This document shows, one piece after another, positions 1 through 64,000 of a DNA stretch of 64,000 nucleotides. Location: positions 1,922,001 through 1,986,000 of the forward strand of contig JARWIR010000091.1 of NCBI GenBank assembly GCA_029959085.1, read 5' to 3'. The notes under the pieces were generated by a model. It was not told the DNA's origin, searched no databases, and saw nothing but the letters and a program-made list of their open reading frames with translations. Source of the stretch: Nemophila menziesii. Its lineage: Eukaryota; Streptophyta; Magnoliopsida; Boraginales; Hydrophyllaceae. The translations under genes and the position numbers were made by a program. How positions within the stretch are numbered: position 1 is the stretch's first letter; each line of letters begins with the position of its first letter.

Positions 1-2
1 TC

Positions 3-2186
3 ATGGATGATTTCTCCATGTTTGGTGATGATTTTGATATATGTTTGGATAACTTGGAGAAAGTGTTAGTGAGATGCAAGGAAACAGATTTGGTGCTCAA
101 CTGGGAGAAGTGTCACTTCATGGTTCGCGAAGGTATTGTTCTGGGTCACAAAGTTTCGAGTGCTGGTTTAGAGGTTGATAGAGCAAAGATAGAGGTAATT
201 AAAACTCTTCCCCCTCCTGTTTCTGTTAAAGGGGTAAGGAGTTTTCTTGGCCATGCTGGTTTTTATAGGCGTTTTATTAAGGATTTTTCTAAGATTGCTA
301 AACCGTTATGCAACTTACTCGAAAAGGATTGCAAATTCCTTTTTGATGAAGCTTGTTTAGCGGCCTTCAAAGCAATCAAGGAAAAACTCATTTCTGCTCC
401 TATAGTGTTACCTCCAGATTGGAATTTACCGTTTGAGGTTATGTGTGATGCGAGTGATTTATGTATGGGAGCTGTATTGGGACAGAGAAAAGAGAAAGTT
501 TTTCATTCAATTTACTATGCTAGTAAAACTTTTAGTGGTGCTCAGATTAATTACACAGTTACAGAAAAAGAGTTGCTAGCAGTTGTCTATTCGTTTGATA
601 AATTTCGCTCTTATCTTCTTGGAGCGAAAGTTATTGTTTATACAGATCATTCCGCGATCAGATTTCTTATGGAGAAGAAAGATGCGAAACCAAGGTTAAT
701 CAGATGGGTGTTATTGCTTCAAGAGTTCGATTTAGAGATCAAAGATAGAAAGGGTTGTGAGAATCAGGTTGCAGATCATCTATCGCGCTTAGAGGGTTCA
801 GAGATGAATAATGGTACTGAAGCAGTTAGAGAAGAGTTTCCTGATGAGAGTTTATTCGTTGTTCGAGATTATGAGGCTCCGTGGTATGCAGATATTGCGA
901 ATTTAGTAGTGAGTGGTGTTTTTCCTGAAGGTTCTACTTATCAAGAAAGAAAGAGATTAGCTCATCGTGCTAGACAGTTCTTTTGGGAGGATCCTTTCCT
1001 CTACAAAGTTTGTGCTGATCAAATGATACGAAGATGTGTAGCGAGGGAAGAAACACAAGCCATTATAGCTGGGTGCCATGATTCATTATATGGAGGACAT
1101 TTCAAGGGAGATAGAACTGCTGCTAAGGTATTCCAATCAGGTTTTTACTGGCCTTCTGTTATTAAAGATTGCCATGAATATGTCAAGAGATGTTCGAGAT
1201 GCCAGTTTACCGGAAACATATCCAAGAGGGATGAGATGCCACGTAATAATGTATTAGAGGTTGAGATATTCGATGTTTGGGGCATAGACTTCATGGGTCC
1301 CTTCGTTCCTTCAAATGGTAACCTTTATATACTATTAGCTGTTGATTATGTTTCTAAGTGGGTAGAAGCGGTGGCTTTACCTACCAATGATTCACGAGTG
1401 GTGATCAAGTTCTTGAAATCACATATTTTCACTAGACATGGCACACCTAGAGTGATTATTAGCGATGGAGGATCTCATTTCGTTAATAAATATCTGAAGA
1501 CCGTTCTAGAGAAATATGGAGTTAGACACCGTGTATCTACTGCATACCATCCACAATCCAATGGTCAAGCTGAAGTTTCGAACCGTGAAGTCAAGTCAAT
1601 CCTAGAGAAAACCGTTGGTCCTACAAGAAAAGATTGGTCAATGAAGTTAGATGATGCATTGTGGGCCTATCGTACTGCGTTTAAGACTCCAGTTGGTGCA
1701 TCTCCCTATCGTATGGTGTATGGTAAGGCTTGTCACTTACCTTTAGAGCTTGAAATGGGTGCCTATTGGGCAATTGCGCAGTTGAACTTAGATCCTATCT
1801 TAGCCGGAAAGAATCGTATGATGAAGCTTAATGAACTTGACGAATTCCGATTGCATGCTTATGAAAATGCTAAACTTTACAAAGAAAATACAAAGAAATG
1901 GCATGACAATCGGATTCGTCCAAAGAACTTTGAAGTGGGGCAAAAAGTATTAAAGTATAATTCAAAGTTCAGCAATTTTCCGGGTAAGTTAAGATCTAAG
2001 TGGTCAGGTCCATACATAGTGACCAAAGTTACACCTCATGGGGCGATAGAAATAGAACATCCGCTCGAGAACCGTACCTTTATGGTTAACGGTCACAGAT
2101 TAAAGATATACCATGGAGGTGAAGATACCAATCGCTCGGAAGATCCACATCCCGGGGAGGTCATGTATCTCCTCGAGAATCCTTAG
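3..2186 (+). CDS. Athila pol polyprotein, C-terminal part (RT end, RNase H, integrase)
   Basis: An open 727-residue frame without stops. It begins at the RT catalytic MDD (the YxDD box) and the real start is outside the window. RNase H follows, with acidic residues D149, E190, D215 and D258 in CDAS, TEKELL, YTDHS and VADHLSR contexts. Integrase has a zinc-binding HHCC (H359, H366, C397, C400) and a catalytic D429, D488, E524 triad with the usual 35-residue D-to-E spacing. The C-terminus (GPYIVTKV region) is an SH3-like integrase tail with no chromodomain, as expected for Athila. The enzyme copies element RNA into DNA and inserts it. All visible catalytic residues are intact. The listed ATG is internal to RT and is not a true start. 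Confidence 0.93.
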
Positions 2187-3032
2187 AAGCGTGAGGTAAC
2201 CCGTCGAGCTTAACGACGTTAAACAAAAGCCAATTACTTGTATATTAGCTGAGTTTTTACATTTTTGCAATTTAGATTAGTTTGATTTTCGTAATTTTAT
2301 TGTTTTTATTAAGAAATGAGGAAGGGTAGTTGTTTTTGATGATTTCAGGGGTAAAACGGACTTGAGTTTGGGGTCGATTTGGCGAAAACAGAAGAAAAAG
2401 AGGTTGGATATCCAGGAGAAACCGGGAACCCGGTTTCACAAAACCGGGGACCCGATTTTGGAGCTGGTACCAACCACTTTTAACGCAACACTTGGCGTTT
2501 GGGTAATGTCACAGCGTCAGAATCCGGGTACCCGCATTTGGCAAAACCGGGTACCCGGTTTTGGTGCTGTAATTTCTGAAATTCCCTGACCCAGCGTCTT
2601 GGTGGCTTGCGTTTTCGTGCGTTTTGATTCGCGCCATCGACACAAATCCGGGTACCCGCATTTGGCAGAACCGGGTACCCGGTTTCGGAGCTGCTGTTGG
2701 TGAAATTTTCTGACGCACCACTAGCCTCCGTACCTCCGAAATTCATCTACCAAAACACTATATATCATCAAATCCTACCCTCTTTCACCACAAAAACATA
2801 AGATCAACTCACCTCCTCTCCAAAATATCATCAAATCCTTAGTTTTTCCCAAGATTCTTCTTCACCCAACTCCTTATATTAAACCCAATTCTTTTTTCTC
2901 CCATACAAATTAACCAAGACCCATCTCATATTTCACCTAGTTCTTAAATTCTTAAACCTCAAAACATCAAAATTCTAAACTTTTTCTCTAAGTTTTTCTT
3001 TATTTGAAGTTTTGAGTTTGGGGTGAAAAGAG
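2187..3032 (+). other. Athila-1 pol to env-like spacer with paired palindromes
   Basis: Non-coding. It starts with the conserved post-pol string gaggtaacccgtcgagcttaa and continues to the leader of the env-like ORF. From 2419 to 2686 it carries three pairs of CCGGGTACCCGG-type inverted repeats (listed separately). Two polypurine-like 12-mers TGAGTTTGGGGT lie at 2363-2374 and 3013-3024; the second is 8 nt before the env-like ATG. Positions 2740-3000 are C/T-rich and A-rich like a plant leader. Short ORFs here (for example 2362-2589) are repeat translations without support. Confidence 0.7.
2419..2686. repeat. Three palindrome pairs (CCGGGTACCCGG type)
   Basis: Pair 1 has centres at 2427.5 and 2449.5, pair 2 at 2529.5 and 2552.5, pair 3 at 2653.5 and 2676.5, so spacing within a pair is 22-23 bp. 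The best copies are a perfect 20-bp palindrome AAAACCGGGTACCCGGTTTT at 2543-2562 and AACCGGGTACCCGGTT at 2669-2684. The first member of pairs 2 and 3 is the shorter ATCCGGGTACCCGCA. Linkers inside pairs 2 and 3 are almost identical (TTTGGCAAAA and TTTGGCAGAA), so the pair itself is the repeated unit. Confidence 0.9.
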
Positions 3033-4349
3033 ATGACTAACAGAACCGGTGATTTCCGAAGAACTGCTCCTAGAAGAAAGACCACCATTGGTGGTTCTCA
3101 AGAACAAGCTATTGCGATTCCTGATTCGCGTCCTAAACGAAAAATTGACGAAGTAAGGCTTGATTCTAACAGAAAAGAAATCACAGGTCTAAAGAGAAGA
3201 TTGATTGATGAGATTGAAAGTGAGAAGGAACCAGAAGAGGAAATTGCGAAGAACATTGAGGAAGAAACTGAACAAGAGATTCCGGAAGCACCCGTTACGA
3301 AACCTCCGCGTATGAAGATGTGGGCCCACAAGCCTAAGAGGGTTTACACTTGTTGGAATACTCAGGTTCGTGAAAGAATTGAATTTTTAAAATTTGGTGA
3401 AGAGACGAATTTTCCTATGGGTATTATGAGTAGTGATTACAAGGAATATGCTGTGACATGTGCTAAGTTTGGTTGGAAGGCGTTACAAGAAAGGAAGCTT
3501 GAGTTTATTCCTACTTTTGTGCGAGAATTTTACGAAGGTTTAGCTACCTCACATGATGCCATTGATATCCGCAGAAAGGTAGTTCCTTTCTCTATTGAAC
3601 GTATTCGGAAATCATTGAAACTACCCAACTTTCCTGGAACATGTCCCTTCCAAGAAATTCTTAATGACCCTTCTTTTGATTTTGAATCCCTTTGGGGGAC
3701 CGTGCTTGTTAATGGGACTAGCCCAATTCCGGAAGGTGAAAGGTATCCTGGACAGTTTTACAGCAGTAGTTTGACACCTCATGCGAAGGTTTGGTCTCGT
3801 TTCATAATACCCACTTTCTTTGGTATTAAACACACTTCCGAGTTGAAGAAAGAGCACATATTTGTTATTAAGTGTATTTTGGAGGAGAAACCATTTGATG
3901 TTGCTAAGATCATTTATGATACAATCATGGAGTTCGCGAAATCACCAATGAAACAACAAAATCTGAAGTTTCCTTGTACTATTACTCAGTTGTGTTTAGA
4001 CGCAAAGATTCCGCGTAAGGACGCAGATATTGATACTGTTTCAGTTGGTGTGAGTATAGCTTTGAGCACAATCAAGAACATCCATGAAGAAGCAACACGA
4101 GCTACAAGAAGTCCAAGAACTCCTCAATCAAAGAAAGCGAAAACTGTACCTGAGTTGGAAGTGAAGATTCAGGTGTTGGAAGAGAATCAGGAGAGGATGA
4201 TTGCTACCTTGGGAAACGTTACAAAAGAATTGGACCTGCTTCGAAATTTAATCCTAGGCGTAAATACACTTCAAAACGCGATTTATGATGCTGTTACGCG
4301 AGATAAAGGTCCAGAACGCAACACCGATAACCAGCCTCGCGCTGGTTAA
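3033..4349 (+). CDS. Athila env-like ORF (putative plant transposon protein domain)
   Basis: An intact 438-residue ORF in the position of the third, env-like ORF of Athila elements. The N-terminus (about 1-95) is charged, rich in K, R and E. Residues about 110-330 resemble the putative plant transposon protein domain seen in Athila ORFs: a FVREFYEGL stretch, then KVVPFS, then KLPNFPGTC. The C-terminal 60 residues contain a likely coiled coil (VPELEVKIQVLEENQERM). I see no clear signal peptide or transmembrane segment, so calling it an envelope is a positional tradition and not supported by this sequence; function is unknown. The start is chosen because the ATG follows the polypurine-like 12-mer by 8 nt, a spacing also seen in Athila-2 and Athila-3. 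Confidence 0.8.
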   Translation: MTNRTGDFRRTAPRRKTTIGGSQEQAIAIPDSRPKRKIDEVRLDSNRKEITGLKRRLIDEIESEKEPEEEIAKNIEEETEQEIPEAPVTKPPRMKMWAHKPKRVYTCWNTQVRERIEFLKFGEETNFPMGIMSSDYKEYAVTCAKFGWKALQERKLEFIPTFVREFYEGLATSHDAIDIRRKVVPFSIERIRKSLKLPNFPGTCPFQEILNDPSFDFESLWGTVLVNGTSPIPEGERYPGQFYSSSLTPHAKVWSRFIIPTFFGIKHTSELKKEHIFVIKCILEEKPFDVAKIIYDTIMEFAKSPMKQQNLKFPCTITQLCLDAKIPRKDADIDTVSVGVSIALSTIKNIHEEATRATRSPRTPQSKKAKTVPELEVKIQVLEENQERMIATLGNVTKELDLLRNLILGVNTLQNAIYDAVTRDKGPERNTDNQPRAG

Positions 4350-4411
4350 GATACGTTTTCTAAACTTTCCTCTTAGTGTATATTAGTTTAAATGCTTTAT
4401 TGAGTCTTTTC

Positions 4412-4431
4412 GAGTCGTGGGGACACGACTC
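4412..4431 (+). promoter_or_regulatory. Conserved 20-nt stem-loop, Athila-1 copy
   Basis: GAGTCGTGGGGACACGACTC has perfect 8-bp arms and a GGGA loop. Copies lie at 30330-30349 (identical) and 7431-7450 (opposite strand, one change that keeps pairing as a wobble in RNA). Each copy is followed within a few bases by a polypurine-like G-rich motif. The role is unknown. Confidence 0.75.
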
Positions 4432-5150
4432 ATTTTTGAGTTTGGGGTGGGGTTCGTTGCCTCATCCCAGTTTTTTATGTGTTATTTGCTTTATTTGCTT
4501 TCAATAAAAGAATTTTCGGAGTTGCGTTTGACTATAGAAATTTTTAAATATCCCTTTAAGCATACTTTTGATAAATCTATGATAGTAAATAGTGGACTTT
4601 AGGGATTGATATAAAACGCACTTACAATTGCATGCGAACATAGGTAATTGATAGGAAAAATTAATTAACAATGCAAATGAAGTAAGCTTGTACTCAAGGA
4701 ATATGTTTGGTGTGTAGAACGTGAAATCCTAATTAGTAGAGAACCCACCTAGATATGAACTAAAGACAAACTATGTACTTAGGAAAATGATAGGGGCAGT
4801 TCTTTGTTAGCCATTTGTGCCTTTTTAGCCTTCTATCCCTTGTATTAATTATTATCCGTCTTAGCCCACTTTGAGCCTGTAGCTTTTTCTTTGTAGCCAC
4901 GATATAAGCCATTATCCCTTAGATTATTAGGCATGACCATATGACCCGCACTTGAATCACAATCCTGAGACATGTCTCGAGCTTGAGTTTGGGGTGGTGG
5001 GACCACATATGGGGACTTTAATGGGTTGGGATTGATGTGCTTTGTATTGTAGCACAATTGCAGATGATATATACTTGTAACCCTTTGCCGGGAATGTAGA
5101 AAAGTGAAAAAGAAAGAAAAAAAATGAAAAATTTTGAAAAATCATACAGT

Positions 5151-5192
5151 AGGATCCGGGAACCCGATTTCGAAAATCCGGGTACCCGGTTT
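5151..5192. repeat. Fourth palindrome pair of Athila-1, 3' of the env-like ORF
   Basis: ATCCGGGAACCCGAT (centre 5161.5) and ATCCGGGTACCCGGT (centre 5183.5), spacing 22 bp, the same unit as at 2419-2686 but 2.5 kb downstream. It lies between the arms of the CTTTGCCGG / CCGGCAAAG inverted pair and is followed by gcctctgtacaa and then a long A run. Confidence 0.85.
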
Positions 5193-5201
5193 GCCTCTGT
5201 A

Positions 5202-5236
<35 letters not shown>
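5202..5236 (+). repeat. Poly(A) run of about 35 bases
   Basis: An uninterrupted A tract inside the Athila-1 3' non-coding region, just after the palindrome pair. No target duplication or retroposon body is visible beside it, so it looks like slippage and not a separate insertion. Confidence 0.8.
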
Positions 5237-5238
<2 letters not shown>

Positions 5239-5834
5239 CTTGAAGAAAAGAAAAAGAAAAATATGAATGAATAAAACATCCGGCAAAGTGGAATTTTCTG
5301 AAAATCATCTTATTTTTAGTGGGTAGACATGGGGCGCTAAATTGTTGCGTATATGGGTGAGTGAGAACATCCTTTTGAGCGTTAACTCAAGCTCGAGGAC
5401 ATTGTGATGGTAAGTGAGGAGAGAGCCAAAAGCTCACTTCAAATTTACCAAATATACATCCATACCCGCCCTTAAGCCAATATTATAACCGTAAAGACCT
5501 CGTGATTCCTAAGTGCATAGTGAATTTATGATTCTGTTGATAGGGAATACGCTAGGTGGAGCGTTCAAAGCGAGTTAGGATTAATGACCACCCTATAGCC
5601 ATCATACAGAGATGAGTACAAGTGTAACCTTCAAGCATTGCGACTTTAATTTTATGATTGAGATTATTTATGTTTGATGTTGCATGATTAGTGTATGTAG
5701 ATGTTAATTTTTAAAGTTTGCTATATGAGATTTATCTTAGGAATTGCTTTAGGGTTTATTTGCTAGCTTCTATGTGTGTATACGTTTACTTCTACCCCTT
5801 TGTTTTGTTTTACTTTGTCGGGACGACAAAGGTT

Positions 5835-5846
5835 TGAGTTGGGGGT
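5835..5846 (+). promoter_or_regulatory. Polypurine tract of Athila-1
   Basis: TGAGTTGGGGGT ends 2 bases before the LTR start TGATGTCTCC. The same string occupies the same place in Athila-3 (31828-31839). It primes plus-strand DNA synthesis in LTR elements. Confidence 0.85.
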
Positions 5847-5848
5847 CT

Positions 5849-7400
5849 TGATGTCTCCCTAATTGTTCTTATTTTAGACCCTTAGGAGACATCATTTTTG
5901 GTGTTTATTTAATTAATTTGATAGACTTTTGGACTTAAAATGCAATAATCCGGAATTACCTTTTTAATTCTAACATTTTTAATTTATTAAACTTTTGCGC
6001 GTAATATTGGTATTTTTAGTGTAAAGTTTACAGGTTTTAGATGTTAGCTAGGAGAGGAATCCGAGGAGAAGGTCAAAGATCGTGAATTAGAGTCAAGACT
6101 TGAAGACAATTCCCGAAGATATTATTTTTAGAGCTGAAAATCCACTTTCCAGGCCAAAGATTGCTGATTTCGAGGCGCTTAAGCGATGATTTAGCCGCTG
6201 ACCTTTGAAGAGAAATCATTCCTTATCGAGTTACGGAACTTTAGCAACTGGAATGAGGTCAATCGGAGTTGTAACGCATCGGGAAAAGCTGTTTTAGTGA
6301 AGGCCTATCATCAGTTACGGGATTTTGGGCTTAGAAAGTGGGCTTGGACATTTAATTAGGCTTTTAATTTCTGGTCCAAGCCCTAGTCCGAATTTTTACT
6401 TATAAAAGGAGGTCTGGACTTCTATTTTTCACACAATTCACTTTCCACAAGATTAAAAACACCAGAGAAGCTACAGCAGGAAGAAAGGAGAAGCTACAAG
6501 AGCTGGAGTGGGTCTATAGCTCCGTTCGTAGTCATTCTGATTCCGAAAATTAGGTTTTTCTTATATTTTAATTTTGTAACGAATATGAATTCCATTTCTT
6601 TTTATTTTGTTTTTAATTTTAATATGAGCTAAGCTTTCATTAGTGCTTGAGAACAAAACAATGGGTGAATCCTAGTTTTATTTTATAACGAATGATGAAT
6701 TTGGGTTTCTGTTGAATTAAATTAAATTAGGGCTTTTACTCTTTTCGACAATTTGTGAATGTTTACTGATTTTAGAGTCGCGAACTAAAATTAGGTATTA
6801 GTATCTAAGCTATTCCATATATGTGGCGTATGGATCATCCTGACGGGGGGTTTAGGTACAGAAATAATTGTTCAATCTGGGATAAAAACTATTGATTCTG
6901 ACGAACTTAGTTAATCCTAGGGCCAAAGTGGTAATAAATCTTAATCATCCAACGGTGGATCATATTTACCCTGACGGGACTAGTGACACTTTAGGATTGC
7001 CTTATAGTCCACCCTGACGGGGGTATAAGGAGTTTAGAATCCCGACCATTGTAATTGACTGATTTAGCCCTTAAACAACATAAGTTAGAAAGTAAAATTA
7101 GGAGGATCCTTGCGTTCTCAAGTACTACATCTCATATTGCGTTTTCATACATTTTACTTGCGTTTTAGCTTCTACTTGCATTTTAATATTTGTCTTTCAT
7201 TCATTAGCTTTAATAAACAAAACCAAACAAACAATTTATTGTCTTTTATTTTCATAAGTGCATCAATCACTACTTGCTAAACATTGTGATCAACCATCCG
7301 TCCTTGGAACGAATCTGTATTATCATACATACTACTTGGGACAACCGTACACTTGCGGTTGTGGTTCGATTAGCATTTGCATTTATTTTTAGAACACACA
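5849..7400 (+). repeat. 3' LTR of Athila-1
   Basis: About 1552 bp, from TGATGTCTCC to GAACACACA. The first 50 bases contain TGATGTCTCC and its inverted copy GGAGACATCA. A TATA box TATAAAAG lies at 6401-6408. The right end is set by comparison with the other family LTRs and by the switch to Athila-2 internal sequence at 7401, so it may be off by a few bases. The matching 5' LTR is outside the window. Confidence 0.8.
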
Positions 7401-7430
7401 AAGGACCACCACCACCCCCAACTAAAAAAT

Positions 7431-7450
7431 GAGCCGTGTCCCCACGACTC
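7431..7450 (-). promoter_or_regulatory. Conserved 20-nt stem-loop, Athila-2 copy
   Basis: On the minus strand GAGTCGTGGGGACACGGCTC. It differs from the other two copies by one base in the 3' arm, which turns a T-A pair into a T-G (U-G) wobble, so the stem is kept in RNA. Confidence 0.7.
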
Positions 7451-8138
7451 GAAAAAGACTCAAGAAAAATAAAATTTAAAATTAGCATACATATTGCACA
7501 TAAAGAAATGGTAGGGAAGAAAGAAAACATACTCTTCGAGGCTATTACCTCGCCTTGTCGATACTCGGATTAAATTCTAATGTATCTTCTTCACCCAACT
7601 TCTTATTTTCTTTTCGTTCATGACACGTGATCATAATAGGATATTGAATTAAATAACGACATGGGAGAGATCGAAAATTCGTATCACCTCCTCATAGATC
7701 AATTGTGCCACATCTTCCTCTTCTCCTCACAAAATATAATTCAAACAACCCCAGCATTCCAAATTTCCATGAACCTTCATGTATTCTCCTTCAACTTCTT
7801 CTTCAAATACTTTCTTATAAGAAAAAGGTAGTTCCTTTAATTGTTTCCTTGGAGAAGCTATCAGGGCCCTTGAAGCTTTCTCTTTTTCTTTAGGTATAAG
7901 GTCTTTGATTTGTAGAGGTTGTGTTGTCTTCTTCACTAAGGTTGGAATCTTTTTGCTCATTGAATCAACACAGCTAGCTAACCTCTCTTCTCATGACTTG
8001 TTTTACCCTTTGAATTGGAACTAGGACTTTTCTCACTTGATTTCTTCTCAATTAAATCCAATACCTTGATTTCTTCATCTCCCATATAGTAGATAATGTT
8101 CATGTTCTCTTAATCATCTCACTTGACGCCCAACTCAA
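7451..8138 (-). pseudogene. Degraded env-like region of Athila-2
   Basis: On the minus strand a TGAGTTGGGCGT motif (8138-8127) is followed after 8 nt by an ATG (8116-8114), the arrangement that starts the env-like ORF of Athila-1. The frame is then broken repeatedly. Lys/Ser-rich fragments such as 7960-7727 remain, but I cannot find the conserved env-like core. Athila-3 has a similarly short remnant, so the two probably descend from the same deletion derivative. Confidence 0.5.
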
Positions 8139-8555
8139 AGCTTTAACCACTCTTGAAATTTGAAACTCTTGATTATTGGTTGTACAAGCTTAATTTGGGT
8201 TAGGAGGGGTGATTTGATGATGATTCTCTATGTGGGTAAGATGGATTCTTCATGGATTGGTTTGGATTTAAGAAATTGTAGGATGAATTTTTGCAATTTA
8301 AGCTTTTGATTCTTGGATTCAAGGTGTTTTGGTATGATATGGGTGGTTGAATCTTCTTTGTAATGATGTGGAGAATGAATTGGATGTGTTTTCATGGTGA
8401 TTGGGTAGTGTTTTGATGATTGGTAAAGGTTTTTATGAGCTCTAATGGAGTTGGGCAAGTTTTGGAGAAGAGATAGAGGCTTAAGGTTTAGTAAATTCGG
8501 AATAATAAGATTCAACCCTCTTTTATAAGCTTGAAGACCTGTTTTCTCTTTCTCT
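8139..8555 (-). other. Leader of the env-like region, Athila-2
   Basis: On the minus strand an A/C-rich non-coding leader that matches 29370-29720 of Athila-3 (both run through tccaa, catcaaaacactacc and aatcaag blocks). The 95-residue frame 8515-8228 is composition only: His, Leu and Ser rich, with no family match. Confidence 0.5.
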
Positions 8556-8566
8556 GGCGGCGTGCT

Positions 8567-8919
8567 GCGGTATACCGCGCATATCGTCCGGTATACCGCA
8601 CCTATCAGCGTTCAAAATTTTCGCCTCTGTACAATACACGTGGTACGACCCCGTGGCACGGGTTTTAGGCTCGCAGATCATGGCACGGACTAGGGGGTAG
8701 TCCGCAGGGTACCCCGCGATATCTGTAGCTCCCTTCGTCAAAATACCCGTGATAGCAACCCCGTGGCACGTGTTTTCGTGCGGTGCATGGCGCGGTATAG
8801 GGTCCGGTATACCGGACCCATCAGCTATTTTTTTTTCTTTTCTGTATAAAACACGTGGCTGCTACCGTGGCACGGGTTTTCACACCTACGGTATACCGCG
8901 GCTGAGGTCCGGTATACCG
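8567..8919. repeat. Three palindrome groups (GCGGTATACCGC type), Athila-2
   Basis: GGTATACC cores are centred at 8572.5 and 8593.5 (21 bp apart) and at 8893.5 and 8914.5 (21 bp). The middle group is centred at 8785.5, 8797.5 and 8809.5 (steps of 12 bp; the outer two are 24 bp apart). The best copies are GCGGTATACCGC (8567-8578) and the perfect 18-mer GGTCCGGTATACCGGACC (8801-8818). Between groups lie three CACGTG boxes (8637, 8767, 8852) and repeats of gtggcacgggtttt. This is the same spacer that carries CCGGGTACCCGG pairs in Athila-1. Confidence 0.9.
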
Positions 8920-9152
8920 CGCCCCTGCTTCAGTTTTTCCGAAAAAAATTGTTCGCCTTCCCTAACTCGATTTCTCCAATACCTAATCATCAAAAACACT
9001 AATACCTTCCTCAAATATGCAATATTAACTAAAATTAACTAAACTAAACATAAATTAAAAACTAGAAACGTAAAAACATAAAAGAAATTACGGGTTGTCT
9101 CCCGTTTAGCACTTTTGTTTAACGTCTTTCAAAGTTAGACGTGTTACCTCGA

Positions 9153-10319
9153 TTACGGATGACGAAATTTCCACCCCTTGCCTTTAATTCCCACGAAATT
9201 TTCAGCTCGATTCTTCATAATCATGGATGGTACCATCCAAGATGTCGTGGGAAGTGGTGTCTCTAGTGGTAACTCGATTTCACTTGTAGCATTACACTCC
9301 TCTAGCAATCCATTCATCTCTTTAGTTTCGAATCTTCGTTTGTTAGAAAGAATGTCCTTCATGAATTGACCGTATTTTGACATTCTTGTGAGAGCTTCTA
9401 CAAACGGGATGCTGATCTTTAACTTGTTCACCATGTCAACGAACTTCTTGAATTCCCGGTCATTGTCCTTTCTGACACGTGAAGGGAATGGTGGAGGAGG
9501 ACATGTGTTGGTTACCACTTGGCTCTCTTTCTTTTCTGGTGTCTTCTCTTGGACACTTCTTTGTTCAACTACCTCTTCGACCTTATCTTCTGTTGTTGCT
9601 TCTCCCCCCGTTTCTAGAATAGGTACTGGTTCTGGTTCTGGTCTTGGTGGAGGTAGTTGTTTTCCACTTCTTAATTCAACTGCATGACAAACTTTGTTTT
9701 CTTGAGCACTAGTATCACTTCGGAGTTGCCTCTCTGCAAGGATTTTAGTTTTTTCCACCATTTGTGACACTGTCTGCACCATCTCCATAAGCACACTCTG
9801 TGAGTCTTGGGACTCTTGCTGGCGATTCTCTATCTTTTCAATTAGGTTCATCATCTTAGCCATGCTTGAATTCAAACTCGAAGGTTGTTCTTGTATGGTT
9901 TGCTGCATTGAATAAGGAGGTGGTTCTTGATAAGCTTCATTATAAATTGGCGCTTCTTGATATATAGGTTGTGGAGGATAGTAAGATTTTGGTCGTGGTT
10001 GATAATAATCATCATAATAATGGTTATTATGATAATACGTCTGTTGATCTCCGACCCAATTGTAACTCTGTGGGGGTTGATACTCAGCGTAATTTCCTTG
10101 GGATTGATAATAGCCATCATGATAATGGTCTCTTTGATAAGGCATGAAGGAAATTGAGGCTGGATTATTCATGCAATATTCCCACGTGTGATCTCTTGCT
10201 CCACAACTAGGACATGAAGGTGCGGTATGTACTAGATCCCTCTGAGCTAGTTTTCGCGAGTGTTCTAATGCTTCCTCAAGTTGTCGGTTTAACTCCTTGA
10301 GCTTCAGAGATTCCATCAT
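9153..10319 (-). CDS. Athila gag, C-terminal part with zinc knuckle
   Basis: An open 388-residue frame. It starts near the primer site (163 nt downstream), but the Retrotrans_gag capsid-like domain present in Athila-3 gag is missing, so the product begins at a short helical stretch and goes straight to a knuckle-like CPSCGARDHTWEYC (about residues 36-49; C-X2-C-X4-H-X4-C). The middle is rich in Tyr, Gln and Pro (PPQSY, YYQPRP). The C-terminus carries the conserved Athila gag-protease linker (FVEALTRMSKYGQFMKDILS, then LLEECNA). The frame ends before the protease, where the pol deletion begins. It may be expressed from the adjacent LTR; function as a trimmed gag is uncertain. Confidence 0.8.
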   Translation of the reverse strand: MMESLKLKELNRQLEEALEHSRKLAQRDLVHTAPSCPSCGARDHTWEYCMNNPASISFMPYQRDHYHDGYYQSQGNYAEYQPPQSYNWVGDQQTYYHNNHYYDDYYQPRPKSYYPPQPIYQEAPIYNEAYQEPPPYSMQQTIQEQPSSLNSSMAKMMNLIEKIENRQQESQDSQSVLMEMVQTVSQMVEKTKILAERQLRSDTSAQENKVCHAVELRSGKQLPPPRPEPEPVPILETGGEATTEDKVEEVVEQRSVQEKTPEKKESQVVTNTCPPPPFPSRVRKDNDREFKKFVDMVNKLKISIPFVEALTRMSKYGQFMKDILSNKRRFETKEMNGLLEECNATSEIELPLETPLPTTSWMVPSMIMKNRAENFVGIKGKGWKFRHP

Positions 10320-10481
10320 GAATTAGCTTCTTCAGGATCTAATAACACGAAACCTTTATCTCCTAATAAATCTGCTTTCGCCTAAAAAGAATCTGTAAAG
10401 ACAAAAACTAAAAAGAAAAGCGTAAAATAGAACTAACTAAAATAAAAGCACAATATAATTGCACAAGGACTAACGATGTAG

Positions 10482-10499
10482 TCCCCGGCAGCGGCGCCA
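10482..10499 (-). promoter_or_regulatory. Primer-binding site (tRNA-Asp type), Athila-2
   Basis: On the minus strand TGGCGCCGCTGCCGGGGA, 6 nt inside the LTR end. It matches the 3' end of plant tRNA-Asp from memory with one mismatch (C for T at position 9). Athila-3 has the identical site. Confidence 0.85.
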
Positions 10500-10505
10500 A
10501 AAACT

Positions 10506-12079
10506 TGGTGTGGCCTAAGGTGTGATAAAAAGATGTATAAAATAAGTGCAAATAAACACCCTAAGCTAACACAGTACTGCAAGTATTACAGGACGTATGC
10601 AAGTTTTAATGATAAGAAGATTCGTTCCTCAGGGACTGACGAAAGTTAGAGAGAACTTATGCAAATTATCAAGTGCAGGTATAAAAGATAGAAAGATAAT
10701 ACGCGAAGAAAGAAAAGGAAAATAGATTTTTATTTGGTTTTTATAACGAAAACTAAACTACTAAATAAAAGACAGAAAATAAATAACAGCAAAGAAAAAA
10801 AGATAGTATGAAAGTTATAGCTTAGGTTTTATTAGTATGCACTAATCCTTCTAATTCTATCTATTAGATCTAATTTATAAGGGAGAATATTAGCTCTTGG
10901 TATACTTAGTCAGGATTCTAAATTCCCATACCTTAGACCTTGAGAGCGACTAAGGGGGCTACGGCACAACCAAGAAGTGTTTTATCTTAGGGTTATCAAA
11001 CGCCACTAAGGCCCTAAGCAAATACTGCAATCCTGGTGATATGGTGGTTAAAACAAACCCTAATGACTATCTAGTTAGAATCATGTTTTGTCAGAACTAA
11101 TATCGACACTAGACGTTATGTGGTGGTTCAATAGTTAAACACCCTGGTAAGGTGACCATCTAACTACTATTAAGGTAATCCTATACGTTGCGCACCGTAA
11201 GGAAAATATACATTAAAATAAAACACATAATCAAATATGAAGTAAGTAGCTAATATCAGATTAAAACATATAATTCCAAAACAAACTTAGATAGAAGAAT
11301 TAGAATTCATAGATTATACATTATGCAAAACCTAAGCTAATAGAATTAGTTCATATAAAGAAAAGAAGAGAAAAGAATTACAAAATAAGAGGTTGAAGGA
11401 GACATGATTGATGCACAGCTCCTTCCAGACTTCTTCTCTTGTGTTGCAGCTTCCTCTTGGCCTTAGGGTCTGGCCAAGGATGATTCTAGAGTGTTAAGAG
11501 GCTGTATTTATAGGGTATAGGAAGACCTAATTCGTTTTCTTGAAGGAGAAGGAAAGTAATGGAGTCCAAGTCCAACTCAAATTCGTAAGGAAATAATGAT
11601 AAACACTGCTGGACCGTTTTGAGCATATCTTCTTCGTTATTGGTCGGTTTGAGCTCCATAAGATACCAAAAGAATCACAACAGAATTATCTTGACCCTAA
11701 AGAAGGAAATTACCAAAATCGGCCTATTTCTTAGGTAAAAACGCACATCTTTAGACGTGTATGCAGAATCCCAGATTTAGGCAGTTTTTCCTTTTCCATC
11801 TTTTTAGCCTTTGTTTCCTTATCTCCAATTACCATGCAAATCTCTTTCCATATCTTGTAGTCTTTGACTTGGACTCTAATTAAGCTCCATAATTATCTTT
11901 AAAGCTACACACTAAATAAACTATTAAACCCAATATGCTCTAAAAATATTAATTCCACAAATCAAGACTCAAAATAGGAAAGTGCACTAAATTAAGCTAA
12001 GATCGACCTATAAACTAATAAATAAGCCTAAAATGATGTCTCAGAAGTATAATTAATTATCACAAATGAGGAGACATCA
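10506..12079 (-). repeat. 5' LTR of Athila-2
   Basis: About 1574 bp on the minus strand from TGATGTCTCC (12079) to CACACCA (10506). A TATA box TATAAATA lies at 11512-11505. The terminal inverted repeat TGATGTCTC / GAGACATCA is retained. Internal blocks (aactagatagtcat; aatcctgactaag) match the other family LTRs. Confidence 0.85.
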
Positions 12080-12360
12080 ATAATTTTGTGTAGGTAAACC
12101 CCCTTTAAGTCTCGAAAATGCCCCTTAAACTTTTGTTAAATTATAAAGAACCCATATTCTTTGATAAAAAAACTCCCATAGTTTTGAAAATGACCCCTAA
12201 ACTTTAGGTTTTGAACAAATAACCCCTATTCTTTGATAAAAAATCAACATAGTCTGAAAAATGACGCCTAAAATTTAGGAATAACCCCCTTAAGTCTAAA
12301 AAATGACCCCTAAACATTAGGTTTGTAAAAATAAACCCCCTAAGTATCTAAAGAAAAAAA
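12080..12360. repeat. Degenerate short tandem motif (gacccctaaacttt)
   Basis: Four to five loose copies of aaatgacccctaaactttag, alternating with aacccctattctttgat. No ORF. Probably the edge of an old DNA element, origin not identified. Confidence 0.45.
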
Positions 12361-12560
12361 CCGTTTGGAACCGTTAGGAACCGGACCGGAACCGAAACCG
12401 GTTCCCTATAACGGTTCAGATCTCTCATTTATGCAATCGAGAACCAGACCGAACCGCACCGGTAGCGGTGGCACCGGTAAGCCGGACCGGACCGATAAGG
12501 CCCAGGTCCTCTAAGGACCGGTCCGAAACCGGTCCGTAACGAACCGATAGCCAGGCTGAT
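12361..12560. repeat. ACCGG-rich hAT-like terminal remnant
   Basis: A dense run of ACCGG, CCGGT and GGACCGG words on both strands. Such runs occur near the ends of plant hAT elements as subterminal transposase sites. No terminal inverted repeat or 8-bp duplication was found, so the assignment is tentative. Confidence 0.35.
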
Positions 12561-12567
12561 CTGTATC

Positions 12568-12870
12568 ACACTCGTGTTCATTGGAAAAAAAAGTAAATGT
12601 TGAAACACAATGAAACAGAGAACCTAAAACTAATCTCTTTCATACTCGCATTATAAAAAAAAAGAGTAAGCGTTGCAAACAATGAAAACAAAAAACAAAC
12701 ACATCTTCGTCACACTCATTCACGGGTACAAAAAAGAAAGAAAAAGTAAACGTTGAAAACAATGAAGAATAACACCTAAAACTCATCTCTTTCACACTCG
12801 CATTAAAAAGAAAAAAAAGTAAACATTGAAAATAATGAAAACATAAAACCTAAAACTCGTCCTTTCAATG
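12568..12870. repeat. Tandem repeat, about 75 bp x 4
   Basis: Each unit runs cacactcgcatt, A-rich, gtaaacgttgaaaacaatga, cctaaaactcatctctttc. Units begin near 12568, 12642, 12712 and 12798 and have diverged. No coding content. Confidence 0.6.
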
Positions 12871-13279
12871 GTAAAAATTAATTTTTACTTTAATCTGGAA
12901 TTTTTTATTGTTCATAATAAAAAATAAATTTTCACCTTAAATCAATTTTTTAGAATTTCAATGGTAAAAATTAATTTTTTTACTTTAATTTGGGTTCCTC
13001 GATCATTGATGGCGTAGCTAAGCCGGGTTGATAATGGTGGAGAATGGTTCCTGAGTGGCGATGATTTTCTTGGGCGAGAGCAGCTTGGTGGTCAAGCTCG
13101 GTTGATGATGATAGAGAATGATTCCCGAGTGACAACTATTTTCTTGTGCAGGAGAGCGTTTGGAAGCTGAGTGTGAAGAGATAAGAGTTTTTTTTGTTCC
13201 TGCGAATGTGAAGAAATAAGATCTAGGTTTTATGTTTCATTGATTTTTAACGTTGACTTTTTTAGTTTTTCATTTTAAA

Positions 13280-13280
<1 letters not shown>
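12871..13280. other. Non-coding stretch with two local duplications
   Basis: ttcaatggtaaaaattaa occurs at about 12866 and 12957. A GC-richer segment is duplicated with a period of about 85 bp (13016-13083 against 13096-13160; shared blocks cgggttgat / cggttgatg, gagaatg, gattttctt / tattttctt). I see no gene. Confidence 0.4.

Positions 13281-13282
<2 letters not shown>

Positions 13283-13344
<62 letters not shown>
13283..13344. repeat. (TA)n microsatellite
   Basis: About 31 uninterrupted TA dinucleotides. Confidence 0.9.
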
Positions 13345-13349
<5 letters not shown>

Positions 13350-13486
13350 TGTTTAATTCATTTATTATAATTTATGGGTAGAATTGGTAAAACATAAAAA
13401 ATATGGACCTTTAAAGAGGTAAAAAAATTATAAACTTTCTGAAAGTTTGATTTTGTGTATTTAAACTCTTTAAACTTATAACTCAC

Positions 13487-13975
<489 letters not shown>

Positions 13976-14483
13976 CCTCTAGAGAGCTAACTACCGCGAG
14001 TTTACGGATCGTCGACAAGTAATAAAGTTAGTAAATAAGAGTATCGTCTCCACAAGGACTACAAAAGTTAATTCTTATAGCGTTCTTAAGAAGTGTACAA
14101 GAATTGGGTTGTAAAATTAACCAAGAAAGATAAAAAAAATATTTATTTAGTTTTTGATTTATAACTAGAATGAAAATACGATAAGTTAACTAGAATTAAA
14201 GATTGAACTAAAGACAAGTAAATAAATGAAGGATTTTTTTAAGAAAAAGGACAAATATATTAGAATGGGGCAATAAATCAAAGCATATAAAACAAATATA
14301 TGGTTAAGAAGCTATAATCAATTTAAAATAGTTTTCCCAAAGAAACTTAGATAGAAGTAAATAGCATTCAAATATTATACATATGCAAAACCCAAGCTAT
14401 GGGATATTAGTTCATACTAGAAAGAAATAAACTAAAATAAAGATGCATACTTTCAACTTGCTTCTCTTGAATGATGAATAAAC
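13976..14483 (-). repeat. Athila-family LTR fragment (3' half)
   Basis: Read on the minus strand it follows 18755-19500 of the solo LTR: cttgggttttgca, tctaagtttctttggga, the AT-rich block, and a degenerate end near acttgc. It is cut sharply at 14484 by copia sequence, and its 5' half is not found in the window. Confidence 0.6.
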
Positions 14484-14510
14484 TTAAGGATTAATTGTGG
14501 AGAGGCAAAG

Positions 14511-15887
14511 ATGAAGGCCAATGAAACAATTGATAAGTACAAGGCTAGGCTTGTAGCCAAGGGTTATAGGCAAAAAGAAGGCCTTGATTATTTTGATACC
14601 TATTCACCAGTTAGTCGTATAACATCCATTTGTATGTTAATTGCGATTGCTGCGATTAACAATCTTGAGATACATCAAATGGATGTAAAGAAAGCCTTCT
14701 TAAATGGCGATTTAGATGAAGAGATCTATATGGAACAACCTGAGAGGTTTGTGGTTCCCGGCCAAGAGAATAAGGTGTGTAAGCTTATCAAATCGTTATA
14801 TGGTTTAAAACAAGCTCCTAAAAAATGGCATGAGAAATTCGATCAAGTCATGCTGTCAAATGGCTTTAGAATTAATGAATGTGATAAATGTGTGTATGTA
14901 AAAGGCACGAATCATGAGTATGTCATTGTTTGTCTTTATGTGGATGATGTGTTAATCATGGGAAGTAATTTAGATATCATCAAAGCGACAAAGAAGATGT
15001 TGAATACGAGGTTCGGCATGAAAGATTTAGGAGTGGTAGATGTCATTTTGGGAATGAAAATTATTAAAACATCTGATGGACTTATCCTATCTCAATCTCA
15101 TTATATTGAAAAGATTCTTGATAAATTCAAGAAATATGACTCAAGTCCAGTGAAGACTCCTATAGATGTAAATTCACATCTAACTAAGAATACTGGCGAA
15201 GGAATAGCTCAGTTGGAGTATTCGCGCATTATTGGTAGTCTAATGTACTTAATGAATTGTACAAGACCCGATATTGCATATGCCGTCAGTAAGTTGAGTA
15301 GATATACTAGCAATCCAGGGCAAAACCATTGGATAGCTATTGTAAGAGTTCTTAGATATTTGAGATATAGTAAGAACTATGAATTGCATTATACAACATA
15401 TCCAGATGTTTTAGAGGGATACAGCGATGCGAATTGGATATCAGATTCAAGTGAAACAAAATCTACTAGTGGTTATGTATTCACTTTGGGAGGTGCAGCT
15501 GTATCTTGGAAATCTTCTAAGCAAACATGCATAGCTCGATCCACAATGGAATCTGAGTTCATTGCTTTGGATAAAGCTGGAGAAGAAGCAGAGTGGCGTC
15601 AAATTTTTTTAGAAGATATACTGTGTTGGACTAAGCCTGTGCCATCTATTTGTATTCATTGCGATAGTCAATCTGCGATTGGAAGGGCACAAAGTAACAT
15701 TTACAATGGTAAGTCTAGACATATTCATCGTTGACATAATACCATAAAAGAACTACTCTCTAATGGAGTTATTTCAATTGACTACGTGAGGTCAAAAGAT
15801 AATATCACGGATCCGCTTACCAAAGGGCTATCTAGAGAGTTAGTTTATAATTCATCGAGGGGAATGGGTCTTAAACCTATATCTTGA
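14511..15887 (+). pseudogene. Copia pol fragment: RT and RNase H
   Basis: RT begins at [14 protein letters not shown] (residue 11), then [26 protein letters not shown] and the catalytic [10 protein letters not shown] near residue 145. RNase H follows with [26 protein letters not shown] and [13 protein letters not shown] at 15733-15735 interrupts the frame right after KSRHIHR; the same frame then continues to the normal family end ([11 protein letters not shown]) at 15887. The ATG at 14511 is internal. One nonsense change in otherwise clean sequence suggests moderate age. Confidence 0.88.
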
Positions 15888-16479
15888 AAGTTGCTATGCG
15901 GAAACTGTACCTAGTTGACTGGAGATCCCAAGATCTAGGTTCAAGGAGACAACTGGTATGTAAATTGCAACTAGTTATACACTGTAGAGGTTTTGTAAAC
16001 CTCCTACCTATTCCTATGACGAGCAGACAGTGTCACCTGTAAAATGTTAAGGTTAAGCTATGCTTTTAATGGTTCTTGTAGCTTGATAAATTCAAGTTGT
16101 GTAGTACAAGACACTCTTAACAAGTCAACCACCTATCTGAGTAAGGAGTGGGCCGCTTCTACGAGAATTTTTTAGGTTAAAATCTCCGAGAGTACTCATG
16201 AAACCAGGAGTTGTTCATGGCCAAAATGAACACAACAATGAGAACTTCAAGAATGTACCGAGGGGTGCTGTGTGATTTATATTGTCTTGGTATACACAAA
16301 AAGCCGAACAGTTCAAGACATCGCGTTCACTGGTTGGCGAGTATATCCGATAGATCTCACTAGGGAAAGTTTCAAGGTCTTTGGCTACCTTTCTCGATGC
16401 AGTATCTCTCTATTGTCTTCTCTCTCGTGTTTTTGCATTTTTTTTTGTTGGTTAGTCAATTTCCATTCATGTGGGGGAT
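15888..16479 (+). other. Copia 3' non-coding tail and polypurine tract
   Basis: No ORF of note. It ends with the purine run gtgggggat (16471-16479) directly before the LTR TGTTAG. The string ttggttagtcaattt just upstream (about 16448) resembles the LTR start (ttgttagtcaattgg). Confidence 0.75.
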
Positions 16480-17261
16480 TGTTAGTCAATTGGATTTTTC
16501 CAAGTGTGGACTAACGACGTTGACTCGATTGTTTGATATTCACTTGGTTACAACCATTGAAAAGTGAATGAGAAATTGAGTATTAAAATTTGGAGAACAA
16601 AAAGAAAGAAGCTTAGAAATATATCTGCACATCCTGAGTTTTGAACACGGGACGTGTTACAAGTAAAATCTAAAATAAGATCTGTTTTGGTCACGTATGT
16701 GTAGATAAAACACTAAAGAAAACGTTACCAAAAAAAATTCTATCTTGTGACTGTTATCTAAGCGCACGTGTAAACTAAAACCTTTTGTCACTGAAGCAAC
16801 GTGTTGTTTCATGTAATGCTTCAATGGGTAAATGTCTCCTAATTTGAACAGTCACGTACCCATTGAATGGTGTTGCATTGCCTCTTATTCATTTCTATAA
16901 ATAGGGAGGCCTCCCACCATTTTTAAGAAGAAGAATCAGAGAAATAAAATCTAAAATATTTACTAGGGTTTTTTGCTTATCCATATTACAAAGTTTTGAG
17001 AGAGAAAGACAATACATTTTTAGTTCGCCGTTGTCAATCTTTGTGTAGTGCTGCTATCGATTGACTTGAGTTCGTTATATCCTGGGAGATCATCGCTATC
17101 AAATTGTGAGCACCATAGCAGGCCGAATAGATCTTAAGGACATTGAACCAAGTTCAAGCCTCAGAATTTCTTTTTGCATTTTGTATTGTAAGTTTATCAA
17201 TTATATTTCTTAATTCCTACATTTATATTTAGTTAAATTTATTTGTTTACATGTTTTAACA
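16480..17261 (+). repeat. Copia 3' LTR
   Basis: 782 bp, TGTTAGTCAA to TTTTAACA. TATA box TATAAATA at 16896-16903, with the transcribed part expected from about 16925. No second copy in the window. Confidence 0.8.
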
Positions 17262-18100
17262 CACCAGAAACAACATGTTGTTTAGTAGTGGGGAATGTTG
17301 ATGTTGAGAATGTAGGAAGTGAGTTGTTGGGTTCGACCGAGTTGGCTCGTGAGTGAAGAAAAAGAAGGAGTTGGGTTTCTATTCTTGGCTCAGGGTGCGG
17401 GTTGTTACTTGTTGGGTTCGACGGAGTAGGCTCGTGAGTGATTAAAAAATGGCCGAGGTGTTCGTGGCGGTTATGGGGTGTTAAGGTTTTGATGATATTT
17501 TTTGAAAGAAACTATGGTGCGGGGAAGAGAAGAAAAAAAAGAAGGGAGGGCTTTTTTCTAATTTTTTTTTTTAATAACACATGGAAATAATAATTTGGGG
17601 TATTTTAAATAAATTTAAAAGCATATGGATTAATATTGAATTTTTTAAACTTATGGTTTAAAAAAAAAATTTAAATTAATTAAAAAATAATTTAATAATA
17701 ATTTAATCGAAAAATTGGATAGAATCTGTCAATAGGGGGTATTCTGACACAATATAAAATACAAGAGGTAAAATAGCTCAATTTTGAATTTAGAAGATAA
17801 GTTGACAATCGTGTTATAGTTCATTACTTTATAAAAAATTATCAATGGTGTAACCATACTTCTTATGAAACAGTATACGCACGTCACGTGTATATATAAT
17901 ATGACATTCTTATATATCATTGAAATAATATAACAAATAACAAAAATATGGAACTATTTTTTTTTTGGTCGACTGAAAATATATGGATTTAGAATATAAA
18001 AAACAATTACGTGCAAGTTATAGAAACAAAAGTTCATGCACACAATCGTATATAAAGACACATTCTAATAATGAACTTTCACACAATATTATAAGACATA
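17262..18100. other. Intergenic DNA with one local duplication
   Basis: ttgttgggttcgac-gag-ggctcgtgagtga occurs at about 17326 and 17407, giving a period near 80 bp. The rest is AT-rich. I see no gene. Confidence 0.4.
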
Positions 18101-19622
18101 TAATGTCTCTCTATTTGTGATCATCTAATATTAGTTGGAGACATCATTTTTAGTATTTTAGAAGTCTAAATACTCAATTTTTCTATGTATTAGTACACTT
18201 TCCTATTTCTTGTCTTGATTTAATGATTTATTATTTTTAGAGTATATTTGGTTTAATTGTTTGTTAATTATGAAGCTTTAAAGATATATATGGTGATTAA
18301 TTAGATGACAAATCAATTTTAAGAGATAAAGAAAAGAAGATATAAAGGAAAAGATGAAATATGGAAAGATAAAATTGCCAAATAAATCTGAATTCCAGCA
18401 CCAACGACCATAGAAGTGATCATAACTCAAGATTGAATAGGAATTTGGAAGAATGGTCCGAAGAAAAGTTATAGAGCTTTCCGAGACGTTCAGTTTTGAC
18501 TATTGGAACGCATCAAACGGATAAGTATTGAAGGAGTTACGGCCAAAACAAAACAGCGGCAGATTATTACTTTTTTTTATATTTTAAAGTTACGAATTTG
18601 AGTTGGGCTTGGAGTCCTAATTACTTGTCTTCCACTCGAAGAAAACGAATTAGGTCTTCTAAACACCTATAACTACACCCTTAAACCTTTGTAAAATAAT
18701 CTTTGCCTCCCATTAATTAGTCCTTAGGTTTTATATCATTAGAGTTATTGAAGAGAGCAAGATGAATTCTTTGTATCAATCTTTTAGTTTATTTCTTTTA
18801 GGTATGAACTAATTTTCCCATAACTTGGGTTTTGCATTATGTATAATCTATGAATTCTATTTTCTTTCTATCTAAGTTTCTTTGGGAATTATATGTTTTA
18901 ATCTGATTCTAGCTAATTAACCATATATTTGATTTATGTGTTTTTATTTATTATCTGTCTTAAACCTTATCAATTTAGGGTTGTGTTAATAGTAGTTAGA
19001 TGGTCGCCCGGAAGGGGTGTCTAATTACTGAAACACCACATAAACGTCTAGAATAAGGAATTGGTCCTGACAACACCAGCCTAACTAGATAGTCATTGGG
19101 GTTTGTTTTAATCACCATATCACCAATTGAAGGAAAAGTTTGCTTAGGAACCTAGTGGCGTAGGATAACCCTATTTTAAACTACCTCGTGGTTGTGCCGT
19201 ATCTTACCTATACGCTCTCCGGGTATATGTAGGAATTTAGAATCCTGACTAAGAATCTAAGAGCTATTATCTCCCTTAATAACTGAAATTGATAGAAAGA
19301 ATTAGAAGGATTAATGCATACTAGCAAAACTTAAGGTATACTCTCTCATCTCATATTCTCTCATATTTACTTTATTGTCTTTTAGTTTAATTATTAATTT
19401 CTCAATCAATCATCTTTATTTTCTGTCTCTTTTAATTAATTATTACTATTCTGATTATTTGCTCATTCGTATAACACACTAAGTCTCTGAGAACGAATTC
19501 TTCTTATCATTAAAACTTGCATACGTCATGTAATACTTGTAGTACCGTGCTTGTCTAGGGTGATTAGTGCATTGTTTTCTGGCTTATTTTATCTTATTTT
19601 TATCACACCCTAGGCGACACCA
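18101..19622 (+). repeat. Solo LTR of the Athila family
   Basis: 1522 bp. The start is TAATGTCTCT, a mutated form of the family TGATGTCTCC, and the end is GACACCA. It is flanked by the 5-bp duplication acata (18096-18100 and 19623-19627). No primer site follows, so this is a solo LTR left by LTR-LTR recombination. The terminal inverted repeat (GGAGACATCA near 18140) is kept; the TATA box has decayed to TATAACTA (about 18668). Confidence 0.88.
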
Positions 19623-20139
19623 ACATATTACACCAAAATATGTAAGACAATAAACGATAGACAATGACTTTTTAATTTATTAAAATTTATTATGATATGT
19701 ATTGTGGTGATATGTGTAAGTGATTTTAGTCCTTTAAGAACACTAATATAAGTATTCGTATAAAATGATACATATTGGTAAATTTATATACTACAAGAGG
19801 TACATATGTCATTTATTAATTTTTAGGCTAATTTTATATATCTCATCATACATTTGTATTTATCATGTGAGTATAAATCTGTCTGAATACGTATCCCCGT
19901 ACTTTGCCAAGATATTATTATTGATATTTTGAATGGACGTTAATTTAAAATCCTAGCCTTTTACTTATTAGAATTTGCATAATTATTTTTCGATTCCAAT
20001 TCTTATCCTTTTTTTTTGTAAAGAAAAAAACAAGTCGAAAAATTATCCTACACCCTTTTTCCTACACAGTTAGAAAGATAGATAAAGGAGTCAAAAACCG
20101 TATCGTCAGTCCATTATGTTAAATCTAATGTTCAGCCTA

Positions 20140-22900
20140 ACACATTTTGTAAGAATGTCCGTCACTCCATTAAGTTCTCTTTTCACACAAAGTACCTTCC
20201 ATTTGGGGAATTAATCCATTTATATCCAAGCTTTAACAATTATCAGCTGGATCCTCCAATCAATTTTCATTACACTTGTTAATGTCTTGAATAAATTTTA
20301 AGGCTATCAAAGTAGAACGAGAAACTCTGAAGATTAAGATCTTTTGCACATCTCATAGCCATAGAATGGTCTAGATTTTGCCTTCAACAACAAAACTAAC
20401 TTTGCATCGTTTTGTAATTATTTTTTAATTAATTTTGTTTTTATTAATTGCGATAGACACTGCACTTCCTGGTTCCCATTTTTAAGAATAAAGATGTATT
20501 ACTAAGCCAAATAGTTTCAGCGTTATCCTGAAAGATCATGTTGTCTTCATTCTCCCTAGTGTATTGATTGATATTATTGAACTAGATTATGTACGTATCT
20601 TCCACACTGCCAAAAAGATATTTGATTAAAGCCTTAGTTTTTCCATTGATCTCCCAAGTGTTTCAATTCTTTTTTTCGAAAAGGCCTTTCATTCGAACTT
20701 TCCAAATATTCCACAAGGTACAAAATGGTAGCCTTAACCAATCTCTTATCCCAATCCATAATTTGTGTAACTTTTGATTGTTTTATCAATCCAATCCCCA
20801 ATTTTACCATTGAAGTTCCTAGCTATTTTGCATTGAAGTTGAGATTTGGACCATACTCCCATGTTGAGCGAACATATAATAAGAATATGTTCGATCGTTT
20901 CAGATCCACTTTCGCACCATTCGCAAGTGTCTGAAGAAATGCATTTCATTTTTTCCAGGTTTACTTTAGATGGAATAGCGTTGTTATATATTTTCTAAAT
21001 GAAATTCCTATTTTTTTACGGAACATTAAACTGCCAAATAGAGTTCCATATTTCACTATCCTTATTCTCTGTATAAGCTGAGGATTGGACGTGGCAGGGA
21101 TACCCCTATTTTGTTGAGTATTTCCCATCTTTTGTATTTGTCCAAATAATTTGATCTTCCTTATCCAACTAAATAATCGGGAGTTCGATGATCGATGCAA
21201 AATCCCTTGACGTGCAAATTCTCGGAGGAAATCAAAATTTCATGCTGTCATGTTGTCGTTAGAATATTCAGCCACTTTATGAATTTTGCACTGATTTGGT
21301 TTACCCATATTTAAATCTTTTATCTATCCAACAATGTTCCCAGATGTTGGTCATAAGACCATTTCCAATCTACCAAATACCATCTTCTTTAAGGAACTTG
21401 AAACCATTCAAATGCTTGCCCAACTCCACGAATGTTTCTTTTTCAGTTTTGTATCCCACGTGTTATTGTTCGGAAATAAATTCCTTCAAGAACTTTTGCG
21501 ACTAGTGAGTTAGGATTATGTAAGATTCTCCAAACTTGATTGGCGAGTAAAGCAGGGTTCATTTTTTGAAAATCTCTAATCCTGATTCCACCAATCGATT
21601 TAGATTTGGCGATTTTTTTCCATCCAATCCAATGAATTATTTTCTTAAATCCAGAATTCCACCAGGAATTAGCGACTAAGCTATTGAGTTTTTTGCATAA
21701 AATCTTTGGGAACTCGAAAATTGACATTGCGTAATTTGGTATAGATTGCAGTATTGCTTTGATTAAGACCTCTCTTCCCCCTCCAGATAAAAAATATCAA
21801 TCTAGCTAGCGGATTTAGAAATTAATATATCCTTAATATAATTCAAATTCTCACGTTTTGCCCTTTTGAGAGATAAGGGTATGCCCAAATGCTTACCAAA
21901 GGATTTTTAGCTCTAAAATTCAGATATTTAGACACTTTTTTTATTGTTTCCTCCGACGTGCCAATACTAAATAAGATCGACGATGTATTGAGATTGATTA
22001 TTTAACCCGGTGCTTGGAAATATTTAGATATAATATTTTTAAAGCACTCGATTTCTTTAAGAATAACAGAGCGGCATTCGCAAATAAAAGATGTGTGAGT
22101 TTTGGCGCGTTTCGAGTAAGCGATATACCGTTAATGTTACCTTGTCGACATTCAAAGTTGATCAAACCCACAAGACCTTCTGTAAGCATTGTGAATAGAA
22201 GGAGAGAAAGAGGGTCACCTTGCATAATACCCTGTTCTGGTTTAAATTTCTTTAACCTTTCACCATTAATTTTGATTTGATAAGTCACAGTAGAAAGGCA
22301 ATTATAAATCAGATTCCTCCATTTATCACAAAATCCAATTTTTGAAGAACATCCATAAAGAAATCCCAGTTGACTTGATCATACCCCTTAGCCATGGCGA
22401 TTTTAGTCGTTGCATATGCTTTCTTTGATTTTCTCTTCATTTTAAGGTAGTATGAGATTTCCTGGGCGATTAAGATATTATCTCGGATACATCTCCCTTT
22501 AGTGAAAGCAGAATGGGTTGGAGCAATAATTTCATCCATGATGGGTTGAAGTCTCAGTGCTAAATTTTAGCAATTATTTTATAAATGAAGTTGAAACAAG
22601 AGATTGGCCTATATTCCAAGACAGATTCTTGGGCATCTCCTTTAGGTTTAAGTGTAATGAGCGATTCATTGATTTTATCAATGGTGTATTATTATTGAAG
22701 AAATTAACAACCATTTTAAATACATCATCTTTAAGGATATCGCAAAATTTCTGATAAAAATTACCTGGTAAGTTGTCAGGGGCAGGGGCTTTATAACCGG
22801 ACATACTAAACACTTCCAATCTAACTTCTTCCATATCAAGAACCTTGATTAGGCTGTCTTTCACAACTTCATTAATTTTACTCGGGGTATGAATAGGAAC
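20140..22900 (-). pseudogene. LINE-C ORF2 C-terminal half: RT, zinc-binding tail, RNase H remnant
   Basis: Successive minus-strand frames give SAFTKGRCIRDNILIAQE and YDQVNWDFF (22539-22309), GIMQGDPLS (22288-21998), a GGIRIRDFQKMNPALLANQ block (21727-21443), a Cys/His motif CEWC-X9-H-X4-C (20949-20746) and finally KRELNGVTDILTK, an RNase H C-terminal signature, near 20175. The catalytic FADD has become FANA (about 22085-22070), so the RT is dead. Many frameshifts and stops are present. Confidence 0.8.
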
Positions 22901-24120
22901 TTCTTCGATGTTGCTAGTTGGTTATTTTTAAAGACATTGATAAAATAATCTTGGATAATCCTTTTAATGCGTTTCGGTTTTTCCACCCAATTCCCATTGT
23001 CATCTTTAATATCACAAATGCGGATAATATTCCTTCTCGTTGTTGTAGAAGCAAAGAAATAATTAGTATTTTTGTCGCCTTTCTTTAGTTAACTATCCCC
23101 AAACGATCTGCACAAATAAATTCTTCTTGGGTCCACAGATTTTTAATCTCACCTTCGATATTTTGATATCGTAATTCTCAGGACTAGGTTGATCATCCTG
23201 AATTTATTCCAGAATAACTTGGTATTTGTTGATCAATTTTTATTACAAAATGTTTCACGACCCCATCTCGTTAACACGAGACATGTAGATCTATTTTTAT
23301 GATGAAGTCTTAGATATATTCAATTCCTCTTCCTGTGTCCCACGATTTGAGCACCACATCTCTGCAATGTTTATTTTCAAGCCATATAGATTTAAAGATG
23401 AAGTATTTTGATATTCACTTTAGGTGATGATCTTTGCAGAATAAGAGGAGAATGATCAGATCCGATAGCCAGGAGAATTTTAATAATCGCGTCGGAGAAT
23501 AAATTATACCACGAATCTTAGGCGAGGCCTCTATCAAGACGCTCCTTAATATTTTTATCTCCTTCCCATTTATTTTTCCACGTGATGTGGCATCCTTTAG
23601 TCGGGGTTTCAATAAGATTATTGAGATTAATAAATTCATTGAATCGTAACATTCTATCAAGCTGGGAGGGATTCTACCTTGCTTTTATGAAGATTTAGTA
23701 ATATCATTAAAATCTACAATAATGAGCATAGGATCGAAAATGCTTGACTTCCATTTCAAGATACTTTCAAAGATTCTTTCTCTATCATTATTATTAGTCG
23801 GAATATACAAAGATGAAAATTTTGATTTGGAAGCATTGCAGATTACAAAATATGAGCAAGAGCTAACGATTATAATCTTGATATGATCTTTCCATGCAAG
23901 AGTAATTCCCCTGACCTAAACACTCTACCTCCGGTGTTCACCACAAATTTATTAGGAAAGGACTTCAAGAAACTACAAGACCTAATATCGTACTTTTAAA
24001 TTTTTATTCCAAAAGACATACAATAGAAAAATTAAATTTCGAATAGAGGGACTTAAACATTTTCCGGGTCGCGGATGCCCTAGCCCCTTGAAAATTCCAA
24101 ACCATTAGATTATCTATCAT
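22901..24120 (-). pseudogene. LINE-C ORF2 N-terminal half: endonuclease and linker
   Basis: The ATG at 24120-24118 opens ORF2 (MIDNLMVWNFQGARA), and this start overlaps the ORF1 stop (24112-24110), as in the other LINEs here. The apurinic-type endonuclease is frameshifted; later pieces include the linker GDKNTNYFFAS near 23070, typical of plant L1 elements just before RT. Confidence 0.65.
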
Positions 24121-24626
24121 TTCTGACCACCTTAACTGACTGAACGCCACCCTCAGAAGTGTTGAGATCAAAGTTTTCCTTCACGCGTACAACAACGGTA
24201 CTATCATCATCCTCTGTGTCTCTATTCGAATAGTCATCACCTCTAAGGTGACCCTCACTATCAGGCCCTACTATAATAATAGTATTTCCTATGGTCCAAT
24301 GGTCCTTCCACCGTGCCAGTTCGTCCCACACACTTTCCAAACTTCTTCCTCCATCACTTGATATTTCACCTTACGGAAGCTAGAGTACAATTTATTCATG
24401 AAATGATGCATTTATTGGATCCTTCATCCCATGTAGTTTACTTCTTCTCAACACACTTTTTTTAAACTAGATATTCTTTCTCTCCAAGCTGGTGCCAATT
24501 TTCTTTTGAGATTGGATGGCCAAGATAACTTCTTGTTTGCTTCAATAACACATATTCTTCGTGTAATATAGTTCTTTTTATTATAATACAAATCATGTTG
24601 CATGTGCTGGCTAATGTGGATAGATT
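24110..24626 (-). pseudogene. LINE-C ORF1, 3' part
   Basis: An acidic C-terminal segment (SNRDTEDDDSTVVVRVKENF) that ends at a TAA overlapping the ORF2 start. The 5' part of ORF1 lies beyond Athila-3 (33-34.4 kb). Confidence 0.5.
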
Positions 24627-24631
24627 GGGAG

Positions 24632-26165
24632 TGATGTCTCCCTATTTGTGATGAATTAATATTAGTTGGAGACATCATTTTTAGTGATTTAGGAAGTCTT
24701 TGAGTCGATTTTCCCATGAATTGCTACACTTTCCTATTTTGAGTCTTGATTTAGTAAATTATTGTTTTTAGAGCATATTGGGTTTAATTATTTATTTGGT
24801 GTGAAGCTTTAAAGATAATTATGGAGATTAATTAGATTCCAAGTCAAAGACTAAGAGATATGGAAAGAGATAAGCATGGTAATTGGATATAAGGAAAGAA
24901 AAGCTAAAAATATGGAAAAGGAAAAGCTGCCTTAAATCTGAATTTCACCACATGCGACCACAAATCAGCTTATATTTCAAAATCGGTGTGGAATTTGGAG
25001 AAACGGTCAAGAGAAAAGTTAAAGATATTTCCTAGACGATGAATTTCGACTACTCATACACGTCAAACAGATGAGTATTGAAGGTGCTAGGACCAAAACA
25101 AAAACGGGCCTGATTCCATGTTTTAGGGTTACGAATTTGAGTTGGGCTTGGAGTCCACTACTTACCTTCTCCTTCAAGAAAACGAATTAGGGTTCCTAAA
25201 CACCTATAAATACACCCTTATACCATTGTAAACATGTCTTTTCTTAGTTTCAAGCTTAGGCTTAGTCCTTACTTGTATTTTCTCAGTTTTGAATAATAGC
25301 TTAGTCTTTATATTTATTATTCATCCTTAGAATCAAGCTATTCATTCAAGAAGCAAACTGACCTATAGAGGAAGACAAGAAGAAGAAGTTGGAGAGTGAC
25401 AAACTCCTCTTCTACATCTCACCTTCTCTATATTTAGGGTATTTAGCTATAGATTTATGCTCAACCATATTTCTAAGCTTTTATTCTGTAAGTTTTACTT
25501 TTAATTGTTGGGTTATTATTTTGTCTTAAATTCATAATACGTATTTTAATTGATTTGAGCTTGGCGTATATTGTTATTATGTGTTTTGACTTATTTTTAC
25601 AACCCTAGATTTGTCCAAACTTATGATTATTCTTAGTTATTGACAACACCACATAATTGTCTAGTTTTGATCCTTTGCCTAACTAGATAGCCATAAAGGT
25701 TTGATTTAATCACCAATCATTACTCAGGAATCCTTTGTAGTGGAGAGGTTGCTCCTAAGCCTAATAGAGGCTAGGTAGAATTTAGAATCCTGGTTAATAT
25801 ATAATGCTTAATTTGTGACAGGCTATAATAACAACTTAGTAAAATAGACTCATATTAGTGACCCTATTCTATTAGACTTACATTCATATTTATTTATTGC
25901 ATTCTTATTTAGTATTTATTCATATCAGATAGTTATCCATATTATTTTATCTTTTTATATTTTATTCTAAAACGTCTAAATTCATCTACGCTTGTTAAAT
26001 ATAAGTAGATCTAACAGATACAATCCCTGCGAACAAACTTGACTTATCATTAAAACTTGCAAATGATCTGTGATACTTGCAGTGAGTTCCATGGTTCTCA
26101 AGGGTGTGTGCTCTTTATTATTATCTTTATTTATCTATTATTTTATCACACCTTTGCCCCCACCA
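24632..26165 (+). repeat. 5' LTR of Athila-3
   Basis: 1534 bp, TGATGTCTCC to CCCCCACCA. TATA box TATAAATA at 25205-25212. The terminal inverted repeat is intact. Confidence 0.92.
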
Positions 26166-26171
26166 AGTTTT

Positions 26172-26189
26172 TGGCGCCGCTGCCGGGGA
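26172..26189 (+). promoter_or_regulatory. Primer-binding site (tRNA-Asp type), Athila-3
   Basis: TGGCGCCGCTGCCGGGGA, 6 nt after the LTR, identical to the Athila-2 site. Confidence 0.9.
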
Positions 26190-26293
26190 TTTATCTTTAA
26201 GTTAAATCTATCTTGCGTTTATTTAGTGTAGAAGTTTTTATTTGTTTTCAGTTTTACGCTTTCTTTTTGTTTTAGTCTTTCTCAGGATTGTAG

Positions 26294-28344
26294 ATGGATA
26301 ATCAACGGTCAGAGCTAGGTTTCCCTAGTAAATTTCGAGTTCAACGCATTGGGATTCGCGTCCCAGCCATTCAAGCTGTTAGATTCAAGCCTGATCCTGA
26401 TTTAATTAATCAATTCGCGAGCTATGGGAAATTTAATGGTGATACAAATCAAGATCCGGTCAGATCTGTTCAGAAATTCATGCAATTCTGTGATGCCTAC
26501 ATTAATGAAGGTGTTACGCAAGAACAGATGTATTATTTAATGTTTCAATTTTTCTTGACCGGAAAAGCAAGCGATTAGTTCGATGATCAACCTCCCGAGC
26601 TAATAACCAATTGGGACAAGCTTCAAAAAAGATTCCTTGATAAATTTTATCCTACAAGTATGCGAGTTAAGGAACTATTGGAGCCTATGAATTTCTTACA
26701 AGAAGTCGGAGAGAGTGTTGGCGAAGCATGGACGAGATTTCAAAAGATGTTGGCAAGATGTCCACCACATGGATACACGCCACAATTACAATTATCCATG
26801 TTCTATAATGGACTCGATAGAGAGTCAAGGCTGAGAGCATATAATATGGGTCGTGGTAATTTTGTCTCTATGGATCCAAACGAAGCAAAGAGTGGTATGG
26901 AAACAATCATTGAGAACAACATGAGTTGGCCACAAGAACAAACTCCTACCACAAAAGAAGAAGAAGAAGCGAGGATTTCAAGCTTGCAAGAACAAATACA
27001 ACAACTCTCTGTAATAGTTAAGGAAAGCATCCCAAAGCCACCTCAACAGTTATACCTGCAAGAACAAGCCTATGAAAATCAAGCTAATCAACCACCGAGC
27101 TGCAATGTGCATAATGTAAGTCAAGCTCAATCACGTCCTCAAGAAGAAATCACTGAGTTAAAAGAGTCTATTAGTCAATTCATCAACTTCTCAAAGGATA
27201 ATATGAGCAGACTTGAATCAAAGATCGATGCATCAGTAGTGCAAAGCCTGCAACAACAGAATCAAGATCTGAAACATCATAAACAACTTTTAGAGAATAA
27301 TGTAATGCGGCTCACTACAATCATAGAACAAATGCAAAGTCAACTCCTACAATTGACCCAAGAGACAACGTCTAACATGAAGAAGATCCAATACGTTGAC
27401 GACAAGGTTAAGACTATTAGTCTTCAAGCTCAAAAGATAAAATAACACGGTGAGATAATCACCGAAACGCTACCATCTCCCTCAAAAGGGGATGTTCTAC
27501 CAAACAAGTCAAACGTAATTCAGATGAACTTAGATGAGATAATTGTTGAAGATTGGGTTGAAGAAGTTGAACAAGGTGAGATTAAGATGCCAAGAGTGGT
27601 TTAGGAACCAAGAATTGAAGAGAGAAGTAGAGCAAGGCAGCCACCCATACATTGCCACTATCCCGCTTATCCAAAGGAGCAACAATAGAAGTGTATAGAG
27701 GCGTTAAAACAAGTGAAAATTAACGTCCCTTTACTCGAAGCTATGGAAGGAAGGCGAAACTATGACTGGTTCTTCATGGAGGCACTCTTCAATAAAAAAA
27801 GGTTCACAAGATCCAAATCTGTGACACTAAATGAAGGGATATCAGCACAAGTTCAGCAAAGATTACAACCAAAGCTTAAAGATCCTGGAAGTTTCAACCT
27901 CCCCATCAAAATAGGCGGAATATTTCATGGAAAATCCATGTGTGATTTAGGGTTAAGTGTAAATATCATGCCCAAAAGTATATTCAAGAAGATTGGTATA
28001 ACCGACATCCGTAACCTTACAACTTGCGGATCAATCAACAACAAAGCCGTGGGGAGTAATAGAGGATGTACTCGTTCAAGTAGGTAACCTTGTTATTCCA
28101 ACAGACTTTATTATTCTTGACTATAAAGCAGATAAGAACGTCCCATTCATTCTTGGGCGTCCATTCCTAGCCACCAGCGATACAATAGTGAATGTGAATG
28201 AAGGAACCGTGACTCTCCGTATTGAAAATAACTCTGAAACATTCTATGTTTCGGGGAAGAAGAAAAAGAAAAATGAGTCAAAAGAACTATACCCAATCAG
28301 AGTTGTAGCCAAGAAGCCAGAACCCATAAGCCCCCCAAGAAACC
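26294..28344 (+). pseudogene. Athila-3 gag and protease, broken
   Basis: Gag starts at 26294. Residues about 35-160 form the Retrotrans_gag capsid-like domain (GDTNQDPVRSVQKFMQF, ending in the MSWPQEQ region). A TAG at 26576 breaks it after GKASD; the same frame runs on to a TAA at 27443. The C-terminus is Gln-rich with coiled-coil character. The same frame resumes at 27713 with the gag-protease linker and then an aspartic protease whose active site reads DLGLS in place of the usual DxGAS (about 27941). A frameshift near 28060 follows, then NVPFILGRPFLAT, the second conserved protease block. At least four in-frame stops plus the shift make it inactive. Confidence 0.85.
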
Positions 28345-28554
28345 ATGGAGAAAAAGATTGAGTTTGGGGTAGGAGACAAGGTGGCATGGAAACCTCCCAA
28401 TCCCAAACATAACAGTCCTTGGAAAGGGCCATACATTATCACGCAAATCATCTCAGAAGGAGTGGTCGAAATAAAAGTTATCGAAGGTTGCAAGCTCAAG
28501 TTGGTAAGTGTTAATCATCTCACTCACTGTTGGGGAGGCTATAAAAAGAAATAA
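28345..28554 (+). CDS. Residual integrase C-terminal tail
   Basis: A 69-residue frame (FGVGDKVAWKPPNP, WKGPYIITQI, NHLTHCWGG) corresponding to the SH3-like tail of Athila integrase, joined almost directly to the protease. RT, RNase H and the integrase core were removed by one internal deletion near 28340. A polypurine-like 12-mer (28359-28370) is embedded in it. Probably not a functional protein. Confidence 0.6.
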   Translation: MEKKIEFGVGDKVAWKPPNPKHNSPWKGPYIITQIISEGVVEIKVIEGCKLKLVSVNHLTHCWGGYKKK

Positions 28555-29725
28555 CTGAGGTAACTCGTCTAACTTTGAAAGACGTTAAACAAAAGTGCCC
28601 TTTGGGTGACATCCCATAGTAGTTTTTTTTTATGTTTTTAGTTTATGTTTAGTTTAGTTATTTTTAGTTGATATTGCATATTTGAGGAAGGTATTAGTAT
28701 TTTTGATGTTTAGGTGTTAGAAAAATCGAGTTCGGGAGGAAAAACACAAGTTTATGGAATATTCAGACTACCTCACCGGCATACCTGCTGAGTCTTCAGG
28801 TATACCAGCGAGCAGGAAACCCGAGCCAACGGGGTAAGCCACGCGTTCATTGCCGAGAGGTCCAGAATCGAGAAATTTCACCACCGGTATGCCAGCCAGA
28901 AGAAAACTCGTGCCCACGTGTAGAGGACTCGGGTATTTTGACGTAACTCGACCTGGAAGAACAACAGCTCCGGTATACCGGGCCCTATGGCCGGTATGCC
29001 GCCCACACCCGCTGTGTAAAGAAAAAAATAATTCTGGACACAATCTGAGAAAACTTCGGCAAGTCATATCTTTGCGCTCGGATGTCGAAATCAGGTGATC
29101 TTTGAGCCTAAACTGCATAACTTTTTGAGATCTAGCTATTGGAGAGGTTGTCGTTCTCGACCGGTATGACGGCCAGAACTCCGGTATGCCGGCCAGAAAA
29201 CACGTGCCCACGGGGTGTCACCACGGGTTCTATGTCGAGAGGTACCTTTCGAAAGCAAGCAACTCCGGTATACCGGGCCCTACGGCCGGTATACCGCCCG
29301 ACACTGCTGGAGAGAGGAAATTTTCGCGTTTTTCAGGTTATAAGGGTGAGCAGGTTGCTCTATTACGAATTTTTCAATCCTTAAGCTTCTCCTGCTTCCC
29401 CAAACCTCTCCCAACTCCATTAGAGCTTCAACAAACCTTCACCGAACATCAAAACACTACCAAATAACCATGAATTCACATCCAAATCCTTACCTACACC
29501 ATTACAAAGGAGATTCAAGCACCCAAATGATATCAAAACACCTAGAAATCAAGAATCAAAACCATAAATATCAAAATTCATCAACAATTCCTTAAACCCA
29601 CATCATCAAAACTTGATTCCATCACACCCACATGGAGATTTGTCATCCTAACACCTTTTCTAACCCAAATAAAGCTTGTTCCACCTATGATCAAGAGTTA
29701 CAAATTTCAAGAGTGCTCAAAGCTT
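28555..29725 (+). other. Athila-3 post-pol spacer and env-like leader
   Basis: Opens with gaggtaactcgtctaacttt (28558), the same post-pol string as in the other two Athilas. The palindrome pairs occupy 28776-29296, with CACGTG at 28915 and 29203. From 29370 it is an A/C-rich leader. ORFs here are repeat translations. Confidence 0.65.
28776..29296. repeat. Four palindrome pairs and one single (CCGGTATACCGG type)
   Basis: Centres at 28781.5 and 28802.5, 28975.5 and 28996.5, 29166.5 and 29186.5, 29270.5 and 29291.5, giving spacings 21, 21, 20 and 21. A single copy sits at 28889.5. Perfect copies are CCGGTATACCGG at 28970-28981 and 29265-29276; the others are CCGGTATGCC-type variants. The linker of pairs 2 and 4 is nearly the same (GGCCCTATGG and GGCCCTACGG). 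Confidence 0.9.
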
Positions 29726-29744
29726 TGAGTTGGGGTCAAAAGAG

Positions 29745-30117
29745 ATGATGAAGAGAATAGAGAAATTATCAAGTGTTATGGGATATGAAGAATCAAAGCA
29801 AGGTATTGGGTAAGTTCTAGAAAAAATCAATTGAGACGGGTACTAGTTCGAGAATTAATTACAAGATAATTCGAGTCAAGCAATTAGAGAGGAACCAGTT
29901 TTTGGTAGATTCAAATCCTAAAAAGCAAGCAATTGTGATTAGGGAGCAGAAGATGCCAATACCTCTTCTAATCAAATATTCCTATATCGGAGATGAACAA
30001 AGCTTCTCGGACGCTAGTAGCTGGGTTCAAAACATGTTCCTGGATAAACACTGTCACATGAGAAAGTATTCGAGAGCAAAGTTGGAAGAAGATAAACAAG
30101 AGATTTCTAGAGTGTAA
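29745..30117 (+). pseudogene. Athila-3 env-like remnant
   Basis: An ATG at 29745 lies 8 nt after TGAGTTGGGGT (29726-29736), as in Athila-1. The frame stops at once, and a second short open frame (29902-30117, 71 residues, KKQAIVIREQ) follows. It does not show the env-like core; most of the ORF has been deleted. Confidence 0.5.
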
Positions 30118-30299
30118 TTGATTGGGATGGAGCATAAGAAGATGTAAGGGAAAGCGAAATTGGTGATACATGAAATTTACATACATGGAAAGCACTGCAA
30201 CCTATTCCGGGTATTGATCAGGCGAGATAAACAGCCTCGAAGAGTATGTTTTATTTCTTCCTTACCATTTCTATATGTGCAATATCTGTAAAATTTTAA

Positions 30300-31841
30300 T
30301 TTTATTTTATTTTATTTTTGAGTCTTTTAGAGTCGTGGGGACACGACTCATTTTTTAGTTGGGGGTGTGGGGATTCGTTGTCTCTCATCTCAATTTTCTG
30401 TTTTTAGGTAAATTTAAAATTTTTATGAGAAGGTTTAGATGTATGTAGAGTGTGTTTAATAGCTTGAAAGCATAAGCTCAGTAAGTTAATGATAGTAAGT
30501 AGTATGTTTATGAGCAATTTTATTTTGTATGCTTTGAAGTATTTGCAGGAAAACACACATTGATAGTAAAGAGAAGATTAGTTAGCAATGCGATAGAAAG
30601 TATGTTCGATCTCAGGGAGCCATGAGTGGTGTGTAGGTCGTGAGATCCAAGCTAGTTGACAAAACCATTTGATGAAAGTGCTAAAGGTAAGAAAATAACA
30701 AAATTACATAGTGTAGAAAGTGATTAAGGCAGTTCTTTAATATTGAAGCCACTTGAAGCCTTTTTATACCTTCTCACCTTGTTATTTGATTTTATATGCT
30801 ATATCCTTCTCAGCCCCTTCTAGCCTTTCTAAAGCCTTTTTATTTAGCCACGTTATAAGCCATATCCCTTTAGAATTTAGGACTTTTCCATATGACCCGC
30901 ACTCGAATCGCGATGCATAGACAGTTGTTTTAGAGCTTGAGTTTGGGGTGGTGGGTTCACCATTATGGGAATTGTTATTGGGATGGGATTTTTTATCTCA
31001 TTAATTGTGCTCTGTTATTATATTGATGATGTTTTACAAGTTTATATTGTAACCCTTTGCCGGGGTAATAGTGAATAAAAAAAGAAGCTACGAGCTAAAA
31101 TTGCCAACAAGGGAATAAAAAGAAAAGAAAAAAATATATATATATGAAAAAATAGCGTGATATCTCAACATTAAAAAGAGAGTCATAGCTGAAGAAATTG
31201 ATTTGAAAAGAAAATATATATATTCGGACCGGCAAAGAGGAATTTTTATGTGAACATCTTTATGCTTTAATTGGGTTATTGGGGATGCTAAATTGTGCAT
31301 CAAAGAAGTCATTGGGTTGAGTGAGAAACGTTTTATGAGAGTAACTCAAGCTCTAGGGAGACTCGTTGATGGCTAGTGAGGAGAGAGCCAAAAGCTCACT
31401 CTAAATTATCCAAATATACTTATCATACCGTCCCTAAGCCTACATTACAACCTTGAAGACCTTTTGATTCTTTGCTATGTAATCGAGAAGTGATTAAACC
31501 AATAGAGAGTAGTTAAGTGGATCTTTTGATACTAGTAAGGTTCGATGAACAATCTATATAGCTTCCTTGGTGAACTGAGTAAAGTTCCTCTCCATCTTAC
31601 ATTGGGAAGCTAATCTAACCTTGAATTCAAACCGTGTTGATGGTAGATATGAGAAGTGTACAGGTATGTAGTTTATAAATATTATTACATGAAATTTTCT
31701 GAGTAGTTGCTTTGAGTCTATTATCCATATTCTGCTATCTTTCTTCCCTCTGTGCTTAATTGACCTAGGTGGGTATTTAGAGACTTCCCTTTGTTTTTAT
31801 CTTTATTGTATCGGGATGATACAACTTTGAGTTGGGGGTCT
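30300..31841 (+). other. Conserved 3' non-coding region of Athila-3
   Basis: Matches 4380-5848 of Athila-1 in block order: hairpin 30330-30349, G-rich motif 30355-30366, 12-mer plus GGTGG at 30938, CTTTGCCGG / CCGGCAAAG at 31055-31063 and 31229-31237, gctaaattgt near 31270, gagagccaaaagctcac near 31382, and the polypurine tract 31828-31839. No palindrome pair is seen inside the inverted pair here, unlike Athila-1. Confidence 0.7.
30330..30349 (+). promoter_or_regulatory. Conserved 20-nt stem-loop, Athila-3 copy
   Basis: GAGTCGTGGGGACACGACTC, identical to the Athila-1 copy at 4412-4431 although the surrounding sequence has diverged. Confidence 0.75.
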
Positions 31842-32918
31842 TGATGTCTCCCTATTTGTGATGAATTAATATTAGTTGGAGACATCATTTTTAGTGATTT
31901 AGGAAGTCTTTGAGTCAATTTTCCCATAAATTGCTACACTTTCCTATTTTGAGTCTTGATTTAGTAAATTATTATTTTTAGAGTATATTGGGTTTAATTA
32001 TTTATTTAGTGTGAAGTTTTAAAGATAATTATGGAGATTAATTAGATTCCAAGTCAAAGACTAAGAGATATGGAAAGAGATAAGCATGGTAATTGGAGAT
32101 AAGGAAAGAAAAGCTAAAAATATGGAAAAGGAAAAGCTCCCTTAAATCTGAATTTCACCACCTACGACCACAAATCAGCTTATATTTAGCTATAGATTTA
32201 TGCTCAACCGTATTTCTAAGCTTTTATTCTGTAAGTTTTACTTTTAATTGTTGGGTTATTATTTTGTCTTAAATTCATAATACTATTTGTTATTTTAATT
32301 GATTTGAGTTTGGCGTATATTGTTATTATGTGTTTTGACTTATTTTTACAACCCTAGATTTGGCCAATCTTAGGATTATTCTTAGTTATTGACAACACCA
32401 CATAATCGTCTAGTTTTGATCCCTTTCCTAACTAGATAGCCATAAAGGTTTGATTTAATCACCAATCATTACTCAGGAATCCTTGGTAGTGGAGAGGTTG
32501 CTCCTAAGCCTAATAGAGGCTAGGTAGAATTTAAAATCCTGAGTAATATATAATGCTTAATCTGTGACAATTTAGAATAACAACTTAGTAAAATAGACTC
32601 ATATTAGTGACCCTAATCTATTAGACTTACATTCATATTTATTTATCTGCATTCTTATTTAGTATTTATTCATATCAGATAGTTATCCATATTATTTTAT
32701 CTTTTTATATTTTATTCTAAAACATCTAAATTCATCTACGCTTGTTAAATATAAGTAGATCTAACGGATACAATCCCTGCGAACGAACTTGACTTATCAT
32801 TAAAACTTGCAAACGATCTGTGATACTTGCAGTGAGTTCCGTGGTTCTCAAGGGTGCGTTCTCTTTATTATTATTATCTTTATTTATCTATTATTTTATC
32901 ACACCTTTGCCCCCACCA
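31842..32918 (+). repeat. 3' LTR of Athila-3, internally deleted
   Basis: 1077 bp, against 1534 bp for the 5' LTR. About 458 bp (matching roughly 24990-25447, including the TATA box region) are missing at a single breakpoint near 32188, where a short atattta-like match suggests repair by microhomology. Elsewhere the two LTRs are close by eye. Confidence 0.9.
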
Positions 32919-32923
32919 GGGAG

Positions 32924-34410
32924 TTAAGAGACTCTTCCTCTGGTTCATAATATTCATTAAATTTGTTACCAAAGTCGTCAATATTTTTACCCTTCGAGTT
33001 AATCTCCTCAGAGTCACAAAAATTTCTCATGAAAGGATTACCTCGATTTCACATTGTCTGAATATGTTTATCACCTAGAATGTTTCCATTCAACCCTAAA
33101 CGATTGATGTGAATAACCACTCCCTCAGAAGCAGCGTTGCCTTTCCTGTTATCTTTCGCTTGATTACCAAAGATTTGTGGCTTATCATAGGCACCATCAG
33201 AGGTGAAACTCATGTACATTGCCTCAATATCCACTTCGCAAGCATTGAGAATTTATATGATTGTTGTTTACGATGATGCACTTGCCAATATCACCAATTT
33301 CATCTTGGAATATTTTATACAAGCCTGTATATTTGTTCATAGTAATTTTAGTAGCATCAAAAGCGTTGTACAAATCACTAACTATTTTGCCCATATTCAA
33401 GAGTTTTCTCTCTTTCTCTTAGAGGACTCGCTACCTTCTTTGTTATTCTTATTATCATCATCCTTATTGCCTTGAGCTGGAACAGAAATATAAATGAACC
33501 CACATTGAAACTTGTGTTAGCAGTTCCTCCTCCTCCATCAAATGAATTTCTATCATCTTTGTCATCATCACCATTATTTCTTTTGAAAGCAAAAAATATA
33601 ATAACTTCATCAAAAACTCACCAGAGATCCCTTTTTTCCTATAATATGGAAAACCTTATCATCATTACAAATGGTAGTATCTCGATTCCAATTAAAAAAT
33701 ATTGTAGAATCATCATTCAACTTTGGTCTCACCATACCAACAGTACAACTACCCCTGTTAGGTCCCAAAATAGCACAGTTATAGCAAAATAATCCCAGAG
33801 AGTCATATGTGAAGGCTACCCATGCAACACCATCATTTTGTTAACTCAATTTTTGATAAGGTTACGAGTATCAAATTTAACTCTAAAGCGAATAAAGTCG
33901 GTTACCCCAGCGTCATTGATTGGATGATCAATTTAGACTAGTTCCCCAATGAAATTGACTAGAGTTTCCATCGTATTTATGCATGTTTGAGAGCTTGCGA
34001 GACCATTTACTCTAATCCAAGTGTATGAGTTGATCGGGTCAAGTTCTTCATAAGTATTAGGAATATCCCATTTGGAGATAAGAACGTGCATCGATTGAAC
34101 TAAACAAGGATGAAGAAACAAAAGCCTCTCGACTTAATTTTTAGCCTCTTCAAGAGTAATTTTGAAAGTATTGTTGGCAAGTTCTTCAAACAAAATTATG
34201 CAGTTGATGCCTTAAGAGTCCAAGACAGCTTTGCGAAAACTTCCCTGAGGGAAAATGCGAGTAGGAATGACTTTAGCAATGAAAACAAAGTCATCATTAC
34301 TTGTTTTAGATAACATTAGCTTTCATGGAAAGAGATAGAACAACAAACTTTTTCAACGCCACATTTTTTGTTTTAGCAAGTGGGAGATCGTGGTTGTTTG
34401 TGTTAGACAT
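32924..34410 (-). pseudogene. LINE-C ORF1, 5' part
   Basis: A likely start lies near 34410 (MSNTNNHDLP on the minus strand). Frameshifted pieces then show LINE ORF1 traits: SYTWIRVNGLASSQ (34121-33933), as in DUF4283-type RNA-binding domains, and polar low-complexity sequence further on. It is cut at 32924 by Athila-3 and resumes at 24626. Confidence 0.55.
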
Positions 34411-35180
34411 GATAGAGATGGGCCAGATAAGAGAGAGCGGTATAGTATATATGCAGGGGTGGATAATATAGCATAAAGTATTGATTCCAGGGTGAATATA
34501 TAGCGGTTGCATGAGTTATAAGTGTTGTGAAGCATAATCAAAACATGAAGAACACATATGTAATGCATGAGTGGCAAATGGCAAGAAGTCGCATTTCCAA
34601 TGAGAAAATGCGTGACAATCGTTAAAAGTACATTTTGGACGAAAACACTCCAGTTAGTATCTAAGGTTTGCAACAATGTGTAAGAAGTAGGGAAACTAGT
34701 AACCTTGTAAAGCATATGGGAAAACCAACTATGTAAAAATGAAGCCGATAGTATATCCAAGATAAAGAACAAAGATCCTCCATGATAGATTCCAATACAT
34801 CGGTGGTAAGAAATAAATAAAGTAGAAAACCTTTTGAAGTTACAAATAAATTTGGAAAAGAGTATAAGTCCAAAATAGATGAAAACCTTTACAGATTTGC
34901 TGACTTCGCCGCCAAAATGCTGTAAGACTCCAAGAAAATGGAAGCGTGCGAAGAAACCATTTGCATGTGGTTGAAACACCAATAGAAATCCATGCATAAT
35001 ATGAGAGGGCGATAAGACTTAGTCCCAAAGTTAAGGCATAGAGATTGATACTGTTGCATGTCAAGATAAAGAAAGGATCTTGACGAAAAGATGAGATGAC
35101 AAAAAGCGGAAGGAAAAACAAACAAAGTTGTACAAAAAGTCCTAAGAGAGCCTTCAAGGTGTAAGAACTAGATTAGGGGG
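34411..35180 (-). other. LINE-C 5' region, no gene seen
   Basis: Lies upstream of ORF1 and inside the LINE-C duplications. The 214-residue minus frame 34997-34353 is hydrophobic and Phe/Leu/Ser rich but has no recognisable domain and overlaps the true ORF1 start; I treat it as chance. Confidence 0.4.
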
Positions 35181-35341
35181 GCATGGGTAAAGTGAGAGGT
35201 ACAAGGCTCGAACCCCACCCTAAACATGGGTAACCTAGTTCTGATTTACTATGAGAATATATATAGAGAGGCGTGTATATCTCCGTGGGATTAGTCGGAT
35301 GCGCGCAAAAACTACCCCGGAACCCATGTAACCCAAAAAAA
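35181..35341 (+). mobile_element. tRNA-derived SINE (Au-like)
   Basis: About 161 bp with an A-box-like tgggtaaagtgagag (35186-35200), a B-box-like ggctcgaacccc (35207-35218), the Au-type stretch gtgggattagtcggatgcgc (35285-35304) and an A tail (35335-35343). Flanked by the duplication aagaactagattaggg (35165-35180 and 35342-35357). It sits in the 5' region of LINE-C and depends on LINE enzymes to move. Confidence 0.9.
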
Positions 35342-35498
35342 AAGAACTAGATTAGGGATTGTAAATAATGTTAGGGTTAAAGGAAGCCATGATTTGATGA
35401 TGAAGGAGAGGCTAAATTGCCATTTTAGGTGCAGAGAATGTTATGTGAGCGTTTGATATATAAAACATAGGAGAAACTGAGGCTGACGATTCCAATTC

Positions 35499-36039
35499 AT
35501 TGTAGTATATAAATGTATGAGATTTTTATATCTCAATGATCAATAAATATATGATAATTTGATCTAACGGGTTTTAGAAACTCTTCTTCAATACCCAAAC
35601 ACCATAACATATGATATTTTTCTCCAAAAGAAGCCAAAATAGAATAAAACCTAATAAAATTAAATCAAAACAACAATCTTGATATTTATCCCTTAACTAC
35701 TCCTATATATGTCTATTTATAACCTTATATATAATTTATTATGCCGCAAACCCTACCAATTTCAAATAAATATTCCAACCCCCCATCTCTAATAATACGA
35801 TGGCAGAGCAAGCAATAACAACGATATTTGACGGCTTAGTTCATCGGAACCCTAGGTTCATGACTGATATCATGGCAACGATTTTAATGGAAAGCTTTGT
35901 AGGTGCAACGTGTTCCTAGAGTACATCAGAGATCCATGGGTGCATTAATGGTTCATGGTGGCTCCAATGTTAATGGTTCGAGCTTCATGGCGGTGTTAAT
36001 GGTTTGAGCTTCACGACATAGTTATTGGCTGCTTCACCC
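35499..36039. other. Target DNA left of the copia element, with a 39-codon ORF
   Basis: ATG at 35800 opens 39 codons (MAEQAITTIFDGLVHRNPRF...) to a TAG at 35917-35919. A TATA-like tctatttataa lies about 95 nt upstream (about 35708). It could be a first exon or chance; I recognise no family. Downstream, ttcatggcggtgttaatggt-type phrases repeat loosely. The stretch continues at 42394 beyond the copia insertion. Confidence 0.3.
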
Positions 36040-36970
36040 TGTTATTAGAAATAACCACCAGTTGTACAAAAGAAAATGGTTTCCGAAAAACGACTGAAAA
36101 GAAAAAAAGTTTTGAAGTAATCTAACTATTACAATAAAACTGAAATGCGATTACAAAAATCGAATAACAATACACGGAAATGCGATTACAAAATCGAATT
36201 AAAAATTACACGGAAATAGTTACGAAAACAAACTTACACGGTAAAGAAAAACGAGCCTAATCCTTGGTATTTAAAAAGATATTCCGGCGGAACCCGGTAT
36301 CCCTAACGGAACTGAAAAAACTAACTACTGGCTTAGTATTTTAGAGAGTGAGAGAAGAGGCTGAGTTTTCTTTTCTTCCTTTGTAATTCGTAGCTGTAGA
36401 GAGTGGAGTGGGAGCTCTATATATAGGGGTGAGGAGAGGAAGACCCAAGCCTTCAGAAACGTCCCCATTAAGTCCCATGATTCTCTCCCGGATTTGACTT
36501 GATTGGGTTGACGTTTTTGATTGCCTTGTAACCCCCACGTTTCAATATCCTGATATTCTGTAACAGCTTTGTTGACCTTTGATATTCCCACGTGTTTGAC
36601 TTGGTGGAATATTATTTTCTTTTGACGCGTGCGAGATTGGTGGAGTCTTGTCTCCACGTTTAAGTGGAGTAGACTACTATAAGAGCTGGTACAAAATCCA
36701 TTTCATTTTTCATTTTTTTACTCCCCAAACTCCCCAAACTCCCCAACGACCCCACGACCCACGCCGGTGCCGGGCCGGGCGGGTGGGTGGGTGGTGGTGG
36801 TGGTGCGCGTGTGGGCTAACCCATTGTTTTGCTATGTGCATGGTTATTGGCTATTTGGACATTGTTAATATTACACCTTATAAAAGAAGGCAAAAAGCCT
36901 TTTCTCCTCCCGATGTGGGAGAAGTTAAAGTGTCCAAAATACTCTCTTATGACTTTCAAGTTTTCCAACA
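36040..36970 (-). repeat. Copia 3' LTR
   Basis: 931 bp. In plus orientation it runs TGTTATTAGAAATAACCA to TTTTCCAACA. The plus-strand left end (the LTR 3' terminus) forms a short hairpin, ttatt-aga-aataa. TATA box on the minus strand at 36425-36418. Confidence 0.9.
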
Positions 36971-37502
36971 ATCCCCAACACACTTGAATGTCAACAAAAG
37001 GTTTGGAGAGAAGGTTCCAAAAAGAAGAATGGGTGAATTGTACTTAAGTGTCAATATCTTGCGATTTGAATCGACACGTAGTGAAGTGAGGCAACCACCG
37101 AATTCCGTTTAAGTGAACTTACTCTTAAACTTTAACGGTTATCGATCGAGACCCTCACAGCAGATACTCTACCCGATTCAAGGTTATGGTTCCCTCTAAC
37201 ATCACCTTTTGGTTCATCAAGTCCTTCTCTAAGGACCGCCCTTTAAGGGCTATGAACTTGGTGGATTTATTCATTTCAGAGTGGTGTAAGGACGTCTCCT
37301 CAACACTCTACCATGAATATTTGGGTTTCAAAGTTACCCTTGAATTCATCAAGTCCTTCTCAAAAGGACCACCATAAAGGCTATGAATTCAAATGTGAGT
37401 TTCAACACTCGGTACGCCTTTTTCATCAAGTCCTTCTCAAAAGGACCACCACAAGTGGCTATGAATAAGACGATTTGGTTTTGAGCCTTAGGGGTGGGGA
37501 AA

Positions 37503-38611
37503 TCACATTGACTCATTAGTCACATGTTCCCACTTAATGGGTTTTAGACCCATCCCCCTCGACGTCTCCAGGACTAGTCTCCTGGTCAAGCCTTTGGTGA
37601 ACGGATCAGCTAGATTCTCCTCTGATCGTACAAATTCCAAGGCTATCACACCATTCTTCAGTAATTGTCTTACTGACCCATGTCTGATACGAATATGTCT
37701 CTTCTTCCCATTATAGGCGCTATTATGAGCGACTCCAATGGCTGCTTGTGAATCACAGTGGATACATACAGGTGTGGCACTTCCTTCCCAAAGTGGCACA
37801 TCCGATAAGAGACTTCTCAACCACTCAGCTTCTTGCCCAGCTAACTCTAGTGCTATGAACTCAGACTCCATGGTGGAGCGTGCTATACAAGTCTGTTTGG
37901 AAGACTTCCACGATACAACACCTCCCCCTAAGGAGAACACATAACCACTGGTGGAGTTTACTTCGTCATTGTCAAAGATCCAGTTTGCATCACAAAAACC
38001 CTCAAGGACTGTAGGGAATTTGTTATAGTGCAAGCCTAGATCGATGGTACCCCTCAAGTATTTCAATAGACGGCGAAGTGCAACCCAGTGGTCACTACTC
38101 GGGTTATGAGTATAGCGGCTAAGTCTACTCACGGCATAGGCAATATCGGGTCGAGTATGGTTCATTAAGAACATTACACTTCCTATGATTTTAGCATATT
38201 CATTTTGGGATACAGCATCCCAACATGTTTGGATAAATTAATGCTAGAATCATAAGGAGTATTTACAGGCGTTACCTCAAAGGAATTGAACTTCTTCAGC
38301 ATCCTTTCTACGTAATGAGACTGATTCAGGGTAATACCATTACTGCTTCTAATGATTTTTACCCCAAGTATTACATCAGCTTCTCCCATATCTTTCAGGT
38401 CAAATCTGGAAGACAAGAAGCGTTTAGTCTCATTTATAATATGAATAGTAGTACCGAAGATGAGCATGTCATCTACATAAAGGCAGATGATAACACACTC
38501 TGAATTTGTTACCTTGGAGTAAACACATGAGTCAGAAGTGTTAGCTATAAACCCATATGAAATGAGAGTACTATCTAGTTTTTCATACCATTTTTTCGGT
38601 TCCTGTTTCAA
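37503..38611 (-). pseudogene. Copia pol, RT C-terminal part and RNase H (frameshifted)
   Basis: Two overlapping frames continue the polyprotein. 38611-38183 carries LKQEPKKWYEK, the catalytic LYVDDMLIFG and the LSKHVG region. 38174-37503 carries [18 protein letters not shown], RNase H with [29 protein letters not shown] and HCDSQAAIG, and the end LADPFTKGL. One-base losses near 38620 and 38230 explain both shifts. With these two repairs the pol would be of normal copia size. Confidence 0.88.
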
Positions 38612-41589
38612 ACCATCAAGGATTTTTTCAACTTACACACTTTGTCCCCTTGACCAGGGACCACACACCCTTCAGGTTGAGCCATGTAGATCTCTTCATC
38701 TAGATCTCCGTTCAAGAACGCGGTTTTGACATCCATTTGATGTATTACAAGTTCGTGAATGACGGCTAAAGCAATAAGGGTTCTTATCGTGGCAATTTTG
38801 GTCACTGGGGAATAGGTGTCAAAGTAATCTTGTCCTTTCTTTTGGGTGAAGCCCTTAACAACAAGTCTGGCCTTGAATTTTTCTATTGAGCCATCGGGTC
38901 TCAACTTTTTCTTAAAAATCCATTTGCTACTAATCGCTTTGCTACCCCTAGGTAAGTCGGTTAATTCCCATGTATGGTTACTTTTAATTGACTCAAGTTC
39001 ACTATTAATAGCTTCTTTCCAAAAACTAGCATCTATAGATTTTAAAGCATCATCATAAGTTTTTGGGTCATCCTCCATGAGGAAGCAATTGACTACATGT
39101 TCGTCTAATAGATCAATGTGAGCACCTTCTGTTATAAAGGCTGTTATAAAGTCAGGGCCGAAGCTAGACTCGATCCTGCGCCTCTTACTTCTCCTAGGTT
39201 CTTCCTCGGGAATACTACTAGGCTCCATAGAAGTGGAGGGGTTAGGAAAAACATCACAAAGAGGTACAAAATCATTAGTAGATAAGTTATCAACAGGTAA
39301 AGAAGCATTGACAGTATTTAAATCTTTCAAAGGGAAAATATGTTCAAAGAACTCAGCGTCTCTAGATTCACAAATAGAGTTATCTTCTAATGACAAGAAT
39401 ATGTATGCCGCACTATTCTGAGCGTACCCTATGAAAATTGAGTCAACGGTTTTGGGTCCAACGGTGACAGTTTTAAAATCAGGTAGTTTGACTTTGGCTA
39501 GGCACCCCCACACTTTTAAAAATTTCAGGTTTGGTGGAAAACCCTTCCACATCTCATAAGGGGTTTTTTCTAGGGATTTATGTGGTACCCTATTAAGTAC
39601 ATAACATGCTGACAAGACAGCTTCCCCCCACATGTTGTTTGGTAAACCTGAACTTATTAACATGGCATTCATAGTCTCTTTAAGGGACCTATTCTTTCTT
39701 TCTGCTATGCCGTTTTGTTGGGGTGTATAAGGGGCACTAAGTTCGTGGATAATCCCATTTGTTTCACAAAACTCTTTAAGGGAATTAGAACTATACTCGC
39801 CTCCTCTATCGGACCTAAGTCGTTTGATTTTACAGTCTAGTTGGTTTTCAACTTTGGCTTTATATTTTAAAAACGCATTTTCCGCCTCATCTTTAGTTTT
39901 AAGAAGATACACTTTAGTAAACCTAGAGTAGTCATCTACGAAGGTTATGTAATAAAGTTTTCCACCTCTACTAGCGGAGTTTTTAAAATCAGCTAAGTCT
40001 GAATGAACTAATTCAAGTAGTTTAGTTTGTCTCGTCGTAACGGGTTTAAAAGGTTTTTTCGTAAGTTTGGACTCTACACATATTTGACATTTTTCAAAGT
40101 CATCCACGTTGTTAACGGGTATTAGTACAAGTTTTTTAAGCCTTTTAATAGACGCAACATTTAAATGGCCTAGTCTACCATGCCACGTTTGAACGGACTC
40201 AACAATATAAGCGGAATTAGATGCATTCTCATTAAGGGTTACAGTGTTTAAAACAAACAAGCCATTATTAAGGTACCCTTTCCCCACGAATTCATCATTT
40301 TTAGTGATAATGACTTTTCCCCCCTCGAAGACAATTTTGAGACTAACTTTGTTAAGGAGAGCCCCGGAAACTAAGTTCCTACGGAGAGAGGGGACGAAGC
40401 GAACATCATTTAGTTCAAGAGTCTTACCAGAGGTGAGTTTAAGGGGAACCTGGCCTTTCCCGAGAACAGTAGCAGTGGAAGAGTCACCCAAGTACACACA
40501 CTCACCATCAGTTTCCTTTTCGAATTTCTTGAACAAGGCTTCGTTTGCGCAGAAATGGCGAGAAGCTCCAGTGTCAAGGATCCACTCGCTCTTATTCTCT
40601 ACCAAGTTTACCTCAACCATTACCGCGGCGATTATTTCTTCGGTCTCAGTCAGATTAGCGGAAGCTTTGGGACCCTGGGCAGCTCTAAGGGTACATTCGA
40701 AGGCCCTATGTCCTTCCTTACCACAACAATAACATGCCCCTTTAGGTTTTTGAATCTTACCAGAGGTTTTGAATCCTCCACCTTGTTTGTTGGAGTTTCC
40801 GCGATTCTTGTTTCCCCCAGACTTAGATTTGTTGGACCCTTGTTGCTTTCCCTTCCCTTTGAACCTGTCTTTGTTACCTTGGCCAGAAACTTCGACTAGA
40901 TTAGCTTTGGAGGAATGAGAAGGGAATGATATTGACTTATCCTTGAGTCGATTCGCTTCTTCGACTTGGATGTGGCTGATGAGCTCTTGGAGGGTCATTT
41001 CTTTCTTTTTGTGCTTGAGGTGGTTGCGGTATTCACTCCAAGATGGGGGAAATTTCTCAAGCAAAATGTTGGCTTGAAGAATTTCACACATCTTCATGCC
41101 TTCGGCGATAACCTCCGCGCATAGGTTCTCGTACACATGGAGTTGTTCAGTCATGGGTTTCTGATCCGTAAGTCTAAAGTTATACCAATTCCCAGTCACG
41201 TACTTTTTCTTACCCAAATCATCAAGCCCATACTTCTTCTCAAGAGTTTCCCATATGACCTTTGCCGATTTCTCTTTGGCAAGGAGGTCAAAAATGGGAT
41301 TAGTAACGTTGTTCAACATCCAGCCCCGAGCCATGGTGTTGGCTCTTTTGAACCTAGATTCGAGGGCAGCATGCCTTGCTAGCTCTTGTTCAGTATGGGC
41401 TCCAATTTCCAAAAATGGAGGAGCCTCGACTATAGCAAAGTCGAGTTCATACTGTTCAAGGCATATCATTATTTTTTGCGCCCAACGCTTATAGTTAGAA
41501 CCATTAAGGGGTTCCAACTTATTTGCGTCGAGAAGAGGCTTAGTGTTCAAAGAAGAACCAACCGCCGAAATAGGAGGAGCCATTTTCAA
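38608..41589 (-). CDS. Copia gag-pol: gag, protease, integrase, RT N-terminus
   Basis: An open 993-residue frame. Gag has a UBN2-type domain (LEPLNGSNYKRW at about 27; WETLEKKYGL at about 131) and a zinc knuckle C286-X2-C289-X4-H294-X4-C299 that binds RNA. Protease active site DTGAS at D339. The GAG-pre-integrase block (TWHGRLGHLN, CQICVESK) is at about 465-510. The integrase core has D531, D594 and E630, the last two 35 residues apart. RT starts near 890 (KARLVVKGFTQKKG, QMDVKTAFLNGDL) and is cut by a frameshift right after KKSL. The ATG at 41589 lies only 39 nt from the LTR. Confidence 0.92.
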   Translation of the reverse strand: MKMAPPISAVGSSLNTKPLLDANKLEPLNGSNYKRWAQKIMICLEQYELDFAIVEAPPFLEIGAHTEQELARHAALESRFKRANTMARGWMLNNVTNPIFDLLAKEKSAKVIWETLEKKYGLDDLGKKKYVTGNWYNFRLTDQKPMTEQLHVYENLCAEVIAEGMKMCEILQANILLEKFPPSWSEYRNHLKHKKKEMTLQELISHIQVEEANRLKDKSISFPSHSSKANLVEVSGQGNKDRFKGKGKQQGSNKSKSGGNKNRGNSNKQGGGFKTSGKIQKPKGACYCCGKEGHRAFECTLRAAQGPKASANLTETEEIIAAVMVEVNLVENKSEWILDTGASRHFCANEALFKKFEKETDGECVYLGDSSTATVLGKGQVPLKLTSGKTLELNDVRFVPSLRRNLVSGALLNKVSLKIVFEGGKVIITKNDEFVGKGYLNNGLFVLNTVTLNENASNSAYIVESVQTWHGRLGHLNVASIKRLKKLVLIPVNNVDDFEKCQICVESKLTKKPFKPVTTRQTKLLELVHSDLADFKNSASRGGKLYYITFVDDYSRFTKVYLLKTKDEAENAFLKYKAKVENQLDCKIKRLRSDRGGEYSSNSLKEFCETNGIIHELSAPYTPQQNGIAERKNRSLKETMNAMLISSGLPNNMWGEAVLSACYVLNRVPHKSLEKTPYEMWKGFPPNLKFLKVWGCLAKVKLPDFKTVTVGPKTVDSIFIGYAQNSAAYIFLSLEDNSICESRDAEFFEHIFPLKDLNTVNASLPVDNLSTNDFVPLCDVFPNPSTSMEPSSIPEEEPRRSKRRRIESSFGPDFITAFITEGAHIDLLDEHVVNCFLMEDDPKTYDDALKSIDASFWKEAINSELESIKSNHTWELTDLPRGSKAISSKWIFKKKLRPDGSIEKFKARLVVKGFTQKKGQDYFDTYSPVTKIATIRTLIALAVIHELVIHQMDVKTAFLNGDLDEEIYMAQPEGCVVPGQGDKVCKLKKSLMV

Positions 41590-41628
41590 AAATAACCGGT
41601 GGAAAAGAAAATGAATACCTTTTTAAAT

Positions 41629-42393
41629 TGTTATTAGAAATAACCATCAGTTGTGCAAAAGAAAATGGTTTCCGAAAAACGACTGAAAAGAAAAAAAGTT
41701 TTGAAGTAATCTAACTATTACGATAAAACTGAAATGCGATTACAAAAATCGAATAACAATACACGGAAATGCGATTACAAAATCGAATTAAAAATTACAC
41801 GGAAATAGTTACGAAAACAAACTTACACGGAAAAGAAAAACGAGCCTAATCCTCGGTCTTTAAAAAGATATTCCGGCGGAACCCGGTATCCCTAACGGAA
41901 CTGAAAAAACTAACTACTGGCTTAGTCAGAGTTTTCTTTTTTTCCTTTGTAATTCGTAGCTGTAGAGAGTGGAGTGGGAGCTCTATATATAGGGGTGAGG
42001 AGAGGAAGACCCAAGCCTTCAGAAACGTCCCCATTAAGTCCCATGATTCTCTCCCGGATTTGATTGCCTTGTAACCCCCACGTTTCAATATCCGTCTCCA
42101 CGTTTAAGTGGAGTAGACTACTATAAGAGCTGGTACAAAATCCATTTCATTTTTCATTTTTTGACTCCCCAAACTCCCCAACGACCCACGCCGGTGCCGG
42201 GCCGGGCGGGTGGGCTAACTCATTGCTTTGCTATGTGCATGGTTATTGGCTTGCTATGTGCATGGTTATTGGCTATTTGGACATTGTTAATATTACACCT
42301 TATAAAAGAAAGCGAAAAGCCTTTTCTCCTACCGATGTGGGAGAAGTTAAAGTGTCCAAAATACTCTCTTATGACTTTCTAAGTTTTCCAACA
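41629..42393 (-). repeat. Copia 5' LTR
   Basis: 765 bp. It matches 36040-36970 closely but lacks several blocks, the largest about 100 bp between tcaatatcc and gtctccacg. It also has a short duplication of ttgctatgtgcatggttattggc near 42230-42272. Confidence 0.9.
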
Positions 42394-42954
42394 CACCCTA
42401 AATGCAGTCAAGATCCATGGGCTACAAAAGATTTCCAAAAAATCCATGGCCGCTGCGAACCTGCTAAGTCTCACCCATGGCTGCAAGGCTTTTTCTGTTG
42501 AGATCTATTAAAAGCTTGAATCTACAAAACTTTTTGAGTTGAGATTCATGTCCATGGCTGCAAAGTTGGATTTGATATTGCAATTAAAAAATTGAAAAAA
42601 CGCGTTGGGGGAGAAAAAACGACGTCAGTGTCGTTATCATGCCATGTCATCATCAATTGTTTGATTAATTTTTATTTAAAATAAATCGAACTTGGTCTTT
42701 TTAATTAGTAACGCGTGATATTTATTTTTAGGTTTTGAAATTTTTTTTCCATGTAATTTAAGTGTAAATATAATATTTTAATTTTTGTGTATTAATAAAA
42801 AATTAGTATGTATTTTTTTAAAATTTTGTTCAATTACTTGATGTTTTTTAACATACTTAGATAATTTCTAAGCATACTCACAAAATTTTGGAGCTTACTC
42901 AGAGAATTTACCGTTCATATAAGGGTAAATTGAGAATATATAAGTAGACGGATT
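42394..42954. other. Target DNA right of the copia element
   Basis: Repeated words catggctgcaa and atccatggc occur at 42410-42560, then AT-rich DNA. No gene seen. Confidence 0.35.
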
Positions 42955-44097
42955 TTGTAATCCCTCTAACTCCTGTCAGGGTAACTAAGAAGGAAACATC
43001 AACAATACCAAGGGACTAGGGTAAGGGAACCTTGTGCAGAGATCGGTGGTGAAAATATAAACCCAATTGACTATCTAGTTAAGCAAGCCCGCTATGATCA
43101 CTACCACACACTAGACGATTAAGTGTTGTTTTCTATAAAATTGATACCCTCGCCAGGGTGACGACCGAACTACTAGGAACAGTCCTAATGTGATCAAGAT
43201 TAGGGCTGGGATAAGGCCAACACAAAATACAATTATAAAGTAAAATATCAAATCAATTAAACATAATCCCGAATATAATAAAATAGTAAAATAAAATTCA
43301 TAGATTAAACATATTACAAACCCAAACTACAGAAAAATTAGTTCATAGTGCTAAGAAAAATAAAACTAAAGAGTAAATACCTTACAAAAATGTTTTAGAC
43401 AAGTATCTAAGAGAAATTACCCTAATGGTAGAGTGGAAGGATGGAAAAGAAGAGTGTGTGACTCTCCAGCTTCTTGTCTTTATCTACAAGTCAACTTGCT
43501 TCCTTTCGAGATCTCTAAGTGTAATTATGATTAGGGAATGAGAAAGGACGTATTTGTAAAGGTAAATAACCATATATATATAGGTGTAGGAACAAAATCT
43601 AGGTCATGGATGAGTCTAATCCAACTCAAACTCGTTTTCCTTAATAAGTGGTCTGGTCGGCCGATAAAGCTTGTAAAATTCCCAACTACTTCGTTGTAGC
43701 TCCAAATAAATTGAAACCAGTTGACACGCGACATCAATTTAAATAACTTTCTTGATTTAAAATGACTCCTTAAAATTCTTTAATTCTTGTATGTAGAATT
43801 GAAAACTCTACACGTTCTAAATTGGGCCAACAAATTTTGGCAGCTTTTGCACTTTCTAAAACAGCTTCTTCTGCCTTTTTAACTCTTGATTTCATCTTGA
43901 ATCTTCTTTCCTCAACTCCTTAATATTGTTTTGGCATCTAATATAATCATTGTACCTAAGAGCTTCCCATTTAACGCACAAATTACACCAAAAATGCCTA
44001 AAAAGTAACAAACCTCCAAAACAAGGCAATACTTGAGAAACTAACAGTAAAAAGCGAAGTCCATGTGCAACTTTTGACCTATTTTCTGGGAACATCA
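42955..44097 (-). repeat. Diverged Athila-like LTR, minus strand
   Basis: On the minus strand it begins tgatgttcccag (44097) and runs through the block order of the family LTRs: a TATA-rich stretch (atatatatatgg near 43570), tatgaactaatttt-tgggttt, aattgatt, the cgtctagtgt and aactagatagtcaat blocks. It is cut or ends near 42955. It differs clearly from the Athila-1 to -3 LTRs, so it is a related older family. Confidence 0.55.
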
Positions 44098-44199
44098 CTT
44101 AAACCTCTTAATATCCTAGTATATTTTAGTAGTTTTTATGTTTTTTAGACACAATTTACTTATGATTAACTTATGGAGCAATAGAGTGGTAAGGAGATC

Positions 44200-44973
44200 A
44201 AGGAAAACAATACCATAAACCGTTGGATCTTCATCCCTTAAACTCCTAAGTTATGTCTTTATTTTATTTTTATTTTTATTTTAGGCATGAGCTAAACTCT
44301 ATATTAGTTTAGGATGTCTAATTTTTCAACCCTATTGACAACTATTTGATTATTTATAATTATTGGGATCTTTTAGGTTGAAATAAATTGTGTTAAATTT
44401 CTATTGATTATTATTTTGCTTTGTATTTGAATTTAATTATGTTGCTTGTAATCTAAATTACCTTAGCTTATGAATTAATCTCATAAGGGAATTCGATAGG
44501 TGAATCTAAATAATAATCGTATAAATTTACCTTAAGAATCGGAAGATCTAGATAGTTTATATAAATGATATGTGATTTTCTTTAGAAAACACCTTATAAA
44601 ATGTGTAGGTTTATCCAAAAGGAACTCCTAGATTTAGAAGGTAACCACTTAGTTACCCTGATTGTACTTAGGTGAAATTTAAAATCCTGGTTAATGTGAA
44701 ATTATTAATTTTCTCTTTAATTAATTATTACTGTTGTTGATTTGGTGAGTATAGACATTTCAAACTAGATTCTTTACTTAAGTTAAACCCTTTTAGTTTA
44801 GTTTACTTTATCTTGATTTCAGTTATTTCGTAATTTAGTCTTATTTAATAAATAAAATCATATATTTTATTGTATTTCTTTTAACATAACGAATATCCTC
44901 AACATTAGTTAAAATTATAACATCAACATTTCAATCCCTGTGCTGATCAAACTTTACTTACCTTTCAATTACT
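44200..44973 (+). repeat. Athila-like LTR fragment, plus strand, part 1
   Basis: ggcatgagctaaactctatattag, caaccctattgacaac, aatttaaaatcctggttaat and caatccctgtgctgatcaaac correspond in order to the 3' half of the family LTRs. It is interrupted at 44973 by LINE-A and continues at 51510 (gtacacctgtagggagtaat). Confidence 0.5.
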
Positions 44974-45489
44974 AAATTTAATATTGAATATTTGTGTGGC
45001 AGTGGCAAATATTTGGAAAGATGCTCTCCCTTCTCTCTAAAACTTTCTCTCTCTAGAAAGGTTTTTTCAGCAAAAATGGAGTTTCCTCTTTCCCAATGCA
45101 AGAGATCTTGGTTCCCTAGCTAATCCTTATGCCTATTCACGCATGGTCTTGATCCTCTCCCACCTTAATGATTGTTCTCCCCTTGGTTATCCCATTTTTA
45201 ATAGATTAATCCTCTAACTTACTTTATTCACCTTTCATTTCTATTTTTTTTGTTCTGTCTATCCTCTTGTTCATCCCTAGTTTAGCCGTATTAGTGTATC
45301 TCTAGCTTTAATCCCTAGTTTATTGGTTCTATAAATCCTATCTAGTGGTCTCGAAAAGGAACAAAGCTTTTTAACCTTATTGGAAACCCAAGTTTATAAC
45401 CTTACTTACTTTACTCTCCCCTCTACTCTCATTTCATCTTCTCCTCTCACTTCTAACCTCTCAGCTACCCCATCTCTCTCTCTGCAACA

Positions 45490-47274
45490 ATGGCGGATTT
45501 TCCTGTGAAAACCATGAAACTTACCCCAAAATTTCAAGACCACGAAGTATATAATCATCGAAACATGCTATTAGCTAAAATCCTCACACCCCAAGAAATC
45601 AATCCCTACACGGTGGAAATAGCTGCTAATCGCTCCTGGGGGCTCAGAAAACCGATGCATGTGCTCCCAGCAGAGTTTAATACCTTCCTTTTGGCATTCG
45701 AAACTAAGGAGGATATGCTCAATACTTGGCATTTCCGCCCTTGGTCAGTGAATGGTCATATGCTAATCCTCCATGCATGGCATCCTGAGATGTCGCTAGC
45801 AGAAGCTGATTTTTCAATGGCTACCCTCTGGATCCAGCTGCTTGATCTCCCTCCGGCTTTTGTTACACCGGATAACGCTGTTAATATAAGCAAAAATCTC
45901 GACTGTACCCTTCTTGCTTACGATATAGAAGACTCCATAGAAACTAAAAAACAGTTGAGGATTCGAGTCCTATGGAAAGTGAAAAATCCCTTATTATTCA
46001 TTTTTAAGCTCGAAAGACCATCCCTACCAGATGCTACGATTCGTATGAGATATGAAAAGCTCAGTAAGTTCTGCCACTACTGTGGTATGCTCAATCATGT
46101 CACTAGTGACTGTGGTTTATTCAAGGAAGAAGCTAAGCGTGTGAGAGGCATGGTCAGACTCAGATTCGGAGATTGGCTTTCAGTAGATCCAGTTAAAGGG
46201 CGAGGTGCTAAGGTCCAAATCATGGATGATCTTGATGATCCATCTAAGTTGTTCACTGATAGCGGCGATTCAAGACAGAGCTGGTCGGCGGAATACACGA
46301 GTCAACCTCGTACGAACATTGGTCCAAGTGACAGAAGAGACAAAAACGACGCAGGGTCCTTTGACACTGGAAAAGGAAAAGCTATAACGGGCCAAAATAA
46401 GGACTGTCCCTCTGTACCTGAACAAGGTATCGTTATGGTGCCTAATCCCCTTACTTTGGAAAATATCGATATTACCCCTACTGCTAAGTTAGAAGATAAG
46501 GCTGAGTCAGCAAGACTCATCTCTACTCGTGGGTCCATTAAAGGTAATCAGAGGCCCACGAAGGGTATTATTGGGCCAAAAGGTTATAAAGCATCAGGCT
46601 CCAAGCGCAAGAACTATAATGCAGATGAAGAATGGACTCCATGGCCCAATAAGATTCAAGAAAATACCAGCCCAAATCCTTCGTTTGGCAAGAGATGGTC
46701 CATTCGCACTTGGTCAAAAGAAAACCCAACTAAAGGTAAGACCAGCTTCCAATGGGTTAACCCAAATCCTAAGAGCCCAAATGTGAGCGAGGGGGAAATC
46801 CCAAATAGTCCCACTATCTTTCATACCCCTAATCAGAACATCTCAAATGATAATCAAAAATCCCCATCTATCTCTCCCACTCTACCTTCTGGTATCCCAC
46901 CTCCGATTAATGAGAACCCAAATGAACCTAAATCCCCAATGGCTATCTCGCCTACAGCTACTGCTCAATCAACTATCCCTACTCCTACTATGCAAACTCC
47001 TAACCCTCATACGATAGAAGAGATGATTAAACCGGGAAGTGAACCTAAGTTGGTGGACATAGCTGTTGGTATGATTGGTCCTTCTAATTCGAAGATGAGT
47101 CAAAGCGCGAAGAAGAGAAAGATTACTCATGAAGAAATGGTAGGTTATAGTGAGGATAAAGATACGCTGGTTGAAGTTCCCCTCTTAGAGATTGCTGCGA
47201 ATATCCCTCCTCTTCAAATGATAGCTCCCGTGGACGTGGGTGGTTGCGAACCGCAACCCCCACAAGATAAATGA
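45490..47274 (+). CDS. LINE-A ORF1, RNA-binding protein
   Basis: An intact 594-residue ORF. Residues about 35-160 form a DUF4283-type domain (EFNTFLLAFETKEDML, FRPWSVNGHMLIL, LWIQLLDLPP). A zinc knuckle C195-X2-C198-X4-H203-X4-C208 (CHYCGMLNHVTSDC) follows. The rest is long, polar and Pro/Ser/Asn-rich, likely disordered. The product is expected to coat LINE RNA. The stop overlaps the ORF2 start by ATGA, suggesting coupled translation. The start is the first ATG after the leader, in a good plant context (caacaATGGCG). Confidence 0.9.
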   Translation: MADFPVKTMKLTPKFQDHEVYNHRNMLLAKILTPQEINPYTVEIAANRSWGLRKPMHVLPAEFNTFLLAFETKEDMLNTWHFRPWSVNGHMLILHAWHPEMSLAEADFSMATLWIQLLDLPPAFVTPDNAVNISKNLDCTLLAYDIEDSIETKKQLRIRVLWKVKNPLLFIFKLERPSLPDATIRMRYEKLSKFCHYCGMLNHVTSDCGLFKEEAKRVRGMVRLRFGDWLSVDPVKGRGAKVQIMDDLDDPSKLFTDSGDSRQSWSAEYTSQPRTNIGPSDRRDKNDAGSFDTGKGKAITGQNKDCPSVPEQGIVMVPNPLTLENIDITPTAKLEDKAESARLISTRGSIKGNQRPTKGIIGPKGYKASGSKRKNYNADEEWTPWPNKIQENTSPNPSFGKRWSIRTWSKENPTKGKTSFQWVNPNPKSPNVSEGEIPNSPTIFHTPNQNISNDNQKSPSISPTLPSGIPPPINENPNEPKSPMAISPTATAQSTIPTPTMQTPNPHTIEEMIKPGSEPKLVDIAVGMIGPSNSKMSQSAKKRKITHEEMVGYSEDKDTLVEVPLLEIAANIPPLQMIAPVDVGGCEPQPPQDK

Positions 47275-50200
47275 TAGGGGTATTTTGGAACTGTCAAGGG
47301 ACGGGGTCCCCCTTGACGGTCCAAAACCTTAGGGAGCTTATCTCTAGGGGAAAACCCCAGGTTCTTGGTCTTTCGGAGACTAAGACTAAAAGAAAAAAGC
47401 TGCTACTACTTGCGAAGAAGCTAAAAATAAAACTATTATGGAGTGTTGATCTTGTTGGACTTTCTGGAGGACTAGCCTTGTTCGGCATGGACAACGTTGA
47501 TTGCGAGGTAACTTCTTCTGATGATAATCATATTTCTGCTTCTTTTTTGAGCCCTGAAGGCATTATTTGGTCTTTAAATTTTATCTATACAATCCCTGAT
47601 AAGGCAAATAAAGATAAGTTATGGGCCTTGATTAATTCTAAAACAAATGCAAACCCTGAATCCCCTAACTTATTTATAGGAGATTTTAATGATATTAGAC
47701 ACCAACAGGAAAAAATTGGGGGTAATCCTAAAACTTTATCTGAAATGCGAACCTTCAATAACTATATTTCCCTGAATAAGCTATCTGAAATCCCTGTTAA
47801 AGGTTGTTCTTTCACCTGGAGAAATAATAGAGATAATGAAGATCTTATAATTCAAAAATTGGATAGAGCTTTAGGTTCCCCTACTTGGATTAATACATTC
47901 CCTGAAGCCTGGATCCACAATGCCCCCCCTATAGGCTCGGATCATTCCCCTATGATCCTTCATCTATATGATCCCTCTGCTTCAAATATAAGAAAGAATT
48001 TAAAAATTGATCCTAATTGGCTAATAATCCCAACTTGTAGAACTGCTATTAATACTTGCCTATCTAATTCAGTTAATTTTAGTGGTGCTCCTCATATTAA
48101 ATTAGCTAAACGTTTGATTAGATGTAAAAAACCATTCTTAGATGGAAAAAAATCAATTTGAAGAACAATGCTACTATGATTAATCTTTTAACCAATAAAC
48201 TTGAAAAGCTTATGTCCTCTAATCCTCCCCCTCTTAAACCCAATGAATCCTTGTCTGATCTTTTCTCCTCAATTTCTTCTGAAATTGAGAAATATTGGTC
48301 CTTAGAGGAGAAATTCTGGGCCACGAGGTCTCGTATTAGATGGCTGAAATTGGGGGATAAAAACTCCAAATTTTTCCATCTTTCTACAAAAATTAGGAGA
48401 GCCTCTAACCGTATTATCAGTCTTCGCAAAGAAGACAATTCATGGACAGTTGGTTTTTCTGAGTTAAAAGATCATGTTACTGAGTTTTTCAATGATCTTT
48501 ATCAAGATCCTGGGCTTAGGGCTATTGACCCCATTTTGAGTCATATTCAACCCCTCATAACTGAAGAAGCGAATATCTCTCTTATGAGGCCAATTACCTT
48601 GGATGAATTGAAATTCGCTGCTTGGCAGATACATCCCTCAAAATCTCCAGGTCCTGATGGGCTCCCTGGAGCTTTTTTCCACCAACATTGAGATTTACTC
48701 AAATCAGATATCTTAGCCATCTGTAATGGGATCCTCGCTGGTTCTATCCCTTTGGATAAAATAAATGAAACTAATATTATCCTTATCCCAAAATGTAAAA
48801 ATCCCCAGAAGATAAACCAGTTTAGACCAATATCCTGCACAAATTTCCTCTACAAAATTTTGTCTAAAGTAATGGTTCTGAGACTTAGTGCTATTATTCC
48901 TAGGATTATATCCCCATGCCAATCTGCCTTCATCAAAGGAAGGTTGATCCAAGATAACATTATAATTGTACACGAAGTCATTCACAAGCTAAAACATCTT
49001 AGAGCTAATTCCATAAATAGTTTTTCTATCATAAAAGCTGATATTCACAAGGCTTACGACAGAGTAAGCTGGAACTTTCTTTTCTCCTTATTGGCTAAAT
49101 GGGCTTTTCTGCGAATTGGGTATCCTTCATTAAAAATTGTGTAACTTCTGTTAGTTTTAATATTATTTTGAATGGTAACCCTTCTAGTTCCTTCAAACCT
49201 TCTCGTGGATTGCGCCAGGGTGATCCATTATCCCCTTATTTGTTTACTATAGTCTCTAATCTACTCTCATCCCTGATTGAAAAAGATGTCCAGAATGGAT
49301 TAATTAAAGGAGTTAAATTGAGCAGAGTAAGCCCCAAAATTCATCATCTGCTTTTTGCAGATGATTCAATTTTCTTTCTTCAAAACTCTGCTTCTGAAAT
49401 CCACGCTTTTCGTGAGACTCTACATAGATTCTGTTTTGCCTCAGGTTTGGAAATAAATCGTAATAAATCCTCAATCCTTCTTAGTCCTAATACTACCCCA
49501 CATATGAAAATCCAACTCGAAGATGCATTTCGCATGCCTATTACTAGTGACTTAGGTCTCTATTTAGGTATCCCAACTGAGTGGGGTAATTCGAAAACTA
49601 AGGCAATGGATACTCTTGTATCTAAAATTGTTGATAAACTTAGTGGATGGAAACAATCTCTCCTATCCCTGGCAGGAAGATCAACCTTGATATCATCGAC
49701 TATTCACGCTTTCCCTACTTATTTCATGTCCATCCTAGCTATTCCTAAAGGAGTTACTAAAAAAATTAATTCGCTTACTAGCAACTTTCTTTGGGGTAGA
49801 GAGGAACACTTAGGCATCCACTGGTTAAGTTGGAATAGATTATCCTCACCAAAATTCCATGGTGGACTCGGTATTAAAAATCTGGAAGTCTTTAATTTGA
49901 CTTTATTAGCTAAACAGGCATGGTCCATCCTTAATAATCCTGACTCTCTAGTACACCTTGTCCTTAAAGGCCTTTACTTCAATGAAAAAGACTTCCTTAA
50001 TTCTCCTAAGATCCGTGGTGCCTCTTGGACCTGGAATAGCATGGCTAAGGGTCGAGAAGTATTAAAAAAGCACATTATTAAACCCATAGGAGATGGGCAT
50101 TACACTTTCATTTGGGAAGACAACTGGGCTGGTTCTTATCCCCCTAAACCTCCTCACTATAGTGAAGAGCCCACTTTCCCCAAATTTGTAGCTGATTTGA

Positions 50201-51444
50201 TAAACACTAATACAAAATCTTGGAAGGTTGATATGTTAAATTCACTGTTTTCCCCCGAAATAACTAAGATGATTACTGAGCTCAATATACCATGGACTGA
50301 TGGGCCTATAAATTATATCTGGCCCTATACTAACCATGGTATATATACCAGTAAATCTGGTTATTCACACGAGATAGAGAATTATATCCCTCCCCCTACT
50401 CATCCAACTCCGTCCTTATTCCCCAACCATGACCTTCTTTCACTCAGTTGGGCTTCTAAAGCTCCTTCCAAATTTAAATTCTTCTTTTGGAGGGTTATTC
50501 TTAACGCACTCTCAACTGAAAGAGACAGATTTGTTAGAAATTGCTCTAGTTCTGATTTGTGTAAAATCTGTCTCAAGGAGGAAGAAAACATAGAACATCT
50601 GTTTTTAAGATGTGATTGGGTTAGGAGAATGTGGTGTTTATCTCCTCTACATTGTAGTGTCGATCCATCCTCTATGGCTGGTCTTAATTGTTGGGTTGGA
50701 AATTTAATTGAGCAAGGCCAAAATAAAAAAGAAAAATCTAATATCCTTCTCACCATTATAGCCTGCCTTTGGACTATATGGATAATGCGAAATAAGAAAG
50801 TTATTGAAGATGTCCCTATTAATTTTGATACAGGATTAACTCTTATGAACTTAAATTGCAGGGATATCTTTTGTGCCGAACAGGATAGTAATCTAATCCC
50901 TCATCAGCCACATCTGCCAACATGGAAGTCCCTATCCCTGTTTTGGATCAAACCTCCCTCTAATGAAATAAAAATCAATGTGGATGCCTCGTTTGTTCCT
51001 GGAAAAGCATTCTCAGCCGCAGTTGCTCGTAATAGTGCAGGTGATGTAGTAACTGGCTTTGCCATGTCTTCTACAGCCTGCTCTAGTTTTGAAGCTGAAG
51101 CAATGGCGCTACGAAGTTCTCTTCTGTTTTCCATTGAACAAGTTCCTTCATGCACCAGTATTGAATCTGATGCAGAAGCAGTTCTTCAAGCCGTGCATTC
51201 TTCAAGCGCGTCCTTCCATTGGAAGGTTAGGCCTATCCTTGAAGATATTAGAAGCATGACTAAAGCCCACCCCCAGATTTTGATTCGTGGGATACGAAGA
51301 AGTGCTAACAAAGCAGCTGATTGGATTGTGAAGGCTTATTCTAGGAATTTATTATCAGTTAATTGGTTTTGCGTTTTACCGAATGATTTTGCTTCTATTA
51401 TCTGTAATGATGCTATGGTTTTTGACTCTGCTGGAGTAGGTTAA
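47271..51444 (+). pseudogene. LINE-A ORF2: endonuclease, RT, RNase H, lightly broken
   Basis: The endonuclease runs from 47271: VFWNCQG, LGLSETK (E36), GDFNDI, IGSDHSP. It shifts frame at about 48160. RT pieces follow: GDKNSKFFH, SKSPGPDGLPGAFFHQ, a TGA at 48689, then ISPCQSAFIKGRLIQDNI and KADIHKAYDRVSW. A second shift lies near 49105. The last frame (49099-51444) is open: GLRQGDPLSPYLF, catalytic FADD (49354-49365), the Cys/His tail CKICLKEEENIEHLFLRC, and a C-terminal RNase H (VDASF, FEAEAMAL, ESDAEAVL, RSANKAADWI). Two shifts and one stop are the only breaks seen. Confidence 0.9.
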
Positions 51445-51509
51445 CTACTCCATGCCTTTTGATCCCTTTTAATATAAGTTAATTTGCCTAAAAAAACCTT
51501 TCAATTACT

Positions 51510-51708
51510 TACCGATTTGTACACCTGTAGGGAGTAATTCCTCTAGTGGAAATTTTATATCACGGCACTGGGAGCTATCAACCCACTATTTTTGTATTGA
51601 CGGACTATTACCTTTTACTTACGTTTTAGTTTTTAGATTTTTTACAATATTTTGCTTTATGCACGTACAAATTCGATTTTGAATGTTGCTAATATTATTA
51701 ACCTATTA
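51510..51708 (+). repeat. Athila-like LTR fragment, part 2 beyond LINE-A
   Basis: gtacacctgtagggagtaattcc continues the LTR block seen as gatacttgcagtgagttcc in Athila-3. The fragment fades after about 51640. Confidence 0.45.
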
Positions 51709-51845
51709 GTTATTTTTACTTTTTTTTAATTAAATCAAATTTTATTAAAATGAAAATCAACTTCTAATATCCTTACAAACTTTTTAAAAGCCCATTTCTA
51801 TCAAACTAGAGGCCTAAGGCCCAACTTTGTAACTAACCTATTACA

Positions 51846-52301
51846 ATAAGGGTATGTTTGGATTGAGGGATTAGAAGGGGAGTGAAGGGATTATAAAGGA
51901 TAATAGTTATCCTTCCTTTGTTTGTATTATAAATTTTTGAAGGGATAAGTTATTAAAGGATTAAAGTTATACCTTCGAATCCTTTATATCCTATCCCTCC
52001 AATTTGGAGTCATTAGAAGGAAGGGATTAACTTTAATAGTAAAATATCTTTATTACCCTTATGTTCTATTTAAAATATATTTTATTAGGGGTATAAAAGT
52101 AATTTAGTTATAAAATAATCATTTCCTTTCCTTTACTTATACAATCCAAACACAACATTCAAATAATCCTTTACTAATATTTTCCTTTCTTTTTCTACTC
52201 AATCCAAACAAGATTAATACTCTCCCCTCCTTTCCTTTAATATACTATCCTTTCCTATACTTTAATAATTAATCCCCTCTATATCCAAACAAACCCTAAG
52301 G
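51846..52301. mobile_element. MITE, probable hAT type, 456 bp
   Basis: Imperfect terminal inverted repeats (left ATAAGGGTATGTTTGG; right end reads CTTAGGGTTTGTTTGG on the other strand). Flanked by the 8-bp direct repeat ctattaca (51838-51845 and 52302-52309). Internal sequence is AT-rich with many ccttt / aaagg words and does not code. It lies in the 3' UTR of LINE-B. Confidence 0.72.
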
Positions 52302-52375
52302 CTATTACATTTAAATTGACTATTTAAAATAAAAACGCGGCCCAAACAGGTTTTAAGTAGCCCATCTAGCCCACC

Positions 52376-54842
52376 TCCATAACTTCTTTAATTTTGCTCA
52401 CTAACTTCTCGGCCTTTTTCGTTTTAAACTTCTTTCTATTCACTTTAAAATTGAAAATTTCATTAATCTTCTTTATCATCTGTCTCTCATTAAGACATTT
52501 CCCTCCATGAATTCTTTCATTTCTTTCATTCCAAACACAGTAAATATTAGGGGTGTGCGCGGGTCGGTTTTGGATGAAAAATACTCAACCCACAAACCGC
52601 CCGTTGTTGTGCGGGTTTTGAAAAATGAGACCCGCATCCGCCCAATCCATTATATAAACCATTGAGTTTCGGGTTGAGCGGGTTGCGGGTGCATTGCGGG
52701 TGATTTAGTTTAATAAATGAGCCGAAATTGTATCCACAATCATTCGTCAGGATTATATTACAAATGCATGTTGCAACACAAATATAGTTTATGATACTCA
52801 TATACATTTTAAATCATCTCTAATTTTAAAAAATATAAAATGAGATTTTAGAAAAATAAATTTATGAATTAAACAAAAGATTGAGTTAATATCATAACTG
52901 AAATGAAAACAGGTTCATTTGAAAAAATATATTTGAATACCAAGGGATTTAAAAAAATTAAAATGGAAGGAATAAAAAAAGAAATATAGAGTGAGAATCA
53001 CATGACCATGCAAATTTATTTGAATAAAATGAGCAATACAATTTTTTCTAATAATTTATACTACATGGTAATCGGGTATGCGGGTTTGCGGGTTTCAAGT
53101 TTAAAATCCGCAACCCGCAAAAAGTGTATACTTTTTCCAAAATGTAAACCGTAACCCACCCAATTGAAAACTAACCCGTATTATTTCGGGTTAGTGTAAT
53201 CGGGTTGGTCGGGTTATGCGGGTTTTCTATCCCGATGCACACCCCTAGTAAATATATGAGGTAATTAGAAAACTCATTATATTTACCTTTTCTGCACCTG
53301 AAATTTGTAAAACACTTTCCACTATCTCATCCAAACTCGTTTTACAGTTAATGGAACAAGGTTTTAAAATCTCAAATAATATTCTCTTAGTGAAAGAACA
53401 AGTTACCATTAAATGCTGCATATCCTCAGTTTTCGCATCACAAAATACACAAAGTGGATCAACTTGTAATCCCCAACTAATCATCCTCTGTTTTGTTGGT
53501 AACTTGTCTTGTATAGCAAGCCAAGAGATGAAAGAACATCTCGGAATATTGAGCTTAGACCATATCACTTTGCACCAACTTACTTTATCCATTTTTACCC
53601 TTATTCTGCACAAAGTCTTTTTGAATGAGAAAAAATTTCCTTTACTCTCAGCCCAAATTATTACATCCTCTCCTTGTTTTAATTTGTAATCATTAATATA
53701 AGGTAACAGTTTACCTACACAAGGAGGTAATCTCCACCTATTACCACCAAAGCAGCTGTATAGTGTCCTGTCTTTGTTAAGGTTATACTTATCAAATTCT
53801 ACTCCAAGATATTCTTGCACATTCTTACCATCTATCCAATTATCCCACAATAGATAAGTAGACTTACCATTTCTTACTTTATGTGAGATAAATTCATAAG
53901 CAATGTTTCTGATCTTCATCAATTGCTTCCAAATCCAATAGTGAGCCTGTTTAATGTCTAAACTCCATATACACTTCCCTTGTATAATATTTTTGTGCAC
54001 CCATATACTCATTAAGTTTGTTTTCTGAGAGTACATTCTCCAAAAGGTGTATAGGAGACACACTTTATTCAAATCCTCTAAATTAGGTATACCAAGCCCT
54101 CCATATTCTTTTCATGTATAAATATTTTCCCAAGAAATTTTAGCACCACTTGCACCATCTGTATTACCCTTCCACAAAAAACTGCTCATCTTTTGATTAA
54201 GTTTGTATATAACTTGTTTTGGCAACAGGAATACCCTTCACCAAAACAAAATCTTTCTTACAAGAACACATCTCACTAATTCGGCTCTTCCAGCATATGG
54301 TAATAATCTTGATGACCAAACATTTATACTACTGCAAATATTTTCCACCAATTTGTTCCCATCAGATATAGATAGTTTCTTGGAGTTTAGGGGGAACCCC
54401 AAGGTATCTAACTGGCATTGATCCAATTTTTATTCCAAGAATTACAAATATATCATTCCTAACAGTTTGTTTTGCTCCACCAAAATATAATTCACTTTCG
54501 TTGAAGTTTATTTTGAGCCCTGAGAGTCTAGAGAATATATTGAGAGCCTCTTTAACTACTCTTGCATATTTAACATCTGCCTTTAAGAATATTAAAACAT
54601 CATCTGCAAAAATCAGGTGGTTTAACTTCATTTCCCTACATTTATGATGATAACTGAAGTCTTTCTTGTTAGCCATGTGATTGAAGAGCCCTGAGAAAAT
54701 TTCCATACATATAGCAAACAAATATGGGGAGAGAGGGTCTCCTTGCCTGAGCCCTCTCTTTCCTTTGAAATAACCACAGGATTGACCATTTAGACTGATA
54801 GAATATGATGGTGAACATATACACATTCTTATCCATTCAATG
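52376..54842 (-). pseudogene. LINE-B ORF2, C-terminal part
   Basis: 54826-54362 has GLRQGDPLSPYLFAICM and an intact catalytic FADD (54610-54599), then SGLKINFNES and RYLGVP. A frameshift near 54390 leads to the LPYAGRAELVR block. 54072-53245 carries the WIWKQLMKIRN region and a Cys/His tail (CVFCDAKTEDMQHLMVTC). The hAT element at 53247 puts a TAG into the frame; on the far side the same frame continues (VWNERNERIHGG near 52530-52495) to its natural stop TAG at 52378-52376. Confidence 0.85.
52548..53247. mobile_element. Non-autonomous hAT element, 700 bp
   Basis: 11-bp perfect terminal inverted repeats TAGGGGTGTGC / GCACACCCCTA and a perfect 8-bp target duplication gtaaatat (52540-52547 and 53248-53255), which is diagnostic of the hAT superfamily. 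Subterminal CGGGTT and GCGGGT words are dense at both ends, as expected for transposase sites. No transposase frame. It interrupts LINE-B ORF2. Confidence 0.95.
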
Positions 54843-56679
54843 AACTTTCTTGGGAAGTTAAAAGCATGAAGTGTACTGATGAGGAACTTCCAATTTACAC
54901 TATCATAGGCTTTTTGTAAGTCTAAGTTGATAGTGCACTTAGGTGTTGAATCTTTCTTTTCATATCCAGAACAACTTCATGTGCAACTAGTACATTGTCA
55001 CTTATGAATCTCCTGCCTACATAAGCAGCCTGATTTGGTGAGATAATTGAATTTAACACCCTTTTGAGCCTGTTTGAGATAGCTCTGGATATTGTCGTGT
55101 ATATAGTATTAACACAAGAGATTGGTCTGAACTTTTTTAGGCTTGAGGCATCCTTTTCTTTAGGTAGCAGAACTAAGTTTGTGGCATTTACTTGGCTTAG
55201 CAGTTTATTATTTTCCAAACATTGTCTAACTGCTTTAATAAAATCATCTCCTATAATGCTCCATGCAGCTTTATAAAAACATGAATTAAGTCCATCAGGT
55301 CCTGGACTTTTATTTTCATTTATAGAGAAAAGAGCCTCTTTAATTTCCTTATCTGAGAAAGGTTTAATCAAATCCTCAACTTGTTCATCAGTTAACTGAG
55401 TATGTATTAAATTCTTTAATGTTGAGATAGCACATACTTCTTCATTTATATCTTCTGTTCCCAGCAGAGTCTTGTAAAAACTAATAAACTCTGACTTTAT
55501 TTGTTCAGAATCAGTAATTATTTCACCATTTTCTTTAGTGAGAACTGAGACTTTATTTCTAGCATATCTTCCTTTGATTACTTTGTAGAAGTATGCTGAG
55601 TTACAATCCATATCAGTTGTGAAGGTGGCTTTAGCTTTTTGTCTCAATATATTGTGTTGAATTAGCATAGCATCTTCTAATTCCCTCTCCAATATTTTCT
55701 CCTCTCTGAGAACATCTTCATCAGTGTTACCTTCCATAATAAGAGTTTGCACTTTTGTCAGATGACTTTTAATAGACTCTATATTATTTGAGTTTCTTCT
55801 GAAGTATGTGTTGTTGAATTTCTTTAAGGCATCTTTAGTACACTTCTGCTTATAGCATAATTTGAACATTTGATTACCCTCAATGTTTTGGTTCCAGGCC
55901 ATCTTAACAGTTTCAATAAACTTCTCATGGGATGCCTATATATTAAAGAATTTGAAAGAGCTTGGATAGTGTTTTTTCTGATCACCAAATTCAACTTTCA
56001 AGGCACAGTGATCTGAAGTTGAAGGAGGGATGATAGTTACTTTTGATTCTTTTGTATCCATCCATTTTGCATTGATGAACACCCTATCTATTTTGCTAGC
56101 TCTTATTTCAGTTGTACTCTTGTTAGTCCATGTGTAATATTGGCCTGAGTAGTTATGTTCATATAAGTTTGCATCATCAAGGCACTCTGCAAATTCTAAG
56201 GCTCCATTTTCAAGCTCATCACAGTTAAGCCTATCTTGAATCTTCAAAATCTCATTGAAATCTCCAAGGACACAAACTCTATCTTTCTCATGGTCATTAC
56301 CCCACTGCACAATATCACTCCATAAGCTTCTTCTGTCTTTATCATTAAAGGCATATACAATGGCTATATAGTATATTTCCTTATTTTCAGTTGTCTCCAT
56401 CTCTATAAACATTGCTTGAGCTGTCTCTTTAAGAAGATTAACTTTAACACAGTTTTTATCCCACAAAATCCATATTCTACCCGAGTTATCTTTGTTGTAA
56501 TTGTGAATCATCTCTAAGTTTGAGAAATGGGCTTTTATTATAGCTGAGGCATTACTAACTTTAACTTTTGTTTCTAGTAGTCCAACTAAACTGACTTTAT
56601 TATGTACTAGAAAGTCTTTAACATCTGATTGACGCAAGACATTATTTATACCCCGTACGTTCCATGTAGCTAATATCAT
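54843..56679 (-). pseudogene. LINE-B ORF2, endonuclease and RT N-terminal part
   Basis: ATG at 56679 overlaps the ORF1 stop by four bases. The endonuclease has TWNVRGINN, LLETKV, LGDFNEI, YYTWTN and TSDHCALK. A TAG at 55938-55936 interrupts the frame after KFFNI; it continues in frame with AWNQNIEG, YFYKVIKGR, NKSPGPDGLNS, FRPISCVNTIY and PNQAAYVGRRFISDNVL. A frameshift near 54955 precedes the LDLQKAYDSVNW block. One nonsense change plus one shift. Confidence 0.87.
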
Positions 56680-57884
56680 ATATTTGGGGGTCTTGTTATT
56701 TCTTTACCTCCTTGTTTTATGAATTGAAGGACATCTCTATCAATATCATCTTCATCAGCTTGTAAGTCTTTATACTTGTTATTAGTTGATATAACTGTAT
56801 TGTTTCCTTTTGCACTTGTTTCACCTTGATATGTTACTTGTTTTCCTCGCGCATTTTTCCATTCACTTACTTTATCATCATTTCTTCCTTGATCATTAGT
56901 TTGAATACGTTTAGGCCTCCATACTTTCTGAATGTTGTTGCATTTAGCTTCAACTTGACCAAATTTATTACACTTCAAGCACAAGATCGGTTTCCAATCG
57001 TATTCAACTTTCACTTCATGTAAATCTTCTTTACCAACATCTACATAAACTGTCTCTGGTAATTCTTCTTTAGTATCAATCTCAACGCATACTCTAGCGT
57101 ATCCTAACCTCGTTTTTTACTCTGTGATCGAATCTATCTGCAAAGGGACTCCAATTCCACTTGCTACATAACCTAGACCACGTTGTGTCCATAAATTCAT
57201 TGGTACATTTATAAGTTTAGCCCATACCGGAATTCTTGTAACATCTATCGCTTCAAATTGAACATTTGGTGTCCAAGGTCTCAATAACAGAGGTTTACCG
57301 TTTATGTGCCAAAATTGTTCCATAGCTCTGTCACAATTTTGTTGATTTTCAAACTTGAACACATATAGCCCTTTACCACTCGATTTTACCTCTACTTTCC
57401 CTAATTTCTGCCATTGAAATTTAACGAAATTGGTGATAGCGTAGAAATTTGGAGGGTTATCGAGAAATTGACCTACTAGACAATTAACCCATTGTTCATC
57501 TCCTTCTTCGAACACATCCTTTGGTGGTTTTATAACTTTCTTCGCTCCTTGTTTTTCCGTCAAGTGAAAATCAAGTTTGAAAGTCTTGTCAACTCCTTTT
57601 TTGAAGAGAGTTGACCACATAGTGGGCTCTTTGTTGACATTTTGTTCTGGTGTCTCTTCTACTACTTGTATCGGAGTGTTAACCGGAGTATGGATTTTAG
57701 ATCTTTGAGTCGGTGATTGAGCTTCAACTGATATCTGAGTTTGAGATCTTTCAACGACATCATTTACTTCATTCGAGCTACTTGGAGAGAAGATTTCCCG
57801 TGTGATATTGCTATATTTTGTCTTTGTTCTCGGGATCGACTTTCCATTTTGATTCACTTTGTTTGAGTTTATCATTTTGGTCAT
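56676..57884 (-). pseudogene. LINE-B ORF1, one nonsense codon
   Basis: From the ATG at 57884: polar N-terminus, a DUF4283-like region (WVNCLVGQFLDNPPNF, LYVFKFENQQNCDRAME, WHINGKPLLLRPW, IPVWAKLINVPMNLW), then a TAA at 57119-57117. The same frame goes on (GYARVCVEI) to a knuckle CLKCNKFGQVEAKC where the expected His is Gln, so metal binding is probably lost. It ends TGA at 56678-56676, overlapping the ORF2 ATG. Confidence 0.85.
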
Positions 57885-58194
57885 TTTGAGATATGAACAC
57901 GAGAGAGGTGAAGGTTAATGGTAGGATTTTGTTTTAAGTGGTGGTCGGTTGAACAGGATAATGATGAATGGATAATGTTTTTTTTATGAATTTGACTTAG
58001 TGATAGATCCTAGATTTTGGGTAAAACACCAAATCAGAAAAAAGAAAAGCAAAAAATGTGTGTTTATGGCTGAAAATGGTGGAAAAAGGAAAAAATTTAG
58101 TAGAATAAAAGTTAGGTGGGATGAATGGCTAGAGAGGATTTTCCCTAGTGGTGACTCTCATTTGACTTTTTTTTTTTTTTTGTTATTTTTACTT

Positions 58195-59308
58195 ATTTAT
58201 TAAATTTATTTTTATTATTAGTTTCGATTAATATTTTTTAACACTGTACAATTTTATAATTCTCAAGGATATATTACAGTTATTTAAAAAAGGAGTTGAT
58301 CCCATTTCCATTGGAATGACTAAATATAGTCGGTTAACTTTTATAGACCTACGAGTTGGGTAACTGAATATGTGTTCATGTAAAAAGAAAAAGTACATAG
58401 ATAAAATACAATAATAATGGGAGGGGTTAAAAAAATTGAGCCCCATAGATTACTTGGGCAGTTCAGCTAAAGCACCCTGTTAAGGTGGATGGTTGATTAT
58501 TGTTTTATGTACCTTTATCATGGTTGTCATCCTTCTAAATTTTTGTCTTCTCAATAATCTTCTTAATTCGAGTTGTTGTCTTGAGAAAACAATTTGTTCT
58601 ATTGTATGATTAAGAAAAAATTCCTTGTTAATAATAGAACTCGAATAATATTCTAATTTGACTTATAATACATTATTTTCTTATCTATAAGAATTTGTGA
58701 GCAAGAAAGCCTAGGGAATATAATTCTTGATCCAACCCATGTATTAAAACTTGAGTCTTTATTTTTTAATTGTCATAATACTTTATAACTAATTTAATTC
58801 TCAATTTACTTAGAAAATGTATCATGGTTTGGAGTCCTTGATCGTATATGTTGGAGACCGCATTATAAACGAGTGTGTATTCAATGATGGTAACAAATAT
58901 TTAAGGAAAGGGAGTTTTATGGAGGAGGGATTTTGATAAATTTATGGGTTTATTCTGCCTAAGTTATATGTTTACCATTTATGTGGTTAATATTTAATTA
59001 GTCATCTAATCTATACAATAATTTATTTTCAACAAATATTTTTTATGACAAAACTATATTGTCTCTCAAACTTATTTTTCGTCCATAAAAAGTATATGTA
59101 AAAACTACAAGTGAGTTTTTCTTATTTTTTTTTTAAAATTTAAGGAGACTATATTCATGGATTAGGTTTGTTTCTACATTGATGGGAGCTAAAATTAGAC
59201 ACCTAAGTTAATTTATCTTAGATAATTTGTTTTTTTATTAATGTTGTATGATTAATATTTGAATGGATTAAAAAACACCATAAATAAATTTATACTCTTA
59301 GGAAAAGG
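58195..59308. other. AT-rich intergenic DNA, no feature seen
   Basis: Only short chance frames. A T run precedes it (58167-58180) at the LINE-B 5' edge. Confidence 0.4.
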
Positions 59309-59504
59309 TCTAGTATATAGGGTGATTGACCTATAGGATCTTAGAGACTAGATTTTTTGCCTAAAAAATGACAAATACTAAATACCCTTACTAACACTAA
59401 AAAACAAAAAAAGTGATGTCACTGTTCATCTCTCTCCACAATCCACCTACCTCCGATCTTCAACCACCGACCTCCGGCCTCCGATCACCGAACTCCGATC
59501 ACCA

Positions 59505-59705
59505 GAAAAAATGACAAGTATTCTACAAAAATGATGAGTACTGTAAATAAATTATGAGTACGCTGTAAAAGTGATGAGTATTCTATAAAAAGTGTTGAGT
59601 ATTGCAAAAAAATGTCGAGTATTGTAAAAAAATGATGAGTATTGTAAAACAAATGATGAGTACTCTGTAAAAACGATAAGTATACTGTAAAAATGATGAG
59701 TATTT
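59505..59705. repeat. Minisatellite, about 20 bp x 10
   Basis: Units of the form gatgagtattctgtaaaaat with variable length (18-24 bp), including gatgagtactgtaaataaatt and gttgagtattgcaaaaaaat. Confidence 0.8.
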
Positions 59706-59917
59706 CATTGCATTTCAAATTAATTACAAAGGAAAACAAAAAAAATAAAGATACTAACAACTAATACTGGTTGACCAGATCTGGTCAACAAAGAATCTAA
59801 TTCAGCGTACACAGTACGCACAATTCAAAAAAAGTCTCCATCGAGCAAGTTATCACGATCGCAAAAAATATCTGGTCACCACCGACCTTCGCATGGATCT
59901 AGCGCCACCACGAAAGC

Positions 59918-61324
59918 TGTTGGCATATAGCCTCCCTTAATATGATGTTTTAATGTGACAAATCCTCTTGTGTTTAGTGTGCTAATTACTCTTGTTATAC
60001 ATATTCTATCTTGCACTCTATTTCATCAAAAAGCACATCTTTATCATGTAGATCATAGCTTTATTGTTATATGTTATGAAACTAATTCTCATACAATACG
60101 TTTAACCTTATCCTTGTGTACATTGAGAATTAGCTTTAGTGATCAACTTCAAAGTTTCTTAGAATGATGTTTCCAACAAACTTTCGTGAAGAAGATTTAT
60201 TGATCCAAGCATCATAGCATAAGTCATTTTCTTTCAAAGTTACTTGGCGCGGTACACCGGACGAAAGGCGCGGTACACCGGACCAAGAATGCGGACCAGG
60301 GCGCGGTGCATAGGCTAGCCCGTCAGAGAGTTAGAAAATCAAACCGTTGAGGTGCGGTACACCGCACGAAAACTTGCGGTACACCGCAAGGAAGGTTTTT
60401 CTGCACAAAGTTTAAGTCATAAAGAATATATCCGTTGGGAGATTAATAGATCCGTTGGACCCAAGCCTTATGACCGTTGGAAGCCATTTTCTACTATAAA
60501 TTGAAGCTCTTTGAAGGCTACAACTACACCAACTAATTACAAACATTAAGAGGCTTAATTGTTATCATTCAAGAAGGTGTCAAGAGATATACATAGTAAA
60601 AATCAATCTTAGTGAGCTTATAAGTCCTTTCAAGGAGTTAATCAAATAAGCCACAAGGTTCTATCTACTCAAGAGGAGTTCACAAGCTTTATAGTTCATA
60701 TCCACTCTTTTAGGAGTTTAGTTACAAGCTTTTATAAGCAACCCTTTAAACACTTTGTTTCTATCCTCTTAAGTCTAGGTCTTGTAATAGATAGATTAAG
60801 AGAGAATTCAAGTATAGGGAGTATACTTGGTATCCTTGTGTTGTGATTACACAAGTGTTTGTCCTTCGTGTTATCGAAGAAGTTGTAAGGGTTATTGTGT
60901 TCTCGACCCGGTTAAGAGAGACACGGGAGCTTAGTGAAAAGCTTGAAATCCTAAGGAGGCTTCCTTAGGTAGTGGATGTAGGGAAACCGAACCACTATAA
61001 ATCGTGTGTATCTTTCTATCCCTACTCTATTTACTTTCCGCACTTTATATGTTTGATAATTTGCTAGCATGATTATTGTGATATTGTTTATCTAGTTTAT
61101 CTAACATATAGTCTTCTAGAGTAGTAAGATATTGGATTGTCGATTTACTTGTTTTACTTATATATCATACCTCCTACTTACCCTTTGCATGATCCTAAGT
61201 GTTTGATATATTAAGTTGACTTAGAAGTTTTCACTTAAACTTATAATTATCCAAAATATTTTTAATTAGGCATTAATCTTATTAGTAATCCTATTCACCC
61301 CCCCCCCCCCCTCTAGGACTTTCA
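59918..61324 (+). repeat. Solo LTR, Ty1/copia (Sirevirus-like)
   Basis: 1407 bp from TGTTGGCATA to GGACTTTCA, with duplication aaagc (59913-59917 and 61325-61329). The end has the C run and CTCTAGG typical of Sirevirus LTRs. TATA box TATAAATT at 60495-60502. Contains palindrome pairs at 60249-60387. No internal region follows. Confidence 0.87.
60249..60387. repeat. Palindrome pairs (GCGGTACACCGC type) in the Sirevirus-like LTR
   Basis: GGTACACC cores are centred at 60254.5 and 60275.5 (21 bp apart) and at 60359.5 and 60381.5 (22 bp). A degenerate middle group (gcggaccagg, gcgcggtgcata) lies at 60291-60312. Arms GCGGT / ACCGC are perfect in the last pair. The motif differs from that of Athila-2 (GCGGTATACCGC) by one base. 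It lies upstream of the TATA box. Confidence 0.9.
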
Positions 61325-61428
61325 AAAGCCACAAATATCGGAGGTCTCTTCCTGCTACTCGAACTAGATCAGAGAAGAAGCAGAGCTCGAACCTCACAGG
61401 AAACGAACAACCTCAAACAAACCCCATT

Positions 61429-61695
61429 GCTGCACCTCCGCGAAGAAGGAGGACAATTTGGTTTCGAACTGGAACAGGTTGGATCTCGAACAACAGGAGA
61501 GCGGATTGGATGCAGCAACAGTGGTCTTCGCTGGAGTGGCTTGGATCTCGAACAACCTCCATGTCTGCACCTCCGCGAAGAAGGTGAACAACTTGGATTC
61601 GAACTGGAACAGGTTGGATCTCGAAAAGCAGGATAACGGCTTGGATGCAATAGCAGTGGTCTTCGCCGGAGAACAGCTTGGATCTCGAATGGCGA
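61429..61695. repeat. Tandem duplication, about 133 bp x 2
   Basis: Copies 61429-61561 and 61562-61695 share tgcacctccgcgaagaagg, gaactggaacaggttggatc and cagtggtcttcgc. A shorter atggcttctcttctcagatc repeat follows (61741-61800). Open frames on both strands follow the repeat and I do not call them genes. Confidence 0.8.
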
Positions 61696-62241
61696 ACGGG
61701 AACAACAGCATTGGTCTTGTCGGAGTGGCTTGGATCTCGCAGCTTCTCTTCTCAGACCATGGCTTCTCTTCTCAGATCATGGCTTCTCTTCTCAGATCTC
61801 AGATCTCGATCTCGTTTCTCTAGCCATGGACCTACTTGCTTGGTGGTTGCTGGTGGTGAGACAGTGAAGGCGGCGCCCATGGCAGCTCGCGGAACTGTGA
61901 GGAAGGAGGAGAAATAGTTAATCGGTTTTAGGAGAGAGAAATGAGAGCATTAACATTAGGTTTAAGAGAGAATATTGAGATAAATTATAATAAAAATTAG
62001 TATATATATATAAGAAAAATAAAACAAAAGGAAGTAAATAGATAATTGGGTTTTTGAATTGTAATATTAAAATTTTATTGAGATTCATAGTAAAAAGATT
62101 AAAAGGAAAGGGTTAGGTTAGGATTAGAGGATTAGTGTTCAAGACCCCTTAGGTCATAAATATATATACTTATGTCCTATATTATTCATTTTTAACTCAT
62201 ATTTTTGTGAAATAATATTATTTTCGGACTAATTCCAGTGT

Positions 62242-62267
62242 TTTGTCCCAAAAAAAAAAAAGAGACA
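62242..62267 (+). mobile_element. Ultra-short retroposon-like insertion
   Basis: 26 bp (tttgtccc, 12 A, gagac) flanked by the 11-bp direct repeat aattccagtgt (62231-62241 and 62268-62278). It looks like an extremely 5'-truncated LINE tail. A simple duplication is the alternative. Confidence 0.4.
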
Positions 62268-62297
62268 AATTCCAGTGTATTTGAAAATTGCAACCCT

Positions 62298-62780
62298 GAT
62301 TATATAGCGGGTTTCTCTGGCTCATGTGTGGCAGGTTCGTCGTTTCGATCGGAGGTTCTAGCCTTGCACTATGGTTTGAAGTGGGCAATCGATCGCGGAA
62401 TAAAAAACGTTGTGGTCGAAACTGATTCGAGTGAGCTTCACGCGCTAGTGAAGGGCGGTGGTAGCTCAAAGAATTGGAATTGCCACATTGGACGGGATTG
62501 CCAAGAGATGTTAAGAACTCACTCCGGATTCGAAATAAGGTTGGTTTACCGGGAAGCGAACAATTGTGCGGATATTCTTGCGAAGAAGGGTGCGGAATCG
62601 AGCGAAGGTCCTCGTGTTCTGGAGGATCCACCAGATTATTTATGGGATAGTTTGACTAGGGATAGAAGTGGGTGCGCGATTCCTAGACTAGTTATTAACT
62701 CTCTGTGAGAGTGTATTTGGTTAGTTAGTCTAATCAACTCCGGCATTACGCCTCATTTGTATGCAAAAAAAAAAAAAAAA
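62298..62780 (+). mobile_element. 5'-truncated LINE (LINE-D)
   Basis: 483 bp ending in 16 A (62765-62780), flanked by ttgcaaccct (62288-62297 and 62781-62790; up to four further A may belong). Only the RNase H end of ORF2 and a short 3' UTR are present. Confidence 0.85.
62299..62708 (+). CDS. LINE RNase H domain fragment
   Basis: The open frame crosses the left insertion point (from an ATG at 62238 in flanking DNA). LINE-derived residues start at DYIAGFSG. RNase H signature residues are visible: E in FRSEVLAL, D in VVETDSSEL and D in NNCADILAKK, the order of the RVT_3 family. No stops up to 62708. Without RT it is a dead-on-arrival copy; whether the fused frame is expressed is unknown. Confidence 0.75.
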
Positions 62781-62790
62781 TTGCAACCCT

Positions 62791-63685
62791 ACTTCCCGGA
62801 TCAGCCCCCGACTGCATCGTTTTCTGCTGCCAAAAAGGCCCCTAATAAACCTGCCCAAATGGAAATGGGTATCGTTGTCTTTTTTTTTTGGGTCGGAAAT
62901 GGGTAGCCATTAATTATCAAACAAAGTGAGGCGAGGCAAGGCAAGGCAAGGCATAAATTATTGATCATGGGACCTTTTTGACCAAAAACATATATTACAC
63001 TCCATGTGCGTGAGAAAGCATTTGTTTTTATCATTCATTCCCGCCAATGAAGGACCATGCATGCATGTGGCTCAAAATATATTATCTGTCAAATCTCTGT
63101 TCATTTTCTTAACAATTCGACATGCTGGTATGGCACAAATGCTGTGAAGGTAATGGCAAATTACAATTTTATAGGAAAAAAAATGTAAAAAAATGACAAA
63201 TCTCTTTTGATCTAGTGTTGGAAACAAATTTGGAACAAAAAAGAAGTGCTGGAATCAAAATTCTTATGAACTACACAAGAGTCAAGAAATAGATAAGGTA
63301 AATTCTTTAGAAAAAATTATATTACAAAACTAGATTACATAAGGAATTACTGTATTGGTCACATAAATGAATTTGGCTAGTAATTAAATAAGTAAAGTAA
63401 TCAAATTATTATAGGAATTGAATAACTTTGGGAATTATTATATCATGATTTGTATATAATATGTATAGAAGTAAGAAAAAATCAAAAATTAATAATTAAA
63501 AAAATTTAATTTTTTTTTATAAAATTTAACATTTACAAAAGTTTGAATGAATCTTTCTTAAAACTTTCAATTTAATTTGTTTGATTGGAAATTATATATT
63601 TTACTATTTATGATGTTTGTGACTAGTTTATCTAATATTTATTGTGCAATTTACTTTATATTGAATATTATTATGATTATCTTAT

Positions 63686-63722
<37 letters not shown>

Positions 63723-64000
63723 TTTAGAAAGAGAAACCAATCAATGATGCAAGTGTACTGTGATATTTGAATGTTATCTGGCTTCATAAGACTTATAAAT
63801 TAAATTAAAACTAAAAATAATGTTGTTGTACTTTTTTTCTCAATATGCTATTTTTTTTTTTGCAAAACGTTGTTGTACATGAAAAAATAATGTGTATTCG
63901 TGTATTTACCAGAAAAGAGATAAATTAATTAATAAAAAATTCATTTCTTATTATAAATATAGACTAATACCATGGGGTGAATGACATGTGTATTATCTTA
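62791..64000. other. AT-rich intergenic DNA, no gene seen
   Basis: Short repeats aggcaaggcaaggca near 62935 and an (AT)n run at 63691-63718. No ORF of note. Confidence 0.4.

Follow-up and report, generated by a model that had tools for sequence, protein, structure and literature searches.

Retrotransposon features of the window

The window, i.e. the whole stretch of DNA analysed, comprises 64,000 nt of the Nemophila menziesii assembly GCA_029959085.1 (contig JARWIR010000091.1, positions 1,922,001-1,986,000, forward strand). It contains three retrotransposons, Athila-1, Athila-2 and Athila-3, and a solo LTR from a Ty1/copia family resembling Sireviruses (Table 1). The Athila label is our assumption, following the initial annotation, a post-pol anchor that we take to be Athila-typical, and the presence of a PF20167 ORF. 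Genome-wide, the anchor gave 8745+8499 matches, versus 2+4 for its reversed control. Throughout, "box" refers to the 10-mer CGG-N4-CCG, and "step" to the distance from box start to box start.

Table 1. Features of the Athila elements and the Sirevirus-like solo LTR in the window.
Feature	Position	Strand	Details
Athila-1 pol	3..2183	+	Open frame off window start; RNase H followed by integrase core; PF17917 E=4e-35, PF00665 E=5e-16
Athila-1 post-pol anchor	2215..2229	+	GACGTTAAACAAAAG
Athila-1 box pair 1	2423..2454	.	CGGGAACCCG / CGGGGACCCG; starts 2423/2445, step 22
Athila-1 box pair 2	2525..2557	.	CGGGTACCCG twice; starts 2525/2548, step 23
Athila-1 box pair 3	2649..2681	.	CGGGTACCCG twice; starts 2649/2672, step 23
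Athila-1 env-like ORF	3030..4349	+	PF20167 (Transposase_32), E=1.3e-26; C-terminal coiled-coil-like region
Athila-1 3′ box pair	5157..5188	.	CGGGAACCCG / CGGGTACCCG; starts 5157/5179, step 22; within inverted repeat TTTGCCGG...CCGGCAAA
Athila-2 box pair	8568..8598	.	CGGTATACCG twice; starts 8568/8589, step 21
Athila-2 second inverted-repeat motif	8652..8660	-	CGTGCCACG; also 8762-8770, 8866-8874
Athila-2 middle group	8793..8819	.	Half-site 8793 and box 8805-8814 in 20-bp palindrome GGGTCCGGTATACCGGACCC (8800-8819); step 12
Athila-2 box pair	8889..8919	.	CGGTATACCG twice; starts 8889/8910, step 21
Athila-2 post-pol anchor	9112..9126	-	
Athila-2 gag-like ORF	9156-10322	-	Ends ~30 bp from anchor
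Athila-3 post-pol anchor	28581..28595	+	
Athila-3 box pair	28971..29001	.	CGGTATACCG / CGGTATGCCG; starts 28971/28992, step 21
Athila-3 degenerate pair	29162..29191	.	Second box CGGTATGCCG at 29182; period 20; TRF 29161-29198
Athila-3 box pair	29266..29296	.	CGGTATACCG twice; starts 29266/29287, step 21
Solo LTR, Sirevirus-like Ty1/copia family	59918..61324	+	87% to L026 LTRs; AAAGC flanks both sides
Sirevirus LTR box pair	60250..60280	.	CGGTACACCG twice; step 21
Sirevirus LTR box pair	60355..60386	.	CGGTACACCG twice; step 22; ~110 bp upstream of TATA-like word at 60494

The pol frame of Athila-1 ends 31 bp before the anchor, and RNase H precedes integrase, which is the Ty3/gypsy order. Among the three elements, Athila-1 alone combines this order with a 3′ ORF of the PF20167 (Athila ORF1) type, as is characteristic of the Athila lineage. 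The env-like ORF includes a weak bZIP-like stretch (E=0.21). Protein database searches with this ORF returned one other protein, which as a query retrieved only itself, and a PDB profile search gave weak matches only, the best being to the MafG coiled coil (E ~0.1).

Athila-2 and Athila-3 are tied to Athila by DNA similarity and the common anchor, without the pol order and the PF20167 ORF. In both, pol is either absent or degraded, since the Athila-2 gag-like ORF almost abuts the anchor, and only short frames precede the anchor of Athila-3, which 1.1 kb without any frame longer than 132 aa separates from the gag ORF. The Athila-2 ORF, which we take to be gag from its motifs, had no significant Pfam match; the Athila-3 frame at 27689 resembles its tail over 39 residues. 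Neither Athila-2 nor Athila-3 yielded a homologue of the Athila-1 env-like ORF, and the term "pol-to-env spacer", applied to all three elements by the initial annotation, is thus literally true for Athila-1 only.

Enrichment, symmetry and spacing of the boxes

Among 576 symmetric half-site/gap combinations, CGG-N4-CCG showed the strongest over-representation over 264 kb of contiguous genome, with 51 occurrences versus 5.5 expected. The paired palindromes that the initial annotation had described for all three Athila elements are real, and consist of these boxes in pairs with steps of 21-23 bp; the further Athila-1 pair it had placed at 5151-5192 was likewise recovered. Athila-1 contains eight boxes, and Athila-2 and Athila-3 have five exact boxes each, with none in the Athila-3 LTR stretches 24632-26165 and 31842-32918 (limits taken from self-BLAST). 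The second box of Athila-1 pair 2 is embedded in a 22-bp perfect palindrome (2542-2563). The claimed uniformity of the core within each element did not fully hold, the N4 being GTAC, GAAC or GGAC in Athila-1 and TATA or TATG in Athila-3.

When 1000 first-order Markov simulations per spacer were used as the null, perfect 12-bp G+C-rich palindromes numbered 2, 2 and 2 in the Athila-1, Athila-2 and Athila-3 spacers versus 0.07-0.10 expected (simulated maxima 2-3), and pairs 19-24 bp apart numbered 2, 1 and 1 versus 0.016-0.034 expected (simulated maximum 1). A looser count of palindromes with 5-of-6 matches gave five in Athila-2, below the simulated maximum of seven, so that on this measure the Athila-2 spacer alone is weaker.

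Other copies were sampled blind to palindromes, solely through the post-pol anchor, by taking in listed order the first 20 anchor sites of contig C1 other than positions 792953 and 1044480, a set that represents one contig end and not a genome-wide draw. Boxes were present in 18 of these 20 loci (60 boxes versus 4.6 expected) and an intact pair in 12, being absent from the other eight. All 17 box-to-box steps of 60 bp or less fell at 19-22 bp; spacing in other copies, which the annotation had named as its own refutation test, is therefore non-random. In 13 loci of the Athila-1 family (family 1; L011-L016 and L037-L043) chosen for carrying the box word AACCGGGTACCCGGTTT, 63/63 steps were 22-23 bp, with 8-10 boxes per spacer, and two to four further boxes occurred in the 3′ region of five of the six longer loci among them. 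For steps of 24-50 bp there were 1442 forward matches genome-wide versus 908 for the reversed control, some of those listed being triples at 20-23 bp and not single long steps.

Of 60 boxes, 55 had complementary outer N4 bases, where 2000 permutations averaged 36.3 and never exceeded 47; the inner bases were complementary in just 34. Counted over distinct N4 types, outer complementarity was 9/12 (permutation mean 4.2, maximum 10), which is a weak signal. Boxes within a pair are unlike each other in L057 and L020 (CATG or CATA versus CTAG), and all except the CATA boxes are fully self-symmetric. Conservation of spacing and symmetry during sequence drift, as proposed in the annotation, holds across families with different cores.

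The 12-bp step of the Athila-2 middle group, which had been singled out as an exception, is correct, but it does not stand alone: head-to-head doubled half-sites at ~11-14 bp were found in the Athila copies L032, L033, L034 and L051, and 13-bp steps in the LTRs of the Sirevirus copies L026 and L029. The half-sites of L032, L033 and L051 and the LTR steps indicate that a spacing of two helical turns is not obligatory. The composite unit is itself repeated in tandem, at inter-pair distances of 79-146 bp, two copies also having distances of 181 and 186 bp, and part of the within-element uniformity is thus due to duplication.

Conservation of the box arms

Across 14 copies of the Athila-1 family, box arms had 3/710 mismatches versus 368/5103 at non-box positions (Fisher p=9e-18), i.e. 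roughly 17-fold less change than in the surrounding spacer, while the centre (10/170) and the linker (48/664) drift at background. A slot was defined as a position with an exact box in at least five of the 14 rows (actually 10-14), and columns with fewer than eight letters were dropped. The arm count refers to the six of ten slots without the search word AACCGGGTACCCGGTTT, the other four giving 3/548; the centre count refers to seven slots, and the non-box count to 398 columns with at most three gaps. In a seven-copy version of this comparison with a sliding box mask, six references gave 2-5 slides out of 186 that matched the observed low diversity, but the window copy as reference gave 12 out of 156.

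Boxes in Sirevirus-like elements

L026 encodes a gag of Ty1/copia type (PF14223, E=4.3e-7), with no pol ORF among the listed ORFs of this copy. Its polypurine tract (PPT) AGGGGGAG occurs at 7759, 8071, 8160 and 8241, and the LTR begins at 8251; L026 thus has the arrangement characteristic of Sireviruses, a PPT followed by AT/TG at the 3′ LTR, with several upstream copies. The Sirevirus-like element has boxes with the same pair spacing as Athila, both within its LTR and shortly before its env-like ORF; there, the pair 5722/5743 precedes an ORF that matches PF20167 at profile positions 7-176 of 177, with an E of 2.5e-8 that falls short of the curated cut-off. Only the Sirevirus copies, L026, L029 and the solo LTR of the window, were seen to have boxes clustered before TATA within the LTR.

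The pair 5722/5743 is identical in 26/27 bases, linker included, to the pair of the Athila copies L050, L060 and L063, on the opposite strand; 0/200 shuffled-linker controls reached this score. The two superfamilies thus share the module in both orientations. Of four loci with PF20167-type ORFs found in the 264 kb, three have CGG-N4-CCG pairs upstream (Athila-1, L026, L029), and the fourth (L033) has an upstream head-to-head half-site array. Arrays are also retained in Athila-2, Athila-3, L020, L032 and L034, in none of which an env-like ORF was found.

Possible function of the paired boxes

The mutation-resistant arms, and the recurrence of the module with its linker in an unrelated retrotransposon class, make the boxes look like protein docking sites. 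We favour, with a probability of about 0.6, the reading that they are orientation-independent DNA sites for a candidate dimeric protein, paired for cooperation, in a promoter or enhancer of the env-like ORF, which they probably regulate. A protein dimer would read each CGG-N4-CCG as double-stranded DNA, one subunit per CGG half-site, and a step of 19-23 bp, close to two turns of the helix, would set two dimers on the same DNA face, where binding would probably be cooperative. The Athila arrays between the pol end and the env-like ORF may accordingly serve as an internal enhancer or promoter of that ORF, and the same module may act in Sireviruses of this genome in the LTR, upstream of the TATA-like word, and before their own env-like ORF. 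The likelier binder is a transcription factor of the host that both superfamilies have recruited, and an element-encoded protein is clearly less likely. LOB-domain dimers were considered as a speculative candidate, for which a literature search gave no usable lead.

The initial annotation had offered both a dimeric binding protein and cruciform or RNA-hairpin signals, and its interpretation is partly supported. A site for a dimer has the best support, from the conserved arms, the free centre, the indifference to orientation and the occurrence in two superfamilies, and RNA hairpins fit worse. As RNA, a pair could form a 12-bp stem closed by a loop of 9-11 nt, acting as a hairpin or kissing signal for packaging or dimerisation, in translating the env-like mRNA, or as a small-RNA precursor, and the predicted folds of 11 array pieces do beat shuffles (z -2.2 to -6.1). 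The opposite strand, however, folds with about equal energy, as any palindrome would, so RNA folding does not discriminate. Pairing of box A with box B leaves one or two central mismatches in 46/60 complete pairs of the 14 family-1 copies, the remaining 14/60 being TA/TA, and TT never occurs; moreover, boxes A and B differ in L057 and L020, and the pair common to Sirevirus and Athila is inverted relative to transcription. We regard an RNA role as unlikely. That the pairs are merely tandem duplications is true insofar as the unit is repeated in tandem, and local 20-23 bp amplification is evident in L015 (four boxes at exact 23-bp steps) and in the triples among the matches listed for 24-50 bp steps. 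It is nevertheless very improbable that the boxes are functionless, slippage-homogenised copies of one ancestral palindrome, when their arms mutate so much less than linker and spacer of the same units, dyad symmetry persists while cores change between families, and an unrelated superfamily has the module in common. Least probable of all is that the boxes are mainly targets of the host small-RNA and methylation machinery and of no use to the element: CpG observed/expected is 0.94-1.42 in the 11 array pieces versus 0.66 in the window, and Sirevirus LTR palindromes are reportedly small-RNA hotspots, but a purely silencing-attracting sequence should be lost, and the arms are conserved.

The PF20167 env-like protein could itself bind the boxes in the manner of the anti-silencing protein VANC of VANDAL transposons, with a target amplified in tandem and drifting in concert with the protein. 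The Athila-1 and L026 ORFs both match PF20167, the latter below the curated cut-off, and arrays lie upstream of 4/4 PF20167-type loci found in the 264 kb. VANC targets are described, in the relevant passages of PMC5735166, as tandem motifs in non-coding DNA that diverge together, and passages of PMC11728184 give a predicted nuclear signal for a sunflower Athila PF20167 ORF. This is improbable all the same: profile searches found no DNA-binding domain, only the weak bZIP and MafG coiled-coil matches, an AlphaFold model of the Athila-1 ORF from a two-row alignment reached a pLDDT of only 38.5, and BLASTP between the Athila-1 and L026 ORFs was not significant (E=0.73). Athila families with different cores also coexist, and Athila-2, Athila-3 and the Sirevirus have a near-identical core, which a host factor fits at least equally well. 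A wider proposal, which we consider doubtful, is a mobile cassette of paired CGG-N4-CCG operators and PF20167 gene common to Athila and Sirevirus, in which the protein would be a DNA-binding regulator or anti-silencing factor for its own operators and not an envelope, and non-autonomous copies that keep the operators would be served in trans.

Relation to known systems

Under the favoured reading of dimer sites, the closest relatives of the boxes are the repeated motif (RM) boxes of Sireviruses, described in passages of Bousios et al. 2010 (PMC2829016) as CGG-CCG palindromes upstream of ENV and TATA and also in LTRs, with at least eight copies per element, specific to these Ty1/copia elements and lacking in the "classic" Ty1/copia elements used for comparison. 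The present boxes have in common with them the palindromic CGG-CCG core, the CpG richness and the position upstream of ENV, observed here as pairs in Athila-1, L026 and L029 and as a half-site variant in L033; the copy number of RM boxes is reached in the Athila-1 family, with eight boxes in the window copy, but not by the five exact boxes each of Athila-2 and Athila-3; the RM of Inga, AGCGGTASTACCGCT, is closely similar to GCGGTATACCGC (PMC2829016). By contrast, the fixed 19-23 bp pairing, the sharing with Ty3/gypsy Athila and the common env-like domain are not reported in those passages. The Athila-1 carrier is Ty3/gypsy, with RNase H before integrase, and its boxes, which would work like RM boxes, are therefore not classed as Sirevirus RMs.

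Like the VANC targets of VANDAL elements, the boxes are short motifs repeated in tandem in non-coding plant transposon DNA that diverge together within families; VANDAL, however, is a DNA transposon, the term "palindrom" is absent from the main text, and motif binding by the encoded protein has been demonstrated there (PMC5735166, in the sections concerned). Sunflower Athila likewise has an env-like ORF with a Transposase_32 domain downstream of pol; in contrast to Athila-1, the Athila passages of that paper make no mention of palindromes upstream of the ORF (PMC11728184). Against these sections, the Athila boxes, their fixed pairing and their sharing across superfamilies look new, and within the open-access literature searched there seems to be no earlier account of palindromes ahead of an Athila env-like ORF.

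The paired module bears on the role and expression of plant "envelope-like" genes. A conserved, paired and orientation-independent module of two retrotransposon superfamilies in one host offers a testable route to its binder, and could either name a host factor exploited by many retrotransposons or reveal a DNA-binding regulator in the env-like protein.

Palindromic boxes in the Athila elements

The inverted repeats that the initial annotation had described in Athila-1, Athila-2 and Athila-3 are present in the window sequence, as is a short fixed spacing in all three elements, with start-to-start steps of 21-23 bp within window pairs. In half-site form the palindrome reads CGG-N4-CCG (box), with GTAC as the usual N4 in Athila-1 and TATA in the other two elements. 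In each spacer, both perfect 12-mers rich in G+C and pairs spaced 19-24 bp apart were more numerous than the Markov mean; a looser palindrome count in Athila-2 did not exceed the simulated maximum.

Athila-1 pol (RNase H and integrase) forms one open frame ending at 2183, and the domain order identifies the element as Ty3/gypsy. Neither a recognisable pol nor a match to the Athila-1 env-like ORF was found in Athila-2 or Athila-3. The A-rich 3' region of the Athila elements is bounded by a distal inverted repeat (TTTGCCGG ... CCGGCAAA, arms ca. 170-220 bp apart), which encloses the 3' box pair in family 1, the Athila-1 family. Away from the Athila spacers, a further CGG/CCG-rich cluster of accggaccggaaccg-type repeats mostly departs from the box form.

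Location of features in the window and in further pieces (L numbers) of the same genome
Feature	Location	Detail
Athila-1 pairs		steps 22, 23, 23, 22 bp; last pair in 3' region
Athila-2 pairs		steps 21, 21 bp
Athila-3 pairs		steps 21, 21 bp
Inverted repeat TTTGCCGG ... CCGGCAAA	window 5084-5091 with 5280-5287; 31056-31063 with 31229-31236	also L012, L013, L015, L016
accggaccggaaccg-type cluster	window 12382-12530; L035 8955-9089	
C(C/A/G)CGTRCYACGGG repeats	window 8652-8874	also blind loci L044-L063
Interrupted PF20167-type frame	L033 9038 to L034 237	
Sirevirus-like copy	L026 2842 to beyond 8251	second copy L029
Solo LTR, Sirevirus-like family	window 59918-61324	box pairs at 21 and 22 bp

Enrichment and spacing in further copies

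When 64 half-sites with 9 gap lengths were ranked by observed/expected ratio over a contiguous 264 kb (the window and the preceding 200 kb) of the 1.52-Gb, 361-contig genome, CGG-N4-CCG was the top outlier, with 51 occurrences against 5.5 expected. Box-to-box steps of up to 60 bp in this stretch measured 13 (eight times), 19 (once), 21 (eight), 22 (three) and 23 bp (two), with every 13-bp step located in an LTR of one of two Sirevirus copies.

A palindrome-free anchor, GACGTTAAACAAAAG, lies 31 bp past the Athila-1 pol frame and at the matching place in Athila-2 and -3, and occurs 8745 + 8499 times genome-wide (2 + 4 for the reversed control). At 20 anchor places of 900 bp each (the blind set), 60 boxes were observed against 4.6 expected, distributed over 18 loci, with at least one intact pair in 12 of the 20. 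Spacing was non-random in these copies, where all 17 steps of up to 60 bp were 19, 20, 21 or 22 bp. One box-less locus (L051) carried a head-to-head half-site variant instead; in the other (L049), none of the array was found. Since 11-14 bp variants exist, the two-turn spacing is preferred, not essential.

A second motif, CGT-N3-ACG, occurring as C(C/A/G)CGTRCYACGGG between box pairs, outranked CGG-N4-CCG by the score used for the blind loci (41 observed, 1.7 expected), and 22 of the 41 copies sit 23-42 bp after an exact box. No exact copy was listed for the window Athila-1 and Athila-3 or for L045, L046, L049 and L057, and the array is therefore a composite element in some families. Some copies contain the G-box-like word CACGTG.

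Conservation and symmetry of the boxes

Across the window Athila-1 and 13 further family-1 copies, 3-5 pairs recur per copy, and in the 13 fetched loci each of the 63 steps within 60 bp measures 22 or 23 bp. Among boxes unlike the type used to find these copies, 3 of 710 arm cells departed from the commonest letter, against 368/5103 in the non-box spacer, 48/664 in within-pair linkers and 10/170 at the two central bases; thus the copies retain the arms and the length of the spacing, but diverge in the sequence of centre and linker. A seven-copy version had zero arm diversity in gap-free columns, and sliding the box mask gave equally low diversity in 2-5 of 186 slides with six references and in 12/156 with the window copy as reference.

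The outer N4 bases were complementary (T-A, G-C or C-G) in 55 of 60 blind-set boxes (permutation mean 36.3, maximum 47 in 2000), and the inner bases in 34/60; when each distinct N4 type was counted only once, outer complementarity held in 9/12, within permutation reach. In L057 and L020 the paired boxes are unlike each other (CATG or CATA versus CTAG), each self-symmetric except the CATA ones.

A Sirevirus-like carrier and env-like genes

Two copies of a second carrier element (L026, L029) occur in the 264 kb, with boxes in both LTRs and a 21-bp-step pair immediately before the env-like ORF. L026 has a Ty1/copia-type gag (PF14223), the Sirevirus polypurine tract and attachment site AGGGGGAG-AT/TG plus three further tract copies, LTRs 99.85% identical to each other, and no listed pol ORF, and is a recent element retaining an env-like gene without pol. 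The env-like ORFs of L026 and L029 are 98.98% identical over 393 residues. AAAGC on both sides of the window solo LTR is apparently a 5-bp target-site duplication.

Both env-like ORFs matched nearly the whole PF20167 domain, that of Athila-1 with E=1.3e-26 and that of L026 with E=2.5e-8 and 34 bits, below the curated 45; direct BLASTP between the two gave no significant match. Among the PF20167-type loci detected in the 264 kb, four in number, three are preceded by CGG-N4-CCG pairs and L033 by a half-site array, downstream of which the reading frame is interrupted by a stop. Five arrays (Athila-2, Athila-3, L034, L032, L020) had no detected env-like ORF. Genome-wide, PF20167 gave 16461 first-look candidates, of which 150/150 scored were above the cut-off.

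The Sirevirus pre-env pair agrees with Athila pairs in L050, L060 and L063 at 26 of 27 bases, linker included, on opposite strands relative to transcription. With the non-box letters of three Sirevirus pieces shuffled, 0/200 reached this score (best 40.1 versus 46.1 bits). Within the window, a stretch spanning one pair agrees at 28/32 bases between Athila-2 and the solo LTR, with the two copies oriented alike.

Interpretation

The anatomy is that of a putative cis-regulatory array for a dimeric binder, a reading based on short symmetric CpG-rich boxes in both orientations, preferred two-turn spacing, conserved arms with a free centre, and tandem arrays preceding an ORF or TATA-like word. RNA structure is a weaker explanation of the boxes; the complementary outer N4 bases and the unlike but self-symmetric boxes of L057 and L020 favour box-by-box symmetric recognition over box-to-box RNA pairing, and the module is found on both strands relative to transcription, which is compatible with a DNA signal. 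Silencing, with the boxes as its target, and neutral duplication as their source are likewise weaker than the cis-regulatory reading.

A dimeric protein would bind the boxes of the array. The simpler candidate is a host factor, since the core is almost identical in elements that are unrelated; the bolder alternative is the element-encoded PF20167 protein as putative binder, for which VANC (PMC5735166) is the best functional analogue. The Athila boxes resemble the CGG-CCG palindromic RM boxes that the 2010 Sirevirus study places upstream of ENV and in LTRs (PMC2829016). No earlier report of palindromes in Athila was found in the open-access literature searched. Judged from the matching pairs, the module would either have moved between the two superfamilies, or both would be held to the same extended site.
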